64,000 nucleotides of DNA. Source: Salinimicrobium sediminis (GTDB taxonomy: Bacteria; Bacteroidota; Bacteroidia; Flavobacteriales; Flavobacteriaceae). Shown here one piece after another: positions 1 through 64,000 of this stretch. Both the position numbers and the translations under genes were made by a program. Below the pieces are notes generated by a model. It was not told the origin of the DNA. It did not search any database and was given only the letters and a program-made list of their open reading frames with translations. The DNA lies in NCBI RefSeq assembly GCF_900215295.1, contig NZ_OCMF01000001.1:124001-188000 (forward strand), read 5' to 3'. The stretch's first letter is position 1; each line of letters starts with the position of its first letter.

Positions 1-36
1 GGTTGTTGTTGCCGTTCCGGTATACAATGTCTTCAT
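1..36 (-). CDS. Organic hydroperoxide resistance protein (Ohr/OsmC family), N-terminal fragment
   Basis: Only the first 12 codons lie in the window; the gene runs off the left edge. The reverse strand reads MKTLYTGTATTT from an ATG at 36-34. This matches the characteristic opening of Ohr proteins (M-K-T-L-Y-T-A-x-A-T-A-T), peroxidases that reduce organic hydroperoxides with a pair of cysteines. Those cysteines lie outside the window, so the call rests on the N-terminal signature alone. The gene is divergent from meaB with a 71-bp spacer. Confidence 0.6.
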   Translation of the reverse strand, partial: MKTLYTGTATTT

Positions 37-107
37 AATGATGTTTATTTTATCTAAATTAGTTTTCAATATACAAATAAGATCCCACCTGATAATAATA
101 TTAAGAT

Positions 108-1181
108 TTGACTAAGAAATCGGCATTAAATGAAGCTGAAGGCACCCGTCCCGCCTCGGGAATTAATCCGGGGGCAGCACAAAGGGTCAGGAGTTCCCGA
201 AAAAAAGAGATTGTAATAGAAGAACTAACGCGGGAGATCCTTGCCGGCAATAAAAGGGCCTTAAGCCAGGGCATAACTTTAATTGAAAGCAGGCAGCCTT
301 TACATGGAGAAAAAGCTGCAGCACTGGTAGAAAATTGCCTGCCTTATGCCAACAAATCTATTCGAATCGGAATCACCGGTGTACCGGGTGTTGGAAAAAG
401 TACTTTTATTGAAGCCTTTGGCACCTTCCTGGCAGATCATGGTAAAAAAGTGGCAGTCCTGGCAGTAGATCCTACCAGCAGCGTTACCGGCGGAAGTATT
501 CTTGGCGATAAGACCCGGATGGAAACCCTGGTCAATCATGAAAATGCCTTCATTCGCCCTTCTCCTTCGGGAGATTCCCTTGGAGGCGTGGCGAAAACCA
601 CACGTGAAACCATCATTTTATGCGAGGCTGCAGGATTTGATACCCTGCTCATAGAGACCGTTGGCGTTGGGCAAAGCGAAACCACAGTCCATAGTATGAC
701 CGATTTCTTTTTGCTGCTGAAATTGGCCGGTGCCGGGGATGAACTGCAGGGAATTAAGCGAGGCATCATGGAAATGGCCGATGCTATTGTCATTAATAAA
801 GCCGATGGAGAAAACCTGAAGCCGGCTGAAAAAGCCAGATCTGAATTCCGGAGAGCCCTACATCTTTATCCGGCGAAGGAAAGTGGCTGGACCCCAAAAG
901 TGCTTCTTACCAGCGCCACAGAAAAGACAGGAATAAAGGAGGTGTGGCAGTTGATCGTGGAATACGAACAGCTGGTAAAAGAGACGGGCCACTTCAGTCA
1001 AAAAAGGCAAAATCAGAATAAATTCTGGCTGCTGCAAACCATCAATGAGCATCTAAAGAACAGGTTTTATCAGGATCCGGAGATAAAGAAACTGCTTCCG
1101 AAGCAATTGGAGGCTATAGAAAAAAATGAGACTACCCCTTTTGAAGCTGCAGCCTTACTACTTTCAAAATACAGGGATTAG
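108..1181 (+). CDS. meaB: Methylmalonyl-CoA mutase-associated GTPase MeaB (ArgK family)
   Basis: This is a 357-residue G3E-type P-loop GTPase that gates delivery of adenosylcobalamin to, and protects, methylmalonyl-CoA mutase. Visible motifs are Walker A GVPGVGKS (about residues 91-98), DPTSS at 121, the ETVGVGQSE switch segment (183-191) and the base-specificity motif NKAD (230-233). No in-frame ATG precedes the GTPase core and a stop lies just upstream, so the TTG at 108 is the best start. Family length is about 320-360, so it is complete. No mutase subunit genes are adjacent; the only mutase in the window, IcmF at 31.9-35.4 kb, carries its own fused GTPase. MeaB therefore probably serves a separate MutAB encoded elsewhere. 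Confidence 0.93.
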   Translation: MTKKSALNEAEGTRPASGINPGAAQRVRSSRKKEIVIEELTREILAGNKRALSQGITLIESRQPLHGEKAAALVENCLPYANKSIRIGITGVPGVGKSTFIEAFGTFLADHGKKVAVLAVDPTSSVTGGSILGDKTRMETLVNHENAFIRPSPSGDSLGGVAKTTRETIILCEAAGFDTLLIETVGVGQSETTVHSMTDFFLLLKLAGAGDELQGIKRGIMEMADAIVINKADGENLKPAEKARSEFRRALHLYPAKESGWTPKVLLTSATEKTGIKEVWQLIVEYEQLVKETGHFSQKRQNQNKFWLLQTINEHLKNRFYQDPEIKKLLPKQLEAIEKNETTPFEAAALLLSKYRD

Positions 1182-1208
1182 GTAAAACTTTATAAATAGA
1201 AATGCGCG

Positions 1209-2147
1209 TTACTGATTTTCTTTATACCATTCCACCTGCAGCCGTAGACCTTCTTTGAGGCTGGTTTTTGGGTTATAATCCAGTAACTTCTGTGCTTTTT
1301 GAATATTTGCCAGGGTGCGGGATTGATCTCCCTGACGTCGGGGTTTAACTTCTAATTGGATCTTTTTTCCCAGGAGCTCCTCCACAATGTCGATGCCCTC
1401 CTGGGTCTTATGTTCCTCATCGGCACCCAGGTTGATGATCTCTCCGTCAAGAATTCCATGCTTTTGAACTGCTTTTACTATTCCGTCAACAATATCTCCC
1501 ACATAGGTAAAACTTCTAAGGTGCTTCTCACTTCCTTCAAAAATGGGAAAAACCTCATCTTTTACCCCGCAGGCGATAAGTTTGGTGTACAGCTTTTCGG
1601 GTCTTTCCCGCGGCCCGTAGACGGAAAACAATCTTAACGAAGAAGCTTTCATTTCATTAGACCTGCTCTTAGCAAGGACGAGTTGCTCCCCTGCCAGTTT
1701 TGAAACTCCGTACCAGGAAGCCGGTTTTGGGGCAACAGTTTCAGGAAATGTCGCCTCCAACCCATAGACAGATGAAGTGGAGATATAGAAAAAGTGTCTG
1801 AGATCCTGATTCTCTTCAGCAAAATTCAGCAGCAGTTGGGTTGCGATCACATTATTACTAAAGTAATCTTCAAAATAATTTTCAGAAGAAATACCGGGTT
1901 GTCCGGCGAAATGTAGAATAAATTGAAAATCTCTCCCCAGGTTTTCATAAGCTGAAGCATCACGCAGATCTATTCTTACAACTTCGATTCCTTTTTTACG
2001 AAGGGCGTCGGCATTCTTCTGCTTTAAGGAAACATCATAATAATCTGAAAAATTATCGGCCCCGGCTACCTCATAACCCTCCTGTTGCAAACGTTCCGCA
2101 GCATGAGAACCTATGAATCCGGCCGCGCCCGTCACCAGTATTTTCAT
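1209..2147 (-). CDS. NAD-dependent epimerase/dehydratase (nucleotide-sugar 4-epimerase type)
   Basis: This is an extended short-chain dehydrogenase of 312 residues. The NAD-binding motif GAAGFIG is at residues 7-13, STSSVYG near 123-129, and the catalytic pair Y146/K150 in WYGVSK. The sequence resembles UDP-glucuronate and UDP-glucose 4-epimerases, which interconvert nucleotide sugars for surface polysaccharide or lipid A. It is convergent with meaB (27 bp between stops) and divergent from the glycosyltransferase cassette at 2286-5230, which suggests it supplies a sugar nucleotide to that cassette. The exact substrate cannot be read from sequence. Confidence 0.85.
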   Translation of the reverse strand: MKILVTGAAGFIGSHAAERLQQEGYEVAGADNFSDYYDVSLKQKNADALRKKGIEVVRIDLRDASAYENLGRDFQFILHFAGQPGISSENYFEDYFSNNVIATQLLLNFAEENQDLRHFFYISTSSVYGLEATFPETVAPKPASWYGVSKLAGEQLVLAKSRSNEMKASSLRLFSVYGPRERPEKLYTKLIACGVKDEVFPIFEGSEKHLRSFTYVGDIVDGIVKAVQKHGILDGEIINLGADEEHKTQEGIDIVEELLGKKIQLEVKPRRQGDQSRTLANIQKAQKLLDYNPKTSLKEGLRLQVEWYKENQ

Positions 2148-2259
2148 CTTAAAAAGATTTTTTCCGAAGAAATTCCGGTAAATTGTTCTTACAAAGTAAC
2201 AAGTATTTTTTTTTAAAAAGGCTTTTTAATCCACTGCCTTTCAGGAAAAGGAATATGTT

Positions 2260-2267
2260 TACCTTTG
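2260..2267 (+). promoter_or_regulatory. Bacteroidota -7 box (TACCTTTG) for the glycosyltransferase cassette
   Basis: Exact match to TAnnTTTG, 18 nt before the ATG at 2286. A longer open frame using a TTG at 2265 would begin inside this box, so the box decides the start of the glycosyltransferase. No clear -33 element was seen. Confidence 0.6.
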
Positions 2268-2285
2268 TTTTGCATATCTACTTCA

Positions 2286-3002
2286 ATGGAATACGAATTT
2301 ACCATCGTGGTCCCTCTCTTTAATGAAGAACCCAACCTGTTAAGAGTGGAACAGGAACTGGAGAACTACCTAAAAACTGCACCGGTGAAGACCTGCATCC
2401 TTTTCGTGGAGGACGGCTCTACAGATGGAAGCCTGCAACTGGTCCAGGAAATTTCCCGGAGAAATAACGATTTTAAATACATCTCCTTTGACCGCAACTA
2501 TGGGCTAAGTAGTGCTATTAAAGCCGGGTTTGATCATGCCGAAACTTCCCTGATAGGTTATATAGATTCCGATCTGCAAACAGATCCCGCAGATTTTGAC
2601 CTGTTGCTGGAGCATATAGGAGAATTTGATTTGGTAACTGGAGTACGCACCAACAGAAAAGATTCCTTCATAAAAAACCTTTCTTCGGTAGTCGCCAATG
2701 TTATAAGGCGCAGTTTTACCCATGATGGGATGGATGATACAGGTTGCCCGCTCAAGGTTGTAAAAGCAGACTATGCCAAAAGAATTCCCATGTTTAAAGG
2801 ATTACACCGGTTCCTTCCTGCTATGATCCTGCTGCAAAACGGAAAGATCAAACAGGTCCCGGTGAGGCATTACCCCCGAATTGCAGGTAAAGCAAAGTTT
2901 CACCTGTTAAACCGGCTCGTAGGGCCTTTAGTGGATTGTTTTGCATATTTATGGATGCGAAAGAATTACATCAATTATAAGTTAGCCGAAAAACATGAGT
3001 AA
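2286..3002 (+). CDS. Family 2 glycosyltransferase (polyprenyl-phosphate sugar synthase type)
   Basis: This 238-residue GT-A enzyme probably transfers a sugar from a nucleotide donor to polyprenyl phosphate, as DPM1 and ArnC do. Motifs seen are VVPLFNEE near the N terminus, VEDGSTDGS at about 43-51 and the metal-binding D-S-D in YIDSDLQTDP. There is no C-terminal transmembrane pair, so it resembles the soluble DPM1 form. ATG 2286 is chosen because a -7 box at 2260-2267 excludes the longer TTG start. The stop overlaps the next gene by 8 nt (ATGAGTAA), and the third gene overlaps the second in the same way, so the three are translationally coupled. Confidence 0.88.
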   Translation: MEYEFTIVVPLFNEEPNLLRVEQELENYLKTAPVKTCILFVEDGSTDGSLQLVQEISRRNNDFKYISFDRNYGLSSAIKAGFDHAETSLIGYIDSDLQTDPADFDLLLEHIGEFDLVTGVRTNRKDSFIKNLSSVVANVIRRSFTHDGMDDTGCPLKVVKADYAKRIPMFKGLHRFLPAMILLQNGKIKQVPVRHYPRIAGKAKFHLLNRLVGPLVDCFAYLWMRKNYINYKLAEKHE

Positions 3003-3618
3003 CTGGCAGATCTATACCATTGGATTTACGGCGCAGTTACTCTTCTCGGCCAGACTTCTTCTACAATGGATAGCCTCTGAAAAACAAAAAAAAGTTCTCA
3101 CCCCTTCCAATTTCTGGAAGGTGTCCCTGTTCGCATCTTTTTTGCTCTTTGTCTATGGCTACTTACGCCATGACTTTTCGATCATGCTGGGGCAGGCGCT
3201 AACTTATTTCATCTACATTAGAAATATGCAATTGCAGGGAGAATGGAGAAAAATGTCCCGACTGCTCCAGCTGTTCCTGTTCCTTTTTCCGGTCATGTTG
3301 TTCATTTATTCCTATAACAACGACACCTATGACGTCCAAAACCTGTTTTTTAACGAAAAGATCCCATTGTGGTTATTAATCCTGGGATCTGCCGCACAGG
3401 TAGTGTTCACCTTAAGGTTTGTTTACCAATGGATCTATTCTGAAAGAATAAAAAGATCTGTTCTACCCCTGGGATTCTGGCTCCTGAGTTTTGCAGGAGC
3501 TGTTTTGATCCTGATCTATGCCGTGCTCAGGAAAGATCCGGTTCTTTTTCTGGGGCATATGGTGGGGAGCGTGATCTATGTTAGAAATATGATCCTTATA
3601 AGAAGAAGCGATGACTGA
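2995..3618 (+). CDS. Membrane protein with two LAB_N (lipid A biosynthesis N-terminal) domains
   Basis: This is a 207-residue integral membrane protein made of two similar halves. The pattern F-S-A/T-L-R-F-x-x-Q-W-I-x-S-E followed by a hydrophobic stretch and Y-I/V-R-N-M appears at about residues 15-78 and again at about 138-200. Each half has roughly three hydrophobic segments. LAB_N domains (PF07578) occur alone or fused to lipid A enzymes; their biochemistry is not settled. It lies between a polyprenyl-phosphate sugar synthase and a GT39 transferase. A role as the flippase or scaffold between those steps, analogous to ArnE/F, is an inference from context. Confidence 0.85.
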   Translation: MSNWQIYTIGFTAQLLFSARLLLQWIASEKQKKVLTPSNFWKVSLFASFLLFVYGYLRHDFSIMLGQALTYFIYIRNMQLQGEWRKMSRLLQLFLFLFPVMLFIYSYNNDTYDVQNLFFNEKIPLWLLILGSAAQVVFTLRFVYQWIYSERIKRSVLPLGFWLLSFAGAVLILIYAVLRKDPVLFLGHMVGSVIYVRNMILIRRSDD

Positions 3619-5230
3619 AGACAGAAAATACCTGTTCTACATCCTCCTTGTTTGGGCCTTGATCTTCCTGGCACACCTCGACCTTATCTACGTGAATATT
3701 ATGGAAGCCCGGAATTTTATCACCGCCCGGGAAATGCTGGTGGACAACAACTGGCTCCTCACCACGATGAATGCCGAGGCGAGATATGAAAAACCCCCAC
3801 TGCCTACCTGGCTTACGGCCATAAGCGCCGGGATCTTCGGAATACAAAGCCTTTTTGCACTACGACTTCCGGCTGCGCTGGTGACCCTCCTTCTTTTATA
3901 CATCTTCTACAGGTTCATTCCGAAGTTGGAATTAAGCCTGAAGCAATCATTTTTGGCAACTCTTATCCTGGGCAGTTCATTCTACATTATTTTCATGGGT
4001 CGCAACGGGCAATGGGATATTTTCACCCATTCCTTCATGATGGTTGCAATCTATTTCCTCTGGAATTTTTTCAGCAGCAAAAAGAATCTGCTCAAAAATG
4101 CCATTTTTGCCGCCCTTTTCTTCGGCGCCTCTTTTATGAGCAAAGGTCCCGTTTCCCTGTACGCTTTGCTCCTGCCTTTTCTTATCGCTTACGGCTTTAC
4201 CTATGGCTATAGAGGCTTCAGAAATAAGTGGAAAGAATTCCTGATCTTCCTGGTGCTTGCAGGATTCCTGAGTAGCTGGTGGTTTGTTTATGTAAGGCTT
4301 GCAGACCCAGTTTCATTCCTGGAGATCACTTCCCGGGAAGCCACCAGATGGACCAATTATAATGTAAGGCCTTTTTATTACTACTGGAGCTTCTTTACCC
4401 AAAGCGGGATCTGGACAATTCCAGCGTTTGTCGCGCTGTTATATCCCTATCTCAAAACCAGGGTAGTCAACCGAAAAGCCTATGATTTTGCCTTTTTCTG
4501 GACCCTGGCAGCAGTTATTTTACTCTCTTTAATTCCCGAAAAAAAGTCCCGCTATCTCCTGCCGGTACTTATTCCGCTGGCATTGAACACCAGCTTTTAT
4601 ATAGAATACCTTTTTAGAAGCTTTAAGGAACTTTCAAAAAAAGAAAAATGGCCTGTCGTTTTTAACCACGGTCTCATTGCCACAATAGGTATTGCTTTTC
4701 CAGTTGCAGCCTGGTGGATTCTTGACTTTCAGGGGCATCAAAATTGGTATCTTTTAACCTCCATTGTTCTTGCAGGCATTGGAATTGCCATTTTTTATTT
4801 TCTGAAAAAGCTTAAATACCCGCCTGTCTTCTACCTCACTGTTGCTTTTATCTGCGGAATTATGGTCTTTGGATTTCCGCTTTCAAATGCCCTGCTGAGC
4901 AATCCGAAATTCAGGAATTTTGGGGAGCTTCGGGAATTTGCTGAAGCTGAAAACTTTCAGGTGTACGAATATAATGCTGAAACTCCCGAGATCATCTGGG
5001 AGTACGGGAAACCCATTCCGAAGTTACATATAGAAGATCCTGTATTGGCTTCAGAAGAAAGATTTGGCATTATTCTTCAGGAAAAAGATTCCGCTTTCAT
5101 AGACACTCTAAAAGGGGATTTTGAGGTACTGTCTTCAGCAAGATATGACCTCAACTATGTCAATCCGGAAGCAGATGGCTATAAGGACCGACTCATCAGG
5201 CTGTTTTACCTGCTTCAGAAGAAGGATTAA
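3611..5230 (+). CDS. GT39 (ArnT/PMT-like) polyprenyl-phosphate-dependent glycosyltransferase
   Basis: This is a 539-residue polytopic membrane protein. The first periplasmic loop contains EARNFITAREML and EKPPLPTW, the hallmark region of ArnT/PMT-like transferases where an acidic residue follows the first membrane helix. About ten to twelve hydrophobic segments follow, then a soluble C-terminal stretch (about 430-539). ArnT-type enzymes move a sugar from undecaprenyl phosphate onto lipid A or another periplasmic acceptor. It overlaps the LAB_N gene by 8 nt and is the last gene of the cassette. Its 3' end overlaps the convergent PAP2 gene by 35 bp. The transferred sugar is unknown. Confidence 0.88.
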   Translation: MTEDRKYLFYILLVWALIFLAHLDLIYVNIMEARNFITAREMLVDNNWLLTTMNAEARYEKPPLPTWLTAISAGIFGIQSLFALRLPAALVTLLLLYIFYRFIPKLELSLKQSFLATLILGSSFYIIFMGRNGQWDIFTHSFMMVAIYFLWNFFSSKKNLLKNAIFAALFFGASFMSKGPVSLYALLLPFLIAYGFTYGYRGFRNKWKEFLIFLVLAGFLSSWWFVYVRLADPVSFLEITSREATRWTNYNVRPFYYYWSFFTQSGIWTIPAFVALLYPYLKTRVVNRKAYDFAFFWTLAAVILLSLIPEKKSRYLLPVLIPLALNTSFYIEYLFRSFKELSKKEKWPVVFNHGLIATIGIAFPVAAWWILDFQGHQNWYLLTSIVLAGIGIAIFYFLKKLKYPPVFYLTVAFICGIMVFGFPLSNALLSNPKFRNFGELREFAEAENFQVYEYNAETPEIIWEYGKPIPKLHIEDPVLASEERFGIILQEKDSAFIDTLKGDFEVLSSARYDLNYVNPEADGYKDRLIRLFYLLQKKD

Positions 5231-5786
5231 AATACTTTTTCAGTAAAAACAGGAAAAGCCGGTAGAACAGGAAGCCTATTAGAATTCCGAAGATCCAGCC
5301 TGTAAGGATGTCTCCGGGATAATGTACCCCAATGTAAATTCGGCTGTAGGAGACCAACAGGCCCCAAACTATAAGCACGGAAAAAATATTTTTCCAGTAA
5401 TTCCGTAGGATCATCCCAAGAAACAACACCAATGCTGCCGAACTGGCGGCGTGGGCAGAAAAATAGCCATACCGCCCACAGCGGACGGCCACAAAACGGG
5501 CATATTCCATCACCCCTTCCTGCCTGCAGGGACGGGGACGTTCGAAAAAATGTTTAAAAAGATTAGACAGCTGGTCTGTACTGGTGATCACTGCCGCGAT
5601 AAGTACGAGGCAAAGCAAAGTCTTTTTCCAGCCTAAGGCCCTGTAAAGAAAAAAAACCAGCAGTGCATAAAAAGGAATGGAAGCGAACTTGTTGGTAATA
5701 AAATTCCAAAAATCATCCCAGGCAGGGTTGCCAAGGTTGTTGAGAAACAAAAATAATTCCCGGTCCAGTTCTACCAGCTGCTCCAT
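5196..5786 (-). CDS. PAP2-family membrane phosphatase
   Basis: This 196-residue protein has about five membrane helices and the tripartite PAP2 signature: K-x6-RP in KHFFERPRP, the S-A-H variant of the PSGH motif in GYFSAHAASS, and SRIYIGVHYPGD (SRx5HxxxD). PAP2 enzymes of this type dephosphorylate undecaprenyl pyrophosphate or lipid phosphates at the outer face of the inner membrane. Its convergence with the polyprenyl-phosphate glycosyltransferase cassette makes a carrier-recycling or lipid A phosphatase role plausible. The start ATG follows the 75-residue gene with a 5-nt gap, so the two are cotranscribed. Confidence 0.87.
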   Translation of the reverse strand: MEQLVELDRELFLFLNNLGNPAWDDFWNFITNKFASIPFYALLVFFLYRALGWKKTLLCLVLIAAVITSTDQLSNLFKHFFERPRPCRQEGVMEYARFVAVRCGRYGYFSAHAASSAALVLFLGMILRNYWKNIFSVLIVWGLLVSYSRIYIGVHYPGDILTGWIFGILIGFLFYRLFLFLLKKYFNPSSEAGKTA

Positions 5787-5791
5787 TTTCT

Positions 5792-6019
5792 CTAGTCTTC
5801 GTATCGCGAGATCTCCCGGTCATAGAAGTCGGTGGCCTGTTGGATGAGGCTTTCGGCTTCGGCTTCCAGTTCTTTTTCATCTGCAGGTTCAAAATCTTCC
5901 AGCCATTCTACCTCATCATTTCCGAGATTGAGAATGAAACGCGGGAATTCTGTGTGGACAATAAATATTGCATCGGGATAATCTGTGTTATCGCCAAGGA
6001 GGAATTTGGGAAAATCCAT
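5792..6019 (-). CDS. Conserved small acidic protein, function unknown
   Basis: This 75-residue, strongly acidic protein (many E and D in the second half, ending DREISRYED) has no signal peptide or membrane helix. The opening MDFPKFLLGDNTDYPDAIFIVHTEFPRFILN looks like a small mixed alpha/beta domain and resembles short proteins I associate with flavobacteria, but I cannot name a family. It sits between the MATE transporter (18 nt away) and the PAP2 gene (5 nt away) on the same strand, consistent with an operon. A soluble cytoplasmic role is likely; nothing more can be said. Confidence 0.7.
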   Translation of the reverse strand: MDFPKFLLGDNTDYPDAIFIVHTEFPRFILNLGNDEVEWLEDFEPADEKELEAEAESLIQQATDFYDREISRYED

Positions 6020-6037
6020 AGTGAATTATGATAAATT

Positions 6038-7396
6038 TTATGCTGAAGCTTCCGAAGAAAGCAACAGCTTTTTACTTAAATAATTGAATCGAATATACAA
6101 CATTACCGCCGAAGCTGTTAAGCCGGCGAGCAATCCATACCAGATGCCCATGCTGCCCAGCACGTCTTCCTTTCCGAGGAAAAAAGATACGGGAAAGCCA
6201 ATGATCCAGTAAGCTATAAAACAAATTACCGTTGGAATCTTTACATCCTGAAGCCCTCTCAAAGCTCCCAGGATCACTACCTGCATCCCGTCGCTTAGCT
6301 GGAAAAGAGCAGCCACAATAAGCAGTTGAGCGGCCAGCAGGATCACTTCAATATTGTCAATGTAAATGGTGGGCAACCAATCTTTAAAAACAATAAATCC
6401 AACTGCAAATACCGCTTCAATGAGGAACACCAGTAAAAATGTTGAAAAAGCGATCCGCCGCAGTTCCTTAAAATTGAATTTCCCTTTTTGGTTTCCTACC
6501 CGTATGGTTGCCGTCACTCCCAGACCAACGGCTACCATGAAGGTCATAGAGGCCAGGTTAAGCGCGATTTGGTTTGCAGCCTGCGGATTTGTCCCCAAAG
6601 TTCCTGCAAGAAAGACCGTAGCGGTAAAAATAGCAACTTCAAACAGCATCTGTAACGCCGTAGGGAAGCCGAGGGCAAATAACCTTTTAAAAATTGGCAA
6701 TTTGAGAAACTCTTTTTTTGACCAGATAAAATATTGTTTAAACTTTTTCTTTCGCCTAAGGATCTCCCAGATAAACCAGAGCATAAAAAATCTGGAGATG
6801 AGAGTTCCCAACGCTGCACCCTGCAACTCCAGCCGTGGAAAGATCCAGATCCCGTAGATCAACAGGTAATTGAAAAGCACGTTTACCACGTTTGCTATTA
6901 AGGTGGCGTACATGGCATAGCGGGTTTGGGAAAGCCCGTCGGCAAACTGCTTGTACGCCTGGAACAACATCAGGGGAATCATCGAAAAAGCAACGATCTC
7001 CAGGTATGGAATGGCAAGGTCTACTACCTCGGGAGGTTGATCGAGATGGTATAAGATCGGTTTTGCCAGCAAAAGCACGATAAAAAGAAAGATCCCGTTG
7101 ATACCGCACATGATGATCCCATGGTGAAAATAGCTTTTTCCGGTTTCTATATCTCCCGCGCCGTCAGCTTCCGCGATTAAGGGAGTAATGGCAAAAGAAA
7201 ATCCTATACCCAAAGAAAGCGCAATGAACACCAGACTGTTTCCCAGGGAAACTGCAGCCAGAGGCGCGGCTCCCAACTGACCTACCATGATGTTGTCCAC
7301 CAGTGCCACCATGACATGCCCCAACTGTCCCAGCATCACCGGATAGGCAATGTTGAGATTTTTACCAAATTCTCGTGTATAGGCAGAAATTTGCAC
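6038..7396 (-). CDS. MATE family multidrug/sodium antiporter
   Basis: This 452-residue protein has twelve hydrophobic segments and the MATE opening I-A-Y-P-V-M-L-G-Q-L-G-H-V-M-V-x-L-V-D-N-I-M with VGQLGAAPLAA after it; the NorM-like half-repeat recurs after about residue 230. MATE proteins export cationic drugs and toxic organics using Na+ or H+. The frame stays open to an ATG at 7528, but an exact -7 box (TATCTTTG, complement of 7415-7422) sits inside that extension. The GTG at 7396, just before the conserved Q-I-S-A-Y-T-R-E-F, gives the normal family length of about 450 and lies 18 nt after the box. It is the first gene of a likely operon with the 75-residue protein and PAP2. Confidence 0.88.
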   Translation of the reverse strand: MQISAYTREFGKNLNIAYPVMLGQLGHVMVALVDNIMVGQLGAAPLAAVSLGNSLVFIALSLGIGFSFAITPLIAEADGAGDIETGKSYFHHGIIMCGINGIFLFIVLLLAKPILYHLDQPPEVVDLAIPYLEIVAFSMIPLMLFQAYKQFADGLSQTRYAMYATLIANVVNVLFNYLLIYGIWIFPRLELQGAALGTLISRFFMLWFIWEILRRKKKFKQYFIWSKKEFLKLPIFKRLFALGFPTALQMLFEVAIFTATVFLAGTLGTNPQAANQIALNLASMTFMVAVGLGVTATIRVGNQKGKFNFKELRRIAFSTFLLVFLIEAVFAVGFIVFKDWLPTIYIDNIEVILLAAQLLIVAALFQLSDGMQVVILGALRGLQDVKIPTVICFIAYWIIGFPVSFFLGKEDVLGSMGIWYGLLAGLTASAVMLYIRFNYLSKKLLLSSEASA

Positions 7397-7414
7397 CTGT
7401 GGAAATTTAAGGCG

Positions 7415-7422
7415 CAAAGATA
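7415..7422 (-). promoter_or_regulatory. -7 box (TATCTTTG) for the MATE gene
   Basis: Exact TAnnTTTG on the minus strand, 18 nt before the GTG proposed as start of the MATE transporter. It overlaps a longer open frame and argues against the upstream ATG starts. Confidence 0.6.
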
Positions 7423-7604
7423 GGAAGTTAATCCGTTCCGGATCGTGAATTAAGGGTTCAGATTTTTTGAGGACATGTTTCCGAGAAATCTGCTTCATCG
7501 GCGGGAAACCAACGGGTTGCAGAATCAATATTCCGTACCTAAAGGCCCGGGTGATGAGGAAGGATACTTTTTATCTACCCGGATTTAGTCCCTAAGGGTA
7601 CAAA

Positions 7605-7632
7605 ATTGAAAACCCCGGATTAAAATCCGGGG
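7605..7632 (-). terminator. Rho-independent terminator of the M28 peptidase gene
   Basis: Perfect 8-bp stem CCCCGGAT/ATCCGGGG (7613-7620 and 7625-7632) with a TAAA loop, 34 bp past the stop of the peptidase. On the minus strand it is followed by TTTTCAATTTT. Confidence 0.7.
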
Positions 7633-7665
7633 CTATAAATATTCATTCGGCCGGAGCCAATTTTT

Positions 7666-9084
7666 TCAATTACTTAAGGTAGGTTCCTCAGTTTGAATGT
7701 TATCAAATCCATACTTATCTACCAGGTAGATCAGCGAAGCCATGGTTGCGGCTCCCAGCTCCAGTTCTCTTTTATTCACGGCTTCAAAGGTATCTGTAGC
7801 AGCGTGATGATAATCAAAGTAACGCTGAGAATCGGGACGCAATCCTGCTAATACTATATCACCATTCTTTAACGGACTGATATCGGCACCACTACCGCCT
7901 TTTTCAAAGTAATGGATAAGATAGGGCTTGAAAAGAGGTTCCCAGCTTTGGATCTTTTCGAATTGTGATTGCCGGGCATCAATGGAAAACCCTCTCGGGG
8001 TAAATCCGCCGGCATCGCTTTCCAGGGCAAAAATGTGACTTTCATTGTTCTTTTTGGCTTCTTCGGCATATTTATTTCCGCCTCTAAGGCCATTTTCTTC
8101 GTTCATAAAAAGCACTACCCGAAGTGTTCTTTTTGGCTTTATTCCTGCTTCTTTCATTAGCCTTAGCACTTCCATGGATTGTACCACTCCGGCACCGTCA
8201 TCATGAGCGCCATCCCCTACATCCCAGGAATCAAGATGACCACCAACAACAATATACTCATCTGGGCGCTCGCTCCCTTTGATCTCTCCTATCACATTAT
8301 AGGATTCCACATCTTCATAATTGCGGCTGCTTGTTTTGAAGTAAAAGTCCAAATCTTTATTTAGCTTAAGCATGCTGCTCAAATATTCTGCATCTTTTGT
8401 ACTTATTGCTGCTGCCGGGATTCTTTTTTCATTCGGCAAATCCCCATAGCTCATGGACCCGGTATGCGGATGCTCATCGATTTTGTGAGAAAGGGATCTT
8501 ACAATAACTCCGGAAGCTCCAAATTTTGCCGCTTCGGCTGCACCAGAATAACGCTGGTCCACACAGGCACCATAGGCAGAAAAGGTATGAATTAGATCGG
8601 CAGGCATTGGCCGGTTGAAGAAAACTATCTTCCCCTGAATTTGCTCTTTTCCATAGCGGGCTATATCTTCTATTCCCTGTACTTCGATCACATTTGCACG
8701 TAAACCGGTTTCAGGAGTTGCTACAGATCCTCCCAAAGCTAAAATATTCACTGTATTTGTAGGTCCTCCCTGGGTCTGCACATAAGCATATTCCGCATTA
8801 CCACGAGTCCATTTTGGCACCATCACCGGTTGCAACCAAACCCGGTCCAGGCCTAGCGCCTCCAATTCGGCTTTGGTATAATCCACTGCCTGCTGTGCAC
8901 TCACAGATCCCGACAAGCGGCCGCCAATCTTGTTGGAAAGATGATCCAGCCATGCATAACTTTGCCCCTGGAGCAAAGCCAGGTCGTATATCTTTCGTAG
9001 CGCCAGAGAATCTTCCTGAAAATTATTTTGAGCCTGAATAGAAAGGCTAAGCATTATGAGTAGAAGGGCAGCTATTTTTTTCAT
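7666..9084 (-). CDS. Secreted M28-family zinc aminopeptidase with PA domain
   Basis: This 472-residue protein starts with a signal peptide (MKKIAALLLIMLSLSIQAQ). A PA (protease-associated) insertion precedes the catalytic M28 domain. Zinc ligands are visible: GGHLDSWDVGDGAHDDGAG (His and bridging Asp), the catalytic MNEENG pair, and a late His in DYHHAATDTF. Such enzymes release N-terminal amino acids or dipeptides from peptides in the periplasm. The open frame extends 12 codons upstream, but a -7 box at 9104-9111 and the signal peptide both favour the ATG at 9084. It is monocistronic, with a terminator 34 bp downstream. Confidence 0.92.
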   Translation of the reverse strand: MKKIAALLLIMLSLSIQAQNNFQEDSLALRKIYDLALLQGQSYAWLDHLSNKIGGRLSGSVSAQQAVDYTKAELEALGLDRVWLQPVMVPKWTRGNAEYAYVQTQGGPTNTVNILALGGSVATPETGLRANVIEVQGIEDIARYGKEQIQGKIVFFNRPMPADLIHTFSAYGACVDQRYSGAAEAAKFGASGVIVRSLSHKIDEHPHTGSMSYGDLPNEKRIPAAAISTKDAEYLSSMLKLNKDLDFYFKTSSRNYEDVESYNVIGEIKGSERPDEYIVVGGHLDSWDVGDGAHDDGAGVVQSMEVLRLMKEAGIKPKRTLRVVLFMNEENGLRGGNKYAEEAKKNNESHIFALESDAGGFTPRGFSIDARQSQFEKIQSWEPLFKPYLIHYFEKGGSGADISPLKNGDIVLAGLRPDSQRYFDYHHAATDTFEAVNKRELELGAATMASLIYLVDKYGFDNIQTEEPTLSN

Positions 9085-9103
9085 GTTGGGTATGTTTAAA
9101 AAA

Positions 9104-9111
9104 CAAATGTA
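9104..9111 (-). promoter_or_regulatory. -7 box (TACATTTG) for the M28 peptidase
   Basis: Exact TAnnTTTG on the minus strand, 19 nt before ATG 9084, with a TTTTG about 22 nt further upstream as a possible -33 element. Confidence 0.6.
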
Positions 9112-9249
9112 AAAAACCATTTTTAAGCACCTTCAAAAATGGCAAATTTCACATGTTTTTTTCTCCGGTATCTTGGAGTGACATTTTTTAATCCACCGGA
9201 GGGGCTTAACTGCAGTCAATTTTTTATCTTTCGGCAAAATTTAAGCCCT

Positions 9250-9837
9250 TTGGATAAGCAGCAAATCATCAGGAACGTAGCCATTTTACTTCAGGAGATC
9301 CCTACCTCCATGGAAATTGTAAAAGACGATTCTAAAAGTAATCAGCGTTTTCATTACCTCGCAAAATATATGGTGGAAAAGGCTATTGAAAAGGATGCTT
9401 TGATCACTTCTGAAGATGGAAAAGGTATTGCTATTCTTTTTCGCACCAACAGCAAAGACAAGAACTTCTGGAAAGATCTCATCACCGATCTCAAATTGGC
9501 CTGGAACGTTACCGGAATAAAGAAAGGCCTCAAGGCCATGAAGGTGCAGGAGTATGTAAAGGCACAGCGACCAAAGGAGGGGGATTATCTATACTGCTGG
9601 TTTTGGGGAATTCTGACTGACGCCCGCGGAAGTGATGATGCCAAAACTGCGTATGATATGAAAAACCAGTTTTTTGTCATTGCCAAAGACCTGCAGCTTC
9701 CAATTTATGCCGAAACCCGTAACCGACGGATCAGCTTAGCGTACCAGCGCTACGGTTTTGAAATGTTCAATGAATGGAATCACCCAAGCGGAGATAAAAT
9801 GTACTTTTTAAGGTACTCTCCACCGGCTAAAGATTAG
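9250..9837 (+). CDS. GNAT-like N-acetyltransferase domain protein
   Basis: This protein of about 195 residues is a divergent GNAT-fold acetyltransferase. The last third has the family pattern: a mid-strand Y-C-W-F-W-G-I-L, a linker, then LPIYAETRNRRISLAYQRYGFEMFNEW, which is the acetyl-CoA-side helix and the R-x-x-x-x-Y-x-R-Y-G-F motif common in GNATs. The open frame reaches back to an ATG at 9139, but that extension (cysteine- and phenylalanine-rich) does not look like part of the domain. The TTG at 9250 is my preferred start, 18 nt after a near-consensus box TATCTTTC at 9225-9232. Start and substrate are uncertain. The stop codon opens a tandem repeat array. Confidence 0.68.
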   Translation: MDKQQIIRNVAILLQEIPTSMEIVKDDSKSNQRFHYLAKYMVEKAIEKDALITSEDGKGIAILFRTNSKDKNFWKDLITDLKLAWNVTGIKKGLKAMKVQEYVKAQRPKEGDYLYCWFWGILTDARGSDDAKTAYDMKNQFFVIAKDLQLPIYAETRNRRISLAYQRYGFEMFNEWNHPSGDKMYFLRYSPPAKD

Positions 9838-9879
9838 TGTTCAGGAATCAGTGGTCAGTGATCAGGAGTTGGAAGGTGG
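9834..9879 (+). repeat. Heptanucleotide array starting at a stop codon
   Basis: From the TAG stop at 9835 the sequence runs in 7-nt units: TAGTGTT, then CAGGAAT, CAGTGGT, CAGTGAT, CAGGAGT, TGGAAGG. The stop codon occupies the position of CAG in later units. The unit is the same as in the array at 61096-61130. Confidence 0.75.
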
Positions 9880-9941
9880 CAGTAAAGATTAAAATCAGAA
9901 ACTTTCTTTTCTCCATCGGTTTATGTGGGTAGACAATTTCC

Positions 9942-9983
9942 TTTACTCACTACTCAATACTCACTACTAACTACTCAATACTA
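9942..9983 (-). repeat. Heptanucleotide array starting at the stop of the NtrC-like gene
   Basis: Read on the minus strand from the TAG stop (9983-9981) the sequence is six 7-nt units: TAGTATT followed by variants of GAGTAGT and GAGTATT. An array with the same units follows the stop at 48529-48531. Confidence 0.8.
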
Positions 9984-11144
9984 TTTACTCGCGAATAATC
10001 TTACATCTTCTTCGCTCACTTCCTGTCCGCCAAGAATAATAAGTCGCTCCACCACGTTTCTAAGTTCCCGGATATTTCCGGTCCAGTTGTATTCCTTCAG
10101 CAGTTCGAGCGCATCATCGGTAAAGGATTTCTTATTGATTCCCTGTTCTTCAGAAATTTTTTCAGCAAAGAAATTTACAAGTAGCGGAATATCGTCCTTT
10201 CGTTCGTTAAGTCCGGGGACCTTGATAAGGATCACTGCCAGCCTGTGATAGAGATCTTCTCTGAACTTCTTGTCTTCGATCTCCTTTTTAAGATCTTTAT
10301 TGGTCGCAGCAATTACCCGCACGTCAACCTTAATATCTTTATCACTTCCAACCCTGGAGATCTTACTTTCCTGAAGGGCACGCAGCACCTTTGCCTGGGC
10401 AGAAAGACTCATATCCCCCACCTCATCCAGGAAAATAGTCCCTCCGTTTGCGGCTTCAAATTTTCCCGCACGGTCTTTAGCAGCAGAAGTGAAGGCACCT
10501 TTTACATGACCAAAGAGTTCACTCTCGATTAATTCTGAAGGAATCGCCGCACAATTCACCTCGATCATTGGGCCTGCAGAGCGATCACTCTTTTGATGCA
10601 GCCAGTGAGCTACCAGTTCTTTCCCGGTACCATTTGGTCCTGTGATAAGAACCCTCGCATCTGTAGGTGCGACTTTTTCAATAATATCTTTGATGCGGGA
10701 AATGGCTTCAGATTCTCCAACCATTTCAAGGTTTTTCCCAACCTTCTTCTTAAGTCGGGAATTTTCCACTACCAGCTCCTTACGATCTAAGGCGTTTCTC
10801 ACAGTATTCAGTAGGCGGTTAAGATCTGGCGGTTTGGAGATATAATCGAAAGCTCCCAGTCTCATGGTATTAACTGCAGTGTCAAGATCGCCATGACCCG
10901 AGATCATCACCATGGGAATTTCGGGCTTCAGCTTTTTTACTGCTTCCAGCACTTCCACCCCGTCCATCTTTGGCATCTTTATATCGCACAAAATAAGATC
11001 GTATTCCTGCTCTTTAATTTTTTCTATTCCTTCAAGTCCGTCGGTAGCTTCATCTACTTCATAAGCCTTATTTTCTTCGGTAAGGATCTTGATCAATACC
11101 CTTCTAATGGCTGCTTCGTCCTCTATCAATAAAATTTTCGGCAT
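9981..11144 (-). CDS. NtrC-family response regulator lacking the DNA-binding domain
   Basis: This 387-residue protein has a receiver domain (residues 1-120, phospho-acceptor D54 in CDIKMP, K104) and a sigma-54-type AAA+ domain (about 140-370) with Walker A GPNGTGKE (169-176) and Walker B TIFLDE (236-241). The sigma-54 contact loop reads GAFTSA (216-221) instead of GAFTGA. The chain stops just after RELRNVVERLIIL, so the usual C-terminal Fis-type helix-turn-helix (about 60 residues) is missing. It may act without site-specific DNA binding, or via a partner. It follows the outer-membrane protein gene by 4 nt, so the two form an operon. The TAG stop is the first unit of a heptamer array. Confidence 0.88.
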   Translation of the reverse strand: MPKILLIEDEAAIRRVLIKILTEENKAYEVDEATDGLEGIEKIKEQEYDLILCDIKMPKMDGVEVLEAVKKLKPEIPMVMISGHGDLDTAVNTMRLGAFDYISKPPDLNRLLNTVRNALDRKELVVENSRLKKKVGKNLEMVGESEAISRIKDIIEKVAPTDARVLITGPNGTGKELVAHWLHQKSDRSAGPMIEVNCAAIPSELIESELFGHVKGAFTSAAKDRAGKFEAANGGTIFLDEVGDMSLSAQAKVLRALQESKISRVGSDKDIKVDVRVIAATNKDLKKEIEDKKFREDLYHRLAVILIKVPGLNERKDDIPLLVNFFAEKISEEQGINKKSFTDDALELLKEYNWTGNIRELRNVVERLIILGGQEVSEEDVRLFASK

Positions 11145-11148
11145 GCTG

Positions 11149-12045
11149 TTATATTTTAAATTTTAGACCGCTACGGCCATAAAAGGTATTGGTGTCATTA
11201 ATTATATAGACGTCATCCCTGTTATCATCCCTTAGCCGAATATCGTTCATCAAGGTATGGCCGGCATAGAGGTAATATACTAAATGTTTGGTGAAATTGT
11301 ATTCATAACCCAGGCCGGCTAAAACGATAGTCATTGAAATATTTTCGGCTACCTGGCCGGTTGTGCTGAGAGTTCTGTTTTCCTGAACATTGGCATAAAA
11401 TCCGTCTAAAGTGGCAAATGCCTGAAGATGATGCTTTTCGTTAAAGGAGTATTTAAGGTTGGATTTAGGAACTCCGGCAGAATATGACCATTTTGGGGAG
11501 ATCTCCCGGTAATAATTGATCACCGGTAGTGGAAAAGGATATCCCGAGGTGGTAGAATAATGCAATCCAAGAACAAGCCTCCATGGCTTTAAGGCTTCTC
11601 CCTCCCCGGTTTTGTCTTTGATCATAAAAGCTGAACCTGTATAAAGAAAATCATCTTTTATTGCTTTGCCTTCTTCAAAATTCGAAGCCAGCATCCCACC
11701 TACGGTAGCGGCAAACCTCCAGTCATTTCCCGTCTTAAAAGTATAACCCAGGCTAAGAGTAAAGGATTGATATCTATCAAGTTCCCCATTTTTGTCAAAC
11801 GGGGTGGCATCTTTAAACTTGAAATTGATGTTCTCATATTCCACTCCCGGCACCAAATACCTGTCTTCTCCACCTATCTTAATAGGAAAATTGACAAAGG
11901 TTCTGAATCTGCGGAAGGAATTATCTGAATCCGACTGCGGAAAATATGTGTATTCTATTCTTGCCAGGTCTGTCGACTGTGCCTGCAGGTTTTCGGCCGA
12001 TATGAACAGAAGGGCGAAAAACAGGAAATAGGGGATAGTTCTCAT
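11149..12045 (-). CDS. DUF6268-like outer-membrane beta-barrel protein
   Basis: This 298-residue exported protein has a signal peptide ending in ENLQAQ. After it the sequence is mostly alternating amphipathic strands rich in aromatic residues (for example FTLSLGYTFKTGNDWRFAATVGG and GYEYNFTKHLVYYLYAG) and ends in a strand closing with GLKFKI, as expected for a porin-like barrel inserted by BAM. The pattern matches what I know of DUF6268. It is upstream of, and 4 nt from, the NtrC-like gene, suggesting coordinated expression. Transport substrate is unknown. Confidence 0.72.
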   Translation of the reverse strand: MRTIPYFLFFALLFISAENLQAQSTDLARIEYTYFPQSDSDNSFRRFRTFVNFPIKIGGEDRYLVPGVEYENINFKFKDATPFDKNGELDRYQSFTLSLGYTFKTGNDWRFAATVGGMLASNFEEGKAIKDDFLYTGSAFMIKDKTGEGEALKPWRLVLGLHYSTTSGYPFPLPVINYYREISPKWSYSAGVPKSNLKYSFNEKHHLQAFATLDGFYANVQENRTLSTTGQVAENISMTIVLAGLGYEYNFTKHLVYYLYAGHTLMNDIRLRDDNRDDVYIINDTNTFYGRSGLKFKI

Positions 12046-12105
12046 TTTTTCGGTTTTACTAAGTAAAGTAAAGAATACTCTCTGCCGAACCTTCTCAAAA
12101 ATTTC

Positions 12106-13398
12106 TTAATATTTAAGCCATTTATATAATTCCTTATATCCGGGCTTCTTCCCGTACATTAGTATTCCTACTCTGTAGATCTTCGCTGCCACCCAAACTA
12201 CTCCCGCAATGGTTAAGACTAAAAGACTAAAAGAAATGGCAAGTTCCCACCAGGGCACTCCAAAAGGTATTCTCATAAGCATTACAATGGGAGAGGTAAG
12301 CGGGATCATCGAAAAGACTGTTGAAACCACTCCATGCGGATTTTCTATGACAGCAAAAAATCCCACGTAGATTCCCAGCATAAGCGGCAGGATCACAGGA
12401 AGCATAAATTGTTGGGTATCTGTCTCGTTATCTACAGCCGCCCCTATGGCAGCATAAATAGCACTATAAAGAAAATAGCCGCCAATAAAATAGACCAGGA
12501 AGCTCACCAGCAATAGTAACATAGGTAGCCTGGCAATATCCATGACCAGTTGCTGCAGCTCGTTATCACTCATCTGCTCGATGGCCTGCTGTTGTGGCCC
12601 CTGCATGGCAGACATGTCCACACCTGCGATCATAGAAACCAGAGTAAGCATTACGCCACCCAGGATCACCCAGATCACAAACTGGGTAATTCCGGCGAGG
12701 GAAGTTCCCAGGATCTTCCCCAGCATCAGGTGAATGGGTTTTACCGAGGAAATGATGATTTCAATAATACGGTTTGTCTTTTCCTCGATTACACTGCGCA
12801 TTACCATATTGCCATAGATAATAATGAACATCATCAAAAGATAACCGGCCGCACCACCAAAAAACATTTTTACATAGGTCGACATTTTCGAGGTGCGTTC
12901 TCCTGAAAAATTCTGGATCCCGATTTCCACTTTTGCCTGTGAGGCCTCTATAAGATCTACATCAATACCGCGGTCCAGCAGTTGTCTATTGGTAAGTTTA
13001 TCGGCTATGGTGCGTTCTATTCGATCGAGAAAACCGAATGCAGGAGCTTCCTTTGCAAAAAACTGGATTTCAGGAATAGTATTTTCTGCAAATTCTGAAA
13101 TATGGAGCAGCCCGTAATATTCTTTTTCTTTTACTATTCCTTTCGCTGCCTCTGTTTCTACGGAAGACAGATCGATAAATTTTACCTCATCGGAATCTTT
13201 AAACTCATTGACAAACTGCCCGCTCTCATCATTGATCGCCACTACCCTTTGCACATCTGAATTTAGATTCACGAGGTAAGCGATAAGCACAATCATCCCC
13301 ACGAAAATAAGGGGACTTAAAAAGGTCATTACCACAAAGGATTTATTCCTCACCCGTGCGAGGTATTCTCTTTTAATAATAAGCTTGAGGTTACGCAT
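12106..13398 (-). CDS. ABC-2 type exporter permease (NatB-like)
   Basis: This 430-residue membrane protein has one N-terminal helix (about 20-42), a large extracytoplasmic domain (about 43-170) and five or six C-terminal helices, the NatB/ABC2_membrane_3 layout. The conserved cytoplasmic-side motif V-I-E-E-K-T-N-R-I-I-E-I-I-I-S-S is present. NatAB-type exporters pump sodium or peptides and toxins; the substrate is not determined by sequence. It overlaps the ATPase gene by 8 nt and is translated after it. Confidence 0.9.
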   Translation of the reverse strand: MRNLKLIIKREYLARVRNKSFVVMTFLSPLIFVGMIVLIAYLVNLNSDVQRVVAINDESGQFVNEFKDSDEVKFIDLSSVETEAAKGIVKEKEYYGLLHISEFAENTIPEIQFFAKEAPAFGFLDRIERTIADKLTNRQLLDRGIDVDLIEASQAKVEIGIQNFSGERTSKMSTYVKMFFGGAAGYLLMMFIIIYGNMVMRSVIEEKTNRIIEIIISSVKPIHLMLGKILGTSLAGITQFVIWVILGGVMLTLVSMIAGVDMSAMQGPQQQAIEQMSDNELQQLVMDIARLPMLLLLVSFLVYFIGGYFLYSAIYAAIGAAVDNETDTQQFMLPVILPLMLGIYVGFFAVIENPHGVVSTVFSMIPLTSPIVMLMRIPFGVPWWELAISFSLLVLTIAGVVWVAAKIYRVGILMYGKKPGYKELYKWLKY

Positions 13399-14320
13399 TG
13401 GTAGTGACAGTTTTTATAAAGATATCATTTACTGAAGGGATCACCTCCACAAAATGGTTGACCTGCGCCTTGCCTGTAAGGTAGATCAAAAGGTCATTGG
13501 GAGAATCATTTGGATCTATCTGGATCTGCAACTTTAGATCATCATTGATACTTTTGAATTCGGTATCAGAGATCCTGAACTTCGTCTCCAGTTCCTTCCG
13601 AAGGGCTTCGGCATCAGAACTTACAAGTCCTACCTCAAAGGTATTGGATTTATACCTGCGCTTAATATCGTTCACCTGCCCGTCAAGCAATTTATTGCCA
13701 CGGTGAATGAGCGCCATATAATCACACATTTCCTCGACACTTTCCATACGGTGGGTTGAAAACAAAATTGTTGCCCCTTCTTTTCTTAATTGTAGTATCT
13801 CCTCCTTTATCAGGTTAGCATTGACAGGGTCAAAGCCACTGAAGGGCTCGTCAAATATGAGTAGTTTTGGACGGTGAAGTACAGTAACTACAAATTGGAC
13901 TTTTTGAGCCATCCCTTTGGACAACTCCTGAATTTTTTTACCCCACCAATCCTGGATCTGTAACCTTTCAAACCAATATTGCAGTCGCTCTTTGGCTTCG
14001 GCTTTGGAAAGACCTTTCAGCTGTGCCAGGTAAAGTGCCTGCTCCCCTACTTTCATAGACTTGTATAAACCCCGTTCCTCGGGAAGATAACCTATGTGTT
14101 GAATATCATCGGGACGCAGCGGGTGACCATCCAGCAGCATCCTGCCGCTATCGGGCATTGTTATTTGGTTGATGATCCTTATAAAAGTGGTTTTTCCAGC
14201 GCCATTTGGTCCAAGGAGACCAAAGATACTGCCTTCCGGAATTTCCAAAGAGATATTATTAAGTGCTGTAAAGGTGCCAAATTGTTTAGAAATATTTTCG
14301 GCCACCAGGAGGTTATTCAT
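13391..14320 (-). CDS. ABC transporter ATP-binding protein (NatA-like)
   Basis: This 309-residue nucleotide-binding subunit has Walker A GPNGAGKTT, signature LSKGMAQK, Walker B LLIFDEPFSGFDP and the H-loop STHRMES. A C-terminal extension of about 80 residues (DUF4162-like) is usual for this subfamily. The open frame extends 37 codons upstream, but ATG 14320 gives the standard opening MNNLLVAENISKQFG and lies 14 nt after a near-consensus -7 box TATCTTTA (complement of 14335-14342). It pairs with the overlapping permease gene as a half-transporter exporter. Confidence 0.92.
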   Translation of the reverse strand: MNNLLVAENISKQFGTFTALNNISLEIPEGSIFGLLGPNGAGKTTFIRIINQITMPDSGRMLLDGHPLRPDDIQHIGYLPEERGLYKSMKVGEQALYLAQLKGLSKAEAKERLQYWFERLQIQDWWGKKIQELSKGMAQKVQFVVTVLHRPKLLIFDEPFSGFDPVNANLIKEEILQLRKEGATILFSTHRMESVEEMCDYMALIHRGNKLLDGQVNDIKRRYKSNTFEVGLVSSDAEALRKELETKFRISDTEFKSINDDLKLQIQIDPNDSPNDLLIYLTGKAQVNHFVEVIPSVNDIFIKTVTTNA

Positions 14321-14334
14321 AAATAAGGTTTGTA

Positions 14335-14342
14335 TAAAGATA
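14335..14342 (-). promoter_or_regulatory. Near-consensus -7 box (TATCTTTA) for the ABC exporter operon
   Basis: One mismatch to TAnnTTTG, 14 nt before the ATP-binding subunit start at 14320. It also lies upstream of the terminator-like hairpin that ends the grpE-dnaJ transcript. Confidence 0.4.
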
Positions 14343-14416
14343 GAAATTAGGAAAAAGCCTTCCGGAAATTGGGAAGATTTTAAGATTCCCATTTGACAGG
14401 AAGACTGTGCCTCTTT

Positions 14417-14452
14417 AAAAGCAAAACCCACCCTTAATTGCTTAAGGATGGG
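14417..14452 (-). terminator. Rho-independent terminator of grpE-dnaJ
   Basis: An 11-bp stem (14427-14437 with 14442-14452, one C-A mismatch that becomes U-G in the minus-strand RNA) with loop TTGC, followed on the minus strand by TTTTGCTTTT. Confidence 0.7.
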
Positions 14453-14539
14453 AAAAAAATTGCTATGAAAAAGAAAAATTTATCACTAACCTGAATTAGT
14501 GATGCTCAAATATATGCAAAAATTTTTAACAATTACAAA

Positions 14540-15664
14540 TTATGTAAACATATCTTTAACTTTTTCAAAAAACGATTTATCCGATTTTTCGGGCTTTGGC
14601 TGGAAGTGTTCATCTGTAGCCATACGCTCAAAAAATTCTCTTTGTTCCCTGCTTAAGGTTTTTGGGGTCCAAACATTTACGTGCACCAAAAGATCTCCTC
14701 TTCCGTAGCCGTTAATATTTGGAACTCCTTTGCCGCGAAGACGAAGGATCTTTCCGGATTGCACTCCTTCATCGACCTTAATCCGGACTTTTCCGGAAAC
14801 TGTTTCAATTTCTTTTGAAGATCCCAAGACAGCTTCAGAAAGACTTATATAAAGGTCATAATGAAGATTGTCTCCTTCTCTCTGAAGGAATGGGTGCTCT
14901 TTTTCTTCTATGGCAACCAGGAGATCTCCCGGCACTCCATTTCCCGGGGCATCATTACCCTTACCTGACACCTTTAGTTGCATTCCTTCAACAACCCCGG
15001 CAGGGATCTTAATAGACACAGTCTCTTCACTCATCACCAGGCCTTGTGCATCGGCATCGGCAGGTCTCTTATCGATCATCTGCCCGCTACCGCCACAGGT
15101 GGTACATGGAGATGCAGTTTGCATCCTTCCTAAAATTGTATTGGTGATGCGGGTTATCTGTCCAGTTCCATTACAGGTAGAACAGGTTTTATAGGTTGTA
15201 CCCGCAGCCTGGACTTTACGTTTTACTTTTATCTTTTTCTCTACCCCGTTGGCGATCTCTTCAAGAGTTAGTGCCACGCGAATTCTCAGGTTACTACCCT
15301 TCATTCTGCGCTGGCCACCGCCACCAAAGCCGCCAAAGCCGGAGAATCCACCACCACCGCCAAAGGCACCGCCAAAAATGTCTCCAAACTGGCTAAAGAT
15401 GTCATCCATGTTCATACCTCCACCGCCGCCAAAGCCGCCGTTCTCGAATGCCTGGTGACCAAAGCGGTCATAACGTGCCCGCTTATCTTCGTTGCTTAGA
15501 ACTTCATAAGCTTCGGCAGCTTTTTTAAACATTTCTTCTGCCTTGGCGTCTCCCGGATTTTTATCCGGATGAAATTCAATAGCTTTTTTCCGGTATGCCT
15601 TTTTAATCTCGGCCGTACTCGCGTTCTTACTTATTCCTAGTATTTCGTAATAATCCTGTTTCAT
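14540..15664 (-). CDS. dnaJ: Chaperone DnaJ (Hsp40) with a reduced zinc-finger domain
   Basis: This 374-residue co-chaperone stimulates DnaK ATPase. The J domain (1-70) has the HPD motif in [10 protein letters not shown], followed by a long Gly/Phe-rich segment (about 75-120) and the two C-terminal beta domains. Canonical DnaJ has four CxxCxGxG motifs; here only two are seen, CSTCNGTG and CTTCGGSG. The outer two motifs (I and IV) are absent, so only the zinc site built by II and III can form. I believe this shortened form recurs in flavobacterial DnaJ. The gene lies 31 nt after grpE in one operon with a terminator downstream. Confidence 0.95.
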
Positions 15665-15695
15665 TGCTTTTGTCTTGTGGTATGAAAGGGTTTAA

Positions 15696-16301
15696 CTATT
15701 TCCCTGTAACAACTTTAGGGTAGCGAATTATTCTATCGCCCAGTTTATAACCCGTTTCTACTACGTCAACAATCTTGCCTTTTAATTTATCTTTTGGGGC
15801 AGGAATTTGCGTAATAGCTTCATGTACCTCTGCGTCAAAGGTATCTCCCTCTTTCACCTCAATCTCCTCCAGCCCTTTTGATCTAAGAGTGCTTCGGAAT
15901 TTATTGCTAATAAGTTCCACTCCTTTAAGCAGCTCTTTATCCTTGGCTTTTTTAAGTTCTCCTAAAGCCCGATCAAAATCATCCAGAACCGGAAGCATTG
16001 ACACTATGACGTCCTGACTGGCAGTCTTGAACATTTCTACACGCTCCTTGCTGGTGCGACGTTTGTAATTCTCAAATTCGGCAAATAGCCGCAGGAACTT
16101 ATCTTTTTCCTTTTCCAGATCTGCCTTAAGCTGTTCCTTTTCATCGGGCTGCTCATTTCCGGAAGAGGATTTATCGCCCGCAGCGTCTTTTGAGTCTGCT
16201 TCTTCTATGGCCTCATCAAGTATTTCCTCTACCTGATCTTTTATACTTTCTTCGTTAGATATATTTTCCTGATTCTGCTCTTTTTCGCTCATTTGATCCA
16301 A
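15696..16301 (-). CDS. grpE: Nucleotide exchange factor GrpE
   Basis: This 201-residue protein has a long acidic, low-complexity N terminus (1-65), then the coiled-coil dimerization helix (EKEKDKFLRLFAEFENYKRR) and the beta-wing domain with EVKEGDTFDAEVHEAI and the closing GYKLGDRIIRYPKVVTG signature. GrpE releases ADP from DnaK. A second in-frame ATG (16292, MSEKEQ) is an alternative start. The gene leads the grpE-dnaJ operon behind a promoter with both -33 and -7 elements. dnaK is not in the window. Confidence 0.95.
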   Translation of the reverse strand: MDQMSEKEQNQENISNEESIKDQVEEILDEAIEEADSKDAAGDKSSSGNEQPDEKEQLKADLEKEKDKFLRLFAEFENYKRRTSKERVEMFKTASQDVIVSMLPVLDDFDRALGELKKAKDKELLKGVELISNKFRSTLRSKGLEEIEVKEGDTFDAEVHEAITQIPAPKDKLKGKIVDVVETGYKLGDRIIRYPKVVTGK

Positions 16302-16325
16302 ATTTTAATTCTGTGAGACAACTGG

Positions 16326-16357
16326 CAAAAGTACTGCCAAGAAACCTTAAATGCCAA
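16326..16357 (-). promoter_or_regulatory. Promoter of grpE-dnaJ
   Basis: Minus-strand TTG (16357-16355), a 21-nt spacer, then TACTTTTG (16333-16326): a full match to the Bacteroidota pattern TTG-N17-23-TAnnTTTG, 24 nt before the grpE ATG. No heat-shock element such as CIRCE was seen. Confidence 0.65.
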
Positions 16358-16385
16358 TTTGTCACCAGAAACTTTTAATAAACAT

Positions 16386-16419
16386 TTGGGAAAATAGAAA
16401 TGTTAAAACCATAATTTTG
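16386..16419 (+). promoter_or_regulatory. Promoter of the YceI lipoprotein gene
   Basis: TTG at 16386-16388, 23-nt spacer, TAATTTTG at 16412-16419, then ATG 22 nt later. It is back-to-back with the grpE promoter. Confidence 0.6.
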
Positions 16420-16441
16420 CGCATTAATAAAATAAATACCC

Positions 16442-17122
16442 ATGAAAAAAAGAGTTTTAAACTTTGTAGTTGTAGCAGGAGTCACTTTAGGTAGTGTTGC
16501 CTGTAAGGATGATAAATCAAATAAAGTAGAACCAGGCGAAGCGCAGGAAGCTGCTGTAGCCACAGAAGAGGCGGTTACCTATGAAATTGATACTACCGCT
16601 TCAACCATCGAATGGAGAGGTACCAAACCTACAGGAGAGCACAAAGGAACTATTGCTATCCAGGATGGAACTCTTAGCGCTACCCAGGAAGAAATTACCA
16701 GTGGAAGCGTGACCATCGATATGAATTCCATTGAGGTTACCGATGAAGGAATGGACGATAAAGACCGTACTTCTTTGGAAAACCACCTTAAAGGAACAGT
16801 TGAAGGAAAAGAAACAGATTTTTTTAATGTAAAGGAATATCCTACTGCGTCTTTTGAGATCACCGGAGTGACTGAAGAAAACGGACAAAAAATGCTTCAG
16901 GGTAATCTTACTCTTAAGGATTCTACCAAGAACATTCAGTTTCCTGTAAGTACGGATATCGACGAGGAGGAGATCACTCTTGAAAGTGAAACTTTTACTA
17001 TCGACAGAACAAATTGGGGTGTGAACTACGGATCTAAATCTGTATTTGACAACCTTGGTGACAATTTCATCAGTGACGAAATGGAACTAACAATTAAGGT
17101 TACTGCAAAAAGAGCGCAGTAA
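16442..17122 (+). CDS. YceI-family lipoprotein
   Basis: This 226-residue protein has a lipoprotein signal (VTLGSVAC, Cys21) and an acidic linker, then a YceI lipocalin-like domain from about residue 45 to the end, beginning Y-E-I-D-T-T-A-S-T-I-E-W-R-G and including the SFEITGVT and GNLTLKDSTKNIQFPV strands. YceI domains bind polyisoprenoids or other amphiphiles in a beta-barrel and are linked to stress or acid response. Anchoring to the outer membrane is expected in Bacteroidota. The gene is monocistronic, with its own promoter and a strong terminator shared with the convergent gene. Confidence 0.92.
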   Translation: MKKRVLNFVVVAGVTLGSVACKDDKSNKVEPGEAQEAAVATEEAVTYEIDTTASTIEWRGTKPTGEHKGTIAIQDGTLSATQEEITSGSVTIDMNSIEVTDEGMDDKDRTSLENHLKGTVEGKETDFFNVKEYPTASFEITGVTEENGQKMLQGNLTLKDSTKNIQFPVSTDIDEEEITLESETFTIDRTNWGVNYGSKSVFDNLGDNFISDEMELTIKVTAKRAQ

Positions 17123-17146
17123 TATCCCGACTGTCTTATGATCTTT

Positions 17147-17176
17147 AAAAAACCGGCTAAAAGCCGGTTTTTTTTA
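17147..17176. terminator. Bidirectional rho-independent terminator
   Basis: Perfect 8-bp stem AACCGGCT/AGCCGGTT (17151-17158, 17162-17169) with an AAA loop, flanked by A-run and T-run, between the convergent yceI-like and TIGR01777 genes. Confidence 0.9.
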
Positions 17177-18079
17177 TTTGTAGATATCCCTTATTGCCTG
17201 CCTTAGATTAATAAACTGAAAATTAAATCCCTCCTCTTCTACTTTTTTACTGCTCACCAGTTGACTCCCTAAAACCACCGTAGACATTTCGCCCATCACA
17301 AGTTTTAGAGCGAATCCCGGCACTTTTGGCAACCAAATTTTTTTATCCAATACCGCGGCCACTTCCCGGGTGAGATCTTCATTGGTCACGGGATTCGGTG
17401 CCACCCCATTGAATACTCCTTTTGCACCATTAGAGATAAGGAATAAGAATAAACGGGCAAGATCTGTCACATGAATCCACGATTGCCACTGTTTACCGGA
17501 GCCCAGGGCAGTTCCCACATTATATTTCACGGGACGGGCAATTTGTGGTAAAGCGCCACCATCACGAGCCAGGACTATTCCAATACGCACAATGGCCACC
17601 CGCACGCCTAAATTTGAAAATTTTTGTGCCGCAACCTCCCATTTTTCTGAGACCTCTCCCAGGAAATTATCTGCCACTTCCTTCTCCTCCTCATAATGCA
17701 TTTTTTGGGTAGAGCTGGGATATATACCAATTGCACTGGCCGATGCTAATTGCCCTACCTCATGATCATTTTCCTCTAATGTTTTATAGAGCAGGTTAAG
17801 AGAATCGATACGGCTGTTTAATATTTTCTTTTTATTGGATGCCGTCCATGGCTGAAATACGCTTGCCCCGGCCAAATTGATGATCGCCCCTACTCCTTCC
17901 AGGCACTTGGTATCAATTTCCCCTTTTGAGGGATTCCAATAAAATCCTTTATAGTTGTCGCTTTTTTCGATCTTGGATCTACTGGTAGTGAGATAGTTGA
18001 TATTGATCCCCTTTTCGTGAAGCAGCCGTGTGATTTCAGAACCTACCAGCCCAGTGGCTCCGGTGATAAGAATGCGCAT
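17174..18079 (-). CDS. TIGR01777-family NAD-dependent epimerase (SDR39U1/YfcH type)
   Basis: This 301-residue extended SDR has the Rossmann motif GATGLVGSE at residues 7-15, followed by INLAGASVF and the SASAIGIYP segment typical of TIGR01777. The late sequence GVFNGVAPNPVTN and the C-terminal DUF1731-like tail with LVSSKKVEEEGFNFQF match this family closely. Substrates of YfcH/SDR39U1 proteins are unknown; a cytosolic oxidoreductase or epimerase acting on a nucleotide-linked compound is assumed. It lies 65 nt after mnmD on the same strand. Confidence 0.9.
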   Translation of the reverse strand: MRILITGATGLVGSEITRLLHEKGININYLTTSRSKIEKSDNYKGFYWNPSKGEIDTKCLEGVGAIINLAGASVFQPWTASNKKKILNSRIDSLNLLYKTLEENDHEVGQLASASAIGIYPSSTQKMHYEEEKEVADNFLGEVSEKWEVAAQKFSNLGVRVAIVRIGIVLARDGGALPQIARPVKYNVGTALGSGKQWQSWIHVTDLARLFLFLISNGAKGVFNGVAPNPVTNEDLTREVAAVLDKKIWLPKVPGFALKLVMGEMSTVVLGSQLVSSKKVEEEGFNFQFINLRQAIRDIYK

Positions 18080-18144
18080 TTTATTTTATAATTTACAGGA
18101 TTCTCAACTTTAATGCTGCCCGTTTATTAAAGCTTTAACAGGAT

Positions 18145-18828
18145 TTACACCTGTTTGAGCTTAGTTGCCCGTAACATTTCCCTCTTTCCGGGAGGACCGG
18201 GTAATCTTTCCACCTCAAAACCTGCCGCCTGCATTGCCCTTCTCACACTTCCTTTTGCCGAATAAGTGACAAGCACTCCCCCTGGTTTCAAGGCGCTGTA
18301 CATATTTTCGAAAACTTCTTCACTCCACAGATCCGGTTGAACCCGCGGACCAAAAGCATCAAAATAAATAAGATCATATGTTGATGTTGCAGCAATTTCA
18401 CTGAAGAATTTCTTCTCTTTCTTAAGGTCGAAAAATGGAGAAATTACACTGCTTTTTTCCCAGTCGGCTTTGTGTATCTTTTTAAAAACTTCCGAAGCAT
18501 TATCTTCAGTAATAGCAGCGGCATAATCCAAAGCCTGCAACTCTTCATTAGAAACGGGATAAGCTTCAATTCCCGTATAGGCAATCTTCACAGGGATCCT
18601 TTCAGCTTCAAAAAAAGTAAGCAATGCATTCAATCCTGTCCCGAAGCCTATTTCCAAAATTGAAATATCCTCTGGGTGATTTTTTTCCTGATAATAGAAA
18701 AGGCCGGTTCTTATAAAAACATGCAACGCCTCCTGCACAGCACCGTGCTTGGAATGATAGTGTTCATTCCACTCTGGCAGATAAATGGTGGCCGAGCCAT
18801 CGGCAGTTTTGATGATTTCCCTTTTCAA
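18145..18828 (-). CDS. mnmD: tRNA (5-methylaminomethyl-2-thiouridine)(34)-methyltransferase MnmD
   Basis: This 227-residue SAM-dependent methyltransferase (DUF752) completes mnm5s2U at the wobble position of Glu, Lys and Gln tRNAs. Seen are the SAM-binding ILEIGFGTGLNALL, the opening WNEHYHSKHGAVQEALHVFI and the catalytic DAFGPRVQPDLWSEEVF segment, as in the N-terminal half of MnmC. The FAD-dependent half of MnmC is missing, so it is the stand-alone MnmD form, common outside Gammaproteobacteria. It starts 1 nt after the DUF4920 gene stop. Confidence 0.92.
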   Translation of the reverse strand: MKREIIKTADGSATIYLPEWNEHYHSKHGAVQEALHVFIRTGLFYYQEKNHPEDISILEIGFGTGLNALLTFFEAERIPVKIAYTGIEAYPVSNEELQALDYAAAITEDNASEVFKKIHKADWEKSSVISPFFDLKKEKKFFSEIAATSTYDLIYFDAFGPRVQPDLWSEEVFENMYSALKPGGVLVTYSAKGSVRRAMQAAGFEVERLPGPPGKREMLRATKLKQV

Positions 18829-18829
18829 A

Positions 18830-19321
18830 TCAATTTTTGATCTTCACCCCGTTTGCCAGAAAGGAGAGAGTAATTTCAGGTTCATTAATGGCGCTCACTT
18901 CAGCTGCCGACTTCCCTGCGTCTTCGGCATAATGTCTGCGATCTTCAACAGACATTTCGGTTACATAAGCTTTGCCTTCCATGATTACCTCTTTGTTTTC
19001 AATATATTTAGGAACAAAGAAGGCATAATCTTTAAATTTTACCATTACCTCCCGGCCGTCCTCCAACGCCACTTTCATCCAGCAACCTTTATTCTTACAA
19101 ACCGAAGTCACATCTGCCTTAAAAGTCACGTTTAAAGTATCTCCGGTTTTAAGACCCTGATATCTTTCCTGCATCTGCTGAGCAGAAAGAATATTAGCCA
19201 CCTCAACGTCCTCACCCACAGAAAAGTAAGCGTCCTGTTTACCGGTATTTTTTTCCTGAGAAAAACCGGCAAAACTTATCATTAATAAAGACAATAGCAG
19301 TAAATAATTAAGATTCCTCAT
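18830..19321 (-). CDS. DUF4920 periplasmic protein
   Basis: This 163-residue exported protein has a signal peptide ending in SFAGFSQ. The core (about 60-125) has V-C-K-N-K-G-C-W-M-K-V followed by VMVKFKDYAFFVPK, the DUF4920 signature with a cysteine pair that could bind metal or form a disulfide. Proteins of this family often sit near metal or respiratory genes, but the function is unknown. Here it precedes mnmD by one nucleotide and is probably cotranscribed, though no functional link is apparent. Confidence 0.85.
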   Translation of the reverse strand: MRNLNYLLLLSLLMISFAGFSQEKNTGKQDAYFSVGEDVEVANILSAQQMQERYQGLKTGDTLNVTFKADVTSVCKNKGCWMKVALEDGREVMVKFKDYAFFVPKYIENKEVIMEGKAYVTEMSVEDRRHYAEDAGKSAAEVSAINEPEITLSFLANGVKIKN

Positions 19322-19403
19322 TATGTTCCTGTTAAAGGTTTAGAAAATTGAAATTAAGATTAAATTAGTTAAATCACACCTTTAGAACCTGTATTTATTT
19401 CGG

Positions 19404-19411
19404 TAAATTTG
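19404..19411 (+). promoter_or_regulatory. -7 box (TAAATTTG) for ilvE
   Basis: Exact TAnnTTTG ending 16 nt before the ATG at 19428, implying a 5' leader of about 10 nt. Confidence 0.6.
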
Positions 19412-19427
19412 CAGCAAATATTCGAAC

Positions 19428-20501
19428 ATGAAAAATGTACCTCTCGCAATCGATGTAGTTGAAGCAAAAGCTTCAAGAATCGATTCGGTGGATTTTGAAA
19501 ATCTGATCTTCGGTAATGTCTTTGCAGACCATATGATGGAATGTGACTTTAAAGATGGTCAATGGCAAAATCCGGTTATTAAACCTTATGGTCCTATTCA
19601 GCTGGATCCTTCAGCAAAAGTTTTCCATTACGGGCAGGCTATTTTTGAAGGAATGAAGGCTTTTAAAGATGACGAGGACCAGGTGTGGTTATTTCGTCCC
19701 GAAGCAAATATTGAAAGGTTCAATATTTCTTCTAAAAGACTGGCGATCCCTGAGTTTCCTAAAGAAGTATTCCTGGAAGGTTTAAAGACCCTGCTTAACC
19801 TTGATAGAGATTGGATCAAAAAAGGTTTTGGTAATTCTCTGTACATAAGGCCTTTTGTTATTGCAACAGAGCCCGGGGTTTCAGCTTCTCCTTCCAAAAC
19901 ATATAAATTCATGATCATTTGTTCCCCCGCAAAGGCTTACTACAGTGGAGAGGTACGGGTGTTCTTTGCAGATAAATATAGTCGTGCTGCCGATGGTGGC
20001 GTGGGTTACGCCAAAGCTGCCGGAAATTACGGTGCTCAATTCTATCCTACCAATCTTGCCAAGGAGCAGGGTTACCAACAGATCGTCTGGACAGATGCCA
20101 GTACCCATGAATACCTCGAAGAAGCAGGTACCATGAATATCTTTTTTAGGGTAGGTGAAAAATTGTTGACAGCTCCAACCAGCGACAGGATCCTGGACGG
20201 GGTTACCCGAAGAAGTGTAATTGCCCTGGCCGAAGAATACAATATCCCGGTAGAAGTAAGACGCGTTAAAGTTGCCGAAATCGTGGAAGCAGCGAAAAAG
20301 GGAGAGCTAAAAGAGATTTTTGGCGCCGGTACTGCTGCTACCATAAACCCTGTAAAAGGATTTGGCAATAAAGGTGAAAAATTCGAATTACAGGATCAGG
20401 AGGATTCCTATGCGACCTTCTTCAAGAAAAAACTAATGGAGATCCAATATAATAAAGCCGAAGATAAATTTGGCTGGAGAATGTTGGTCGAAAAAGATTA
20501 A
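19428..20501 (+). CDS. ilvE: Branched-chain amino acid aminotransferase
   Basis: This 357-residue class IV PLP enzyme interconverts Leu/Ile/Val and their 2-oxo acids with glutamate. The PLP lysine lies in GYAKAAGNYGAQF, and the substrate- and phosphate-binding segments FHYGQAIFEGMKAF, YIRPFVIATEP, YLEEAGTMNIFF and FGAGTAATINPV are all present. It is the long (BCAT type II) form, in accord with its length. It stands alone here rather than in an ilv operon. Its stop codon overlaps the stop of the convergent lipoprotein gene by 4 bp. Confidence 0.96.
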   Translation: MKNVPLAIDVVEAKASRIDSVDFENLIFGNVFADHMMECDFKDGQWQNPVIKPYGPIQLDPSAKVFHYGQAIFEGMKAFKDDEDQVWLFRPEANIERFNISSKRLAIPEFPKEVFLEGLKTLLNLDRDWIKKGFGNSLYIRPFVIATEPGVSASPSKTYKFMIICSPAKAYYSGEVRVFFADKYSRAADGGVGYAKAAGNYGAQFYPTNLAKEQGYQQIVWTDASTHEYLEEAGTMNIFFRVGEKLLTAPTSDRILDGVTRRSVIALAEEYNIPVEVRRVKVAEIVEAAKKGELKEIFGAGTAATINPVKGFGNKGEKFELQDQEDSYATFFKKKLMEIQYNKAEDKFGWRMLVEKD

Positions 20502-21508
20502 TTGAAAACAACCGGAATACGCATTACTCTGTCATGTTCCGGTTTTCCTGAAGCATTGGCGCGGTTAAAGATCAAATAGCCGCGCTTTTCTTTTGTTTTA
20601 AATTCAAGTTCGGCTTCAAACGGCACCCAATCCTCGGTCATCCAGTCATCTGTGGCAGAAATGTATTTTTCCGCAAGTACTTTACCGCTTTCGCTTACGA
20701 GTCTCACGGGAGCTGAAGCTTCAAAGAACCAATATCCCCTTGCTTTACCGGAGATTTTTAAAGGGGAAGAAACAGTACTATTTTCCTGCGGCTGTTCCAC
20801 CTTTATCAATTCTTCGATCTCCCTTCGTTCCCGGTTGGGATCTGTAAAATACAGACTCTCTAAAATGTCATTTAAGGCACTCCTTTTTTCTTCGGAAACT
20901 TCTCCGTAAAATTTCATCGCATCTCCCTCCATAGGATTACACTCCTTCATATCGACTTCCTCTCCCGTATTGCTGCTGAAGCATTCTGCCCTAAAATTAT
21001 TTACCTCATAAAACACATAGATGCTTCCGTATTCATTCCAGCCCGGAGGTGGCGTTTGAAACCTCACACTTATTGCCCATGGTTCCCCATTCTCCAACAA
21101 ATACGCATAAGAAGATTCCGGATCTGCCTGAAATGACAATGGCAAATCTCCCTTCCACTCTTTAAATGACCTTCTGGGACCACCGGGAGCATCCACTCCA
21201 AATCCTTTTGGCAGAACAGCTATATAGGCATCTTCGGCATCATTGTGAATGGCAAAAGGTGGCTCTTCTTCAATTTCGGGATCAAAAAAGTTGATTACCG
21301 GCGACTCTCCCGGCAGCTCTCCTTCAAAGATCTCAAATCCCTCCGGGATCTCTGCTGAAAAATGCCATTTTTGAGAGGTATAGTTTTTAGTTGATGCTGT
21401 CATTTTGGGTTCGGGTGCTTCTGAGGTTGTCTCCTCCTGCTCCTTCTCGGCAGCATTGCGGCAGGAAAAGAAAATCAATGCTATCAGGGTGAAATATATT
21501 GGTCTCAT
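20498..21508 (-). CDS. Lipoprotein with C-terminal Gmad2 immunoglobulin-like domain
   Basis: This 336-residue lipoprotein has a lipobox (IFFSC, Cys16) reached only from ATG 21508; a longer frame to 21544 would spoil the signal. An N-terminal region of unknown fold (about 40-230) is followed by a Gmad2-type domain (about 235-336) with VEQPQENSTVSSPLKISGKARGYWFFEA in two stretches and the closing RGYLIFNRANAS. Gmad2 domains occur in sporulation and other surface proteins and probably bind partner proteins or carbohydrate. Cell-envelope location is expected; the role is unknown. Confidence 0.8.
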   Translation of the reverse strand: MRPIYFTLIALIFFSCRNAAEKEQEETTSEAPEPKMTASTKNYTSQKWHFSAEIPEGFEIFEGELPGESPVINFFDPEIEEEPPFAIHNDAEDAYIAVLPKGFGVDAPGGPRRSFKEWKGDLPLSFQADPESSYAYLLENGEPWAISVRFQTPPPGWNEYGSIYVFYEVNNFRAECFSSNTGEEVDMKECNPMEGDAMKFYGEVSEEKRSALNDILESLYFTDPNRERREIEELIKVEQPQENSTVSSPLKISGKARGYWFFEASAPVRLVSESGKVLAEKYISATDDWMTEDWVPFEAELEFKTKEKRGYLIFNRANASGKPEHDRVMRIPVVFN

Positions 21509-21671
21509 CTTTACAAGATAATAAAAAAGTGAGGCAGGAACCAAGCGTCAGGATTCAAGACCTAAATTGTATTTGAGTTCCGGGTCTGAGCATTAGGTTT
21601 CGGGTTGGGAATCCATGGGCTGAAGGCTAATAGAAAATATAAATAAATAATAATCCTGTTCGTTTCTTTTT

Positions 21672-22061
21672 TTACCCTTGAATAAAGATCTTTTCCAATT
21701 CGGGTTTAGAAAAATTTGGGCCCTTAAGGACTTTTCCGTCTTCACGGTAAACCGGCTTCCCGTCTTCTCCAAGTTTGCTCATGTTGCTGCGTTGTATCTC
21801 CTCAAAAACCTGGGTGATTTTGTCCTGCATCCCGTGTTCTATGATAGTGCCGCAAAGGATGTAAAGCATATCTCCCAGAGCATCGGCAATTTCTACAAGG
21901 TTACCTTCTTTTGCCGCTTCCAGATATTCCTCGTTTTCTTCCTTCATTAGTTCATATCGCAATTGCACTTTTTCCGAAGAAAGATCTCCCGTGGGTTTCG
22001 GGGCAATACCAAGACCAAAAGCCCGATGAAACTCCTGTACTGCCTGTAAGCTTTTTCTCAT
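21672..22061 (-). CDS. MazG-like nucleotide pyrophosphohydrolase
   Basis: This 129-residue all-alpha NTP pyrophosphatase has the metal-binding E-x-x-E pair in KEENEEYLEA (about 41-50) and the E-x-x-D in EIADALGDMLY (about 57-67). The sequence FSKPELEKI near the end matches the phosphoribosyl-ATP pyrophosphohydrolase-like subgroup often present in flavobacteria. It likely hydrolyses non-canonical (d)NTPs to monophosphates as house-cleaning. It is divergent from the 62-residue membrane protein gene. Confidence 0.87.
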   Translation of the reverse strand: MRKSLQAVQEFHRAFGLGIAPKPTGDLSSEKVQLRYELMKEENEEYLEAAKEGNLVEIADALGDMLYILCGTIIEHGMQDKITQVFEEIQRSNMSKLGEDGKPVYREDGKVLKGPNFSKPELEKIFIQG

Positions 22062-22071
22062 TTTAAACCTG

Positions 22072-22079
22072 TAAATTTG
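22072..22079 (+). promoter_or_regulatory. -7 box (TAAATTTG) for the small membrane protein
   Basis: Exact TAnnTTTG ending 14 nt before ATG 22094, so the leader is about 8-10 nt. Confidence 0.55.
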
Positions 22080-22093
22080 CCTAAAATTAAAAA

Positions 22094-22282
22094 ATGTTTA
22101 GCACCGGACAGTTAATATTCGCCGGATTGTTTTTTGTGGTTTTTGTAGCGGTTATCTTTTTTAGTTACCGTAAAGACCTGAAACTTCACCGCAAGTACTA
22201 TAAAGGCACTTTTTACATCCTGCTTGGATTTATAGCTTTTATCCTCCTTTTATTCCTGATGAAGCTTTACTTAAAAGGCTAA
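22094..22282 (+). CDS. Small membrane protein with two hydrophobic helices
   Basis: This 62-residue protein has two predicted membrane helices (about 5-25 and 40-58) joined by a basic loop (YRKDLKLHRKYYKG). That makes a hairpin with both ends outside or both inside; the positive loop suggests the loop is cytoplasmic. It has its own promoter and a strong terminator 15 nt after the stop, so it is a real monocistronic gene. No family name could be assigned. Confidence 0.75.
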   Translation: MFSTGQLIFAGLFFVVFVAVIFFSYRKDLKLHRKYYKGTFYILLGFIAFILLLFLMKLYLKG

Positions 22283-22291
22283 CCCAGGAGC

Positions 22292-22330
22292 AAAAAAAAC
22301 CGCCATTCTGAAAAGAATGGCGGTTTCTTG
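22292..22330. terminator. Bidirectional rho-independent terminator
   Basis: Perfect 13-bp stem (22297-22309 with 22314-22326) with a GAAA tetraloop and flanking A and T runs between the small membrane protein gene and the M49 peptidase gene. Confidence 0.92.
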
Positions 22331-22346
22331 TTAACTGTCTTCAATA

Positions 22347-24392
22347 CTAGTTCTCCAGAGGAAGAACATCATAATTTTCAGAATAGTCAAGCATTTGTTC
22401 TTCAAAAGAAACAGGCTGCTCTACACGAATGGAAATGATCTCTCCACTTTCATCTGTTTCCGGTACCAGCACAGGATTTACGAATCCGCTGTAAGGAGCA
22501 GATTTAAATTGAACATTTCTCTCCAGCACTTCTTTATGAATATTCTGATCTACTTTTACTCCGTAATTCTCTACCAGATTCTTTGCTGCTTCATAATCTC
22601 CTTCAGACTTGATCCTCTGGGTTTCCTTAAGCAACTCTCCAAAAAGGTCACGCAGGGCAGCATAATCTGTAATATTAAAATAGGTCTTCCCATCTCTGGT
22701 CACTTTTTCAATAATATTTCTTTCACGACCTTTTTCAAAAACCCATGCACTTACCCACTGACGGTTTCTCATGTGAGCTTCTTCAATATTTGCTCCCGGC
22801 TCCAATCTTATTAGCTGAGTCATCAATCCATTTCTGATGTAACCATCATAGGCTGCTTTTCCCAGTTTTTCATAATCATCTACCAGCCCAAGTTCTTCAA
22901 GTTTTGGATCCATAAGATAATACAGTCCCACTAGGTCGGCACGTCCTTCTTCCATGGTAGAAGCATAGCTTTTAAGTGTTTCCTTTGTTTCGCCTACTCC
23001 GGGATTGATCTGCCCCGAAGCGTGCCCTACTACTTCATGCAGGGCAGTATGCAGTTTATCTGCCAGTTCACCATATTCCTTTTCAAGAGCAACTTCCTCT
23101 TCGTCATGAGCGAACTCTTGCAATCTTCCGGTACTACCGGCATTGTTGTAAGCTTCAATAATGTTTCCAAGAGATACAGATTTACTTCCGTATTCTTTTC
23201 TTATCCAGTTTGAATTAGGCAAATTCACACCTATTGGAGTAGCAGGTGATGCATCTCCGGATTCCCCGGCAACGATCACAGTCTTATATGTAACCCCAAC
23301 CACTGAATCTTTTTTATGCTCTTCCATTAAAGGTGCATTATCTTCGAACCACTGTACATTATCCTCAAGAACGCTCATTTTCTCGCTCATATCAAAATCC
23401 TTGATCTGCACGATGTTTTCGTAAGAACCGGTATAGCCAAGAGGATCATTATACACTTCAATAAAACTGTTGATGTAATCGATATTCCCTTTGGTAGCCT
23501 GTACCCATGCAATATTATATTCATCCCAGGTTTTTAGATCTCCACTCTTGTAATAGTCGATCAAAAGACCAAGTGCCTTCGCCTGTTCCTCATTTTCAGC
23601 TACACCCTTAGCTTTTTCCAGCCAAAAGGTAATCTTGTCTATAGCAGGACCATACATGCCTCCGCTTTTGTAAACTTTCTCTACGATCTGTCCGTTCTCT
23701 TTTACAAGTTTGGAATTCAATCCATATGCAAGAGGTCTGTTGGGGTCCGGAGATTTTTTTGTAGCATAGAATTCTTCCACATCTTTTGCTGTGATCCCTT
23801 CCCCATAGAAGTTTACTGCAGAACCTTCCACTAATCCTTTAGATTCATCAAGATTAACTTTCTTAGAATCCTTGTCATTGAAAATCACTTCATAAGCCTC
23901 CCCGGTAAGTTCTGTCCCGGTCTCATCCAATAAGGTGTCAAAATATGCCTTGCTGAAACCTGGCTTTAGCTTGTCCATAGAATAATGATGGTGGATCCCG
24001 TTAGAGAACCATACCCGCTTAAGATAGGTCTCAAAATTCTTCCAATCTTCGGAAGATTTATCGCCCTGGTAAGTGGTGTAGATATTTTCCAGAGCTTCCC
24101 TTATCTTCAGGTTGTGACGATAATTTTGGTCCCAAATGATATCCCTTCCGCTAAGTCCGGCCTGCACAAGGTAATACACAAGTTTTTGCTCTTTTAGGCT
24201 TAGATCTTCCCAGCCAGGGATCTGGTAGCGTAATACCTTGATATCGGCAAATTCATCTACCTGGTAATCAAAATCTGAAGTTTGTGTAACTTCTCCTGTC
24301 TCAGTGGGGTTTACTACCGCAGTGTCTGCACAGGAAAATAAAATTGTTGATGCCATTAACAGCATCAGGTAACTTTTAATTTTCATTTTCAA
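22347..24392 (-). CDS. M49 (dipeptidyl peptidase III) family zinc lipoprotein
   Basis: This 681-residue exported peptidase has a lipobox (ILFSC, Cys about 21). The M49 zinc site is H-E-V-V-G-H (HExxGH), and the downstream third ligand is in MEEGRADLVGLYY, equivalent to EECRAE of DPP III. DPP III enzymes remove dipeptides from the N terminus of oligopeptides of 3-10 residues. The lipoprotein location suggests periplasmic or surface peptide degradation, in keeping with the other exported peptidases in this window. A second start three residues in (MKIKSYL) is possible. Confidence 0.9.
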   Translation of the reverse strand: MKMKIKSYLMLLMASTILFSCADTAVVNPTETGEVTQTSDFDYQVDEFADIKVLRYQIPGWEDLSLKEQKLVYYLVQAGLSGRDIIWDQNYRHNLKIREALENIYTTYQGDKSSEDWKNFETYLKRVWFSNGIHHHYSMDKLKPGFSKAYFDTLLDETGTELTGEAYEVIFNDKDSKKVNLDESKGLVEGSAVNFYGEGITAKDVEEFYATKKSPDPNRPLAYGLNSKLVKENGQIVEKVYKSGGMYGPAIDKITFWLEKAKGVAENEEQAKALGLLIDYYKSGDLKTWDEYNIAWVQATKGNIDYINSFIEVYNDPLGYTGSYENIVQIKDFDMSEKMSVLEDNVQWFEDNAPLMEEHKKDSVVGVTYKTVIVAGESGDASPATPIGVNLPNSNWIRKEYGSKSVSLGNIIEAYNNAGSTGRLQEFAHDEEEVALEKEYGELADKLHTALHEVVGHASGQINPGVGETKETLKSYASTMEEGRADLVGLYYLMDPKLEELGLVDDYEKLGKAAYDGYIRNGLMTQLIRLEPGANIEEAHMRNRQWVSAWVFEKGRERNIIEKVTRDGKTYFNITDYAALRDLFGELLKETQRIKSEGDYEAAKNLVENYGVKVDQNIHKEVLERNVQFKSAPYSGFVNPVLVPETDESGEIISIRVEQPVSFEEQMLDYSENYDVLPLEN

Positions 24393-24537
24393 GAATTAAG
24401 GGTTTATATAAATATTGAATCACTTTCACCTCAAAAACGGTTCGTTTTTTAGCAGCTTTTCAATAATTAACAAATGTAAGAATTAGCATCAAGCAAATTA
24501 TTATCTTAGCGGTAATAATTAACCAAACCTCCCGGAT

Positions 24538-25566
24538 ATGAAGATCATTAAGTACCTGCTTTTCCTGTTCCTTATCATTTTTATTGCAGGTTCCATTTAT
24601 GTGGCAACAAAAGACGGAAAATATGAAATCACATCCAGCAAAGTGATCAATGCTCCTGCCCCGTTGCTTTTTAGAGAAGTGGCAGATCTTGAGAACTGGA
24701 GGACCTGGAACGCATGGCAGGAGATTGAAGGCATGGAAATGAAGATAACCGGTGACGGAGCGAGGGAAGGAGGAGGAATTACCTGGCAGGCAGATGAAAT
24801 TAGGGATGGTAGAATTCAAAATACCTCGGTAATTCCCTACAGCAATATTGAGCAGGAACTCATCATGCAAACCATCATTGGAGAAACCGACGGTAAGGTG
24901 ACCTGGAATTTCGAACCCGAGGGAGAACAAACCAAAGTTACATGGCGATTGCAAGGGGAGCAGAGTTTTAAAGAAAAACTTGCCTTTACGGTACAGGACG
25001 AAGATCTCGCGGAACTTTTTCAACCCATATTCCAACAAAGCCTGGAAAACCTTGAGCAGAATGTGATAAGAAAAATGGAAGCCTATTCCATAAATGTGCA
25101 GGGTGTGACCCAACATGGCGGAGGTTACTATATGTTTACTACCACAGCTTCAAAAATGAGTGAAGTGAACACCAAAGCTGCCGATATGGTCAAGCAGGTG
25201 AGGATCTTTATGGAACAGAACAATATCTCCATTAGCGGTAAGCCATTGATCATCTATAATCAACGTGATGACCGCAACGGCACCACCATTTTTTCAACAG
25301 GAGTTCCTACTCCCAGCCAGGTGATCACCCCCTCGGGAAGTGAGATCCTTAATGGATATCTGGAGCCACAAAAAGTGGTGAAAACAACCTTGAAGGGACA
25401 TCACAAAAATGCTTCGGAAGCCTGGGAAAAAACCTACCGTTACATTGAAGAAAACAACCTGATGGTTAACCCCCAGGGGCAGCCATTCGAGATTTTTATT
25501 ACGGATATTACCGAAGTAGACAACCCTGCTTTATGGGTTACCGAAATTTACATTCCGGTAGAGTAA
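24538..25566 (+). CDS. SRPBCC domain protein with C-terminal GyrI-like effector-binding domain
   Basis: This 342-residue protein has an N-terminal hydrophobic helix (about 4-24), a SRPBCC/polyketide-cyclase-like fold (about 30-180, with KVINAPAPLLFREVADLENW at its start), and an AraC-effector/GyrI-like domain (about 190-342, with NPQGQPFEIFITD and WVTEIYIPVE). Both domains bind small hydrophobic ligands. The membrane anchor and ligand-binding pair suggest a sensor or carrier of an amphipathic molecule at the inner membrane. Its stop overlaps the crcB start by one base (TAATG), so the two are coupled. Confidence 0.8.
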   Translation: MKIIKYLLFLFLIIFIAGSIYVATKDGKYEITSSKVINAPAPLLFREVADLENWRTWNAWQEIEGMEMKITGDGAREGGGITWQADEIRDGRIQNTSVIPYSNIEQELIMQTIIGETDGKVTWNFEPEGEQTKVTWRLQGEQSFKEKLAFTVQDEDLAELFQPIFQQSLENLEQNVIRKMEAYSINVQGVTQHGGGYYMFTTTASKMSEVNTKAADMVKQVRIFMEQNNISISGKPLIIYNQRDDRNGTTIFSTGVPTPSQVITPSGSEILNGYLEPQKVVKTTLKGHHKNASEAWEKTYRYIEENNLMVNPQGQPFEIFITDITEVDNPALWVTEIYIPVE

Positions 25567-25934
25567 TGAAACAGGCACTACTGGTTTTTCTTGGCGGCGG
25601 GGCAGGAAGTGTGTTGAGATTTGTGATCTCAAAAAACCTTAATCCGGTCACCACCCTTCCTTTGGGGACTTTGCTGGTAAATATAATTGGGAGTTTATTG
25701 ATAGGTCTATTTCTGGGCCTGGGACTTAAAGAGGAATATCTTTCTCCCAACACCACTCTACTCCTTGCAACGGGTTTCTGCGGAGGATTTACCACCTTTT
25801 CGGCATTTAGTTATGAGAATCAGGCGCTGTTGAAGTCAGGCGATTACCTCAACTTCGGAATTTATTCCGCAGGGAGTATTTTCCTGGGAATAGCCGCCGT
25901 TCTTGCAGGACTTTGGCTCTCCCGTAACATTTAA
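25566..25934 (+). CDS. crcB: Fluoride channel FluC/CrcB
   Basis: This 122-residue four-helix membrane protein exports fluoride as an antiparallel homodimer. The signatures GGGAGSVLRF, GTLLVNIIGSLLIG and GFCGGFTTFSAFSYE (with the Na+ and F- binding Phe and Thr residues) are complete. The ATG at 25566 shares a base with the preceding stop; an 11-codon upstream extension lies inside that gene and is rejected. I saw no fluoride riboswitch. The gene overlaps the convergent DUF1684 gene by 4 bp. Confidence 0.95.
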   Translation: MKQALLVFLGGGAGSVLRFVISKNLNPVTTLPLGTLLVNIIGSLLIGLFLGLGLKEEYLSPNTTLLLATGFCGGFTTFSAFSYENQALLKSGDYLNFGIYSAGSIFLGIAAVLAGLWLSRNI

Positions 25935-26563
25935 TGTTTTTCATATGCCTTTACCCCGGCAGTTATGGCAATTTCAAGATGATTTTCCTGCGGAACAATA
26001 GGACAGGAATATTCCCCACTGTAGGCACAGTAAGGATTATAAGCCTTATTGAAATCCAGAACTACCTTACTGCTTTCCGGAATCTTCATATCCAGATACC
26101 TCCCACCCGAATAGGAAGTCTCTCCATTGGTTAGGTCTGTAAAAGGTAAAAACAGATAATCCTTATACTCTTCCTTCCGGGAAAGGTCTTGACTTTGATA
26201 GATATTTAATTTAAATTCTTTTCCATCAAGTTTAAAATACACCTCCCCAAACTTTACATAAACCGGTTTTCTGTTTGTGGTGGTAAACATTTCAAATGGA
26301 ACTTCATTTGGAGTCCTGACAAATTCAGCCTCCACTGTAAATTGGGGTGCTGCAGGAAAAAAGTCAAGAGTTTTAAAACTTTTAAGTTCCTTTTCAGGTA
26401 GGGGGGATTTTTCAGGATCCTTGAATTCAGCATTAAGGTGTTTCTGAAAAGCAGCAACTGCTGTATCCCTGACCTCCTGGGCGGCCGCACCAATACTAAA
26501 ACAAACCAAAAGGAAAAGGGTCAAAAATTGCATTTTTGACGGGGCTTTAATTATGGTCCTCAT
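25931..26563 (-). CDS. DUF1684 exported protein
   Basis: This protein of 200-210 residues has a signal peptide (MQFLTLFLLVCFSIGAAAQ). The DUF1684 core includes LPEKELKSFKTLDFFP, the ETSYSGGRYLD loop and the strictly conserved end DFNKAYNPYCAYSGEYSCPIVPQEN, with two cysteines. DUF1684 proteins are small beta-rich domains of unknown function, frequent in Bacteroidota. The start is either ATG 26563 (overlapping the upstream gene by 17 bp) or ATG 26533; the second gives a cleaner signal peptide. Confidence 0.9.
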   Translation of the reverse strand: MRTIIKAPSKMQFLTLFLLVCFSIGAAAQEVRDTAVAAFQKHLNAEFKDPEKSPLPEKELKSFKTLDFFPAAPQFTVEAEFVRTPNEVPFEMFTTTNRKPVYVKFGEVYFKLDGKEFKLNIYQSQDLSRKEEYKDYLFLPFTDLTNGETSYSGGRYLDMKIPESSKVVLDFNKAYNPYCAYSGEYSCPIVPQENHLEIAITAGVKAYEKH

Positions 26564-27947
26564 GGAATTTTGCCTTTCCGAGATAATTTTCGATGATATT
26601 GTTATAATCCGGCGTGAGCCTTAACCCCAAAGTTCCTTCAATGTCATACAGTGCATCCATATCCTTGTAGCCATGCTTCAACATCTCTTCCAGGTAGAAA
26701 TAGGCGGTTTGATAATCGTTATCCTGAGCACTTAATGAAATAATATTGCGGTAGGCATCAAATGCCTGCGGATCAAAAATTGTTTGCAGCATATTAGCAA
26801 GCATTCTGCTTTCCAGGGGAGTGCGGTTTTCCTGGAACTCATTTCGTTTTAGCCGTATATATTCCTGGATAAAACCTTTGAGCCTTAATGCCATTTTTGC
26901 CTCCCCATTTTGCTTTTGTCCCAGGGAATCCAACTGTTTCTTCTGGAAATTCCACCAGCCCAGGTTTTCAAAATTTGCGGTACGTATATCTTCCTCCAGG
27001 TAATAGACAAAATCGTCTAACAGCCTGCTTTCTTTTTGGTTAATCGTTTGCTGTTCTCTTTTTTGAACAATATAATTTCGGGACCGGGAAAGCTGATTTT
27101 GTTTTGCCTTTATTTCAGTTGCATTTACAAATCCATCATATTTTTCTTCCATTACCTCCAGCAAGTTTTGAGCATTCAGCAATTGATTCTGACTCATAAG
27201 CTTATTCACCCATCCCAGGTCCTGCTCATACAGTTGCTGAATTAATTGACGGTCCACCGGCCTCTTTTCTTTTCGCATGGCATCCAGAGTAAGGGCACCG
27301 ACGGCACTGTCGAGAATATCTGCGGCAGGCCAGTCTTCTCCTCCATCATACGTATAGAGTTGGGAGGGGAATTTTAATTCAGAAAGACCATCGGTGGTCA
27401 TCCCCATCCCCATTGCAGAATATTGTTCATCTCCCACTATTCCAATGAAGTTGAAACTTTTCTTCTGGTCCAGCAGGTTGAAATTCACCCAATGATCGCC
27501 TACAGCAACAGCCCCATGTATATTATCGAAGATCAGCGGAATAGAACTGGCGGCTTTGGCTCCCGCCATTGAACCTAAAGTTGAAACCTGGCTGAGATCA
27601 ACAGGAAGTTTTTTGGTCACCTGTTGCAGCAAACGTGCAGCAACCATAACATTTTCCTCCAGGGTATTCTCCCTTTTTATATCATTGGAGGAAACTACAA
27701 TATAGCCTTGTCGTTCGGCAGTACCCTTTAAAAGTTGTGCTGCAGTTCTCCCGCGGCCCCGGGAGTCAAAAACAAACAAAGTGGGCCAGGTCCTGCCATT
27801 CTCATATGTGGTGGGAAGATAAAGCGAATAGGTTTCTGTAAGGGTATCGGCCACCTTCAGGTCATCTACTACCACCCCTTTGCGCACAGAAAATTCCTGA
27901 GCCGACATATGAAGGGTCAGGAATAAAAAAAAGATCAGTTTTTTCAT
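26547..27947 (-). CDS. Exported alpha/beta-hydrolase-like protein with degenerate nucleophile
   Basis: This 466-residue protein has a signal peptide (to MSAQ). Residues about 25-230 resemble PHB-depolymerase-like esterases: YSLYLPTTYENGRTWPTLFVFDSRG followed by the would-be nucleophile elbow in TLGSMAGAKAA. The expected G-x-S-x-G is G-S-M-A-G, so the Ser position of the elbow holds Met and an adjacent Ser is shifted. The C-terminal half (about 240-466) is alpha-helical and looks like tetratricopeptide-type repeats. It may be a binding protein rather than an enzyme. It is operonic with DUF1684 downstream. Confidence 0.7.
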   Translation of the reverse strand: MKKLIFFLFLTLHMSAQEFSVRKGVVVDDLKVADTLTETYSLYLPTTYENGRTWPTLFVFDSRGRGRTAAQLLKGTAERQGYIVVSSNDIKRENTLEENVMVAARLLQQVTKKLPVDLSQVSTLGSMAGAKAASSIPLIFDNIHGAVAVGDHWVNFNLLDQKKSFNFIGIVGDEQYSAMGMGMTTDGLSELKFPSQLYTYDGGEDWPAADILDSAVGALTLDAMRKEKRPVDRQLIQQLYEQDLGWVNKLMSQNQLLNAQNLLEVMEEKYDGFVNATEIKAKQNQLSRSRNYIVQKREQQTINQKESRLLDDFVYYLEEDIRTANFENLGWWNFQKKQLDSLGQKQNGEAKMALRLKGFIQEYIRLKRNEFQENRTPLESRMLANMLQTIFDPQAFDAYRNIISLSAQDNDYQTAYFYLEEMLKHGYKDMDALYDIEGTLGLRLTPDYNNIIENYLGKAKFHEDHN

Positions 27948-28049
27948 GGAATTAAGGTAAGAAAAATTCCAAAATGGAAAATCATTGGATAATAAACAAT
28001 TAACAGGGATCTATAGCATGAAAATTTATTCCGGAATGGAATATCGGCA

Positions 28050-28080
28050 AATAAAAAAGCCTCACATTGCTGTGAGGCTT
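28050..28080 (-). terminator. Rho-independent terminator of the cold-shock gene
   Basis: Perfect 10-bp stem (28057-28066 with 28071-28080) with a TTGC loop; the minus strand continues into TTTTTTATTTG. It lies 27 nt after the csp stop. Confidence 0.9.
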
Positions 28081-28106
28081 AAGAATATAAATATCAAAAA
28101 TTAAGA

Positions 28107-28298
28107 CTAAGCTTGTCTTACGTTTACTGCATTTACACCTTTTCTACCTTCTTCAAGGTCGAAAGTAACTTCGTCATCTTGTCTAATCTCGTCTACAAGA
28201 CCATTAGCATGTACGAAATACTCATCATTTGATTCTTCGTCTTTAATAAATCCGTAACCTTTTGATTCGTTAAAGAACTTAACTGTACCTTTATTCAT
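28107..28298 (-). CDS. Cold-shock domain protein (CspA family)
   Basis: This 63-residue OB-fold RNA chaperone contains RNP1 (KGYGFI) and RNP2 (EYFVHAN) motifs in the standard spacing and the DDEVTFDLEEGRKGVNAVNV ending. It binds single-stranded RNA and DNA and melts structured mRNA. It has a near-consensus -7 element (TACCTTCG, complement of 28320-28327) and an unusually complete terminator. The leader of about 20 nt is too short for a classical cold-shock thermosensor. Confidence 0.95.
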   Translation of the reverse strand: MNKGTVKFFNESKGYGFIKDEESNDEYFVHANGLVDEIRQDDEVTFDLEEGRKGVNAVNVRQA

Positions 28299-28373
28299 TA
28301 TATAAAATTAAATTGATGGCGAAGGTACAACTATAAAAATGATAACCTACTATAAATCAATTTATTATTTATT

Positions 28374-28988
28374 TTATTCCATAAAGGCTATATGTATCCC
28401 CTCTATCAGCATGTTAACTCCAATAATTGCAATGATCAAACCCATTATCTTCTCTACCACCACGATCTTATTGGCGCCAATGTACCGCACAAGGTATTCA
28501 CTGGAGAGAAAGGCTAAATGATTAAGATACATAACAAGGGCGAACATGACCAGAATAATTCCCAGTTGAAGATAGGAGGCTGTGGTAGTGAAGTTCATTG
28601 CGGTAACAATCGTCCCCGGCCCCGCAAGAATTGGAATTCCAAGGGGAGAAATGGAGATCTCTTCATTGAAGTTCACTTCCTTCTGGTTATCGATACTGGA
28701 GACCTGTGCCCTTATCATTTCAAAACCTACAAAAAAGACAAGAATTCCCCCGGTGATCTTAAAGGCAGGTATGGTCAGTCCAAAGAAATCAAAAATATAC
28801 TTACCTAAAATGATAAAACCCGACACTATAATAAAGGCCGTAAAAGTGGCTTTTCGCGAGATCACTTTTTTTGTGGGTCTATCTGCCTGGCGGGTAAGGC
28901 TAAGAAAAATGGGCACATTGCCCACAGGATTATTGATGGCAATAAACCCGGTAAAAACGGCAATGGCAAATACCCAGATTCCCTCCAT
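28374..28988 (-). CDS. MarC family integral membrane protein
   Basis: This 204-residue protein has six hydrophobic segments and the MarC hallmark FIAINNPVGNVPIFLSLT near the N terminus and LGIPILAGPGTIVTAM in the second half (two related half-repeats). MarC proteins were once linked to multiple antibiotic resistance, but that is no longer supported; substrate unknown. It is monocistronic, with a near-consensus -7 box TACTTTTA (complement of 29021-29028). Confidence 0.92.
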   Translation of the reverse strand: MEGIWVFAIAVFTGFIAINNPVGNVPIFLSLTRQADRPTKKVISRKATFTAFIIVSGFIILGKYIFDFFGLTIPAFKITGGILVFFVGFEMIRAQVSSIDNQKEVNFNEEISISPLGIPILAGPGTIVTAMNFTTTASYLQLGIILVMFALVMYLNHLAFLSSEYLVRYIGANKIVVVEKIMGLIIAIIGVNMLIEGIHIAFME

Positions 28989-29163
28989 TATAAATTCCTG
29001 TTGTTTTTAGATTAAAGCGGTAAAAGTATCTAAAATAAATCAGCTGCAAAAATAGTCATGCTCCCTTTCTCCATTCCTTCACAAAACCAGAAGTTTTGAG
29101 ACTTCTTTAACGAAGCTACAGGTGCAATTTTTGTATTTTTTCCGGTCAGGAAGAAAAAATTCC

Positions 29164-29757
29164 ATGAAGAGTTACAACGAAAAAAGAGATTTCAGCAAAA
29201 CCAGGGAGCCTAAAGATGCACCTTCAAAAAAGGGAAATAAGGATCCTATTTTTGTGATTCAGAAACATGATGCCACCAATCTTCACTACGATTTTAGGCT
29301 GGAGATCGACAATACCTTAAAATCCTGGTCGGTTCCTAAAGGTCCCAGCACAGACCCTTCAGTAAAGCGAATGGCAATTCCAACAGAGGATCATCCCCTG
29401 GCATATGCCGATTTTGAAGGCACCATTCCCCAGGGAGAGTATGGCGGCGGCACAGTAATGATCTGGGATAAAGGAACCATTGCAAGTAATAAAAAAGATG
29501 AAAACGGGAATATCATTTCTCTGGAAGAAAGCTTTAAAAATGGCAGCATTGAAGTTGTTCTCCACGGAAAAAAATTAAAAGGCGGCTACAATCTCGTTGA
29601 AATGAAAGGCGGAAAGATGAAAGGCAACTGGCTGTTGATGAAACAGGATGATGCCGAAGCCGATGCACGTCGCAACCCCGTGAGTACCCAGTCAAAAAGC
29701 GTAGTTTCGGGAAGGACCCTGAAGCAAATCGCCAAAAACGAATCTGAAACCGACTAA
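29164..29757 (+). CDS. Stand-alone LigD 3'-phosphoesterase (PE) domain
   Basis: This 197-residue protein corresponds to the phosphoesterase domain of LigD, which trims 3'-ribonucleotides and 3'-phosphates during non-homologous end joining. Catalytic residues are all present: QKHDATNLHYDFRLE (His, His, Asp, Arg) and EDHPLAYADFEG with YGGGTVMIWDKG. No ligase domain is fused. The ATG at 29164 starts the conserved region; 14 upstream codons are rejected as a weak extension. The polymerase domain follows 3 nt downstream as a separate gene. Confidence 0.92.
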   Translation: MKSYNEKRDFSKTREPKDAPSKKGNKDPIFVIQKHDATNLHYDFRLEIDNTLKSWSVPKGPSTDPSVKRMAIPTEDHPLAYADFEGTIPQGEYGGGTVMIWDKGTIASNKKDENGNIISLEESFKNGSIEVVLHGKKLKGGYNLVEMKGGKMKGNWLLMKQDDAEADARRNPVSTQSKSVVSGRTLKQIAKNESETD

Positions 29758-29760
29758 GGT

Positions 29761-30582
29761 ATGGAAATAGCAGGAGTAGAGATTTCTCATCCCGATAAAA
29801 TGCTTTTTCCGCAGAAAAAGATCACTAAAGGAGATATGGTGCAGTATTATGAGAGGATCTCCCCGCATATGTTGCCTTTTTTAAAAGACCGCCCCCTCAC
29901 CTTGCACAGGTTTCCAAATGGTATAAATGAAAACGGATTCTATCAGAAAAATGCTTCGGAATATTTTCCGGATTTTATCAGGACCGTTGAAGTTGAAACT
30001 GAAGAGGGCACAAATACCCAAATTCTTTGTAATGACGTAAAAAGCCTGGTCTACCTTGCAAACCAGGGCACTATTGTTTTTCACATCTGGTTAAGCCGGA
30101 AAGATAAAATGCGGCAGCCGGACAAGGTGGTCTTTGATCTGGATCCTTCCGAAGCAAACTTTGATATGATCAAGGAAGCCGCCACTGAGCTACGGGATCT
30201 TCTAAGAAATAAAAATATTGACCCCTCTGTTATGACCAGCGGAAAAAGCGGCTTACATTTATACTATACTGTAAGACGCGGAAAAGATTTTGATGATGTA
30301 AAGGAAGAAACCAAAGAAATAGCTGAAGAGGCGGAAAGGCTGCGCCCCGACCTTTTTACTACCCAAATAAGGAAGAATAAGCGGGAAGGAAAGATCTTCG
30401 TGGATTTTTTGCGGAATGCCTACGCACAAACAGCAGTTTGTCCTTATTCATTAAGGGCAACAGAAGAAGCGGGAATAGCCACTCCTTTAGAATGGGAAGA
30501 ATTATTTCGCATCAAAAGCGCTTCTCAATTCAATATGGAAAATATTTTTAGACGCTTAGGACAATTAAACAGAGATAAATAA
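29761..30582 (+). CDS. Stand-alone LigD polymerase domain (primase-polymerase)
   Basis: This 273-residue member of the archaeo-eukaryotic primase superfamily is the NHEJ polymerase domain of LigD. It has ISHPDKMLFPQ at the start, the catalytic Asp pair in VVFDLDPSEANFD, the SGKSGLHLYY nucleotide-binding segment, and the third Asp in IFVDFLRNAYAQTAVCPYSLRA. Such domains fill gaps with ribonucleotides at broken ends. It is separated from the PE domain by 3 nt and lacks the ligase, so a separate ATP-dependent ligase and Ku must be supplied from elsewhere. Confidence 0.93.
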   Translation: MEIAGVEISHPDKMLFPQKKITKGDMVQYYERISPHMLPFLKDRPLTLHRFPNGINENGFYQKNASEYFPDFIRTVEVETEEGTNTQILCNDVKSLVYLANQGTIVFHIWLSRKDKMRQPDKVVFDLDPSEANFDMIKEAATELRDLLRNKNIDPSVMTSGKSGLHLYYTVRRGKDFDDVKEETKEIAEEAERLRPDLFTTQIRKNKREGKIFVDFLRNAYAQTAVCPYSLRATEEAGIATPLEWEELFRIKSASQFNMENIFRRLGQLNRDK

Positions 30583-30596
30583 AAAATACGACACAA

Positions 30597-31025
30597 ATGA
30601 AAGAGATCAGCCCCGAAAAGGCCAATAAGGCATTGCACGACCAGGCAGAAAAAGTAACAGATAAAGACCTGGAAAAGGTACTGGCCAAGGAACAAAAGAT
30701 CGAAGACAAATTCAGAAATAACGACAGTATAAGCGGGTATCTTGATCGCGCCAAAAGTATGTTTGGGCTTATACGTGACTATTGGAGCGGAAATTACCGG
30801 CAGGTGCCATGGAAAACCATCGCCGCTGTGGCAGGTGCCCTTCTTTACGTCCTTATGCCGCTCGACCTTATCCCCGATTTTATTCCTGTTGCCGGATTTC
30901 TGGATGATGCGGGTGTAATTGCCGCATGTTTAAAGCTGGTGAGCGATGATCTTGTCACCTACGAAAAATGGAAAGTGCAGCAGGACCACGGCATTACAGA
31001 GAAAGATAAAGAAAGACTGTCTTAG
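30597..31025 (+). CDS. YkvA/DUF1232 membrane protein
   Basis: This 142-residue protein has a helical, charged N terminus and the DUF1232 core VLMPLDLIPDFIPVAGFLDDAGVI (in about residues 82-105), which forms a short amphipathic or membrane hairpin. The family is widespread; the function is unknown. It is 14 nt after the LigD polymerase gene and 9 nt before a helical protein, so the four genes 29164-31511 probably form one operon ended by the terminator at 31571-31610. Confidence 0.9.
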   Translation: MKEISPEKANKALHDQAEKVTDKDLEKVLAKEQKIEDKFRNNDSISGYLDRAKSMFGLIRDYWSGNYRQVPWKTIAAVAGALLYVLMPLDLIPDFIPVAGFLDDAGVIAACLKLVSDDLVTYEKWKVQQDHGITEKDKERLS

Positions 31026-31034
31026 GCTCAAAGG

Positions 31035-31511
31035 ATGAGAAAAGAAAAACTGGAATCAATGCCTTTGTATAAAAAGGCATTGGAGATCCTTAATATTGTA
31101 GATAGGATTGTACAGCTTGTCCCCGAAGAGAACGAGTTCACCACTACTATTGCCCAAAACATGTATGCAGATGCACTGCAGCTGGCACCAAAGATAGCCG
31201 GTGCAGAGGGCGTGGATCTTTACGACATCAAGATGGAAAATGCTGCCATTATCAGAAAATGCGCCCGGGAGATCTATGTGGGCTGCAACGGATTTTTAAT
31301 AGAAGGTTTTAAAGAGGTGGAGTACCTGGAGATGCTCAGGGAGGAAATAGAGAAATTCAGGATACTTTTTGCCGAATGGGTAAAAACCTTTGATCAATGG
31401 AATTATATCATCGACCGTTGGGGGTTGTTCAATCCGCCGGGAGTGAATTATGATGATAAGGATCCAGATGATGATATTCCCTTTGACAATCCTTTTGATG
31501 AGGAGGATTGA
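31035..31511 (+). CDS. Helical-bundle protein with acidic tail, function unknown
   Basis: This 158-residue protein is predicted almost wholly alpha-helical (about 5-125), then has a proline-containing turn and an acidic tail rich in D and E (about 138-158). The helices begin MPLYKKALEILNIVDRIVQLVPE and include a cysteine-containing helix near 75-88. The pattern vaguely recalls the four-helix S23-like family but lacks its diagnostic AEG motif. It is the last gene of the operon with the LigD domains and YkvA, without evidence of a repair role. Confidence 0.7.
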   Translation: MRKEKLESMPLYKKALEILNIVDRIVQLVPEENEFTTTIAQNMYADALQLAPKIAGAEGVDLYDIKMENAAIIRKCAREIYVGCNGFLIEGFKEVEYLEMLREEIEKFRILFAEWVKTFDQWNYIIDRWGLFNPPGVNYDDKDPDDDIPFDNPFDEED

Positions 31512-31522
31512 GATTAAGAACC

Positions 31523-31547
31523 CTTTCAGAGTTTGAAACTCTGAAAG
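31523..31547. repeat. 25-bp palindrome after the LigD operon
   Basis: A perfect inverted repeat centred on 31535 (12-bp arms, CTTTCAGAGTTT and its complement) 12 nt past the stop of the helical protein gene. It may be a first terminator or a dispersed palindromic element. Confidence 0.7.
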
Positions 31548-31570
31548 AGTTGAGGCTTCAAAAAAGGAAA

Positions 31571-31610
31571 AAACCTCAAAGGTTTTAATAACCTGTGAGG
31601 TTTATTTTTT
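31571..31610 (+). terminator. Rho-independent terminator of the LigD-YkvA operon
   Basis: Fourteen-bp stem with one mismatch (31571-31584 with 31590-31603) followed by ATTTTTT. Confidence 0.85.
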
Positions 31611-31615
31611 AAGGT

Positions 31616-31910
31616 TCCCGAGTCGGCTGCGCCTCTCGGGATAAGCGATTCGCACAGCTTTCACACAGCGAACAAGATTTGTGAAAAAAAGATCCCGATA
31701 TCGCTATCGCTTATCGGGATAAGCAGCCTGCACCTTTTTCTCCGCCCTTCGGTTGAAAACTCTCCAAAAGAAAAGATCCCGAGTCGGCTGCGCCTCTCGG
31801 GATAAGCGATTCACACAGCTTTCACACAACGAACAAGTTTTGTGAAAATAAGATCCCGATATCGCTGCCGCTCATCGGGATAAGCGATTCGCACAGCTTT
31901 CACAAAAGTG
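31616..31910. repeat. Two and a partial copy of a 161-bp tandem unit with inner hairpins
   Basis: The 415-bp spacer between the LigD operon and icmF contains no gene. A 109-bp sequence at 31616-31724 recurs at 31777-31885 with about ten changes, and a third, truncated copy follows at 31884-31910. Each copy holds two hairpins: TCCCGAG...CTCGGGA and an ATCCCGATAT...TTATCGGGAT stem. The second stem resembles the 18-bp palindrome at 54210-54227. Confidence 0.85.
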
Positions 31911-31926
31911 AAAACTGGCTCTCTGC

Positions 31927-34900
31927 TTACATATTTCTTCGATACTGCCCTCCTACTTCAAACAAGGCTGTGGTGATCTGGCCCAGAGAGCACACCTTCG
32001 TGGCTTCCATTAAGACCTCAAAAATATTCTCATTTTGAATGGCGGCATTTTTCACCTTTTCCAGAGTTTCATGCTCCAGTTCCTTTTTGGCCTCATGCAG
32101 GTCCTGTAAAGTTTTGATCTGGTTCTGTTTTTCCTCTTCCGTAGCTCTTATCACTTCTCCGGGAGTTACTGTTGGTGAACCGGTAGAACTCAGGAAGGTA
32201 TTTACTCCAATAATAGGGAAATCTCCATTGTGTTTCAGGGTCTCATAATAGAGACTCTCCTCCTGGATCTTACTTCTCTGGTACATGGTTTCCATAGCTC
32301 CCAGTACGCCACCTCTCTCGGTGATGCGATCAAATTCAAGAAGTACGGCTTCTTCTACAAGATCTGTAAGCTCTTCTATAATAAACGATCCCTGAATTGG
32401 ATTTTCATTCTTGGTGAGCCCCAGCTCTTTATTGATGATCAACTGAATGGCCATCGCTCTTCTTACAGAAGCTTCTGTCGGCGTAGTGATCGCCTCATCA
32501 TATGCGTTAGTGTGAAGGGAGTTACAGTTATCATAGATCGCGTAGAGCGCCTGAAGCGTTGTTCTAATATCATTGAAATCTATCTCCTGCGCGTGTAAAG
32601 ATCTTCCGGAGGTCTGGATGTGATATTTCAACATCTGCGCCCGCGGATTTGCTCCGTACTTATACTTAAGCGCCTTACTCCAGATCTTTCTCGCTACTCT
32701 TCCAATAACAGCATATTCAGGATCGATTCCGTTAGAGAAGAAGAACGACAGGTTAGGCCCGAACTTGTTGATGTCCATTCCTCGGCTCAGGTAGTATTCT
32801 ACATAAGTGAATCCGTTGGCAAGGGTTAGTGCCAGTTGGGTAATTGGATTGGCTCCTGCTTCGGCGATATGGTAACCTGAAATCGAAACTGAATAGAAGT
32901 TCCGCACATTTTCACGAATGAAATATTCCTGCACGTCTCCCATCAACCTCAACGCGAATTCCGTTGAAAAAATACAGGTATTCTGCGCCTGATCTTCCTT
33001 TAAGATATCGGCCTGTACGGTTCCCCGCACCTGGCTTAGGGTCCTCTTCTTGATATCCTCATAAATATCGGCAGGAAGCACCTGATCTCCGGTTACGCCA
33101 AGCAACATCAATCCAAGGCCATCGTTCCCTTCAGGTAACTCGCCGCGGTATTTTGGCTGCCCCATTCCTTTTTCGGAATAGATCTTGTCGATCTTTTCCT
33201 GCACTTCTTTTTCAAGGCCGTTCTCCTTAATGTATTTTTCGCACTGCTGGTCTATAGCCGCATTCATAAAAAACCCGAGCAGCATCGGCGCGGGACCATT
33301 AATGGTCATACTCACCGAAGTCATAGGATCGGCAAGATCAAAGCCTGAATACAACTTTTTAGCATCATCCAGGCAGCATATGGATACCCCTGCATTTCCG
33401 ATCTTTCCATAGATGTCGGGACGATGATCGGGATCATTTCCGTAGAGGGTAACAGAATCGAAGGCGGTGGAAAGCCTTTTGGCCGGTAAGCCCATACTCA
33501 CATAATGGAAGCGGCGGTTAGTACGCTCCGGCGAGCCTTCCCCGGCGAACATCCGGGTTGGATCCTCTCCCTGTCGCTTGAAAGGATATAGCCCTGCAGT
33601 ATATGGAAATTCCCCCGGCACATTTTCCTGCAGGCACCATCTTAAAATGTCACCCCAGGCCTGATATTTTGGAAGTGCCACTTTTGGGATCTGCGTATGT
33701 GATAAAGATTCAGTGTGGGTTTCGATCTTGATCTCCTTATCACGCACCTTAAATGAATAGATTGGATCTTTATACTTATTGACTTTATCATCCCAGCCGG
33801 TAATGATCTCCCAGTTATAGGGGTCGAGATCCATTTTTACCCGGTCAAATTCTTTTTTTAGAAGGTTTAGCAGGTCTTCATTTTCTGAAGTTGAGGCGTC
33901 CTTGAAGCCATCCTCATCAAGTCCGTACTGGTTCAGCCCCAGCTTTACTCCTGAAACTGATTCAATGGTCTTGTAAATTCCGTAGAGCTTTTGAGCCACT
34001 TCTGCCTGCGCAGCAGCTTTTTCATCGTAGGAGCGATTGTTTTCTGAAATTTCAGATAAATAGCGCGTCCTGCTAGGAGGGATCACAAAGATCTTCTCGC
34101 TCATCTCCTTAGAGATGTTGAAAGTAGAGTTAAAATGACCACCGGCTTTCTCATCGATCTTATCCATGATCTTTTTGTAAAGCGTGTTCATCCCCGGATC
34201 ATTAAATTGGGAAGCAATTGTTCCATAAACGGGAAGATTATCCGGATTTTCATGCCACAGCCCATGATTCCGCTGATATTGCTTTTTCACATCCCGCAAG
34301 GCATCAAGCGCTCCCCGTTTGTCGAATTTATTGATCGCTACAAGATCGGCGAAATCGAGCATATCGATCTTTTCCAACTGCGTAGCCGCACCAAATTCCG
34401 GTGTCATTACATATAGCGAAACATCTGAGTGCTCTAAAATTTCGGTATCAGATTGCCCGATCCCCGAAGTTTCTAAAACAATAAGATCATAATTTGCCGC
34501 TTTAAGCACCTGAATGGCTTCAGCAACATATTTGGAAAGGGCAAGATTTGATTGTCGGGTTGCCAAAGAGCGCATGTACACCCTCGGATTATTGATGGCG
34601 TTCATCCTGATACGATCTCCTAAAAGAGCACCGCCGGTCTTCTTTTTAGAAGGGTCAACAGAAATGATCCCGATCGTCTTTTCAGGGAAATCGATAAGGT
34701 AACGACGCACGAATTCATCTACCAAAGATGACTTTCCTGCACCACCCGTCCCGGTAATACCAAGAACCGGAATTTCACGCTCCTTATTTTCTGAATGTAT
34801 CTTATCAAGGGTGTCTTTGGCTACTTCCGGAAAATTTTCCGCAGCAGAGATCACCCTCGCTATCGCTCCCGGTTTCTTTTCGGCCAGCTGACTTACTTCC

Positions 34901-35358
34901 CCGTTCAGGTTGTCGCCCAAAGGATAATCTGATTGTTGTACAAGATCATTGATCATGCCCTGCAGGCCCATTTCCCGGCCATCATCGGGTGCATAGATCC
35001 TGGTGATCCCGTAATCCTGAAGTTCTTTGATCTCCTCGGGCAGGATTACTCCGCCGCCGCCGCCAAAGATCTTGATATGTCCCGCACCTTTCTCCTGCAG
35101 GAGGTCATGCATATATTTAAAATATTCGGTGTGCCCTCCCTGGTATGAGGTCATGGCAATAGCGTTGGCATCTTCCTGTATGGCGCAATTCACCACTTCT
35201 TCCACACTGCGGTCGTGGCCCAGGTGAATCACCTCCACTCCCGTGGACTGAATGATACGGCGCATAATATTGATGGCAGCATCATGGCCATCAAAAAGAG
35301 AAGCTGCAGTGACAATTCTTACTTTATTCTTGGGTTTATAAGGAGCTTGTTGTTCCAT
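31927..35358 (-). CDS. icmF: Fused isobutyryl-CoA mutase IcmF
   Basis: This 1143-residue protein has the IcmF domain order: B12-binding Rossmann domain (about 10-145, with [15 protein letters not shown] holding the cobalamin His), MeaI-type GTPase (about 195-410, Walker [10 protein letters not shown] and NKFD), then the TIM-barrel mutase domain (about 540-1143, with [14 protein letters not shown] and [14 protein letters not shown]). It interconverts isobutyryl- and n-butyryl-CoA, and related acyl-CoAs in some lineages, using adenosylcobalamin. The DxHxxG motif has Ala for Gly, which I recall as usual for IcmF. It is monocistronic. MeaB at 0.1 kb is a separate chaperone. Confidence 0.95.
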
Positions 35359-35516
35359 TATTTCGAAAACGTTTTAGGGCGTGCAATTTACGAATTTAGA
35401 AACGAAGTTGCCATTTTTCGTGGTTTATTCAATGGCCAATCCAATTTGGCACTATTGCTGAAGATCATCAGCAGCAGGATAACTTTTGTTTATGATTTTC
35501 ATTCGCCATATATAGA

Positions 35517-35524
35517 TACCTTTG
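35517..35524 (+). promoter_or_regulatory. -7 box (TACCTTTG) for the DUF4197 gene
   Basis: Exact TAnnTTTG ending 14 nt before ATG 35539. Confidence 0.55.
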
Positions 35525-35538
35525 TTAAAACTTGAAGC

Positions 35539-36243
35539 ATGAAGAAATTTTTACTCCTGGCCATTGTGCCTTTGTTTATGGGTTGTGCAGAATTACAACA
35601 AATTGCCGATTCCCTGCCACAGGAAGGCCCGGCCATGACCAATACCCAAATCGCTGCCGGTTTACGCCAGGCACTTGACTTTGGAATAGAAAAACAGGTC
35701 ACAAAACTTACTGAAGAAAATGGCTTCTGGAGCAATGAACTTGTGCGGATAGGTTTACCTCCCGAATTGCAGAAAGTAGATAAAACCCTACGCGACCTGG
35801 GCATGAGTAACCTGGCCGATGAAGGCCTGAAAGTGCTCAATCGTGCTGCCGAAGATGCAGTGAAAGAAGCAACACCTATTTTTGTGAATGCAGTAAAGGA
35901 GATCACTTTTACCGATGCTAAAAATATTTTGCTGGGGAACGACACCGCCGCTACGACCTACCTGTCCCAAAAAACCACAGATCCGCTTTACGCCAAATTC
36001 AATCCGGTAATCACTACCTCTCTAGACCGGGTGGGTGCGACGCAGGTTTGGACCAACATCATCAACCGCTACAATGCCCTGCCCTTATCCACAGATGTAA
36101 ATCCAGATCTTGCAGATTATGTCACACAGCAGGCTTTGGAAGGTGTCTTTACAATGATCGCCGTGGAAGAAAAGGAAATACGAAACAACTTCGCCTCCCG
36201 AACCACAGATCTGTTGAAAAGGGTATTTGCGCTACAAGACTAA
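35539..36243 (+). CDS. DUF4197 lipoprotein
   Basis: This 234-residue protein has a lipobox (PLFMGC, Cys about 16) and a wholly helical DUF4197 domain to the end, with GLRQALDFGIEKQVTKL, IGLPPELQKVDKTLRDLG and the late TTDPLYAKFNPVI and ALEGVFTMIAVEEKEIR motifs. DUF4197 proteins are periplasmic lipoproteins of unknown function. The gene has its own promoter. A heptamer array starts directly after the TAA stop. Confidence 0.9.
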   Translation: MKKFLLLAIVPLFMGCAELQQIADSLPQEGPAMTNTQIAAGLRQALDFGIEKQVTKLTEENGFWSNELVRIGLPPELQKVDKTLRDLGMSNLADEGLKVLNRAAEDAVKEATPIFVNAVKEITFTDAKNILLGNDTAATTYLSQKTTDPLYAKFNPVITTSLDRVGATQVWTNIINRYNALPLSTDVNPDLADYVTQQALEGVFTMIAVEEKEIRNNFASRTTDLLKRVFALQD

Positions 36244-36334
36244 CAAGGTTTAAGGTTTAAGGTTTAAGGTTTAAGGTTTAAGGTTTAAGGTTTAAGGTTT
36301 AAGGTCGAAAATTCAATATTCAATATTCAATATT
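36241..36334 (+). repeat. Two heptanucleotide arrays: (TAAGGTT)8.7 and (TTCAATA)3
   Basis: From 36245 to 36305 the sequence is 8.7 near-perfect copies of AAGGTTT, starting at the stop of the DUF4197 gene. After a 6-nt break a second array of TTCAATA runs 36312-36334. Nothing else was seen between here and the promoter at 36489. Confidence 0.95.
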
Positions 36335-36488
36335 TACGGTTATAAACAATTGAATTACTGTCTTAACCATAGTAGAATCTACAGAAGTGTCCTACATCTT
36401 ATAAGTTTTTAACAAGAGCTGTAGGTAAATGGCGAACATTTATAAGAATGTTAACTTCAGGTTAGGAAAAGTTCGAAAACAGGCAGGA

Positions 36489-36496
36489 TATCTTTG
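36489..36496 (+). promoter_or_regulatory. -7 box (TATCTTTG) for the 61-residue gene
   Basis: Exact TAnnTTTG ending 19 nt before ATG 36516. It lies inside a longer open frame from 36429 and therefore decides the start. Confidence 0.6.
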
Positions 36497-36515
36497 TCTC
36501 AATAACACAAAGCAT

Positions 36516-36701
36516 ATGTTCCGACTATTTGAACCCCGGTCTGCAATGGAAAGGCTTCAGGAGAAATATTGTTTCCTGATGCGCCGGTCTTTTGAGCTTG
36601 CCCTGGTAGATAAAACCAGAAGCGATCTGCTCAACGAGAAGGCATGCAAGATCTTACAGGAGATCCGCCGGATGGAGAAGACTCAGGAAAAATTTTCCTG
36701 A
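36516..36701 (+). CDS. Lacal_2735 family small protein
   Basis: This 61-residue basic helical protein has the pattern MFRLFE..S.MERLQEKYCFLMRRSFELALVDKTRSD, matching Lacal_2735 family proteins (about 55-60 residues; MFxLFKKKSExEKLQKKY...), which are specific to Bacteroidota and have no known function. The frame is open from 36429, but the -7 box at 36489-36496 and family length support ATG 36516. It overlaps the 3' end of the convergent gene by 19 bp. Confidence 0.8.
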   Translation: MFRLFEPRSAMERLQEKYCFLMRRSFELALVDKTRSDLLNEKACKILQEIRRMEKTQEKFS

Positions 36702-37486
36702 AGTTGCCTGAAGTAAGTAAACGCCGCCGTTAGACGCGAGCCGTACCAGCTAAAATATTCCCCGTCCACGATTTGGACCCGAGCCTTTCCCACCTCATTT
36801 CTCAACGCCTGTACATGATCCTCCTTAAAAGGATACGGCTCTGTTGACAAGAGCAATAAATCCACCTTTTTTTGCCCCAAATCCCCCAAATTGATCTCAG
36901 GATACCTGGAATCTTCTTCGGAAAATACATTCTGTAGTTTATTAAGCTGAAGAAGGTGATCTATAAAAGTATCTTTTCCTGCCACCATCCATGGATCTTT
37001 CCAGATAAAATAAGCCACCTTCCGTACCGGAAGATTGTGCATATCCTCCTGAAATTGACTTCTTAATAATGTGATTTTCTCTGCTATTTCTGAAGCTTTT
37101 GCAGTCACTCCGAAGATTTCTCCATACTGAAAAATGAGCTCCAGGGAATCATCTATAGATTTTATATCAGAAACATGAACAGGAGCGATCTTTTCCAGCT
37201 CTGTCACCATTTCTTCTGTATTCTCTTCCTTATTACAAAGAATAATATCAGGTTTCAGGGCAGCAATCCTGTCGAAATGCACTTTTTTGGTGCCGCCTAC
37301 TATTTTTTTCTCCTTCCGCAGGTCCCGGGGATGCACACAAAATTTCGTGACTCCAAATATTTGCTCTCTAAGACCGAGATCTACCAATAATTCCGTCTGA
37401 CTCGGCACCAGAGAAACGATGCGTCGGGGAGTCCCCTTCACTTCTATCTTTCGGTTTAACTGGTCCCTAAATACTTTCATAGACAA
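36683..37486 (-). CDS. BtuF-like helical-backbone metal/cobalamin-binding protein without signal peptide
   Basis: This 267-residue protein has the two-lobed periplasmic-binding fold of class III substrate-binding proteins (PF01497): RRIVSLVPSQTELLVDLG at the start of lobe one, IAALKPDIILCNKEEN at its end, a long backbone helix, and lobe two with VAYFIWKDPWMVAGKDTFIDHLL. The family normally carries cobalamin or ferric siderophore to an ABC importer. No signal peptide or lipobox is visible in MSMKVFRDQLNRKIEV, so it is probably cytoplasmic. With cobalamin enzymes nearby, a cytosolic cobalamin-binding role is conceivable. ATG 37480 is an alternative start. Confidence 0.82.
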   Translation of the reverse strand: MSMKVFRDQLNRKIEVKGTPRRIVSLVPSQTELLVDLGLREQIFGVTKFCVHPRDLRKEKKIVGGTKKVHFDRIAALKPDIILCNKEENTEEMVTELEKIAPVHVSDIKSIDDSLELIFQYGEIFGVTAKASEIAEKITLLRSQFQEDMHNLPVRKVAYFIWKDPWMVAGKDTFIDHLLQLNKLQNVFSEEDSRYPEINLGDLGQKKVDLLLLSTEPYPFKEDHVQALRNEVGKARVQIVDGEYFSWYGSRLTAAFTYFRQLQENFS

Positions 37487-37537
37487 AAAGAAGTGTCAAA
37501 AAAGGCATTTTTGAAGCTCTTACTTCAGCAGCTGCTT

Positions 37538-38347
37538 TTAAAGATAGCTGGCCATTTCCTGCTGAAGTTTTTTAGCTTCAGTTGCAGCGGCTTCAGCAAA
37601 ATTTTCATCTTCCGAAGCATAGATAACGGCACGGGATGCATTGACCAGCAGCCCCACCTTCCTGTTCATACCAAATTTACACACTTCTTCCAGGCTGCCT
37701 CCCTGAGCTCCCACTCCAGGAACCAACAAAAAACTTTCCGGAATGAGGTGACGGATCTCCCTGAGATGTTCAGCTTTTGTCGCACCCACTACATACATCA
37801 GGTTTTGGCCGTTATTCCAGTCTTTAGAAGTCTTAATTACTTTCTTATAAAGTTCCTCCCCATCAAAGCTCTGCGTCTGGAAATCAAAAGCTCCTTCGTT
37901 AGAAGTCAGCGCAAGTAAAATCGTGTGTTTATTCTCATAAGCCAAAAATGGCTCCACGGAATCCTTTCCCATGTATGGCGCCACTGTGACCGAATCAAAA
38001 TTAAGGTCCTCAAAAAAGGCTTTTGCATACATGCCCGAAGTATTGCCAATATCGCCACGCTTGGCATCTGCAATAGTAAAGATCTCAGGATGATTCTCAT
38101 TAAGGTAATCAATGGTCTTTTTTAAAGCCTGGAATCCTTTGATCCCCTGCGCCTCATAGAAGGCAAGATTGGGTTTGTATGCCACAACCAGCTGATGTGT
38201 GGCATCAATAATGGCTTTATTAAAAGCAAATATGGGATCTTCTTCTTTTAAAAGGTGCTTCGGAATTTTGTCGATGTCCACATCGAGTCCAATGCACAGG
38301 AAGGATTTTTTAAGATGGATCTGTTCGGTAAGCTGAGAAGTGGTCAT
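37538..38347 (-). CDS. pyrF: Orotidine-5'-phosphate decarboxylase (type 2)
   Basis: This 269-residue TIM barrel decarboxylates OMP to UMP, the last step of de novo pyrimidine synthesis. The catalytic D-x-K-x-x-D motif is in [17 protein letters not shown], with [16 protein letters not shown] and the phosphate-binding [13 protein letters not shown]. The length is that of the longer type 2 enzyme. It lies 53 nt after prfA on the same strand; a terminator-like hairpin fills that gap, so readthrough or a cryptic promoter sets its expression. Confidence 0.96.
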
Positions 38348-38357
38348 GGGCTGGAAA

Positions 38358-38390
38358 TAAAAAAGCTGCCGGAGTGCGGCAGCTTTGAAT
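38358..38390 (-). terminator. Rho-independent terminator between prfA and pyrF
   Basis: Perfect 10-bp stem AAAGCTGCCG/CGGCAGCTTT (38362-38371, 38377-38386), followed on the minus strand by TTTTTTATTT. Confidence 0.85.
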
Positions 38391-38400
38391 TTTTTATGAT

Positions 38401-39477
38401 TTAAAAAACGTCTGAATTCTCTTTCAGTTTTTCGGTGTTTTCAACAAGTTGAAGTTCGTCGATGATCTTTTGAATATCACCATTGATGATGTTTCCAAGA
38501 TCGTAAAGCGTAAGTCCTATCCTGTGATCGGTCACCCGGCCCTGGGCATAATTATAGGTACGGATCTTTGCACTCCTGTCTCCGCTGGAAACCATGGAGT
38601 TTCTCTTAGCAGCATCTGCTTCCATCTTCTTGGCAAGTTCCTGCTCATAAAGCCTTGACCTCAACACGCGGAATGCCTTCTCCTTATTCTTGTGTTGGGA
38701 TTTTTGATCCTGACACTGCGCCACCAAACCGGTTGGAAGGTGAGTCAATCGTACCGCGGAATATGTAGTGTTCACCGACTGTCCACCCGGACCTGAAGAA
38801 CAGAAGTAGTCAATTCTCACGTCTTTAGGATCGATCTCGACGTCGAACTCTTCAGCCTCCGGCAGCACCATTACTGTTGCGGCAGAGGTGTGCACGCGTC
38901 CCTGGGTTTCGGTTTGAGGTACCCGCTGCACACGGTGTACTCCCGCTTCAAACTTTAGAGTTCCGTAGACATCCTCTCCGGTCACGTCAAAGATGATCTC
39001 TTTGAATCCGCCGCTGGTACCTTCGCTAAAATCCACGATCTGGTGTTTCCAGCCACGGCTTTCAATATATTTGGTATACATGCGGTAAAGGTCTCCGGCG
39101 AAAATACTGGCCTCATCCCCACCGGTACCGGCACGGATCTCCATCACCACGTTCTTGGCATCCTCAGGATCTTTAGGAACAAGCATCATCCTGATCTTCT
39201 CCTCCATCCCCGGGATCTTCTCCTTGGCCTCTTCCAGCTGCATTTTGGCCATATCGGTCATCTCGGGGTCACTGCCATCGGCAATGATCTCTTCGGCTTC
39301 CTTCTTATTTTCAACAAGACTCAGGTATTCGGCGCGAACCTCCATGAGTTTCTTAAGCTCCTTGTATTCTTTGTTCAGCTCGATATAGCGCTTTTGATCT
39401 GCTATTACAGAGGGTTGAATGATCAGGTCATTCACCTCGTCAAAACGCTGCTTCACAATATTTAATTTCTCGATCAT
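38401..39477 (-). CDS. prfA: Peptide chain release factor 1
   Basis: This 358-residue factor terminates translation at UAA and UAG. The GGQ loop is in [18 protein letters not shown], the domain 2 decoding region includes [22 protein letters not shown], and the C-terminal [20 protein letters not shown] is conserved. The ATG is preceded by AAGGAG, one of few clear Shine-Dalgarno sequences in the window, and by a -7 box. It is the first gene of a prfA-pyrF unit. Confidence 0.97.
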
Positions 39478-39495
39478 ATCATCTCCTTAAAGTGG

Positions 39496-39503
39496 CAAAT
39501 TTA
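39496..39503 (-). promoter_or_regulatory. -7 box (TAAATTTG) for prfA
   Basis: Exact TAnnTTTG on the minus strand, 18 nt before the prfA ATG. Confidence 0.55.
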
Positions 39504-39675
39504 CAATAAATCCATTGGATTCCTGTAAAGGATTTATAAGGGAGTAAAAAATTCTTAAGCGGGAACGGAATAGAAAATTTTCCCTGTTTCACACAAAGAT
39601 CACCGGGAAAAAAGCAAGAACACAAAGAAGAACAAAAGGTAAGAGATTCTTCTGATTTTCATTATTTTGATTGGC

Positions 39676-40176
39676 ATGGAGAAGATGAAAAAAATCGGGT
39701 TGGGCGGAGGCTGTCACTGGTGTACGGAAGCGATCTTTCAGCAGGTGGAGGGTGTTGTAAAAGTTGAGCAGGGGTATATTGCTTCTGAAGCTCCCGCCGA
39801 TACTCTTTCTGAAGCTGTTATTGTTCACTACCTCCCAAAAAAGGTGAATTTGGAGAGGCTTTTGGAGATACATCTTCATACCCACAATTCGACTTCAGAT
39901 CATTCCTTCAGGAAAAAATACCGGAGTGCGGTCTATTTCTTCTCTGCGGAAGAGGAAAAGGAGATAAAAAGTTTACTTGTAAAACTTCAGAAAAAATTTG
40001 AGAAAAAATTGGTGACGCAGGTGTTGGCCTTTCGGAAGTTTGAAGCTTCAAGAGAATCCATTCAAAATTACTACAAGAGAAATCCTGAAGCTCCTTTTTG
40101 TAAAAGATATATAGAGCCGAAGCTGAAATTAATAAAAGAACTCGATCTTATTCCACGCAAAGAGCGCAAAGTCTAA
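39676..40176 (+). CDS. msrA: Peptide-methionine (S)-S-oxide reductase MsrA
   Basis: This 166-residue enzyme reduces methionine-S-sulfoxide using a catalytic cysteine. The active-site motif is GGGCHWCTEAIFQ, with His in place of the Phe of canonical GCFW and a second Cys three positions on, plus VEQGYI and HDPT-like IHLHTHNSTSD. It is therefore a divergent MsrA. ATG 39676 is chosen over an upstream TTG at 39667. The last six residues (RKERKV) and the stop are encoded by the left arm of the repeat around the GxxExxY gene, so the native tail may have been replaced. Confidence 0.85.
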   Translation: MEKMKKIGLGGGCHWCTEAIFQQVEGVVKVEQGYIASEAPADTLSEAVIVHYLPKKVNLERLLEIHLHTHNSTSDHSFRKKYRSAVYFFSAEEEKEIKSLLVKLQKKFEKKLVTQVLAFRKFEASRESIQNYYKRNPEAPFCKRYIEPKLKLIKELDLIPRKERKV

Positions 40177-40196
40177 AACGCAAAGGACGCGAAGAG
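40156..40196. repeat. Left arm of inverted repeat around the GxxExxY gene
   Basis: Two GCAAAG-rich blocks (40156-40171 and 40179-40196) of the form CGCAAAGAGCGCAAAG and CGCAAAGGACGCGAAGAG. The complement of both blocks, in mirrored order, is at 40659-40698. The first block encodes the C terminus of msrA. Confidence 0.85.
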
Positions 40197-40197
40197 T

Positions 40198-40575
40198 CTA
40201 CAGATCATTGACAATCCTATGAATTCCCTCTTTAAGAGATTTCGTATTAAAATTCATTAGAAGTCCAAGCTTTAATCCGGAAAGTTTTAAATAAGTAAGT
40301 AATTGTGAGAAATGAACAGGCGCCAAATTCTCAACAGATTTGATTTCGATTATAACCTTATTATTCACCCAGAGATCAATCCTATATCCAACATCCATTT
40401 TTACTTCTTTATACAAAAAAGGCATGGGTACCTGTTGCTGAACATCAAAACCAGCCTTGCGAAGATCAAAAGCTAATGCATTTTCATATGCTGATTCCAG
40501 CAAACCAGGTCCTATTTTACGGTGCAATTCAAGAGCAGAACCAATAATCCTATATGAGAGCTCATTTTCTGTCAT
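40198..40575 (-). CDS. GxxExxY protein (PD-(D/E)XK-nuclease-like)
   Basis: This 125-residue protein has the defining IGPGLLESAYENAL motif (GxxExxY) and a nuclease-like core: V-G-Y-R-I-D-L-W-V-N-N-K-V-I-I-E-I-K-S-V-E (D...E-x-K), then a helix with HFSQLLTYLKLSGLKLGLLMNF. TIGR04256 proteins usually occur in several copies per genome; function unproven, nuclease fold inferred. The gene is enclosed by imperfect inverted repeats of about 40 bp (40156-40196 and 40659-40698), suggesting a mobile cassette that landed at the 3' end of msrA. Confidence 0.9.
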   Translation of the reverse strand: MTENELSYRIIGSALELHRKIGPGLLESAYENALAFDLRKAGFDVQQQVPMPFLYKEVKMDVGYRIDLWVNNKVIIEIKSVENLAPVHFSQLLTYLKLSGLKLGLLMNFNTKSLKEGIHRIVNDL

Positions 40576-40658
40576 TCCTTTAAATTAGAAAAAATTGCTT
40601 GAACTAATAGAAAATCTTGTGGCTTGATTAAAAAAATCGGAAGAACTTTTCTAGTTAA

Positions 40659-40698
40659 CTTCTTTGCGTCCTTTGCGAAATTCTTTGCGCTCTTTGCG
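40659..40698. repeat. Right arm of inverted repeat around the GxxExxY gene
   Basis: Blocks 40659-40677 and 40683-40698 are the reverse complement of the left arm blocks with a few changes. The arm ends 16 bp before the stop of the convergent-side gene at 40714. Confidence 0.85.
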
Positions 40699-40713
40699 AG
40701 AAAAATATTTCTA

Positions 40714-41712
40714 TCACCTCTTATTCCCTAACAAAATTTCCTCCTTCATCCTCAAGATCAAAAGCTTTTCCACTTTCTCTGCATCGGGGAGTTGCCCGGC
40801 TTTTTCTGCGAGGGTGGTGAGGTGGCCGGTGGCAATGAGGTCGCGGTAGAGCTTTTGGAAACTTTCGCCTTTAGGTTCGTAAGAATCGACTTTGATCTCC
40901 AGGAGAGAAATGATCACCAGCATATAATACTGCAGCTGCTTCTCATCATGTATGTCCATCGCATCCTTCATCAACTCCTCAAAAGTGATATTCAAATAGT
41001 CCATTCCCTGTACAATGGTGCGGGCGGCATTATAGAATGCTTCCCAGTTAGGATCAAAAAGAGCATTTTTGAAGTAACTTTTTCCTTCTTCGCCACAAAG
41101 AGAAAAACTCAGAAAAATCCCTGCATTACAATCGGTAGAAATGATGGTTGCCCCAGATTGGTAGAGCTGCTCCAGAAGTTCCGCCCTATTCTCCAGTTTG
41201 CAAATGAGAGCAGGAAGATATTCCGGAAACAGGTTTTTATCGAGCACCTTCACAATACTATTACGGATCTCTTCCCGATATTCTTTGCAGTCAAAATTAA
41301 GCAGACCCAGTACAGCCGCTTTGTTCAAATAATATTCGGTGGAATTAAAAGCATAATGCGCCAGCAAAGGTTTTGCGGGCTCATATCCAAGTTGGCCTAA
41401 AATCTCCAGTACGATTTCAGGATAATTTTCCTGCAGCCGACCATCAGAGATTGAGGATCTGAAGATCTTTTCGGCATGAGTGGAATCTCCCCACCTGCCT
41501 ACAATTTCAAGCAGGTCTCCGGCATAAGGATCTGTGGGGTTTTGAAGAAAATGCTGCAGAAGTTCTTCCGCATCGGCTTTGCTTCCGAAGCTGAGAATGG
41601 TATTTTTAAAAGCGTTGATGATCTGAAAATCTGCTTTTCCTGATATTTCCTTCAGCAGACCAAAAGTAGCGGGAAAAACAGCCTTAGCGGTATTCAAATT
41701 CCCCGAATTCAC
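40714..41712 (-). CDS. Helical-repeat protein (HEAT-like), function unknown
   Basis: This 332-residue protein consists of paired helices of about 35-40 residues (for example FGLLKEISGKADFQIINAFKN, EIVGRWGDSTHAEKIFRSS and KAAVLGLLNFDCKEYREEIRN), the pattern of HEAT/ARM-like solenoids that mediate protein contacts. It has no signal or membrane segment. The start overlaps the purM coding region by 29 bp in another frame, so translation is coupled to purM; ATGs further in are possible. No link to purine synthesis is evident. Confidence 0.75.
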   Translation of the reverse strand: MNSGNLNTAKAVFPATFGLLKEISGKADFQIINAFKNTILSFGSKADAEELLQHFLQNPTDPYAGDLLEIVGRWGDSTHAEKIFRSSISDGRLQENYPEIVLEILGQLGYEPAKPLLAHYAFNSTEYYLNKAAVLGLLNFDCKEYREEIRNSIVKVLDKNLFPEYLPALICKLENRAELLEQLYQSGATIISTDCNAGIFLSFSLCGEEGKSYFKNALFDPNWEAFYNAARTIVQGMDYLNITFEELMKDAMDIHDEKQLQYYMLVIISLLEIKVDSYEPKGESFQKLYRDLIATGHLTTLAEKAGQLPDAEKVEKLLILRMKEEILLGNKR

Positions 41713-42865
41713 TTTTGATGGTCAGTTTTTTCTCTTCGGAAGCCTCTACCCTGCCCACGATCTTCGCATCCACATTGAAGGATTTTGAAATTGCGATCAA
41801 ATCTTCAGCAATGGCTTGATCTACATACAACTCCATACGATGGCCCATGTTGAATACCTGGTACATTTCCTTCCAATCGGTTTTGCTTTCCTGCTGAATG
41901 AGTCTGAAAAGCGGCGGAACCTCAAAAAAATCATCCTTGATCACATGCAGCTTGTCCACAAAATGTAAAACTTTGGTCTGCGCACCACCGCTGCAGTGTA
42001 CCATTCCAAAAATGTCATTTTTAGAATACTTTTCAAGGATCTTTTTAATGATTGGGGCGTAGGTTCGTGTAGGGGAAAGCACCAGTTTACCCGCGTTCAG
42101 CGGACTCTCTGCCACTTCATCGGTCAGGGTTTTTGAACCGCTGTACACAAGGGCTTCAGGTACTGAAGGATCAAAACTTTCAGGAAATTTTTCTGCCAGA
42201 CTTTTTCCGAAGACATCGTGACGCGCAGAGGTGAGTCCGTTGCTGCCCATGCCGCCATTATACTCCTTTTCGTAGGTCGCCTGTCCAAAAGAAGCCAGTC
42301 CTACGATCACGTTTCCGGGTTTAATGTTAGCGTTATCGATCACTTCAATGCGCTTCATGCGGGCGGTAACGGTAGAATCAACAATAATGGTACGAACGAG
42401 GTCGCCAACATCGGCAGTTTCGCCCCCGGTGGAGTGAATATTTATTCCGAAGTTTTTAAGGTCTGAAAGCAATTCTTCGGTCCCGTTAATAATTGCAGAG
42501 ATCACCTCCCCCGGCACGACATTCTTGTTACGGCCAATGGTAGAGGAAAGCATAATGTTATCTACTGCGCCGACACATAGGAGGTCGTCGATGTTCATTA
42601 TGAGCGCGTCCTGGGCAATCCCTTTCCAAACACTCAAATCCCCGGTTTCCTTCCAGTACATGTATGCAAGGGAAGATTTTGTTCCGGCACCGTCGGCATG
42701 CATGATGAGGCAGTAATCTTCGTCGCCGGTAAGATGATCGGGGACAATCTTACAGAATGCCTTGGGAAAAAGTCCTTTATCAACATTTTTGATGGCGTTG
42801 TGAACGTCCTCTTTTCCGGCAGAAACTCCGCGGCCGGCATATCGTTTACTTATTTCCTCACTCAT
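41684..42865 (-). CDS. purM: Phosphoribosylformylglycinamidine cyclo-ligase (AIR synthase)
   Basis: This 393-residue enzyme converts FGAM to AIR in purine synthesis. The opening KRYAGRGVSAGKEDVHNAI, the HADGAGTKSSLAY loop, DDLLCVGA, GGETADVGD and GMVHCSGGAQTKVL are PurM signatures in the longer form seen in Bacteroidota. ATG 42865 is chosen because the frame start at 42886 lies inside a -7 box. A helical-repeat gene overlaps the 3' end. Confidence 0.94.
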   Translation of the reverse strand: MSEEISKRYAGRGVSAGKEDVHNAIKNVDKGLFPKAFCKIVPDHLTGDEDYCLIMHADGAGTKSSLAYMYWKETGDLSVWKGIAQDALIMNIDDLLCVGAVDNIMLSSTIGRNKNVVPGEVISAIINGTEELLSDLKNFGINIHSTGGETADVGDLVRTIIVDSTVTARMKRIEVIDNANIKPGNVIVGLASFGQATYEKEYNGGMGSNGLTSARHDVFGKSLAEKFPESFDPSVPEALVYSGSKTLTDEVAESPLNAGKLVLSPTRTYAPIIKKILEKYSKNDIFGMVHCSGGAQTKVLHFVDKLHVIKDDFFEVPPLFRLIQQESKTDWKEMYQVFNMGHRMELYVDQAIAEDLIAISKSFNVDAKIVGRVEASEEKKLTIKSEFGEFEYR

Positions 42866-42883
42866 GCTTTTGGATTTGAGGTT

Positions 42884-42891
42884 CAAAGATA
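42884..42891 (-). promoter_or_regulatory. -7 box (TATCTTTG) for purM
   Basis: Exact TAnnTTTG on the minus strand, 18 nt before ATG 42865. Confidence 0.6.
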
Positions 42892-42923
42892 ATTAGTTTA
42901 AATTTTTCAGCCTTCAGATTAGA

Positions 42924-42960
42924 AAAAATAAAGCCACCTTGAAAAAAGAGTGGCTTTAAA
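42924..42960 (-). terminator. Rho-independent terminator of glnN
   Basis: Nine-bp stem TAAAGCCAC/GTGGCTTTA (42930-42938, 42950-42958), 22 nt after the glnN stop and followed by TTTTTT on the minus strand. Confidence 0.8.
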
Positions 42961-42979
42961 AATGTCATTTTTGACAGGA

Positions 42980-45166
42980 TTAACGGGTAAACAATAATTC
43001 CCTGTACTTGGTCAATGGCCAGATCTCATCATCGATCAACAGCTCCAGCTTATCGCAATGGTAACGGATCACTTCAAAGAAAGGCTTCACCTCGTTGCAA
43101 TAGGCAAAGGCTTTTTCTTCGGCCTCTTCCAGTTTATTTGCCTTTTTACGTGCCTCGATCATATCGGTAATTCCGGAATTGATCTTCTCAATATGCACAG
43201 AAATTTCTTTGGTGATTTCCAGCTGTTCCTTCGAGTGCATTTTAAAATCATCTCCAAAAATGTCTTTTAATCCACGTACGTTCTTGATCAAAATATTCTG
43301 GTAACGAATAGCCGTAGGGATCACGTGGTTACGGGCAATGTCACCAAGAATCCGACTTTCGATCTGTACTCTCATTATGTATTCTTCAAGCTGAATTTCG
43401 TAACGGGCTTTAATCTCCACATCGTTCATCACCCCCAGCTCCTTGTACATTTCAACAGTTTCCTTTTTTATAAGGGCTTTAAGGGCTTCAGGCGTGTTTC
43501 GGTTGTTGCTAAGACCACGTTTTGCGGCTTCTTTTTCCCATTCATCTGAATATCCATCTCCTTCAAAACGAATATTTTTTGAATCCTTGATGTATTCTCT
43601 AAGGACGTTAAAAATAGCGTCGTCTTTCTTCATTTTTTTGCCTTTGATAAGGCTATCTACCTCCTTTTTAAAATCCCGCAGTTGCTTGGCAACGATGGAA
43701 TTCAAAGCGGTCATAGGTTCGGCACAGTTTGCAGTCGATCCAACGGCGCGGAATTCAAATTTATTTCCGGTGAAAGCAAAGGAAGAGGTCCTGTTTCTGT
43801 CTGTATTGTCCAGCAGAATTTCAGGAATTTTCCCAACCACATTCAGTTTTAGTTCGGTTTTTTCCGCAGGAGAAAGTTTTCCGTCGGTCACCTTTTCCAG
43901 CTCGTCAAGAACTTCAGTTAACTGAGAACCGATAAAAGTGGAAATTATAGCAGGAGGCGCTTCGTTGGCACCAAGCCTAAAGTCGTTTGACGCACTTGCA
44001 ATAGTTGCTCTTAGCAGTTCCTCGTTATCGTGTACGGCTTTAATGGTATTGATGAAAAAGGTTAAAAACTGAAGGTTCTTCATAGGGGTACTACCCGGAC
44101 CTAAAAGGTTTACTCCGGTATCTGTACTTAAGGACCAGTTGTTATGTTTCCCGCTTCCGTTGATGCCTGCAAAAGGTTTCTCATGGAACAAGACCACGAA
44201 ATTATGACGCTCGGCCACCTTGTGCATAATATCCATAAGCAAAGAGTTATGATCTACAGCAAGGTTTGCCTCTTCAAAAATGGGTGCAAGCTCAAATTGA
44301 TTTGGTGCCACCTCATTGTGACGTGTTTTCACCGGGATTCCCAGGAGCATCGATTCTTTTTCAAGGTCTCTCATATAAGAAAGGACCCGTGAAGGAATTG
44401 AACCAAAGTAATGATCATCCAATTGCTGACCCTTAGCAGGCGAATGCCCTAACAGGGTTCTTCCCGCAAGCTGAAGATCGGGCCTGGAGGCCGCCAAAGC
44501 CGAGTCGATAAGGAAATATTCCTGTTCCCAACCGAGGGTCGCCTGTACTTTATTTACATTCTTGTCAAAGTATTTAGCCACATCTGTCGCAGCCTGATCT
44601 ACAGCATGCAGGGCTCTTAAGAGCGGTGTTTTAAAATCAAGTGCGTCCCCTGTATAGGAAACAAAAACGCTGGGAATACATAGGGTAGTCCCATAAATAA
44701 AAGCCGGAGATGTAGGATCCCAGGCCGTATAACCACGAGCTTCAAAAGTATTCCTTATCCCTCCGTGCGGAAAGCTGGAGGCGTCTGGTTCCTGCTGAAC
44801 TAATTGTCCGCCGCCGAACTTTTCGATTGCAAGTCCATCTCCGATGGTTTCAAAAAATGCATCATGCTTTTCGGCAGTAGTCCCTGTAAGAGGCTGAAAC
44901 CAATGAGTGTAATGTGTAACTCCTTTGGTGATCGCCCATTCTTTCATTCCGGTGGAAATATGATCGGCTATAGAGCGGTCGATCTTTTTTCCGGTGGCAT
45001 TAGCTTCCATGACACTTTGAAAGGCCTCTTTAGTTAGAAACTGTCGCATTACGCTTTCGGTAAAAACATTTCTTCCGAAGAGTTCCGAGCGCCGCTCTTT
45101 TTCTTCAATGGGGATAGGTTTCCTGTTGAGGGTTTCCTTGAGTGCCTGAAATCTTAAAGTTGCCAT
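42980..45166 (-). CDS. glnN: Type III glutamine synthetase
   Basis: This 728-residue GSIII makes glutamine from glutamate, ammonia and ATP as a dodecamer. Signatures are the N-terminal FGRNVFTESVM, WFQPLTGTTAEKHDAFFE, SSFPHGGIRNTFEARGYTAWDP, WEQEYFLID, PVKTRHNEVAPNQFELAPIFEE and HNNWSLSTDTG. GSIII is the main glutamine synthetase in many Bacteroidota. It is monocistronic with a terminator. Its upstream region has a -7 box, a palindrome and a pair of helically phased direct repeats, pointing to transcriptional control by nitrogen. Confidence 0.97.
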   Translation of the reverse strand: MATLRFQALKETLNRKPIPIEEKERRSELFGRNVFTESVMRQFLTKEAFQSVMEANATGKKIDRSIADHISTGMKEWAITKGVTHYTHWFQPLTGTTAEKHDAFFETIGDGLAIEKFGGGQLVQQEPDASSFPHGGIRNTFEARGYTAWDPTSPAFIYGTTLCIPSVFVSYTGDALDFKTPLLRALHAVDQAATDVAKYFDKNVNKVQATLGWEQEYFLIDSALAASRPDLQLAGRTLLGHSPAKGQQLDDHYFGSIPSRVLSYMRDLEKESMLLGIPVKTRHNEVAPNQFELAPIFEEANLAVDHNSLLMDIMHKVAERHNFVVLFHEKPFAGINGSGKHNNWSLSTDTGVNLLGPGSTPMKNLQFLTFFINTIKAVHDNEELLRATIASASNDFRLGANEAPPAIISTFIGSQLTEVLDELEKVTDGKLSPAEKTELKLNVVGKIPEILLDNTDRNRTSSFAFTGNKFEFRAVGSTANCAEPMTALNSIVAKQLRDFKKEVDSLIKGKKMKKDDAIFNVLREYIKDSKNIRFEGDGYSDEWEKEAAKRGLSNNRNTPEALKALIKKETVEMYKELGVMNDVEIKARYEIQLEEYIMRVQIESRILGDIARNHVIPTAIRYQNILIKNVRGLKDIFGDDFKMHSKEQLEITKEISVHIEKINSGITDMIEARKKANKLEEAEEKAFAYCNEVKPFFEVIRYHCDKLELLIDDEIWPLTKYRELLFTR

Positions 45167-45193
45167 GAGAATTTTTTAATGGTTTAACGGCAA

Positions 45194-45201
45194 CAAATAT
45201 A
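45194..45201 (-). promoter_or_regulatory. -7 box (TATATTTG) for glnN
   Basis: Exact TAnnTTTG on the minus strand, 27 nt before the glnN ATG. Confidence 0.6.
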
Positions 45202-45215
45202 TTTGTTTTTTTAAT

Positions 45216-45278
45216 ACACCCCCTAAAATTTTAGGGTAGGTTTATTAAAAATTATATTTTAATTATGAACACCCCCTA
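45216..45278 (-). promoter_or_regulatory. Candidate operators at the glnN promoter
   Basis: A 16-bp perfect palindrome CCCTAAAATTTTAGGG (45221-45236) lies where the -33 element should be. The 10-mer TAGGGGGTGT (minus strand) occurs at 45225-45216 and again at 45278-45269, 53 bp apart, that is five helical turns. The layout suggests a repressor or activator that loops or binds cooperatively. Confidence 0.55.
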
Positions 45279-45282
45279 TTTT

Positions 45283-46230
45283 TTAGCCCAATAGCGCCTG
45301 GCTCACAAAAAAAGCATAAGCTCCAACCAAAAGAAAACCTTTTAACCTTCCCAGAGAATATTTTGTTGGCAGGTAGGCCAGCGGGATAAGTACAAAGGCA
45401 ATTCCCACCATCCAAAAAATATCATTGGTAAGGATCTCATTAGACTTTACAGCCACCGGTTGAATAATAGCTGTGATCCCCAAAACAGATGCGATATTAA
45501 AAATATTGGATCCTATTAAGTTTCCAAGAGAAAGAGCTTTTTCTTTTTTCACCGCTGCAATGACCGAAGCAGCCAATTCAGGAATACTTGTTCCTACTGC
45601 AATCATGGTAACTGATATTACCCTTTCACTTATTCCAAATGCCGAAGCTAAATCCACAGCGCCATCCACAAGCAGTTCAGACCCAAAGTACAAGGCCAGT
45701 CCTCCTATGACAAGCCAGAGGATCGTTTTAAAAGAGGAGGCTACTTTAAGGTTGGGATCGATCTCTTCTGCCAGTTCCTCGGGTTTATTGCGCGCACGTC
45801 GAATGAGGAACACCAGGTAAATCAAGATCGCCAACAGCAAAAGGATCCCCTCCATAGTGGAGAGCACATGTTCTGAAGAAAGGAAAAAGTAGAGCGCAAT
45901 CGAAAAAAGCATCATTATAGGCCAGTTGAACCTTATAAAGTCCCTATCAATTAGTAAAGGAGAGATCATTGCTGTAATACCCAACACCAGACCTATATTG
46001 GCGATATTGGAACCTATTACATTGCCCAGAGACATATCTGAATATCCATTAAGAGCTGCCTGCAGGCTCACCAGTAATTCTGGTGCCGAGGTGGCGAAGG
46101 AGACCACGGTTAGACCTATCACCATTCGGGAAAGGTCCAGTTTTAAGGAAATTGCAACAGAAGACCTTACCAGAAATTCACCTCCCACGACCAATAAAAC
46201 AAAACCAATAATAATAAAGATAACGCTCAT
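45283..46230 (-). CDS. Calcium/sodium antiporter (CaCA family, YrbG-like)
   Basis: This 315-residue protein has ten hydrophobic segments in two inverted halves. Both alpha repeats are clear: VSFATSAPELLVSLQAA and GNVIGSNIANIGLVLG in the first half, AVGTSIPELAASVIAAV and GNLIGSNIFNIASVLG in the second. These carry the ion-binding Glu residues. It exchanges Na+ for Ca2+ (or K+-dependent variants) across the inner membrane. Its stop is close to the second TAGGGGGTGT repeat of the glnN promoter; it is transcribed towards glnN. Confidence 0.94.
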   Translation of the reverse strand: MSVIFIIIGFVLLVVGGEFLVRSSVAISLKLDLSRMVIGLTVVSFATSAPELLVSLQAALNGYSDMSLGNVIGSNIANIGLVLGITAMISPLLIDRDFIRFNWPIMMLFSIALYFFLSSEHVLSTMEGILLLLAILIYLVFLIRRARNKPEELAEEIDPNLKVASSFKTILWLVIGGLALYFGSELLVDGAVDLASAFGISERVISVTMIAVGTSIPELAASVIAAVKKEKALSLGNLIGSNIFNIASVLGITAIIQPVAVKSNEILTNDIFWMVGIAFVLIPLAYLPTKYSLGRLKGFLLVGAYAFFVSQALLG

Positions 46231-46326
46231 TAAATTTTTTTCGCGAAGATAGGAGATTCTTGTTTAATGCCGGAAATGACCATTGGCAGTGGCAGTAATA
46301 ATCCCTGAAGAAGTAAAATGTAAAAA

Positions 46327-46371
46327 ATAACTATAAAAATAGTTATTAAACGAATTTTATAGTTATGTTTG
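46327..46371 (+). promoter_or_regulatory. Promoter and BlaI-type operator of the blaI-M56 pair
   Basis: A 20-bp dyad ATAACTAT-AAAA-ATAGTTAT (46327-46346) and a further half-site ATAGTTAT (46359-46366) that overlaps the -7 box TATGTTTG (46364-46371). This is the placement expected of an autoregulatory BlaI/MecI operator. Confidence 0.6.
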
Positions 46372-46402
46372 TTTTCAGAAAATATTTAATTCCAAATCAT
46401 CC

Positions 46403-46762
46403 ATGGAAAAACTCACCAATAAAGAAGAAGAGATCATGAGGATCCTGTGGGACCTGAAAAAGGCTTTTGTAAAAGAAGTAATTGCAGAGATTCCCGACGA
46501 GAGCCTGCATTACAATACGGTATCAACCATCATTCGAAATCTGGAGGATAAAGGGTACGTGGGTCACAAAGCCTATGGAAAAACGCATCAGTACTTTCCT
46601 GTGGTGTCAAAAGAAGATTACAGAAAGCAGTTCATGAAAATGGCCACCAATAGATTTTTTGACAACTCCTATAAAAATGTCGTCTCCTTTTTTGCCAGGG
46701 AAGAAAAAATCAGCGCAGAAGAATTACGGGAGATCCTGGAACTCATAGAAAAGAAGAAGTAA
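46403..46762 (+). CDS. BlaI/MecI/CopY-family transcriptional repressor
   Basis: This 119-residue winged-helix protein has the family opening LTNKEEEIMRILWDLKKAFVKEVI, the recognition helix YNTVSTIIRNLEDKGYV and the C-terminal dimer helix. BlaI repressors dissociate or are cleaved when the partner M56 sensor is activated. The stop overlaps the start of the M56 gene (TAATG), which confirms the pairing. The operator dyad upstream supports autoregulation. Confidence 0.93.
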   Translation: MEKLTNKEEEIMRILWDLKKAFVKEVIAEIPDESLHYNTVSTIIRNLEDKGYVGHKAYGKTHQYFPVVSKEDYRKQFMKMATNRFFDNSYKNVVSFFAREEKISAEELREILELIEKKK

Positions 46763-48255
46763 TGCAGGAACTGATCATTTATCTTTTGAAAAGCTCTGGG
46801 TTGATTAGCCTGTTTTATGTCGGCTATTACCTGCTGTTGAGGAACGACACCAGTTTTTGGGCCAACCGTTTCTATTTGCTTGCCGGCATTATCACTTCCC
46901 TGCTCCTGCCTTCCCTTCAAATCACGAGAAATATTGTAGCAGAAAAATCAGCCACGCAGCTATCCGAAAGTTTTTCCGGCCAGTTCCCTGATTTGCCGGT
47001 GGTGCAATCCGGTGCCGTGGATTGGTGGCAAGTCGCAGGAATCTTTTATTTAATTGGTCTCACATTCTTTCTGCTGAAGTTCTTTTTGGAACTCGTTTCC
47101 CTTCTGAAGCTGATCTACACCAACAAATCGGTACGAACTAAAAATTACACTCTAATTCAGAAACCGGGAATTTTCCAACCTTTTTCCTTTTTTAGATACA
47201 TAGTCTTAGATCCCGCCCAACACAGCCCGGGAGAACTGGATATTATTCTGAAGCACGAGCAGGCACATGTGCGTCAATGGCATTCCCTGGATCAACTTTT
47301 TAGCAGCTTATGTATGTATGTTCTTTGGTTCAACCCCTTGTGTCGGCTGTACAGCAAAAGCATGGTTCAGAATCTGGAATACCTGGCCGACCAGGAAGTG
47401 ATCCACGCACAGGTGTCAAAAAAGGAATATCAGCAAGCACTTCTAAAAATTTGTACTGCCGGGTTTCAACTGGCGCTCACCAATCATTTCTACCAATCCT
47501 TAATTAAAAAACGTATTATGATGTTAAACAAAAACACTCCTCAAAAATTGAATATCTGGAAACTAAGCCTTGTGCTGCCCTTTCTTGCCGTATTTATCTT
47601 CTTTTTTAATGTTAAGACTGTTGCTCAGGAATTAGAGAAGAAAACAGAAACCTCTGTTGATACAAAAACTAATCCTGACCAAAAATTTTTTAAACATGAT
47701 CCTGAATTTAAATCTGATGATATTCCTGCAATGCACCTGGAAAATAAAGATGTAAAAATTCACAGCTTTCAGGAAGTAACCCCTTTAATGGTAGTAGACG
47801 GGAAAAAAATGGAACCGAATTTTGATGCCGGTTCTATTGCAACTTCTTCTATAGATAATATAAAGGTCCTTAAGGACGAGACCGCAGTTGAGAAATATGG
47901 AGAAGCCGGGAAACACGGGGTGATAGAAATTTACCTGAAGTCCAATGAAGCCGGCAACGAGGAAAAATCATCTTCTGAAGCAAAGGCAAATCCCACGACT
48001 TTAGAAGTTACCAAAGTAAGATTTGAAGAGTCGACAGGGCTATCTGTAAGAGATGTGGGCAATGCAGATCCTGATGCGTCCAAACCTTTATATGTCATCG
48101 ACGGAAAAATCGCCGACAAAGATTTCGAACCCAAGGCTATCGCCCCTGAAAATATTAAATCTGTTACCGTACTTAAGGGGAATGAGGCTATTGAGAAGTA
48201 TGGGGAGAAAGCTAAAGCGGGAGCAATAGAAATAACTCTAAAAAAACATAATTAG
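46762..48255 (+). CDS. M56-family (BlaR1-like) membrane metallopeptidase with two C-terminal plug-like repeats
   Basis: This 497-residue protein has four membrane helices around an M56 zinc domain, with HEQAH (HExxH) in ILKHEQAHVRQWHSLDQL. A fourth helix near 265-285 is followed by two related periplasmic repeats (about 330-395 and 430-497), each with DGK...I...I..I.VLK...A.EKYGE..K.G.IEI.LK. These resemble TonB-receptor plug-like domains fused to M56 proteins in Bacteroidota. No penicillin-binding sensor domain is present, so the signal is not a beta-lactam. It likely senses an envelope cue and releases the BlaI repressor. Confidence 0.9.
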   Translation: MQELIIYLLKSSGLISLFYVGYYLLLRNDTSFWANRFYLLAGIITSLLLPSLQITRNIVAEKSATQLSESFSGQFPDLPVVQSGAVDWWQVAGIFYLIGLTFFLLKFFLELVSLLKLIYTNKSVRTKNYTLIQKPGIFQPFSFFRYIVLDPAQHSPGELDIILKHEQAHVRQWHSLDQLFSSLCMYVLWFNPLCRLYSKSMVQNLEYLADQEVIHAQVSKKEYQQALLKICTAGFQLALTNHFYQSLIKKRIMMLNKNTPQKLNIWKLSLVLPFLAVFIFFFNVKTVAQELEKKTETSVDTKTNPDQKFFKHDPEFKSDDIPAMHLENKDVKIHSFQEVTPLMVVDGKKMEPNFDAGSIATSSIDNIKVLKDETAVEKYGEAGKHGVIEIYLKSNEAGNEEKSSSEAKANPTTLEVTKVRFEESTGLSVRDVGNADPDASKPLYVIDGKIADKDFEPKAIAPENIKSVTVLKGNEAIEKYGEKAKAGAIEITLKKHN

Positions 48256-48310
48256 CCAGATTAAGAAAGTCTGCACTACCAGCAAAATGCACTTCCTTAG
48301 ATTGGATCAA

Positions 48311-48350
48311 CTCTGACCGCGGACTAAAGCCCCGGCCAGAGTTTTTTATT
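48311..48350 (+). terminator. Rho-independent terminator of the BlaI-M56 operon
   Basis: Imperfect 12-bp stem CTCTGACCGCGG/CCCCGGCCAGAG (48311-48322, 48330-48341; two mismatches) followed by TTTTTTATTT. Confidence 0.65.
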
Positions 48351-48353
48351 TCT

Positions 48354-48361
48354 TACCTTTA
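48354..48361 (+). promoter_or_regulatory. Near-consensus -7 box (TACCTTTA) for the 49-residue gene
   Basis: One mismatch to TAnnTTTG, 20 nt before ATG 48382. Confidence 0.4.
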
Positions 48362-48381
48362 TTAGAAATCAACCAACCCTT

Positions 48382-48531
48382 ATGAAAAAGAAATTTTTCA
48401 GACAGCTTTCAAAACTCAACAAAAAACTCTTACCCAGTTACAGTAAACAACAGCTGGATCTTGCCAAAGCCACAAAACTTCAGAAGGCAATTATAGGATG
48501 GAAACTGTGGGTGACGAAGAATGCTTTATAG
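48382..48531 (+). CDS. Small conserved basic protein of 49 residues
   Basis: This short gene encodes a lysine-rich, helical protein starting MKKKFFRQLSKLNKKLLPSY and ending LQKAIIGWKLWVTKNAL. I recall similar 48-50-residue proteins in flavobacteria, some mis-annotated as SsrA-binding proteins, with the conserved KATKLQ-AIIGW core. No function is established. It has a near-consensus promoter. Its TAG stop is the first unit of a heptamer array. Confidence 0.75.
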   Translation: MKKKFFRQLSKLNKKLLPSYSKQQLDLAKATKLQKAIIGWKLWVTKNAL

Positions 48532-48620
48532 TATTGAGTATTGAGTAGTGAGTAGTGAGTAGTGAGAAAGTTATGAGTTATCAGTTGTCAGTTATCAGTT
48601 GTCAGTTATGAGTTGTGAGT
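48529..48620 (+). repeat. Two heptanucleotide arrays after a stop codon
   Basis: From the TAG stop at 48529 the units TAGTATT, GAGTATT and three GAGTAGT follow in register (to 48563). After a 7-nt break, seven units of the form T(A/G)T(C/G)AGT run 48572-48620. The rest of the spacer to 49016 has only a GCCGC hairpin and the CCGAAAAGTTTTCGG palindrome (48938-48952). Confidence 0.9.
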
Positions 48621-49016
48621 TCAGATACCGGTTTTGAATTTTTAAATTTTGCCGTGAAACACGCTGTTGCCTAAGAAAGTCACGCTGAACCTGACTGCAG
48701 GGAGGAAGGTCTTATGTTTTTTTCTGCTGCAATTTTCCCTCATACTCCACATCCTCCTTCCAGGAGCAGTTAAGTTTATAAAGGAGGAGAAGAAGATTGA
48801 AATAATCCTGAATTTTAAATCCTAATCATAAGTAAGCCGCTGCGCGGCTCCCGTTAAACCTCCGTTAAAGTAGGAATTGCAATACGAAAGCTTTTGTACA
48901 TTTATTAGATAATCGGCAGTAAAGGCTTTGGAAACCCGAAAAGTTTTCGGTTTTACTGTGAAAGCACAACCAAAAAATTTAACCAGCAGCCTAAAATGCT
49001 GCACAAACTAACAATT

Positions 49017-49172
49017 ATGAGAGATTTAGTATGGCTTATTATCGTTTTACTGATCATTGGATGGTTGATTGGCTATTTTGCCTTTCCTGACCTTGGAAGC
49101 ATCATTCACATCCTGATCGTGATCGCAGTAATTTTGATCATTTACAAACTTTTGACAGGAAGAAGCCTGTAA
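49017..49172 (+). CDS. lmo0937-family small membrane protein
   Basis: This 51-residue protein has two hydrophobic helices (MRDLVWLIIVLLIIGWLIGY and HILIVIAVILIIYKLL) with a short loop containing FAFPDLGS. It matches the lmo0937/DUF5670 pattern, small stress-related membrane proteins found across bacteria. No role is known. The ATG is at 49017 and no strong promoter was seen; the upstream 130 nt are AT-rich. Confidence 0.8.
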   Translation: MRDLVWLIIVLLIIGWLIGYFAFPDLGSIIHILIVIAVILIIYKLLTGRSL

Positions 49173-49201
49173 AGGGAAACTTGCAGGCCATTGAATAGAG
49201 G

Positions 49202-49304
49202 GCCGCTCCATTAAATACCAACAAGAATTTTTCTAGATCTACCAGATTTTGGAATGGTTTAATAATTTTTTCTTGTTTGTGTTTGGGGCGGCTTTTCAAT
49301 TTAA
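49202..49304. repeat. Imperfect large inverted repeat after the lmo0937 gene
   Basis: A GCCGCTCC...CAACAAGAATTTTT segment (49202-49236) pairs imperfectly with a complementary segment (49268-49304) containing TTTTTTCTTGTTTG and GGGGCGGC. It may be a transcription terminator or a relic element. Confidence 0.45.
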
Positions 49305-49305
49305 T

Positions 49306-49489
49306 GAAGTTAGAAAGACGAAGTTAGAAGTACGAAGTGGGGGGATTAGGGATTAGGGATTAGGGATTAGGGATTAGGGATTAGGGATTAGGGATTAGGG
49401 ATTAGGGATTAGGGATTAGGGAAAATAAAAAACCTAACCAATCCCAATTAACCACTCCCCAATTAACCAATCACCAGTTAACCAATTAT
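49306..49489. repeat. Three adjacent short tandem arrays before the four-helix gene
   Basis: First array: five GAAGTTA-like units (49306-49340). Second: 11.6 copies of GGGATTA (49342-49422), almost perfect. Third: about 3.7 units of a 15-nt repeat of the form AACCAATCCCAATT (49436-49489). Together they fill the upstream spacer up to 10 nt before ATG 49500. Confidence 0.95.
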
Positions 49490-49499
49490 TTAAAAACAA

Positions 49500-49868
49500 A
49501 TGGCTGAGAATTTTGAAAAGCTACAATGTTGGCAGGTATGTAATGAACTAAAAATTTACATCAGAACCATAATACTTCCTTCTTTGCCAAAAACGGAACG
49601 ATTCGAATTGTATACCCAATTATTGCGAGCTTCAAGATCAGCTACAGCAAATATTGCTGAAGGTTGGGGAAGATATCATTATAAAGAAAACATCAAATTT
49701 CTTCTGAATGCCCGCGGCTCAGTAGCAGAGGTATTGGATCACAGCCTGGAAGCAAAAGGTTGGAATTACATCTCAGATAAAAACCTGCAAAACATCCGCC
49801 TCCAAACTGAATCCTGTATAAAACTGATTAATGGATATATTAAGTACCTTAGAAATCAAGGAGAGTAG
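49500..49868 (+). CDS. Four-helix bundle (S23-like) protein
   Basis: This 122-residue helical protein carries the family motif: FEKLQCWQVCNELKIYI at the start, LPKTERFELYTQLLRASRSATANIAEGWGR (AEG core) and LNARGSVAEVLDHSLEA. TIGR02436/S23-like proteins were first seen inside 23S rRNA intervening sequences and elsewhere near diversity-generating elements, often in multiple copies; the fold is a pentameric four-helix bundle thought to bind nucleic acid. No rRNA is nearby. The gene is enclosed by tandem arrays, and its TAG stop is the first unit of one. Confidence 0.9.
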   Translation: MAENFEKLQCWQVCNELKIYIRTIILPSLPKTERFELYTQLLRASRSATANIAEGWGRYHYKENIKFLLNARGSVAEVLDHSLEAKGWNYISDKNLQNIRLQTESCIKLINGYIKYLRNQGE

Positions 49869-49910
49869 GGATTGGAGAATAGGAATTATGAATTAGAAAT
49901 CAGGAATAGA
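49866..49910 (+). repeat. Heptanucleotide array starting at the four-helix gene stop
   Basis: Six in-register units TAGGGAT, TGGAGAA, TAGGAAT, TATGAAT, TAGAAAT, CAGGAAT beginning at the TAG stop. Confidence 0.85.
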
Positions 49911-49935
49911 AAAATGAATTTATCTGTCTCCATTT

Positions 49936-49980
49936 AACTCAACACCAATCAACTAATCACCAATTCACCAATTAACTAAT
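49936..49980. repeat. 15-nt tandem repeat upstream of the SDR gene
   Basis: Three units of the form AACTAATCACCAATT (49936-49950, 49951-49965, 49966-49980), similar to the 15-nt unit at 49436-49489, ending 13 nt before the SDR ATG. Confidence 0.7.
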
Positions 49981-49993
49981 AACAAATCAAAAA

Positions 49994-50749
49994 ATGTGGA
50001 ACTTAAAAGGACAAACAGCAATTATCACCGGCGGCTCTAAAGGAATCGGGCGCGCGACGGTTTCAGAATTTCTAAAACTCGGAGCCGACGTGCTTTACAC
50101 CGGCCGGAATGCAGATGACATTTTAAGAGTAGAAGATGAATTTACGGCAGCCGGGCACTCTGTAAAAGGAATAGTAGCCGATGTTACCGTTGCTGAAGAC
50201 AGACACAAGATCGCCAATTGGGCAGAAAACAATTGGAAAGCAGTGACTATCCTGGTAAATAACGCCGGAATCAACATCCGGAAAAAAGCCATGGACTTTT
50301 CTGAACAGGAATACCGGCAAGTGGTTGAGACTAATCTCATGTCACCCTTTCTCCTTGCAAGAGAATTGTATCCTTACCTAAAGAAATCGGGCAACGGAAA
50401 GATCATTAATGTCGCATCCTCCGCCGCCACGCAGGACGTAGGCACAGGAACACCTTATGCCATGGCCAAAGCCGGCCTACTGCAGCAAACGAGAAGTCTG
50501 GCGGTAGAATGGGCCCGGGATAACATTCGTGTAAATGCCGTCTCTCCCTGGTACACCCGCACTCCGCTCACCGAAAACATTTTGGAGGGGGAGCGCAAGG
50601 AAATGATCCTCCGCCGCACTCCGCTCAACCGCATCGCCGAACCTGAGGAAATAGCTTCGGTAATTGCATTTTTAGCTATGGACAACTCCTCTTTCATCAC
50701 CGGACAAACCATAGTGGCAGATGGAGGGATGAGCGTGAAAGCGCTTTAG
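49994..50749 (+). CDS. SDR-family oxidoreductase (tropinone reductase-like)
   Basis: This 251-residue classical SDR has TGGSKGIGR (12-20), NNAGINIRK, the catalytic Ser in NVASSAATQ and Y-A-M-A-K, and the C-terminal NAVSPWYTRTPLTENIL and ITGQTIVADGGMSVKAL. The sequence is closest to tropinone reductase-like NADPH-dependent ketoreductases. The substrate is unknown; the enzyme reduces a small carbonyl compound. It is in an isolated gene island between repeat arrays. Promoter not seen; the upstream spacer is an array. Confidence 0.9.
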   Translation: MWNLKGQTAIITGGSKGIGRATVSEFLKLGADVLYTGRNADDILRVEDEFTAAGHSVKGIVADVTVAEDRHKIANWAENNWKAVTILVNNAGINIRKKAMDFSEQEYRQVVETNLMSPFLLARELYPYLKKSGNGKIINVASSAATQDVGTGTPYAMAKAGLLQQTRSLAVEWARDNIRVNAVSPWYTRTPLTENILEGERKEMILRRTPLNRIAEPEEIASVIAFLAMDNSSFITGQTIVADGGMSVKAL

Positions 50750-50766
50750 GGCCTGCGGCCGTTTCG

Positions 50767-51260
50767 GGTTCAAGGTTTAAAGTTCAAGGTTGTTACAGGA
50801 TGCAGGTTCAATTGGTGCGGGTTTAAAAAGCTATTAGCTCTTGGCTTTTGGCCATTGGCTTTTTTACGTCTTTGCGAAGGAGCTTCTCTGCGATTGAAGC
50901 AATCTCCTCCTCGAAAAACGGAAAGATCACTGCTAGATCCTCTCCCCTTTTTTCGGGATTCAAATATTGGTAGTTGCCCAAAAAGCTATTAGCTCTTGGC
51001 TTTTGGCCTATGGCTTTCTTACGTCTTTGCGAAGGAGCTTTTCTGCGACTGAAGCAATCTCCTTCTCGTGAAACGGAATAGGTAATGTACAGCCTCTCCG
51101 AAACTTTTTCCTGTTTTGCCCTTGCCCTATCTTGAAGGTTCGGGAGGAACCGGGAAAAAAGTTGGCAGTGCTCAGTGATCTTGAAAGCTTTTGGTTGTTG
51201 GCTGTTAGCTTTTAGCTTTTTTTATTTTGAGGCCTTTGCGCGCTTTGCGAGAAAGATTTC
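50767..51260. repeat. Repeat-filled 590-bp spacer with a duplicated 95-bp segment
   Basis: No gene is seen between 50750 and 51339. Features: four GGTTCAA-type heptamers (50767-50794); a 95-bp segment at 50825-50921 with a second copy at 50980-51076, each holding TTGGCTT-type heptamers and a TTGCGAAGGAGC...GAAGCAATCTCCT block; GCTTTTG-type heptamers at 51187-51221; and a GCCTTTGCGCGCTTTGCGAG block (51231-51250) like the GxxExxY repeat. Confidence 0.8.
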
Positions 51261-51339
51261 GGGTTCAAAATTCAGGATTTAAGATTCTTGTCAGCAACTC
51301 ATCCCAGTTTTGCTATCTTTATTAATCTAATTCCAACCC

Positions 51340-51984
51340 ATGAAAAAATATACTCTCCTCCTGTTTCTAATTTCCCTACTCCTTTCCTGCACAGATACAC
51401 AACAAGAACAAACCATAGTCCAAAAAATAGCGAATGCTAATGGTTTTGAAAACTGGGAAGATGTAAAGGAACTCCGCTATACCTTCAATGTAAGAGTCAA
51501 TGACACTTTAAGGACCAGCAGGGCCTGGACCTGGCAACCTAAAACTAATATGGTCACTCTCACTACTCCTGACAGTACAGTAACCTATAACCACAAAACA
51601 GAAGCTGCGGCTAATGAAAAGACAGATCAGCGGTTCATTAATGATCAGTACTGGCTACTCTTCCCTTTCCACCTGGCATGGGATGAGATGGAATGGGAGC
51701 ATACAGAAGAAGCCACAGCTCCTATCAGCGGCGAACAAATGCAGCGGGTCACTGTGACTTATCCCGGCGGAGCCGGTTATACTCCGGGAGACCAGTACGA
51801 AGTTTATTTCGGAGACGATCATATCATCAGGGAGTGGGTATATCTCTCCGGCGGCAGCAGGGAAAATCCTTTCCCCGCCACCTGGGAAGATTACAAGGAT
51901 TTCAGCGGAATCAATATCGCACAGATGCACAGGAGTAAGGATGGGAGTTTTGAGCTGTTTTTTACTGATGTGAGTGTGGAGTAG
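51340..51984 (+). CDS. Lipoprotein of unknown function
   Basis: This 214-residue protein has a lipobox (SLLLSC, Cys about 17). The mature part is beta-rich with many tryptophans and aromatic residues: RAWTWQPKTN, DQYWLLFPFHLAWDEMEWEH and WVYLSGGSRENPFPATWEDY. It resembles conserved flavobacterial lipoproteins, but I cannot name a family. A near-consensus box TATCTTTA at 51314-51321 lies 18 nt before the ATG. The stop is followed within one base by heptamer arrays. Confidence 0.75.
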   Translation: MKKYTLLLFLISLLLSCTDTQQEQTIVQKIANANGFENWEDVKELRYTFNVRVNDTLRTSRAWTWQPKTNMVTLTTPDSTVTYNHKTEAAANEKTDQRFINDQYWLLFPFHLAWDEMEWEHTEEATAPISGEQMQRVTVTYPGGAGYTPGDQYEVYFGDDHIIREWVYLSGGSRENPFPATWEDYKDFSGINIAQMHRSKDGSFELFFTDVSVE

Positions 51985-52067
51985 CTAGTATTGAGTAGTG
52001 AGAAAAAGCTTTTGGCCTTTAGCCTTTAGCTTTTGGCTTTTTCCGTTATCAGTTGTCGGTTGTCGGT
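51982..52067 (+). repeat. Three short heptanucleotide arrays
   Basis: Two AGTATTG/AGTAGTG units (51987-52000) just after the TAG stop, five GCTTTTG/GCCTTTA units (52008-52042), and three TATCAGT/TGTCGGT units (52047-52067). The remainder of the 327-bp spacer to 52311 shows nothing recognisable. Confidence 0.85.
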
Positions 52068-52311
52068 TTATTCGGTTACACTCAAATCCCTAAATACCGA
52101 CTTGCTATTACATACTGCTGAATATATTCCTGGTTGCGGTTTCTTCTTATCATCTCAACAGAGTTTTTTTCGGCAGAAAGAAGGCACGTTGAGCAATCTC
52201 ATTTTTTCGTCTTTTGGCTTTTGTTCCCGTGTACGGTGATCAGTAGAAAACGAACTTAATTATTGTTAACTGTTCCCTGATCATTGAAAATTAAAAAGTC
52301 TTGGCTCTAAT

Positions 52312-53583
52312 TTATTGGCTTTCAGAAAAATATCCCTTCAACACCTGCCCAAACTCATACATATTTTCAAAAGAGCAATAAAACGGTGCCGGTGCCAGCC
52401 GGATCACATTAGGTTCCCGCCAGTCGGTGATCACCCCGTTCTTCATTAGGTAGTGAAAAAGTTCCTTCCCCTGTCCGTGCAGGAAGACTGATAGCTGTGT
52501 TCCCCTTTCCTGTGGTGTGATGACCTCAAAGTTGCCGCCGACTTCTTCTTCAACTTCCTGAAGAATGTACTCAAGGTAAGCAACGATTTTGTTGCGCTTT
52601 TCAATTAATGCAGGCATACCAACTTCCTCAAAATATTCGAGCGACGCCAGGTAAGGGGCTAAAGCAAGTATGGGTGCATTGCTAATCTGCCAGGCATTAG
52701 CGCTGGGTTCAGGTTGGAATTCGGGTTCCATGAGGAAACGTCTCTCTTTGTTGTGTCCCCACCAACCTTCGAATCGGGGTATATCTTTTTGATCATGGTA
52801 CTGTTCATGAACAAAACATCCCGATGCATTTCCGGGACCGGAATTCATATATTTATAACTGCACCAGGCAGCGAAATCGACATCCCATTCATGTAACTTC
52901 AACTCCACATTTCCCGCAGCATGGGCAAGGTCCCAACCTACATAAGCTCCGGCTTCTTTCCCGATTTTAGTGATGGTTTGCATATCCAGGACCTGCCCGT
53001 TATAATAATTCACTCCGCCCATCAAGACCAGGGCACACTCCTCTCCTACTTCCCTGATCTTTGCCAAAATATCCTCAGTTCTGAAATGATGCTCCCCCTC
53101 CCTCTTTTTGACTTCAACAATAACCTCCTTAGGATCCAGACCATGAAACCGCACCTGACTCGCGATCATGTATTGATCACTGGGAAAGGCTTTTTCCTCC
53201 ATGATAATCTTATAGCACTCTTTGGTAGGTCGGTAAAAAGAAACCATTAACAGATGCAGGTTTACTGTGAGAGTATTCATCACAGTAATTTCAGAAGGCA
53301 TTGCACCTACTATAGGTGCCAGTTTTTCTGAAAACCGCTCGTGGTAATCCCACCAGGCCTTCTCTGCCTGAAAGTGTCCCTCCACAGCCAACTCCGCCCA
53401 ATCGGTCATCACCTCATCAACATATTTCTTTGCATTCTTAGGCTGCAAACCCAATGAATTCCCGGTAAAGTAGATCACTTTTTTGCCGTTGACTTTTGGG
53501 AAGTGGAATTTATTGCGGAAGTTTTTAAGAGGGTCTTGTTGATCGAGTTGCTGGGCGTATTGAAGAGTATTTTCAAAAGTCAT
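52312..53583 (-). CDS. kynU: Kynureninase
   Basis: This 423-residue PLP enzyme cleaves kynurenine to anthranilate and alanine (or 3-hydroxykynurenine to 3-hydroxyanthranilate). The PLP Lys is in CSYKYMNSGPGN, and the substrate site includes FTGNSLGLQPKNAK, VMNTLTVNLHLLM, GWDLAHAAGN and GWWGHNKERRFLM. No other tryptophan-catabolism gene is near, so it may supply NAD synthesis or anthranilate recycling. It is monocistronic. Confidence 0.96.
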   Translation of the reverse strand: MTFENTLQYAQQLDQQDPLKNFRNKFHFPKVNGKKVIYFTGNSLGLQPKNAKKYVDEVMTDWAELAVEGHFQAEKAWWDYHERFSEKLAPIVGAMPSEITVMNTLTVNLHLLMVSFYRPTKECYKIIMEEKAFPSDQYMIASQVRFHGLDPKEVIVEVKKREGEHHFRTEDILAKIREVGEECALVLMGGVNYYNGQVLDMQTITKIGKEAGAYVGWDLAHAAGNVELKLHEWDVDFAAWCSYKYMNSGPGNASGCFVHEQYHDQKDIPRFEGWWGHNKERRFLMEPEFQPEPSANAWQISNAPILALAPYLASLEYFEEVGMPALIEKRNKIVAYLEYILQEVEEEVGGNFEVITPQERGTQLSVFLHGQGKELFHYLMKNGVITDWREPNVIRLAPAPFYCSFENMYEFGQVLKGYFSESQ

Positions 53584-53599
53584 TTCTGAAAGTTTGGCT

Positions 53600-53607
53600 C
53601 AAAAATA
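53600..53607 (-). promoter_or_regulatory. -7 box (TATTTTTG) for kynU
   Basis: Exact TAnnTTTG on the minus strand, 16 nt before the kynU ATG. Confidence 0.55.
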
Positions 53608-53687
53608 CGTTTTTTGGAACGAATTAATTTCAATGAATGGTCGATCGGAGTCGAGACCTCATGATGGTATTTTTTCCTTATTTGCAT

Positions 53688-53793
53688 GACTATCCCTTTT
53701 TCCGGTTCACTTTAGGTCCGGTGCCACCGGAAAAAGAAAAACTAATTCTTTTGCCCCTCCCTAAAGGGTGAGAATTAGTTTTTCCTAAATTTA
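53688..53793. repeat. Hairpin-bearing direct repeat, left copy (DUF559 cassette)
   Basis: The segment starts GACTATCCCTTTTTCCGG and ends CCTAAATTTA. It contains an outer CTTTTTCCGG...CCGGAAAAAG stem and an inner perfect 13-bp stem (53737-53749 with 53771-53783). A second copy is at 54182-54301. Confidence 0.9.
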
Positions 53794-53795
53794 TT

Positions 53796-54209
53796 GTGGT
53801 GAAGAAAGATAATCCATATCATGATAATAGCATGTGGAAAGGTGCTCGATCTGAGATCTTTAAGCGGGCAGAGTATCTTCGCCACAATCCTACAGAGGCA
53901 GAAAAAGTTCTGTGGGAGAAATTAAATTGTGATCCCTATAAAAAATATCATTTCAGGAGACAACATCCTATATATCATTTCATTGCCGACTTCTATTCGC
54001 ATAGGCTAAAATTGATTATAGAATTAGATGGAGGTTATCATGAAAAAGAAGACCAACAGAAGAAAGACGAAATACGCACAGATCTGCTCAGTTTTCAGGG
54101 GCTGGATATCATCCGTTTCACAAATCAGGAGGTAATGGAGAACATGGAAACAGTTCTAAAAACACTAGAAGAAAAAATTAAGACTATCCCTTTTTCCGGC
54201 TCCCTTTAG
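53796..54209 (+). CDS. DUF559 endonuclease-domain protein (Vsr/PD-(D/E)XK-like)
   Basis: This 137-residue protein has the DUF559 pattern: RAEYLRHNPTEAEKVLWEKL, HFRRQHPIYHFIADFY and the catalytic core LIIELDGGYHEKEDQQKKDEIR (E-x-D-G...H) in a very-short-patch-repair-like fold, then FTNQEVMENMETVL. Usually in several copies per genome, function unproven. It starts from GTG (53796, or GTG 53799). Its last residues, from T-I-P-F-S-G-S-L, and stop are encoded by the right repeat copy, and the gene begins 3 nt after the left copy. Confidence 0.87.
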   Translation: MVKKDNPYHDNSMWKGARSEIFKRAEYLRHNPTEAEKVLWEKLNCDPYKKYHFRRQHPIYHFIADFYSHRLKLIIELDGGYHEKEDQQKKDEIRTDLLSFQGLDIIRFTNQEVMENMETVLKTLEEKIKTIPFSGSL

Positions 54210-54301
54210 TCCCGATAGCTATCGGGAGGGGCAACCGGAAAAAGAAAAACTAATTCTTTTGCCCCTCCCTAAAGGGTGAGAATTAGTTTTACCTAAATTT
54301 A
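54182..54301. repeat. Hairpin-bearing direct repeat, right copy (DUF559 cassette)
   Basis: Copy of 53688-53793, with an 18-bp perfect palindrome TCCCGATAGCTATCGGGA (54210-54227) in place of the left copy's loop, and a 12-bp stem (54246-54257 with 54279-54290). A third, decayed copy lies at about 54330-54377. Confidence 0.9.
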
Positions 54302-54375
54302 ATTTGTTTCACACTACGAGTAAATAGGACCTTTTCCCGGCTCCCTTTAGGGCTGGGGCAAAACGGGAAAAAGTT

Positions 54376-54416
54376 GAAGCTTTACTTCATCACTCCGTTA
54401 CTTCATTACTACATCA
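54376..54416 (-). repeat. Octanucleotide array starting at the O-methyltransferase stop
   Basis: On the minus strand from the TGA stop (54416-54414): TGATGTAG, TAATGAAG, TAACGGAG, TGATGAAG, TAAAGCTT. Every unit begins with a stop trinucleotide. Confidence 0.8.
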
Positions 54417-55058
54417 CCGTATTCTCCTCGAAATAGTCAACCCATCCCTCACCGGTAACATCACCGTCTCCAGCCTGTCATCTTCAACCAACAACCGGTT
54501 GTATTCCAACAAGGCTTTGGTAGATTCATCATCTTCCTGCACGGGTTCTACTACTTTTCCGCTCCAAAGAACATTATCCGATAGGATCACTCCTCCCGGC
54601 CGCAGCTTTTCCATGATCTGTTGAAAGTAAACAGGATAATTCGGCTTATCTGCATCAATAAACACCAGGTCGAAATCCTCTTTTAGAGAGGGAATGATCT
54701 CTGTAGCATCTCCAAGATGCTGCACGATCTGCTCTTTCCGGGGAGAGGCTTCAAAATACCTTTTTTGAAGATCTATTAGCTCTTCGTTGATATCGATGGT
54801 GTGAAGGATTCCGTCCGACCTCATGCCTTCTGCCAAACAAAGTGCCGAATACCCGGTATAGGTACCTATTTCCAGAATATTTTTTGGATTGATCAGCTTC
54901 GACAGCATACTCAGCAGCCGCCCCTGGTAATGTCCGCTTAACATTCGTGGCTGTAATACCTTCTGATTAGTTTCCCGGTTGAGTTGCTGCAGCAATTCGG
55001 GTTCTTTAGATGAGTGTTGAACTACGTAATCATCGATGGCTTGTGGCAGGAAATGCAT
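54414..55058 (-). CDS. Class I SAM-dependent O-methyltransferase
   Basis: This 214-residue enzyme matches the Methyltransf_3 (caffeoyl-CoA/catechol O-methyltransferase) family: ILEIGTYTGYSALCLAEG (SAM site), HTIDINEELIDLQ, DLVFIDADKPNYPVYFQ (metal-binding Asp) and GGVILSDNVLWSGKV. It methylates a catechol-like hydroxyl with Mg2+. Its true substrate in this organism is unknown. The 5' side is a heptamer array (55065-55092) 6 nt before the ATG, so no conventional promoter was seen. Confidence 0.92.
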   Translation of the reverse strand: MHFLPQAIDDYVVQHSSKEPELLQQLNRETNQKVLQPRMLSGHYQGRLLSMLSKLINPKNILEIGTYTGYSALCLAEGMRSDGILHTIDINEELIDLQKRYFEASPRKEQIVQHLGDATEIIPSLKEDFDLVFIDADKPNYPVYFQQIMEKLRPGGVILSDNVLWSGKVVEPVQEDDESTKALLEYNRLLVEDDRLETVMLPVRDGLTISRRIR

Positions 55059-55064
55059 GTTGTT

Positions 55065-55092
55065 AGTATTGAGAAGTGAGTATTGAGTATTG
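55065..55092. repeat. Heptanucleotide array in the 5' region of the O-methyltransferase
   Basis: Four units AGTATTG, AGAAGTG, AGTATTG, AGTATTG. The same unit family occurs after the stops at 9981 and 48529. Confidence 0.85.
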
Positions 55093-55235
55093 AGAGGTCA
55101 AAAATACAATTTTTGAGAATCTGGAGCCTAGAGACGAAAGACTAGAATTTATACTTTTTCTGCTACAATTATTGTTTAGAATTTGGTCCTCCCCGGCTGA
55201 ACCTCTAACGGATAAAATCATCGAGACTAAAAGAT

Positions 55236-55257
55236 GGCGCGGATTTGCAATCCGTGA
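55236..55257. repeat. REP-like palindrome GGCGCGGATTTG type
   Basis: GGCGCGGATTTGCAATCCGT with stem CGGATT/AATCCG; a related sequence lies at 59645-59666. The rest of the spacer 55093-55505 has no gene I trust. Confidence 0.6.
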
Positions 55258-55505
55258 CGGGGTATAATAAAAAGGATGTTTCAATTATTGAAAGAAGCAG
55301 ATTGCTTCTTTCGCTATAAAGCTATTTTTCTGTGTAAACAATCTTACAAAAACGTAACGATTCAAATCCAAAAGCACTTCGACTTTTCCTCCTGCTACCG
55401 CATTCGGGCTCAGTGTAACATCCAAAAAATTAGAATTTGGGGGTGGAAAGCAGGAATGGTAGAGATAAAAATAACAGATGTAATAACCTTAATTTTATGA
55501 AGTTG

Positions 55506-55540
55506 AAAGCCAAAGACCAAAAGCTATAAGCTAATGGCTA
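55506..55540 (-). repeat. Heptanucleotide array starting at the tatA stop
   Basis: On the minus strand from TAG (55540-55538): TAGCCAT, TAGCTTA, TAGCTTT, TGGTCTT, TGGCTTT, all in register with the stop codon. Confidence 0.85.
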
Positions 55541-55819
55541 AAACCTGCGTTTCACCGAACCGGTTATCTCCTCGATCTCTTCCTTGACTTTGTCGATCTC
55601 CTTCTTCACATCATTCCCCATGGAAGTATCCATGCCGTGTTTTTCTGCACTGCGCATGACCTCAGATTTAATATCGTTAGTGGCATTTTTGATGCTGCGC
55701 ATACCTTTTCCCAAACCACGGGCTATCTCCGGAATTTTATCTGCACCAAAAACCATCACCAGCACAAACATGATGAACGCCATCTCGGCACCACTGATAA
55801 AAAGAGGAAGTGTTTGCAT
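55538..55819 (-). CDS. tatA: Sec-independent translocase subunit TatA/TatE
   Basis: This 93-residue protein has a short periplasmic start, one membrane helix (about 12-28, AEMAFIMFVLVMVFGADKIP) with the FG hinge, an amphipathic helix (IPEIARGLGKGMRSIKNATND) and a charged tail. TatA forms the pore of the twin-arginine pathway, which moves folded proteins. A -7 box lies only 7 nt before ATG, so the mRNA may be almost leaderless. tatC is not adjacent. Confidence 0.92.
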   Translation of the reverse strand: MQTLPLFISGAEMAFIMFVLVMVFGADKIPEIARGLGKGMRSIKNATNDIKSEVMRSAEKHGMDTSMGNDVKKEIDKVKEEIEEITGSVKRRF

Positions 55820-55826
55820 AAGACTA

Positions 55827-55834
55827 CAAATATA
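55827..55834 (-). promoter_or_regulatory. -7 box (TATATTTG) for tatA
   Basis: Exact TAnnTTTG on the minus strand, only 7 nt before the tatA ATG. Confidence 0.55.
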
Positions 55835-55938
55835 CTCAGATTTCTATTCAGAAGAAAAAGGGGCTTGTTAATTCTGTCTTGGCTGCAAATCCTTCTTTTT
55901 CAAGAAGTTTTTAGGAAGAAAAAGACATGTTTTCAACA

Positions 55939-56333
55939 GCTGCGCACCTCCTGCGGAGGGATTTGTCTCCGGACCACCCCGTCTGCCTGCGGCAGCCACC
56001 CCTCCTTATTAAGGAGGGGAACTTCTGAGGTGCCTTTGGCACCACTGCCTTCGGCAGGTTTCTGCCCGAAAAGTCAACTTATATGAATACTATTAGTCTA
56101 CTACAAATAAGAGCGAAAATTGGAATCCAACTATCTCCCCTTCTTCGGAAGGATTGGGAGATAAGGAAAAAAGAGAACCAGGCCTGCTTTGTTGCCCAAG
56201 TTGTTTTTTCGGCTGCTGCGCACCTCCTGCGGAGGGATTTGTCTCCGGACCACCCCGTCTGCCTGCGGCAGCCACCCCTCCTTATTAAGGAGGGGAACTT
56301 CTGAGGTGCCTTTGGCACCACTGCCTTCGGCAG
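55939..56333. repeat. 119-bp identical direct repeats within an 812-bp gene-free spacer
   Basis: Copies at 55939-56057 and 56215-56333 look identical over 119 bp. The sequences between and after them (56080-56145, 56365-56425) are diverged copies of each other, so the unit is about 276 bp. Each copy holds a CCCCTCCTT-ATT-AAGGAGGGG hairpin and a CTGCCTTCGGCAG stem. An inverted relative is at 56543-56610. Confidence 0.92.
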
Positions 56334-56452
56334 ATTTTCGGCTCGAAATGGCAACCAAAATCTGTACTACTGGCTACTTCAAATAAGGGCCAAATTTTAA
56401 TTCCAATCAGCTCCCCTCCTTTGGAGAGGGCGGGGGGAGGATGAGCACAAAA

Positions 56453-56480
56453 AAAACCCTCTAAAAGAGGGTTTTCTTTA
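56453..56480. terminator. Bidirectional terminator-like hairpin downstream of the M1 peptidase gene
   Basis: AAAACCCTCT/AGAGGGTTTT stem (56453-56462, 56466-56475) with an A run on one side and T run on the other. Two more hairpins follow, at 56486-56505 (CTCCTCCC/GGGAGGAG) and 56515-56535 (AAAACACCT/AGGTGTTTT). Confidence 0.7.
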
Positions 56481-56542
56481 AATTTAATTCCGGAGCCTCC
56501 TCCCAAAGGGAGGAGAAAACACCTTCAGGTGTTTTGAACCCC

Positions 56543-56630
56543 AACCGGCTCCCCTCCTTTTTTAAGGAGGGGTGGCAGGCGATAGCCTGACGGGGTGGTC
56601 CGGAGACGACACCGCCACAGGCGGCAAGGT
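56543..56630. repeat. Inverted, diverged copy of the 119-bp repeat core
   Basis: Contains CCCCTCC-TTTTTTA-AGGAGGGG and GACGGGGTGGTCCGGAGAC, the complement of the core of the direct repeats at 55939 and 56215. It ends at the stop of the M1 peptidase gene. Confidence 0.8.
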
Positions 56631-56631
56631 T

Positions 56632-58941
56632 TTACTGCTGGGTTTTCTCTTTGAATTCCTGAAACTTATCTGCTTCAGCAGCCTGTGGCCATGAATTGTT
56701 GCTGGTATCAACATCGGCAGTTTCAAGATCGGGATCAACCACGATCTTTGTGATCTCTTTGTCTGTTGCCAAAGCTCTGCTAACCTGTGTGTCATTCTTT
56801 CTCCAGATCTGTACAGGATAAGTCACTTTTTCAGTACTGCCATCGGCATAAGTGTATTCCACAATGATAGGCATTACAAGTCCACCCGGTTTATTGAAGG
56901 TTACCTGGTAAAAATACTTCGGCATCTTCATCTCTGCTCTTTGCTGCGGAGTAAAATTGTCCATCAGGTATTCATTCAATGTAGGTGCATTTTCAGCAGG
57001 AGTCTTGCCTTTCATGCTCTCATTGTACTCTTCACCGCCTTCTTCTACCACGTAAAGCACATCCATGGAAGATGGATCTTCCACGCCGTAACGCTTCAGC
57101 AGTTCAGTTCCTTCTTTCGTAGGCTTATCGGTCACATAATATTTTTTCACTTCCTCCACGCCTATATCTACAAAGTCGGTAGTATAGAACCAGCCTCTCC
57201 AGAACCAGTCAAGATCAACGGCAGACGCATCTTCCATTGTTCTGAAAAAATCTTCAGGGGTAGGGTGTTTAAACATCCATCTCTGAGCATAAGTTTTAAA
57301 GGCATGATCAAACAGCTCTCTTCCCATCACAGTTTCGCGAAGGATATTTAGTGCAGTAGCCGGCTTTCCGTAGGCATTGTTCCCTAACTGATATACATTT
57401 TCTGGATTTGACATGATGGGGGAAATAAATGATTGATCACCCTTCATATAATCCACAATTCTTGCAGGCTCTCCTCTTCTGGAAGGATATTTAGTGTGCG
57501 GCGCAATATCCTCAGGATATTTATCACCATACTCCTGCTCGGCCACATATTGCATGAAAGTATCAAGACCTTCATCCATCCAGCCCCACTGGCGCTCATC
57601 TGAATTCACGATCATAGGGAAAAAGTTGTGCCCTACTTCATGGATGATCACGCTCATCATTCCGTACTTCACACGGTCGCTATAAGTTCCGTCCTCATTA
57701 GGCCTTCCATAGTTCCAGGAGATCATAGGATATTCCATTCCTTGGTTCTTGGCATGTACCGAAATGGATTTCGGGTAAGGGTAGGTAAAAGTGTGATCTG
57801 AATAAGATTTTAAAGTATGAGCAACCACTTTAGTAGAAAAATCTTCCCAAAGCGGATTACCTTCTTTTGGATATAAAGAAACAGCCATTACATCTTTTTC
57901 TCCCAGGTCAACAGCCATCATATCCCAGATGAATTTTCGGGAAGTAGCGAATGCAAAATCCCTTACCATTTCAGCTTTCAGTTTCCAGGTCTTTTTCTTG
58001 TCAGAAAAACCTTTTTCAGCAGCTTCAGCTTCTTCCTGGGTTACGATCATTACCGGCTTGTCGTAAGATTTTTTAGCCTGCTCATAGCGACGCATCATTT
58101 CCTTTGAAAAAACTTCCTTGCGGTTTACCAATTCCCCGGTTCCATCAAGCACATGGTCTGCAGGTACAGTAATATTCACTTCGTAATCTCCAAACGGAAG
58201 TGCAAACTCCCCATTCCCCCAAAACTGGTAATTCTGCCAGCCTTCTACATCATTATAAACTGCCATTCTTGGAAAGAACTGTGCAATTACGTAAGCGTTG
58301 TTACCGTCTTTCGGAAAATGCTCATAACCCGACCGCGCTCTGTCAGTCACGTGATTATTGACATTATACCACCATGCAATGTCAAAAGTGAACTTTTCTC
58401 CTGCCTTTAATGGCTGCGGAAGATCCACTCTCATCATAGTTTGGTTGATAAAAGTCTTCAGTGGCTGCCCATTGGCACTCACCTCTGTAATATTAAAACC
58501 TCCGTCAAAAGGCTCCTGCATATATTCATCCACGAAATTTCCTGGTTGCGCCACCGGGGCAATTCCATTGCCGTCCTTTAGCTTAGCCACAGATTCTTTG
58601 GTGCGGATATTTTGATCCAACTGCACCCACAGGTATTCGAGATCATCGGGGGAATTATTGTGATAGGTAATGGTTTCGCGGCCGGTTAGCTTCTGAGTCT
58701 TATCATCAAGCTCGATATCCATTTTATAATCGGCCTCATTTTGATAATAGGCAGGGCCGGGAGCACCGCTACCCGTGCGGTACTGGTTAGGGGTAGAAAA
58801 TTCCTGGTAAAGTTGACGGAATTTATTTTCATTGATGTGTCCCCCTTCCCTCTGCTCGGTTTGTTGTTCTGTTTCCTGGGCAAAAACGCCGGCAGAGAAC
58901 AAAATGAAAAAAGCCGCAAGGGCAGTTTTAATAGATCTCAT
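56632..58941 (-). CDS. Exported M1-family metallopeptidase
   Basis: This 769-residue protein has a signal peptide (to GVFAQ). The aminopeptidase-N-like N-terminal beta domain is followed by the catalytic domain: QGMEYPMISWNYG (replacing GAMEN), zinc site HEVGHNFFP (HExxH) with the third ligand in WMDEGLDTFMQ 19 residues later. M1 enzymes remove N-terminal residues from peptides; an extracytoplasmic location is expected. The DUF6702 gene lies 55 nt upstream and is probably cotranscribed, a pairing often seen in this group. Confidence 0.93.
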   Translation of the reverse strand: MRSIKTALAAFFILFSAGVFAQETEQQTEQREGGHINENKFRQLYQEFSTPNQYRTGSGAPGPAYYQNEADYKMDIELDDKTQKLTGRETITYHNNSPDDLEYLWVQLDQNIRTKESVAKLKDGNGIAPVAQPGNFVDEYMQEPFDGGFNITEVSANGQPLKTFINQTMMRVDLPQPLKAGEKFTFDIAWWYNVNNHVTDRARSGYEHFPKDGNNAYVIAQFFPRMAVYNDVEGWQNYQFWGNGEFALPFGDYEVNITVPADHVLDGTGELVNRKEVFSKEMMRRYEQAKKSYDKPVMIVTQEEAEAAEKGFSDKKKTWKLKAEMVRDFAFATSRKFIWDMMAVDLGEKDVMAVSLYPKEGNPLWEDFSTKVVAHTLKSYSDHTFTYPYPKSISVHAKNQGMEYPMISWNYGRPNEDGTYSDRVKYGMMSVIIHEVGHNFFPMIVNSDERQWGWMDEGLDTFMQYVAEQEYGDKYPEDIAPHTKYPSRRGEPARIVDYMKGDQSFISPIMSNPENVYQLGNNAYGKPATALNILRETVMGRELFDHAFKTYAQRWMFKHPTPEDFFRTMEDASAVDLDWFWRGWFYTTDFVDIGVEEVKKYYVTDKPTKEGTELLKRYGVEDPSSMDVLYVVEEGGEEYNESMKGKTPAENAPTLNEYLMDNFTPQQRAEMKMPKYFYQVTFNKPGGLVMPIIVEYTYADGSTEKVTYPVQIWRKNDTQVSRALATDKEITKIVVDPDLETADVDTSNNSWPQAAEADKFQEFKEKTQQ

Positions 58942-58996
58942 AGATATAATTTAAGTTTAGGTTGCTAAAAATAATTGAATTCTGAAGTTTTGCAAT

Positions 58997-59500
58997 TTAA
59001 TTGCTGAAATTTAATGTTCCTTCCGGGTGGTCCCTCATTAACAACAGACTTTTGATCTTGCCGCCATAATCCACCTTAACAACATTTTTTTGCTCCGGAA
59101 AAATATCAGTCAAGACCGAATTCTCCACAGCTATATTTTTCACAGGTTCCACATCTTCCACTTCTAAATATACAAGCAGTTGATCCTTATCATATTCTTT
59201 TCCTATATAATTTAAGGTCCTCTGCTTACCATTAACGCTGATGCTCAATTTATCCTGAAAGTATCGCTCCACAAATTGATCTGCTGCGGAATGCTCCTCT
59301 TCTTTGGTAAGATAGATCTCTTTGTTGTAGCGCTTTTGCAAAAGATCTTCCATATCATCTGTAAACACATGCGAAATGATCTGAAGCGCCCGCTGTTCTT
59401 CATTATACTTGATATCTGTCGCACTTACGTAAAATTTGTGCACAGTAGTGAAAGCAAGTAAAGGCAACAAAGCCAGAAAAATTAAGTATGTCTTTTTCAT
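58997..59500 (-). CDS. DUF6702 exported protein
   Basis: This 167-residue protein has a signal peptide (MKKTYLIFLALLPLLAFTTVH) and the conserved start of DUF6702, HKFYVSATDIKYNEEQRALQIISHVFTDD. The remainder is an alpha/beta domain with two strands near LNYIGKEYDKDQLLVYLEVE. The function is unknown; it is regularly found next to an M1 peptidase, as here. ATG 59500 gives the complete signal; the longer frame from 59521 is not needed. Confidence 0.88.
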   Translation of the reverse strand: MKKTYLIFLALLPLLAFTTVHKFYVSATDIKYNEEQRALQIISHVFTDDMEDLLQKRYNKEIYLTKEEEHSAADQFVERYFQDKLSISVNGKQRTLNYIGKEYDKDQLLVYLEVEDVEPVKNIAVENSVLTDIFPEQKNVVKVDYGGKIKSLLLMRDHPEGTLNFSN

Positions 59501-59595
59501 GTAGTGTAAGTCTGAAGTCACTTCTGTTTAAACAAAGACTGTTCCACAGACATAATTCTTAGACTGCAGCAGGAGGAGAAGGTTTAATTCCGGAA

Positions 59596-59623
59596 GAAAC
59601 AAGAATCAAGAAACTAGAACCAA
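59596..59623. repeat. Heptanucleotide array GAAACAA type
   Basis: Four units GAAACAA, GAATCAA, GAAACTA, GAACCAA. Confidence 0.8.
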
Positions 59624-59644
59624 GACTTTGATTCTTGTCCTGTT

Positions 59645-59666
59645 GGCGCGGATTTGTACCCGTGCC
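59645..59666. repeat. REP-like palindrome, second copy
   Basis: GGCGCGGATTTGTACCCGTG, with the same head as 55236-55257 but a weaker stem. Confidence 0.5.
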
Positions 59667-59718
59667 GACTTTTAAAAATAAACGAATTAGTACCATCAAT
59701 TAGCTTATGCACCCCAAT

Positions 59719-59988
59719 GCCCTTCGACCAGCTCTCCTTCTGGTCGAGCGCTCAGGGTGACATTTCTCTATAGAACCTAGAGTCTAGAGTCTAGAGACAA
59801 GACTTTTTTAACAGTTGTCAGGTTGAGCTATTTTCACGTCCGGGAGGGCGGGGAAATTTGGTTGAAACTGGTTAATGCCCACTAATTGGTTCTGTACATC
59901 AAAGCCCTTCGACCAGCCCTCTCTCTGGTTGAGCGCTCAGGGTGACATTTCTCTATAGAACCTAGAGACTATAGTCTAGAGACAAGAC
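59719..59988. repeat. 85-bp direct repeats with inner heptamer arrays
   Basis: Copies at 59719-59803 and 59904-59988 (about ten differences). Each begins with CCCTTCGACCAG...CTGGT(C/T)GAGCGCTCAGGGTGACA, a hairpin-forming segment, and ends in four TAGAACC/TAGAGTC heptamers (59771-59798; 59956-59983). No gene was seen in the 566-bp spacer. Confidence 0.88.
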
Positions 59989-60041
59989 ATTGCACAAATT
60001 GGAATTTGAAGTGTGATCCCTGGAATTTGGTTCAAGGCTCA

Positions 60042-60090
60042 CTGCTCATTAGTGATTGTTTATTGATAATTGTTTATTGCTAATTGTTCA
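60042..60090 (-). repeat. Heptanucleotide array starting at the stop of the exported-protein gene
   Basis: On the minus strand from TGA (60090-60088): TGAACAA, TTAGCAA, TAAACAA, TTATCAA, TAAACAA, TCACTAA, TGAGCAG. Seven units, all in register with the stop codon. Confidence 0.85.
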
Positions 60091-60894
60091 CTTGGCATTG
60101 AACTTCGCGCTCTGCTCCAGCAGGAACTCAATTAGATCCATCTCCTTTTCTTTATCCAGAAGCCTGGAAGGAAATCCTAAAGCATTTAAATAGGTAATAA
60201 AATTGCTGATTTGCCGGATTTGAATATCCAATACCTCTTCAAAAAACTCATTATCGTAGCGGCTTCTTATTTCCTTTTCAAGATTGATCATTCCTCTTTG
60301 GTTCAGCGGAGAAGGAGGGCGTTCTTTTGCCTTTTTTGGAGGAAAGATCATCCCGACTATACCACCGATTATGGCTAATGGATCAGCTCCGTTGGTCAAT
60401 CCCGGTCCAGGCATACCAACATTTGTCACGGCAGATTGTCCGTCCTGCCTCCATTCATACTCATAATCATTAATAGAAGCCGCGGTCATTGAGGGTAGAT
60501 CCAATTTGATTGTTTCAATATTTCCGGCATCCACATCCAAATTCCCTGTGAGTTCATGAGGTTTCACGACAACTTCGGGTAAATCATTAATATTTTCTAT
60601 AATTTCCACATTCAAAGTCCTGCTCTTTAAAGTCTGCTCATCTATAACGAAGAGCAGATCTTTATACTGAAGTGCCGAAAAATATAAGGAGTCATTTAAC
60701 TTTGCGTAGATACTGAAGTTGCCTTTTTCTGATGACACACTCCCCTTTCCGGAGTTTTTATTATAGATCGTAATTCCCTGAAGATCGGCTTCCGCAGGAA
60801 CTTTTATAGTACCTTCAATCTCCACCTCCCCAAATGACTGAGCAGCCGAACATGTGGTAATTATCAGAAAAATTAGAAGCAGCAGGTTCTTCAT
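60088..60894 (-). CDS. Exported CarboxypepD_reg-like domain protein, paralog 1
   Basis: This 268-residue protein has a signal peptide (to AAQS), a beta-sandwich resembling the carboxypeptidase regulatory-like domain (about 25-115: I-E-G-T-I-K-V-P...G-I-T-I-Y-N-K-N-S-G-K-G-S-V-S-S-E-K-G-N-F), then LPEVVVKPHELTGNLDVDAGNI and a helical C-terminal half with a central proline-rich turn. It is paralogous with the gene at 61128-61913. Such domains often occur at the N terminus of TonB-dependent receptors, but no receptor follows. Function unknown. Confidence 0.85.
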   Translation of the reverse strand: MKNLLLLIFLIITTCSAAQSFGEVEIEGTIKVPAEADLQGITIYNKNSGKGSVSSEKGNFSIYAKLNDSLYFSALQYKDLLFVIDEQTLKSRTLNVEIIENINDLPEVVVKPHELTGNLDVDAGNIETIKLDLPSMTAASINDYEYEWRQDGQSAVTNVGMPGPGLTNGADPLAIIGGIVGMIFPPKKAKERPPSPLNQRGMINLEKEIRSRYDNEFFEEVLDIQIRQISNFITYLNALGFPSRLLDKEKEMDLIEFLLEQSAKFNAK

Positions 60895-61095
60895 CCAGGA
60901 TCAATAACGGGAAAATGTAGGAAATATTTTACACTAAGGCTGCCAGGATATTCTCATTTGTGCTTTAACCTAAATCTCGTCCCTATGGGATTTCTATCTT
61001 GTGTTGAGAATGTTTCTACCAATCATTTGGCCCTACAGTACAGATTGGTATTTAGAGTTTGAACTTAATTCACTACCCCTCGGCCACATTTTTCC

Positions 61096-61130
61096 CTGAA
61101 CACTGCTCACTGCTCACTGATCACTGATCA
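61096..61130 (-). repeat. Heptanucleotide array starting at a stop codon
   Basis: On the minus strand from TGA (61130-61128): two TGATCAG, two TGAGCAG, one TGTTCAG unit. The same unit as after the stop at 9835. Confidence 0.9.
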
Positions 61131-61913
61131 CTTATTATCTGCCTTTTTCTCCCTGTAACGTTGACTCTGTTTTACAAGAAAATCAATAAGTTGCAGCTCG
61201 TTTTCTTCCTTCAGCATTTGTGGAGAAAGACCATTATCTTCAGCAAAATAGATGAATTCATAAATATTATCTTTCTCAATATTTAAATTCTCCCTGAAAA
61301 AGTCATCATCATAAAGCTGTAGTACCTGTTCATCCAGGTCTTCATTTCCACCTATATTGGTCATGACGCTTCGGGTGGTAAAGATGTTCCTGAAAATGTT
61401 GGCAAAATTAGTTCCGTTATAGATCATAGCTTCCCTCATCGCCGCATTTGCCGGTGAAGTAAGAGAATCGGGTCGAAAAGTATACTCGTAAGAATTGATC
61501 TCGGCTGCCGATTGCGTGGGAAGATTAATTTCCGCTACAGGAATTCGTGCCACGTCAACCTCAACATTCCCGGATAGATCATAAGGAGTCACCACGACTT
61601 CCGGCAACTCGGTTACAGATTCAGAAATAAATACATTGAGCTGTTGGTTTTCTACTACCCCCTTATCAATTACAACCGAAAAATCCTGATATTGTAAAGC
61701 AGCAAAATCCAGTGTATCTCCCGCAGCCACTCTAATATTAAAATTTCCGGCTTCATTGGAAATAGTGGCCGACTTTGCAGTACGGTTAATTATAGAAATG
61801 CCCTGGGGATCTTCTCCCAGTGGCGGAGTGATCTTTCCGCTGATGGCTAACCGCTCCTGGGCAATCAGACTTACCGAAAAAAAGAAAATTGTAATGTAGA
61901 GAAGACTTTTCAT
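61128..61913 (-). CDS. Exported CarboxypepD_reg-like domain protein, paralog 2
   Basis: This 261-residue exported protein (signal to LIAQE) shares the whole layout of paralog 1: beta-sandwich with GISIINRTAKSATISNEAGNF, LPEVVVTPYDLSGNVEVDVARI, LPTQSAAEINSYEY and a C-terminal helical domain with DDFFRENLNIEKDNIYEFI. Identity looks moderate (roughly one third to one half in the shared core), so the duplication is old. The two genes are in the same orientation, 233 bp apart. Role unknown. Confidence 0.85.
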   Translation of the reverse strand: MKSLLYITIFFFSVSLIAQERLAISGKITPPLGEDPQGISIINRTAKSATISNEAGNFNIRVAAGDTLDFAALQYQDFSVVIDKGVVENQQLNVFISESVTELPEVVVTPYDLSGNVEVDVARIPVAEINLPTQSAAEINSYEYTFRPDSLTSPANAAMREAMIYNGTNFANIFRNIFTTRSVMTNIGGNEDLDEQVLQLYDDDFFRENLNIEKDNIYEFIYFAEDNGLSPQMLKEENELQLIDFLVKQSQRYREKKADNK

Positions 61914-61985
61914 GATGCTGCTTTTCTTAAAGAAACAAAATCAATTCTTTATAAAAATCTAATTGCCGACTAAACTTTAGTTAAA

Positions 61986-62192
61986 GGTGGGATGGGGATT
62001 GGTTAATTGGGGATTGGAAAAATGGGAATTAGGGATTAGGAAATGGCTTTTAGAATGGAATTAATACTACTCAAGTCAGCAGACTTTAAGGTTTTCTCGA
62101 GGCCCCAACAAGAGAGCCCGGTAACCGGAAACCGGAAACAGCAAACAGAAATACGGTCTCTAAATCCTGAATTTTGAATCCTGAATTTTGAA
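61986..62192. repeat. Three heptanucleotide arrays in the spacer before peptidase E
   Basis: A degenerate GGGATTG/TTAGGGA series (61986-62046), four CCGGAAA-type units (62118-62145), and two copies of the pair TCCTGAA-TTTTGAA (62165-62192). No gene is seen from 61914 to 62269. Confidence 0.8.
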
Positions 62193-62240
62193 TCCCTCCA
62201 GAATTAGCTCAATTTTAAAAACTGCCTGTTCCAGATTTAG

Positions 62241-62248
62241 TAATTTTA
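62241..62248 (+). promoter_or_regulatory. Near-consensus -7 box (TAATTTTA) for peptidase E-glutaminase
   Basis: One mismatch to TAnnTTTG, 21 nt before the peptidase E ATG at 62270. Confidence 0.4.
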
Positions 62249-62269
62249 CAGGTAAACTAATTCGACCCT

Positions 62270-62963
62270 ATGAAAAACCTGATTCTTGCCAGTACTTCTA
62301 CCCTCCATGGCCAGGAATATCTGGAGTATCTTACCCCAGTTTTAAATTCTCATTTTTCAGATTGTAATGAAATTTTGTTCATCCCTTACGCCAGGCCTGG
62401 CGGCATCACCCATGATGAATATACTCAGAGTGCCCAAAAAGCCTTTGAAAAGATAGGGCTTGCGGTAAAAGGCATTCATCAATTTGATTCTCCTTCAGAA
62501 GCTATAAAAAAGGCGGAGGGTATATTTACCGGGGGTGGAAATACTTTTTTACTGGTGCAGCAGCTCTATCACTTTGATCTTCTTCAGCTACTCCAGGAGG
62601 TACTCAAAACAGGTATTCCCTACCTCGGGACCAGCGCGGGCACTAACATTGCGGGGCTAACCATGAAAACTACCAATGATATGCCCATTGTTTATCCTCC
62701 ATCATTCAAAACTCTGGGAATGGTGCCTTTTAATATCAATCCGCATTACCTCGATCCCGATCCGGATTCAACTCATAAGGGAGAGACGCGGGAAACCAGG
62801 ATCAGGGAATTCCATCAATTTAATACCCCTCCGGTTGTAGGACTGCGCGAGGGGAGTTGGCTGGAGGTGAAAGGAAATAACATTAAGTTAAAGGGAGAAC
62901 CTTTGGCCCGCATTTTTGAAGCCGGACTGGAAGCCTATGAAGTAGAACCCGAAACCCTGCTCA

Positions 62964-62977
<14 letters not shown>
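62270..62977 (+). CDS. pepE: Dipeptidase E (alpha-aspartyl dipeptidase, S51)
   Basis: This 235-residue Ser peptidase cleaves Asp-Xaa dipeptides. The nucleophile elbow is YLGTSAGTNIAG, with FTGGGNTFLLVQQL before it and the acidic/His residues in INPHYLDPDPDSTHKGETRETRI. The enzyme is cytoplasmic and complete. It overlaps the glutaminase gene by 14 bp, so the two form an operon for recovering Asp and Glu. Confidence 0.95.

Positions 62978-64000
<1,023 letters not shown>

Follow-up and report, generated by a model that had tools for sequence, protein, structure and literature searches.

Heptanucleotide arrays that open on stop codons appear to belong to a widespread cassette with an S23 gene

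A 64,000-nucleotide stretch of the Salinimicrobium sediminis genome (contig NZ_OCMF01000001.1, positions 124,001 to 188,000; hereafter the window) carries short tandem arrays with a 7-nt period between its genes, several of which open on the stop codon of the preceding gene. What are these arrays, and what do they belong to? Earlier descriptions of heptamer arrays, in cyanobacteria, xanthomonads, Beggiatoaceae and Bacteroidetes, stand apart from one another and offer no common cause. The arrays seem to be part of a widespread small cassette, found in many kinds of bacteria, in which an S23 gene lies between mirror-image repeat arrays. With arrays and S23 (a family of unknown function) tied together, each gains a partner and a concrete binding test. 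The relevant features of the window are the following (coordinates, strand, description, evidence).

9832..9865, plus: solo array on TAG 9835, CAGTGAT-type units on the sense strand (TRF, sequence)
9942..9990, minus: solo array on the TAG of the minus-strand gene 9981-11144, beginning TAGTATT GAGTAGT (TRF, sequence)
36245..36334, plus: solo arrays downstream of gene 35539-36243, AAGGTTT x8.7 and ATTCAAT x3.4 (TRF)
48530..48621, plus: arrays following a small ORF that ends in TAG 48529, AGTATTG/AGTAGTG and AGTTATC/AGTTGTC (TRF, sequence)
49306..49488, plus: arrays on the 5′ side of S23, GAAGTTAGAAAGAC x2.4, GGGATTA x11.6, then C-rich (CCAATTAA type) (TRF, sequence)
49500..49868, plus: S23 / four-helix-bundle gene (PF05635), putative cassette cargo (Pfam 86.8 bits, E 1.4e-24; 86.4 bits in the whole-genome search)
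49860..49987, plus: arrays on the 3′ side of S23, one over the S23 stop TAG 49866-49868, then C-rich CACCAATCAACTAA (TRF, sequence)
50767..51220, plus: degenerate heptamer arrays GGTTCAA, GCTTTTG and AGCTTTT (TRF, sequence)
52007..52068, plus: solo arrays AGCTTTT x5 and GTTGTCG x2.4 (TRF)
54380..54416, minus: octamer array on TGA 54414 of gene 54414-55058 (sequence; bounds by eye)
55065..55094, plus: array AGTATTG x4.3 (TRF)
55500..55540, minus: array TAGCCAT TAGCTTA TAGCTTT on TAG 55538 (sequence; bounds by eye)
59594..59625, plus: array AAGAAAC x4.6 (TRF)
59777..59796, plus: array CTAGAGT x2.9 (TRF)
60055..60090, minus: array on TGA 60088 of gene 60088-60894 (TRF, sequence)
61096..61132, minus: array TGATCAG TGATCAG TGAGCAG on TGA 61128 of gene 61128-61913 (TRF, sequence)
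61992..62195, plus: arrays ATGGGGATTGGAAAA x2.6, CCGGAAA x3.1 and AATCCTGAATTTTG x2.4 (TRF)

Period-7 arrays between genes and at stop codons

At a TRF score of 30, ∼23 distinct arrays with periods of 7, 14 or 21 nt were detected in the window, together with a few of period 8 or 15. The pattern described in the original prediction is real, but at these thresholds its number (more than 25 arrays) is slightly too high. Under a stricter scan, 13 period-7 arrays were intergenic and none was coding, and none appeared in 30 dinucleotide shuffles. An 864-kb host sample (40 stretches of 20 kb plus the window, with 511 gaps of at least 10 nt) contained 51 period-7 arrays between genes, compared with 2 arrays of 6-nt and 6 of 8-nt period; shuffled sequence gave 0.6 period-7 arrays (mean of 5 shuffles), and the coding sequence of the sample contained 6. 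Tandem 7-nt arrays are thus dispersed between the genes of the host genome, as in the STRR or heptameric SSR class. They are strongly over-represented there, often begin at a stop codon, and in solo form are much more numerous than S23 genes (a quarter of the genome holds 52 solo arrays, the whole genome 10 S23 genes).

Array-bearing gaps were convergent in 14, co-directional in 19 and divergent in 6 cases, compared with 69, 290 and 98 among all gaps of at least 40 nt, showing that gene 3′ ends are favoured. The arrays near stops had sense polarity (22 G>C, 5 C>G and 1 tie, n = 28). All eight stops named in the original prediction (9835, 9981, 48529, 49866, 55538, 60088, 61128 and 54414) were confirmed by reading the sequence as TAG or TGA codons that open an array. 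With the array beside the window's S23 gene removed, 14 of 52 arrays started within 6 nt of a stop, whereas 2000 trials of random placement in the gaps averaged 3.1 and never exceeded 10. Neither uniform start phases relative to stops nor a period 7 no more frequent than 6 or 8, the outcomes named earlier as counting against the prediction, was seen.

Stop-anchoring had been presented as unreported, but it is already in print (PMC4692102; PMC4679880). G-rich heptamer repeats of Xanthomonas and Nostoc prefer the sense strand within 50 bp of a stop, which some overlap, and the antisense strand within 50 bp upstream of an ORF, and most are transcribed (PMC4692102); TAACTGA arrays also overlap stops, and their forward repeats place stops in all three frames (PMC4679880).

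S23 genes between inverted arrays

The longest array of the window adjoins an S23 gene (PF05635/TIGR02436, "23S rRNA intervening-sequence protein"), and the C-rich CACCAATCAACTAA array on its 3′ side reaches up to the next start at 49994. This gene itself fails the inversion test (IR 8, direct score 19.5), with G-rich and C-rich arrays on each flank. A profile search of the whole host genome revealed 10 S23 genes. With a full criterion of IR of at least 13 and lag-7 of at least 8 on both flanks, 6 of the 10 were positive, compared with 0 of 623 other genes of the host sample, these being the data on which the cut-offs were set.

The cut-offs were left unchanged for later sets. Set A comprises all 69 S23 loci of the initial searches, including the 10 that set the cut-offs; set B, 60 further S23 places in Bacteroidota, hand-picked from genome listings; set C, the best 80 of 565 relatives, of which 79 were used; set D, 6 of 9 plasmid hits; set E, 19 of 30 loci (11 duplicates of set C were dropped); and set F, 28 of 29 new loci from the phylum of Rhizobium (one at a contig end was dropped). 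In sets B, C, E and F, which span many phyla, the full criterion was reached at 88 of 186 S23 loci (28/60, 33/79, 11/19 and 16/28, respectively) vs. 1 of 265 other genes from 20 stretches, a background of Bacteroidota only that leaves the phyla of C, E and F unmatched. IR alone was reached at 128 of 186 (37/60, 60/79, 12/19 and 19/28) vs. 4 of the 265, so that terminal inverted repeats are present for the class. The full criterion was missed at 98 and IR at 58 of the 186. On plasmids (set D), 2 of 6 loci reached the full criterion and 3 of 6 IR, and arrays were visible by eye in 6 of 6. When flanks of different cassettes were paired, IR 13 was reached in 3–5% of pairs (sets A–C), this being the only control for set C. 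DUF559 served as a control family (19 stand-alone of 30 loci, minus 5 near contig ends); arrays occurred on both sides in 0 of 14 loci and inverted flanks in 4 of 14, and DUF559 was rejected as a second cargo. The association of S23 genes with inverted arrays is, in our judgment, very probable.

Lag 7 was the top period among 4–23 (sets A–D), and some Bacteroidales arms had periods of 8–9. The unit differs from cassette to cassette, each inverted pair having its own. The units share a TYAG-NNN motif (2.51 bits in 101 5′ arms vs. at most 1.77 in 8 column permutations), and solo arrays near stops have it in common with them (AG in register 0.67 vs. 0.43 in the control; n = 28).

The near neighbours of S23 were co-directional in 57 of 60 (set A) and 49 of 53 (set B) cases, compared with 90 of 148 and 189 of 336 background triplets; here neighbours were called by ORF length for S23 loci and by a codon-usage caller for the background, and with the background's own caller set A gave 62 of 65. 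In Bacteroidota, 106 of 113 S23 genes lay in co-directional strings vs. 56–61% in the background. In set C, with crude neighbour calls, 41 of 57 did.

S23 was carried by 157 of the 198 sampled Bacteroidota genomes and, in the phylum of Rhizobium, by 52 of 299. Copy numbers reached 16 per genome. At the ffh-folD site, the cassette was found in 9 of 12 congeners and no arrays were seen at the three empty sites; 2 of the 12 genomes, both among the empty ones, are only 74–75% complete. Arrays occurred in 0 of 228 gaps in six S23-null genomes vs. 7 of 223 in S23 genomes (one-sided p 0.007). Across 20 stretches, the number of arrays was uncorrelated with the number of S23 copies (rho −0.03).

An S23 gene was also found between cas10 and cmr3; S23 genes lying within operons may be passengers there and not components of the encoded system.

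Origin and role of the arrays

We consider it likely that, taken as a whole, the heptamer arrays are the ends of an S23 cassette that resides between genes and resembles an intervening sequence. In it, S23 is preceded by a 5′ array and followed by an inverted 3′ array, and the whole mostly points the same way as the co-directional gene string around it, which is presumably co-transcribed. The 5′ arm begins near the stop of the upstream gene and tends to one TYAG-NNN unit per 7 nt, with the 3′ arm as its inverted counterpart. The data directly show the association with S23, the inverted arms and their polarity, the common motif, the orientation of the genes and, at ffh-folD, presence in some congeners and absence in others. 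Several observations stand against this reading: solo arrays are far commoner than S23 genes, array and S23 numbers are uncorrelated, many S23 loci (the window's own among them) stay below the cut-offs, G.U pairs show no excess, some published units and repeat sets depart from the pattern, and in Coxiella the protein is suggested to matter less than the RNA (PMC4990558). Solo arrays are probably also solitary cassette ends, either arms left behind or arms placed without the gene. An S23 homopentameric toroid might bind the single-stranded RNA or ssDNA of an arm, with each subunit taking up one YAG unit and the pentamer matching the roughly five such units that an arm has. Such binding could compete with arm pairing, and thereby protect or process the S23 message and tune the next gene. 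This ring binding, proposed by analogy with TRAP, is a tentative part of the model and less likely than not. Slippage and template switching of the DNA probably renew the arms themselves.

A reading at the DNA level alone is compatible with the cassette but less likely: arrays would arise by replication slippage and inverted arms by quasipalindrome template switching, and S23 would tolerate or stabilise them (e.g., by binding hairpins) with no RNA function. Preferred primase start sites could account for YAG/CTR. A selected sense-RNA stem is unsupported because G.U pairs were not in excess of A.C pairs but fewer (208 vs. 262; 168 loci, p 0.014), as a DNA-level origin would allow. At 16 of 20 thiolase-site loci (one of the 21 in the tree was left out), the match of an arm to its own partner exceeded that to arms of different cassettes (p 3e-4) while units vary between cassettes, which also favours the DNA-level reading. 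Own-partner matching was not better in the Flavobacteriaceae subset of that site (2 of 7), and covariation of the arms at ffh-folD was not clear (diagonal mean 17.6 vs. off-diagonal 16.0). PF00078 had 0 matches in the host genome, a point for the DNA-level reading that also led us to reject a reverse transcriptase as the mover, and with it a retroelement or DGR. In a Cyanothece strain pair, indels are reported to occur mostly in 7-nt steps, in a paper that also cites a polymerase-slippage proposal (PMC4679880). What this reading leaves unexplained is the presence of one protein family between the arms in many phyla, and the fact that its genes lie in sense orientation within gene strings. Slippage starting at the ends of genes, as originally suggested, is likewise insufficient on its own because inverted arms with matching units surround one gene family.

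That the arrays are host-made transcript elements (terminators, insulators, G-quadruplexes or translational control sites), into pairs of which S23 genes preferentially insert and hitch-hike, seems to us rather improbable. Most solo arrays stand without S23, arrays favour gene 3′ ends with sense polarity, and most repeats are reported as transcribed (PMC4692102); the array-free ffh-folD sites and the S23-null genomes without arrays argue against it. We think it improbable that the cassette is an actively hopping selfish element of the IS/MITE kind. Its presence or absence at ffh-folD within one genus and its copy number per genome would fit, but no transposase was seen in the cassette, the 8 host copies in the tree (which used 122 of the 129 proteins of sets A and B) are diverged and mostly scattered, and the thiolase-site copies cluster across families (5 changes vs. 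a shuffled mean of 19.6). The back-up stops of the original prediction are very improbable. Proximity to stops speaks for them, as does the enrichment of TAG at stops with near-starting solo arrays (8 of 14 vs. 151 of 658 in the host background). The idea is weakened, however, by arrays that pair around S23 genes, the 3′ arms preceding the next gene in opposite orientation (CTRA), and by a stop density explained by the YAG motif. In many cases a TAG stop simply is its array's own motif in the first copy: of 30 arms starting near a stop, 13 have the T of the stop in the Y position, and 11 of those 13 are among the 16 TAG stops. Part of this register is built in because TAG fits YAG.

Comparison with known systems

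The cassette with its arrays as ends, the reading we prefer, shares several properties with published heptamers. Like the repeats of Xanthomonas and Nostoc (PMC4692102) and the TAACTGA repeats (PMC4679880), the arrays have period 7, are mostly intergenic, overlap stops, and show sense polarity after stops and antisense polarity before starts; inverted pairs are formed by Xanthomonas heptamers as well as by S23 cassettes (PMC4692102). Both reports follow one unit type per genome, whereas here units vary from site to site. TAACTGA repeats are described from Beggiatoaceae, cyanobacteria and Bacteroidetes (PMC4679880). Xanthomonas GGGAATC lacks AG, and inverted pairs are reported to be few in Nostoc (PMC4692102). 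S23 is not mentioned in the main text of either.

Sequence relatives of the cargo protein are the S23 / four-helix-bundle proteins 2gsc (XCC0516; profile E 6e-36) and 2rld (E 1e-13), for which the texts consulted mention neither neighbouring arrays nor a nucleic-acid ligand. TIGR02436 matched the 7 S23 proteins of A1; no PADLOC family matched these at E 0.01, and an anti-phage defence system was rejected. None of 50,697 phage records matched the window's S23 protein at E 0.001. The DGR accessory protein Avd (NF033474) showed distant similarity to 4 of 7 S23 proteins (best E 4e-9), but the one member tabled scored 33 bits, below the cut-off of 80. TRAP is a ring protein that reads regularly spaced AG-containing triplets; it differs from S23 in fold and ring number, and the likeness is one of analogy only. 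The Xanthomonas S23 protein is described as a pentameric toroid (PMC4990558). A pan-bacterial operon-resident element is a speculative extension that we regard as unlikely in full. In it, a pentameric S23 ring would read some five YAG heptads in each arm of its transcript or of ssDNA, S23 would maintain the arrays and control flanking genes, and one system would underlie dispersed heptamer arrays, TAACTGA repeats and rRNA intervening sequences alike.

Of the known systems, the 23S rRNA intervening sequence comes closest. In Coxiella, its S23 ORF lies in the loop of terminal inverted repeats within a transcript, with tandem heptamers GACAGAT ahead of the S23 start; S23p is suggested not to be made in vivo, the RNA being more important than the protein (PMC4990558). 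Like it, the cassettes encode an S23 protein with inverted repeats around the ORF. Unlike it, they lie between protein genes (an Rfam scan at gathering score gave 0 rRNA matches for 40 loci, 20 each from sets C and F), their arms are arrays, and they are often multi-copy. In protein operons, the cassette seems to be what the intervening sequence is in 23S rRNA, and the intervening-sequence concept would thereby extend from rRNA to protein operons.

Period-7 arrays in the window and the host genome

The original prediction placed more than 25 heptamer arrays in the window. TRF detected ~23 arrays of period 7, 14 or 21, so the count was slightly high at the threshold used, but the pattern stood. 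Period-7 arrays between genes numbered 13 in a lag-match scan of the window; 30 shuffles contained none. The window spans positions 124001-188000 of one contig of the host genome (3.48 Mb, 8 contigs), whose gene content suggests a member of the Flavobacteriaceae (Bacteroidota). Across 864 kb sampled from this genome, the anticipated excess of period 7 was borne out, with 51 arrays vs. 2 of period 6 and 6 of period 8; periods 14 and 21 appeared as harmonics of period 7. All eight stop codons proposed as array starts were verified by eye in the sequence. The proposed anchoring also held across the host arrays, 14 of 52 starting ≤6 nt from a stop codon when compared with a permutation mean of 3.1 (maximum 10, 2000 trials). 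In the near-stop host arrays that lack an S23 gene (n = 28), AG was in register at 0.67 on the sense strand (control 0.43), and the opposite strand gave no signal (0.17, control 0.27).

Other repeats were observed in the window:
31636-31904: 3.4 copies of a 78-nt unit (64% matches) immediately downstream of a large minus-strand gene (31927-35358)
53684-54300: stand-alone DUF559 gene (53796-54209) with a direct repeat of ~100-120 nt on either side, the two copies being similar and both containing a palindrome, AAACTAATTCTTTTGCCCCTCCCTAAAGGGTGAGAATTAGTTTT (by eye)
55940-56620: gap ahead of gene 56632-58941, full of GC-rich palindromic repeats, with one segment of >100 nt in two nearly identical copies (by eye)
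59712-59985: two occurrences of a segment in which TAGAGTC-type repeats come after a palindrome, CCCTTCGACCAGC...GTCGAGCGCTCAGGG (by eye)

Inverted arrays at S23 genes

The (GGGATTA)11.6 array at 49342 of the window adjoins a gene (49500-49868) for a PF05635 protein, the "23S rRNA intervening-sequence protein" family (S23), of which the host genome has 10 genes. By eye, most of these 10 genes are flanked by two arrays with reverse-complement units, and the unit varies from one gene to another (upstream/downstream, GCTCAGTGGTCAG/ACTGATCACTGACCACTGATCACT at locus L005 and GGGTTGC/CAACCCG at locus L008). We call this arrangement a cassette and its flanking arrays arms.

Flanks of 130 nt per side were scored in two ways. 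For IR, the upstream flank was aligned locally with the reverse-complemented downstream flank and the best score kept; for periodicity, the highest-scoring lag-7 segment within each flank was taken. The full criterion (IR ≥13 and lag-7 ≥8 on both sides), with cut-offs picked on host data and then kept unchanged, selected 6/10 S23 genes and 0/623 other genes of the host.

Flank test in S23 locus sets and in other genes (full criterion; IR ≥13 alone)
Set A, Bacteroidota, including the 10 host loci used for the cut-offs: 24/69; 37
Set B, other Bacteroidota loci: 28/60; 37
Set C, genome collection, 79 used from the best 80 of 565 relatives: 33/79; 60
Set D, plasmids, five cyanobacterial and one of Gemmatirosa: 2/6; 3
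Set E, further loci of the set C genomes: 11/19; 12
Set F, phylum of Rhizobium: 16/28; 19
Background, non-S23 genes from 20 stretches, taken in 20 Bacteroidota genomes that carry S23: 1/265; 4/265

The background is from Bacteroidota only, and the comparison lacks a phylum match for the sets beyond it. When flanks of different cassettes were mismatched, IR 13 occurred in 3-5% of pairs (sets A-C) and in 0/30 (set D). Among the set C loci that reached IR ≥13, record titles name a Lyngbya, acidobacteria, Victivallales, Verrucomicrobia, Planctomycetota, Anaerolineae, Thermoflexia, Nitrospirota, Omnitrophica, Kiritimatiellaeota, several candidate-phyla bacteria, Bosea and Rhizobium. These data show an element-like association of S23 with the arrays. 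The 7-nt period is not universal, since several cassettes among loci L247-L261 and L282, which are mostly from Bacteroidales, have arms of period 8-9 nt on GAAGTTA or similar.

The S23 gene was co-directional with both near neighbors at 106 of 113 loci (sets A and B), and at 62/65 in set A with the gene caller of the background, vs. 90/148 and 189/336 background triplets. The neighbors of five annotated cyanobacterial plasmid S23 genes are co-directional too. In set A the median gap was 57 nt on the upstream side and 48 nt on the downstream side. There GC skew was +0.30 in the 100 nt upstream and -0.12 downstream (about zero for 630 other genes). The seven-position profile of the 5′ arms (n = 101) read T-Y-A-G-N-N-N at 2.51 bits, when compared with a mean of 1.73 (maximum 1.77) in 8 column permutations; the 3′ arms (n = 98) carried the complementary motif at 2.30 bits (permuted ≤1.81). 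The dinucleotide most in register over control was AG, and the median arm length was 36 nt, or ~five units. TAG made up 31/63 stops upstream of 5′ arms and 151/658 in the host, a rough comparison because the 5′ arms come mostly from other genomes.

Residence of the cassette and proposed action of S23

At ffh-folD the cassette was present in 9/12 congeners. No arrays were seen by eye at the three cassette-less sites, where the gaps are short (~50 to 120 nt); two of these three genomes are incomplete. In the S23 protein tree (n = 122), the 21 copies from the thiolase site need 5 changes (shuffled mean 19.6), so the cassette appears to stay long at a given site. Arms at the thiolase site fitted their own partner better than those of others in 16/20 loci (p = 3e-4), in 9/9 of one family and 2/7 of another. 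Arrays were found in 7/223 gaps of 20 S23 genomes vs. 0/228 gaps of six S23-less genomes (one-sided p = 0.007); among the 20, array number did not track S23 copy number.

We infer that S23 acts on the arms. The S23 of Xanthomonas is described as a pentameric toroid in PMC4990558. A pentamer ring could bind an arm with one YAG unit per subunit, which is the simplest specific proposal given the toroid, the ~five YAG units per arm and the co-directional string. Because about three units are required for an array to be detected at all, the modal count of four to five per arm is only suggestive. Paired arms have no G·U excess, which speaks against a selected stem in the sense RNA and for arm renewal at the DNA level. 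For Coxiella, the authors of that paper suggest a greater importance of the RNA and no production of S23 protein in vivo, which disfavors a protein-centered model there.

Comparison with known systems

Our search, with most subscription journals and preprints outside it, returned no paper tying S23 to heptamer repeats besides that on Coxiella, and this gap is not proof of absence. The Coxiella 23S rRNA intervening sequence is reported to carry an S23 ORF and a terminal stem, to be excised by RNase III and to have GACAGAT heptamers ahead of the S23 start (PMC4990558). A figure legend in a CRISPR survey lists the 23S rRNA IVP (PMC10910872). On a plasmid of Picosynechococcus sp. PCC 7003 (L145), an S23 gene with inverted arrays (1995-2351) separates cas10 from cmr3 in a type III-B CRISPR operon, its 5′ array overlapping the cas10 end. 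Judging from this locus, the listed case may be a passenger. TAACTGA arrays are known from Beggiatoaceae, cyanobacteria and five Bacteroidetes, according to PMC4679880. The heptamer arrays of Xanthomonas and Nostoc, described in PMC4692102, form inverted pairs commonly in the former and in few cases in the latter, and their polarity, already published there, is the same as that found here.
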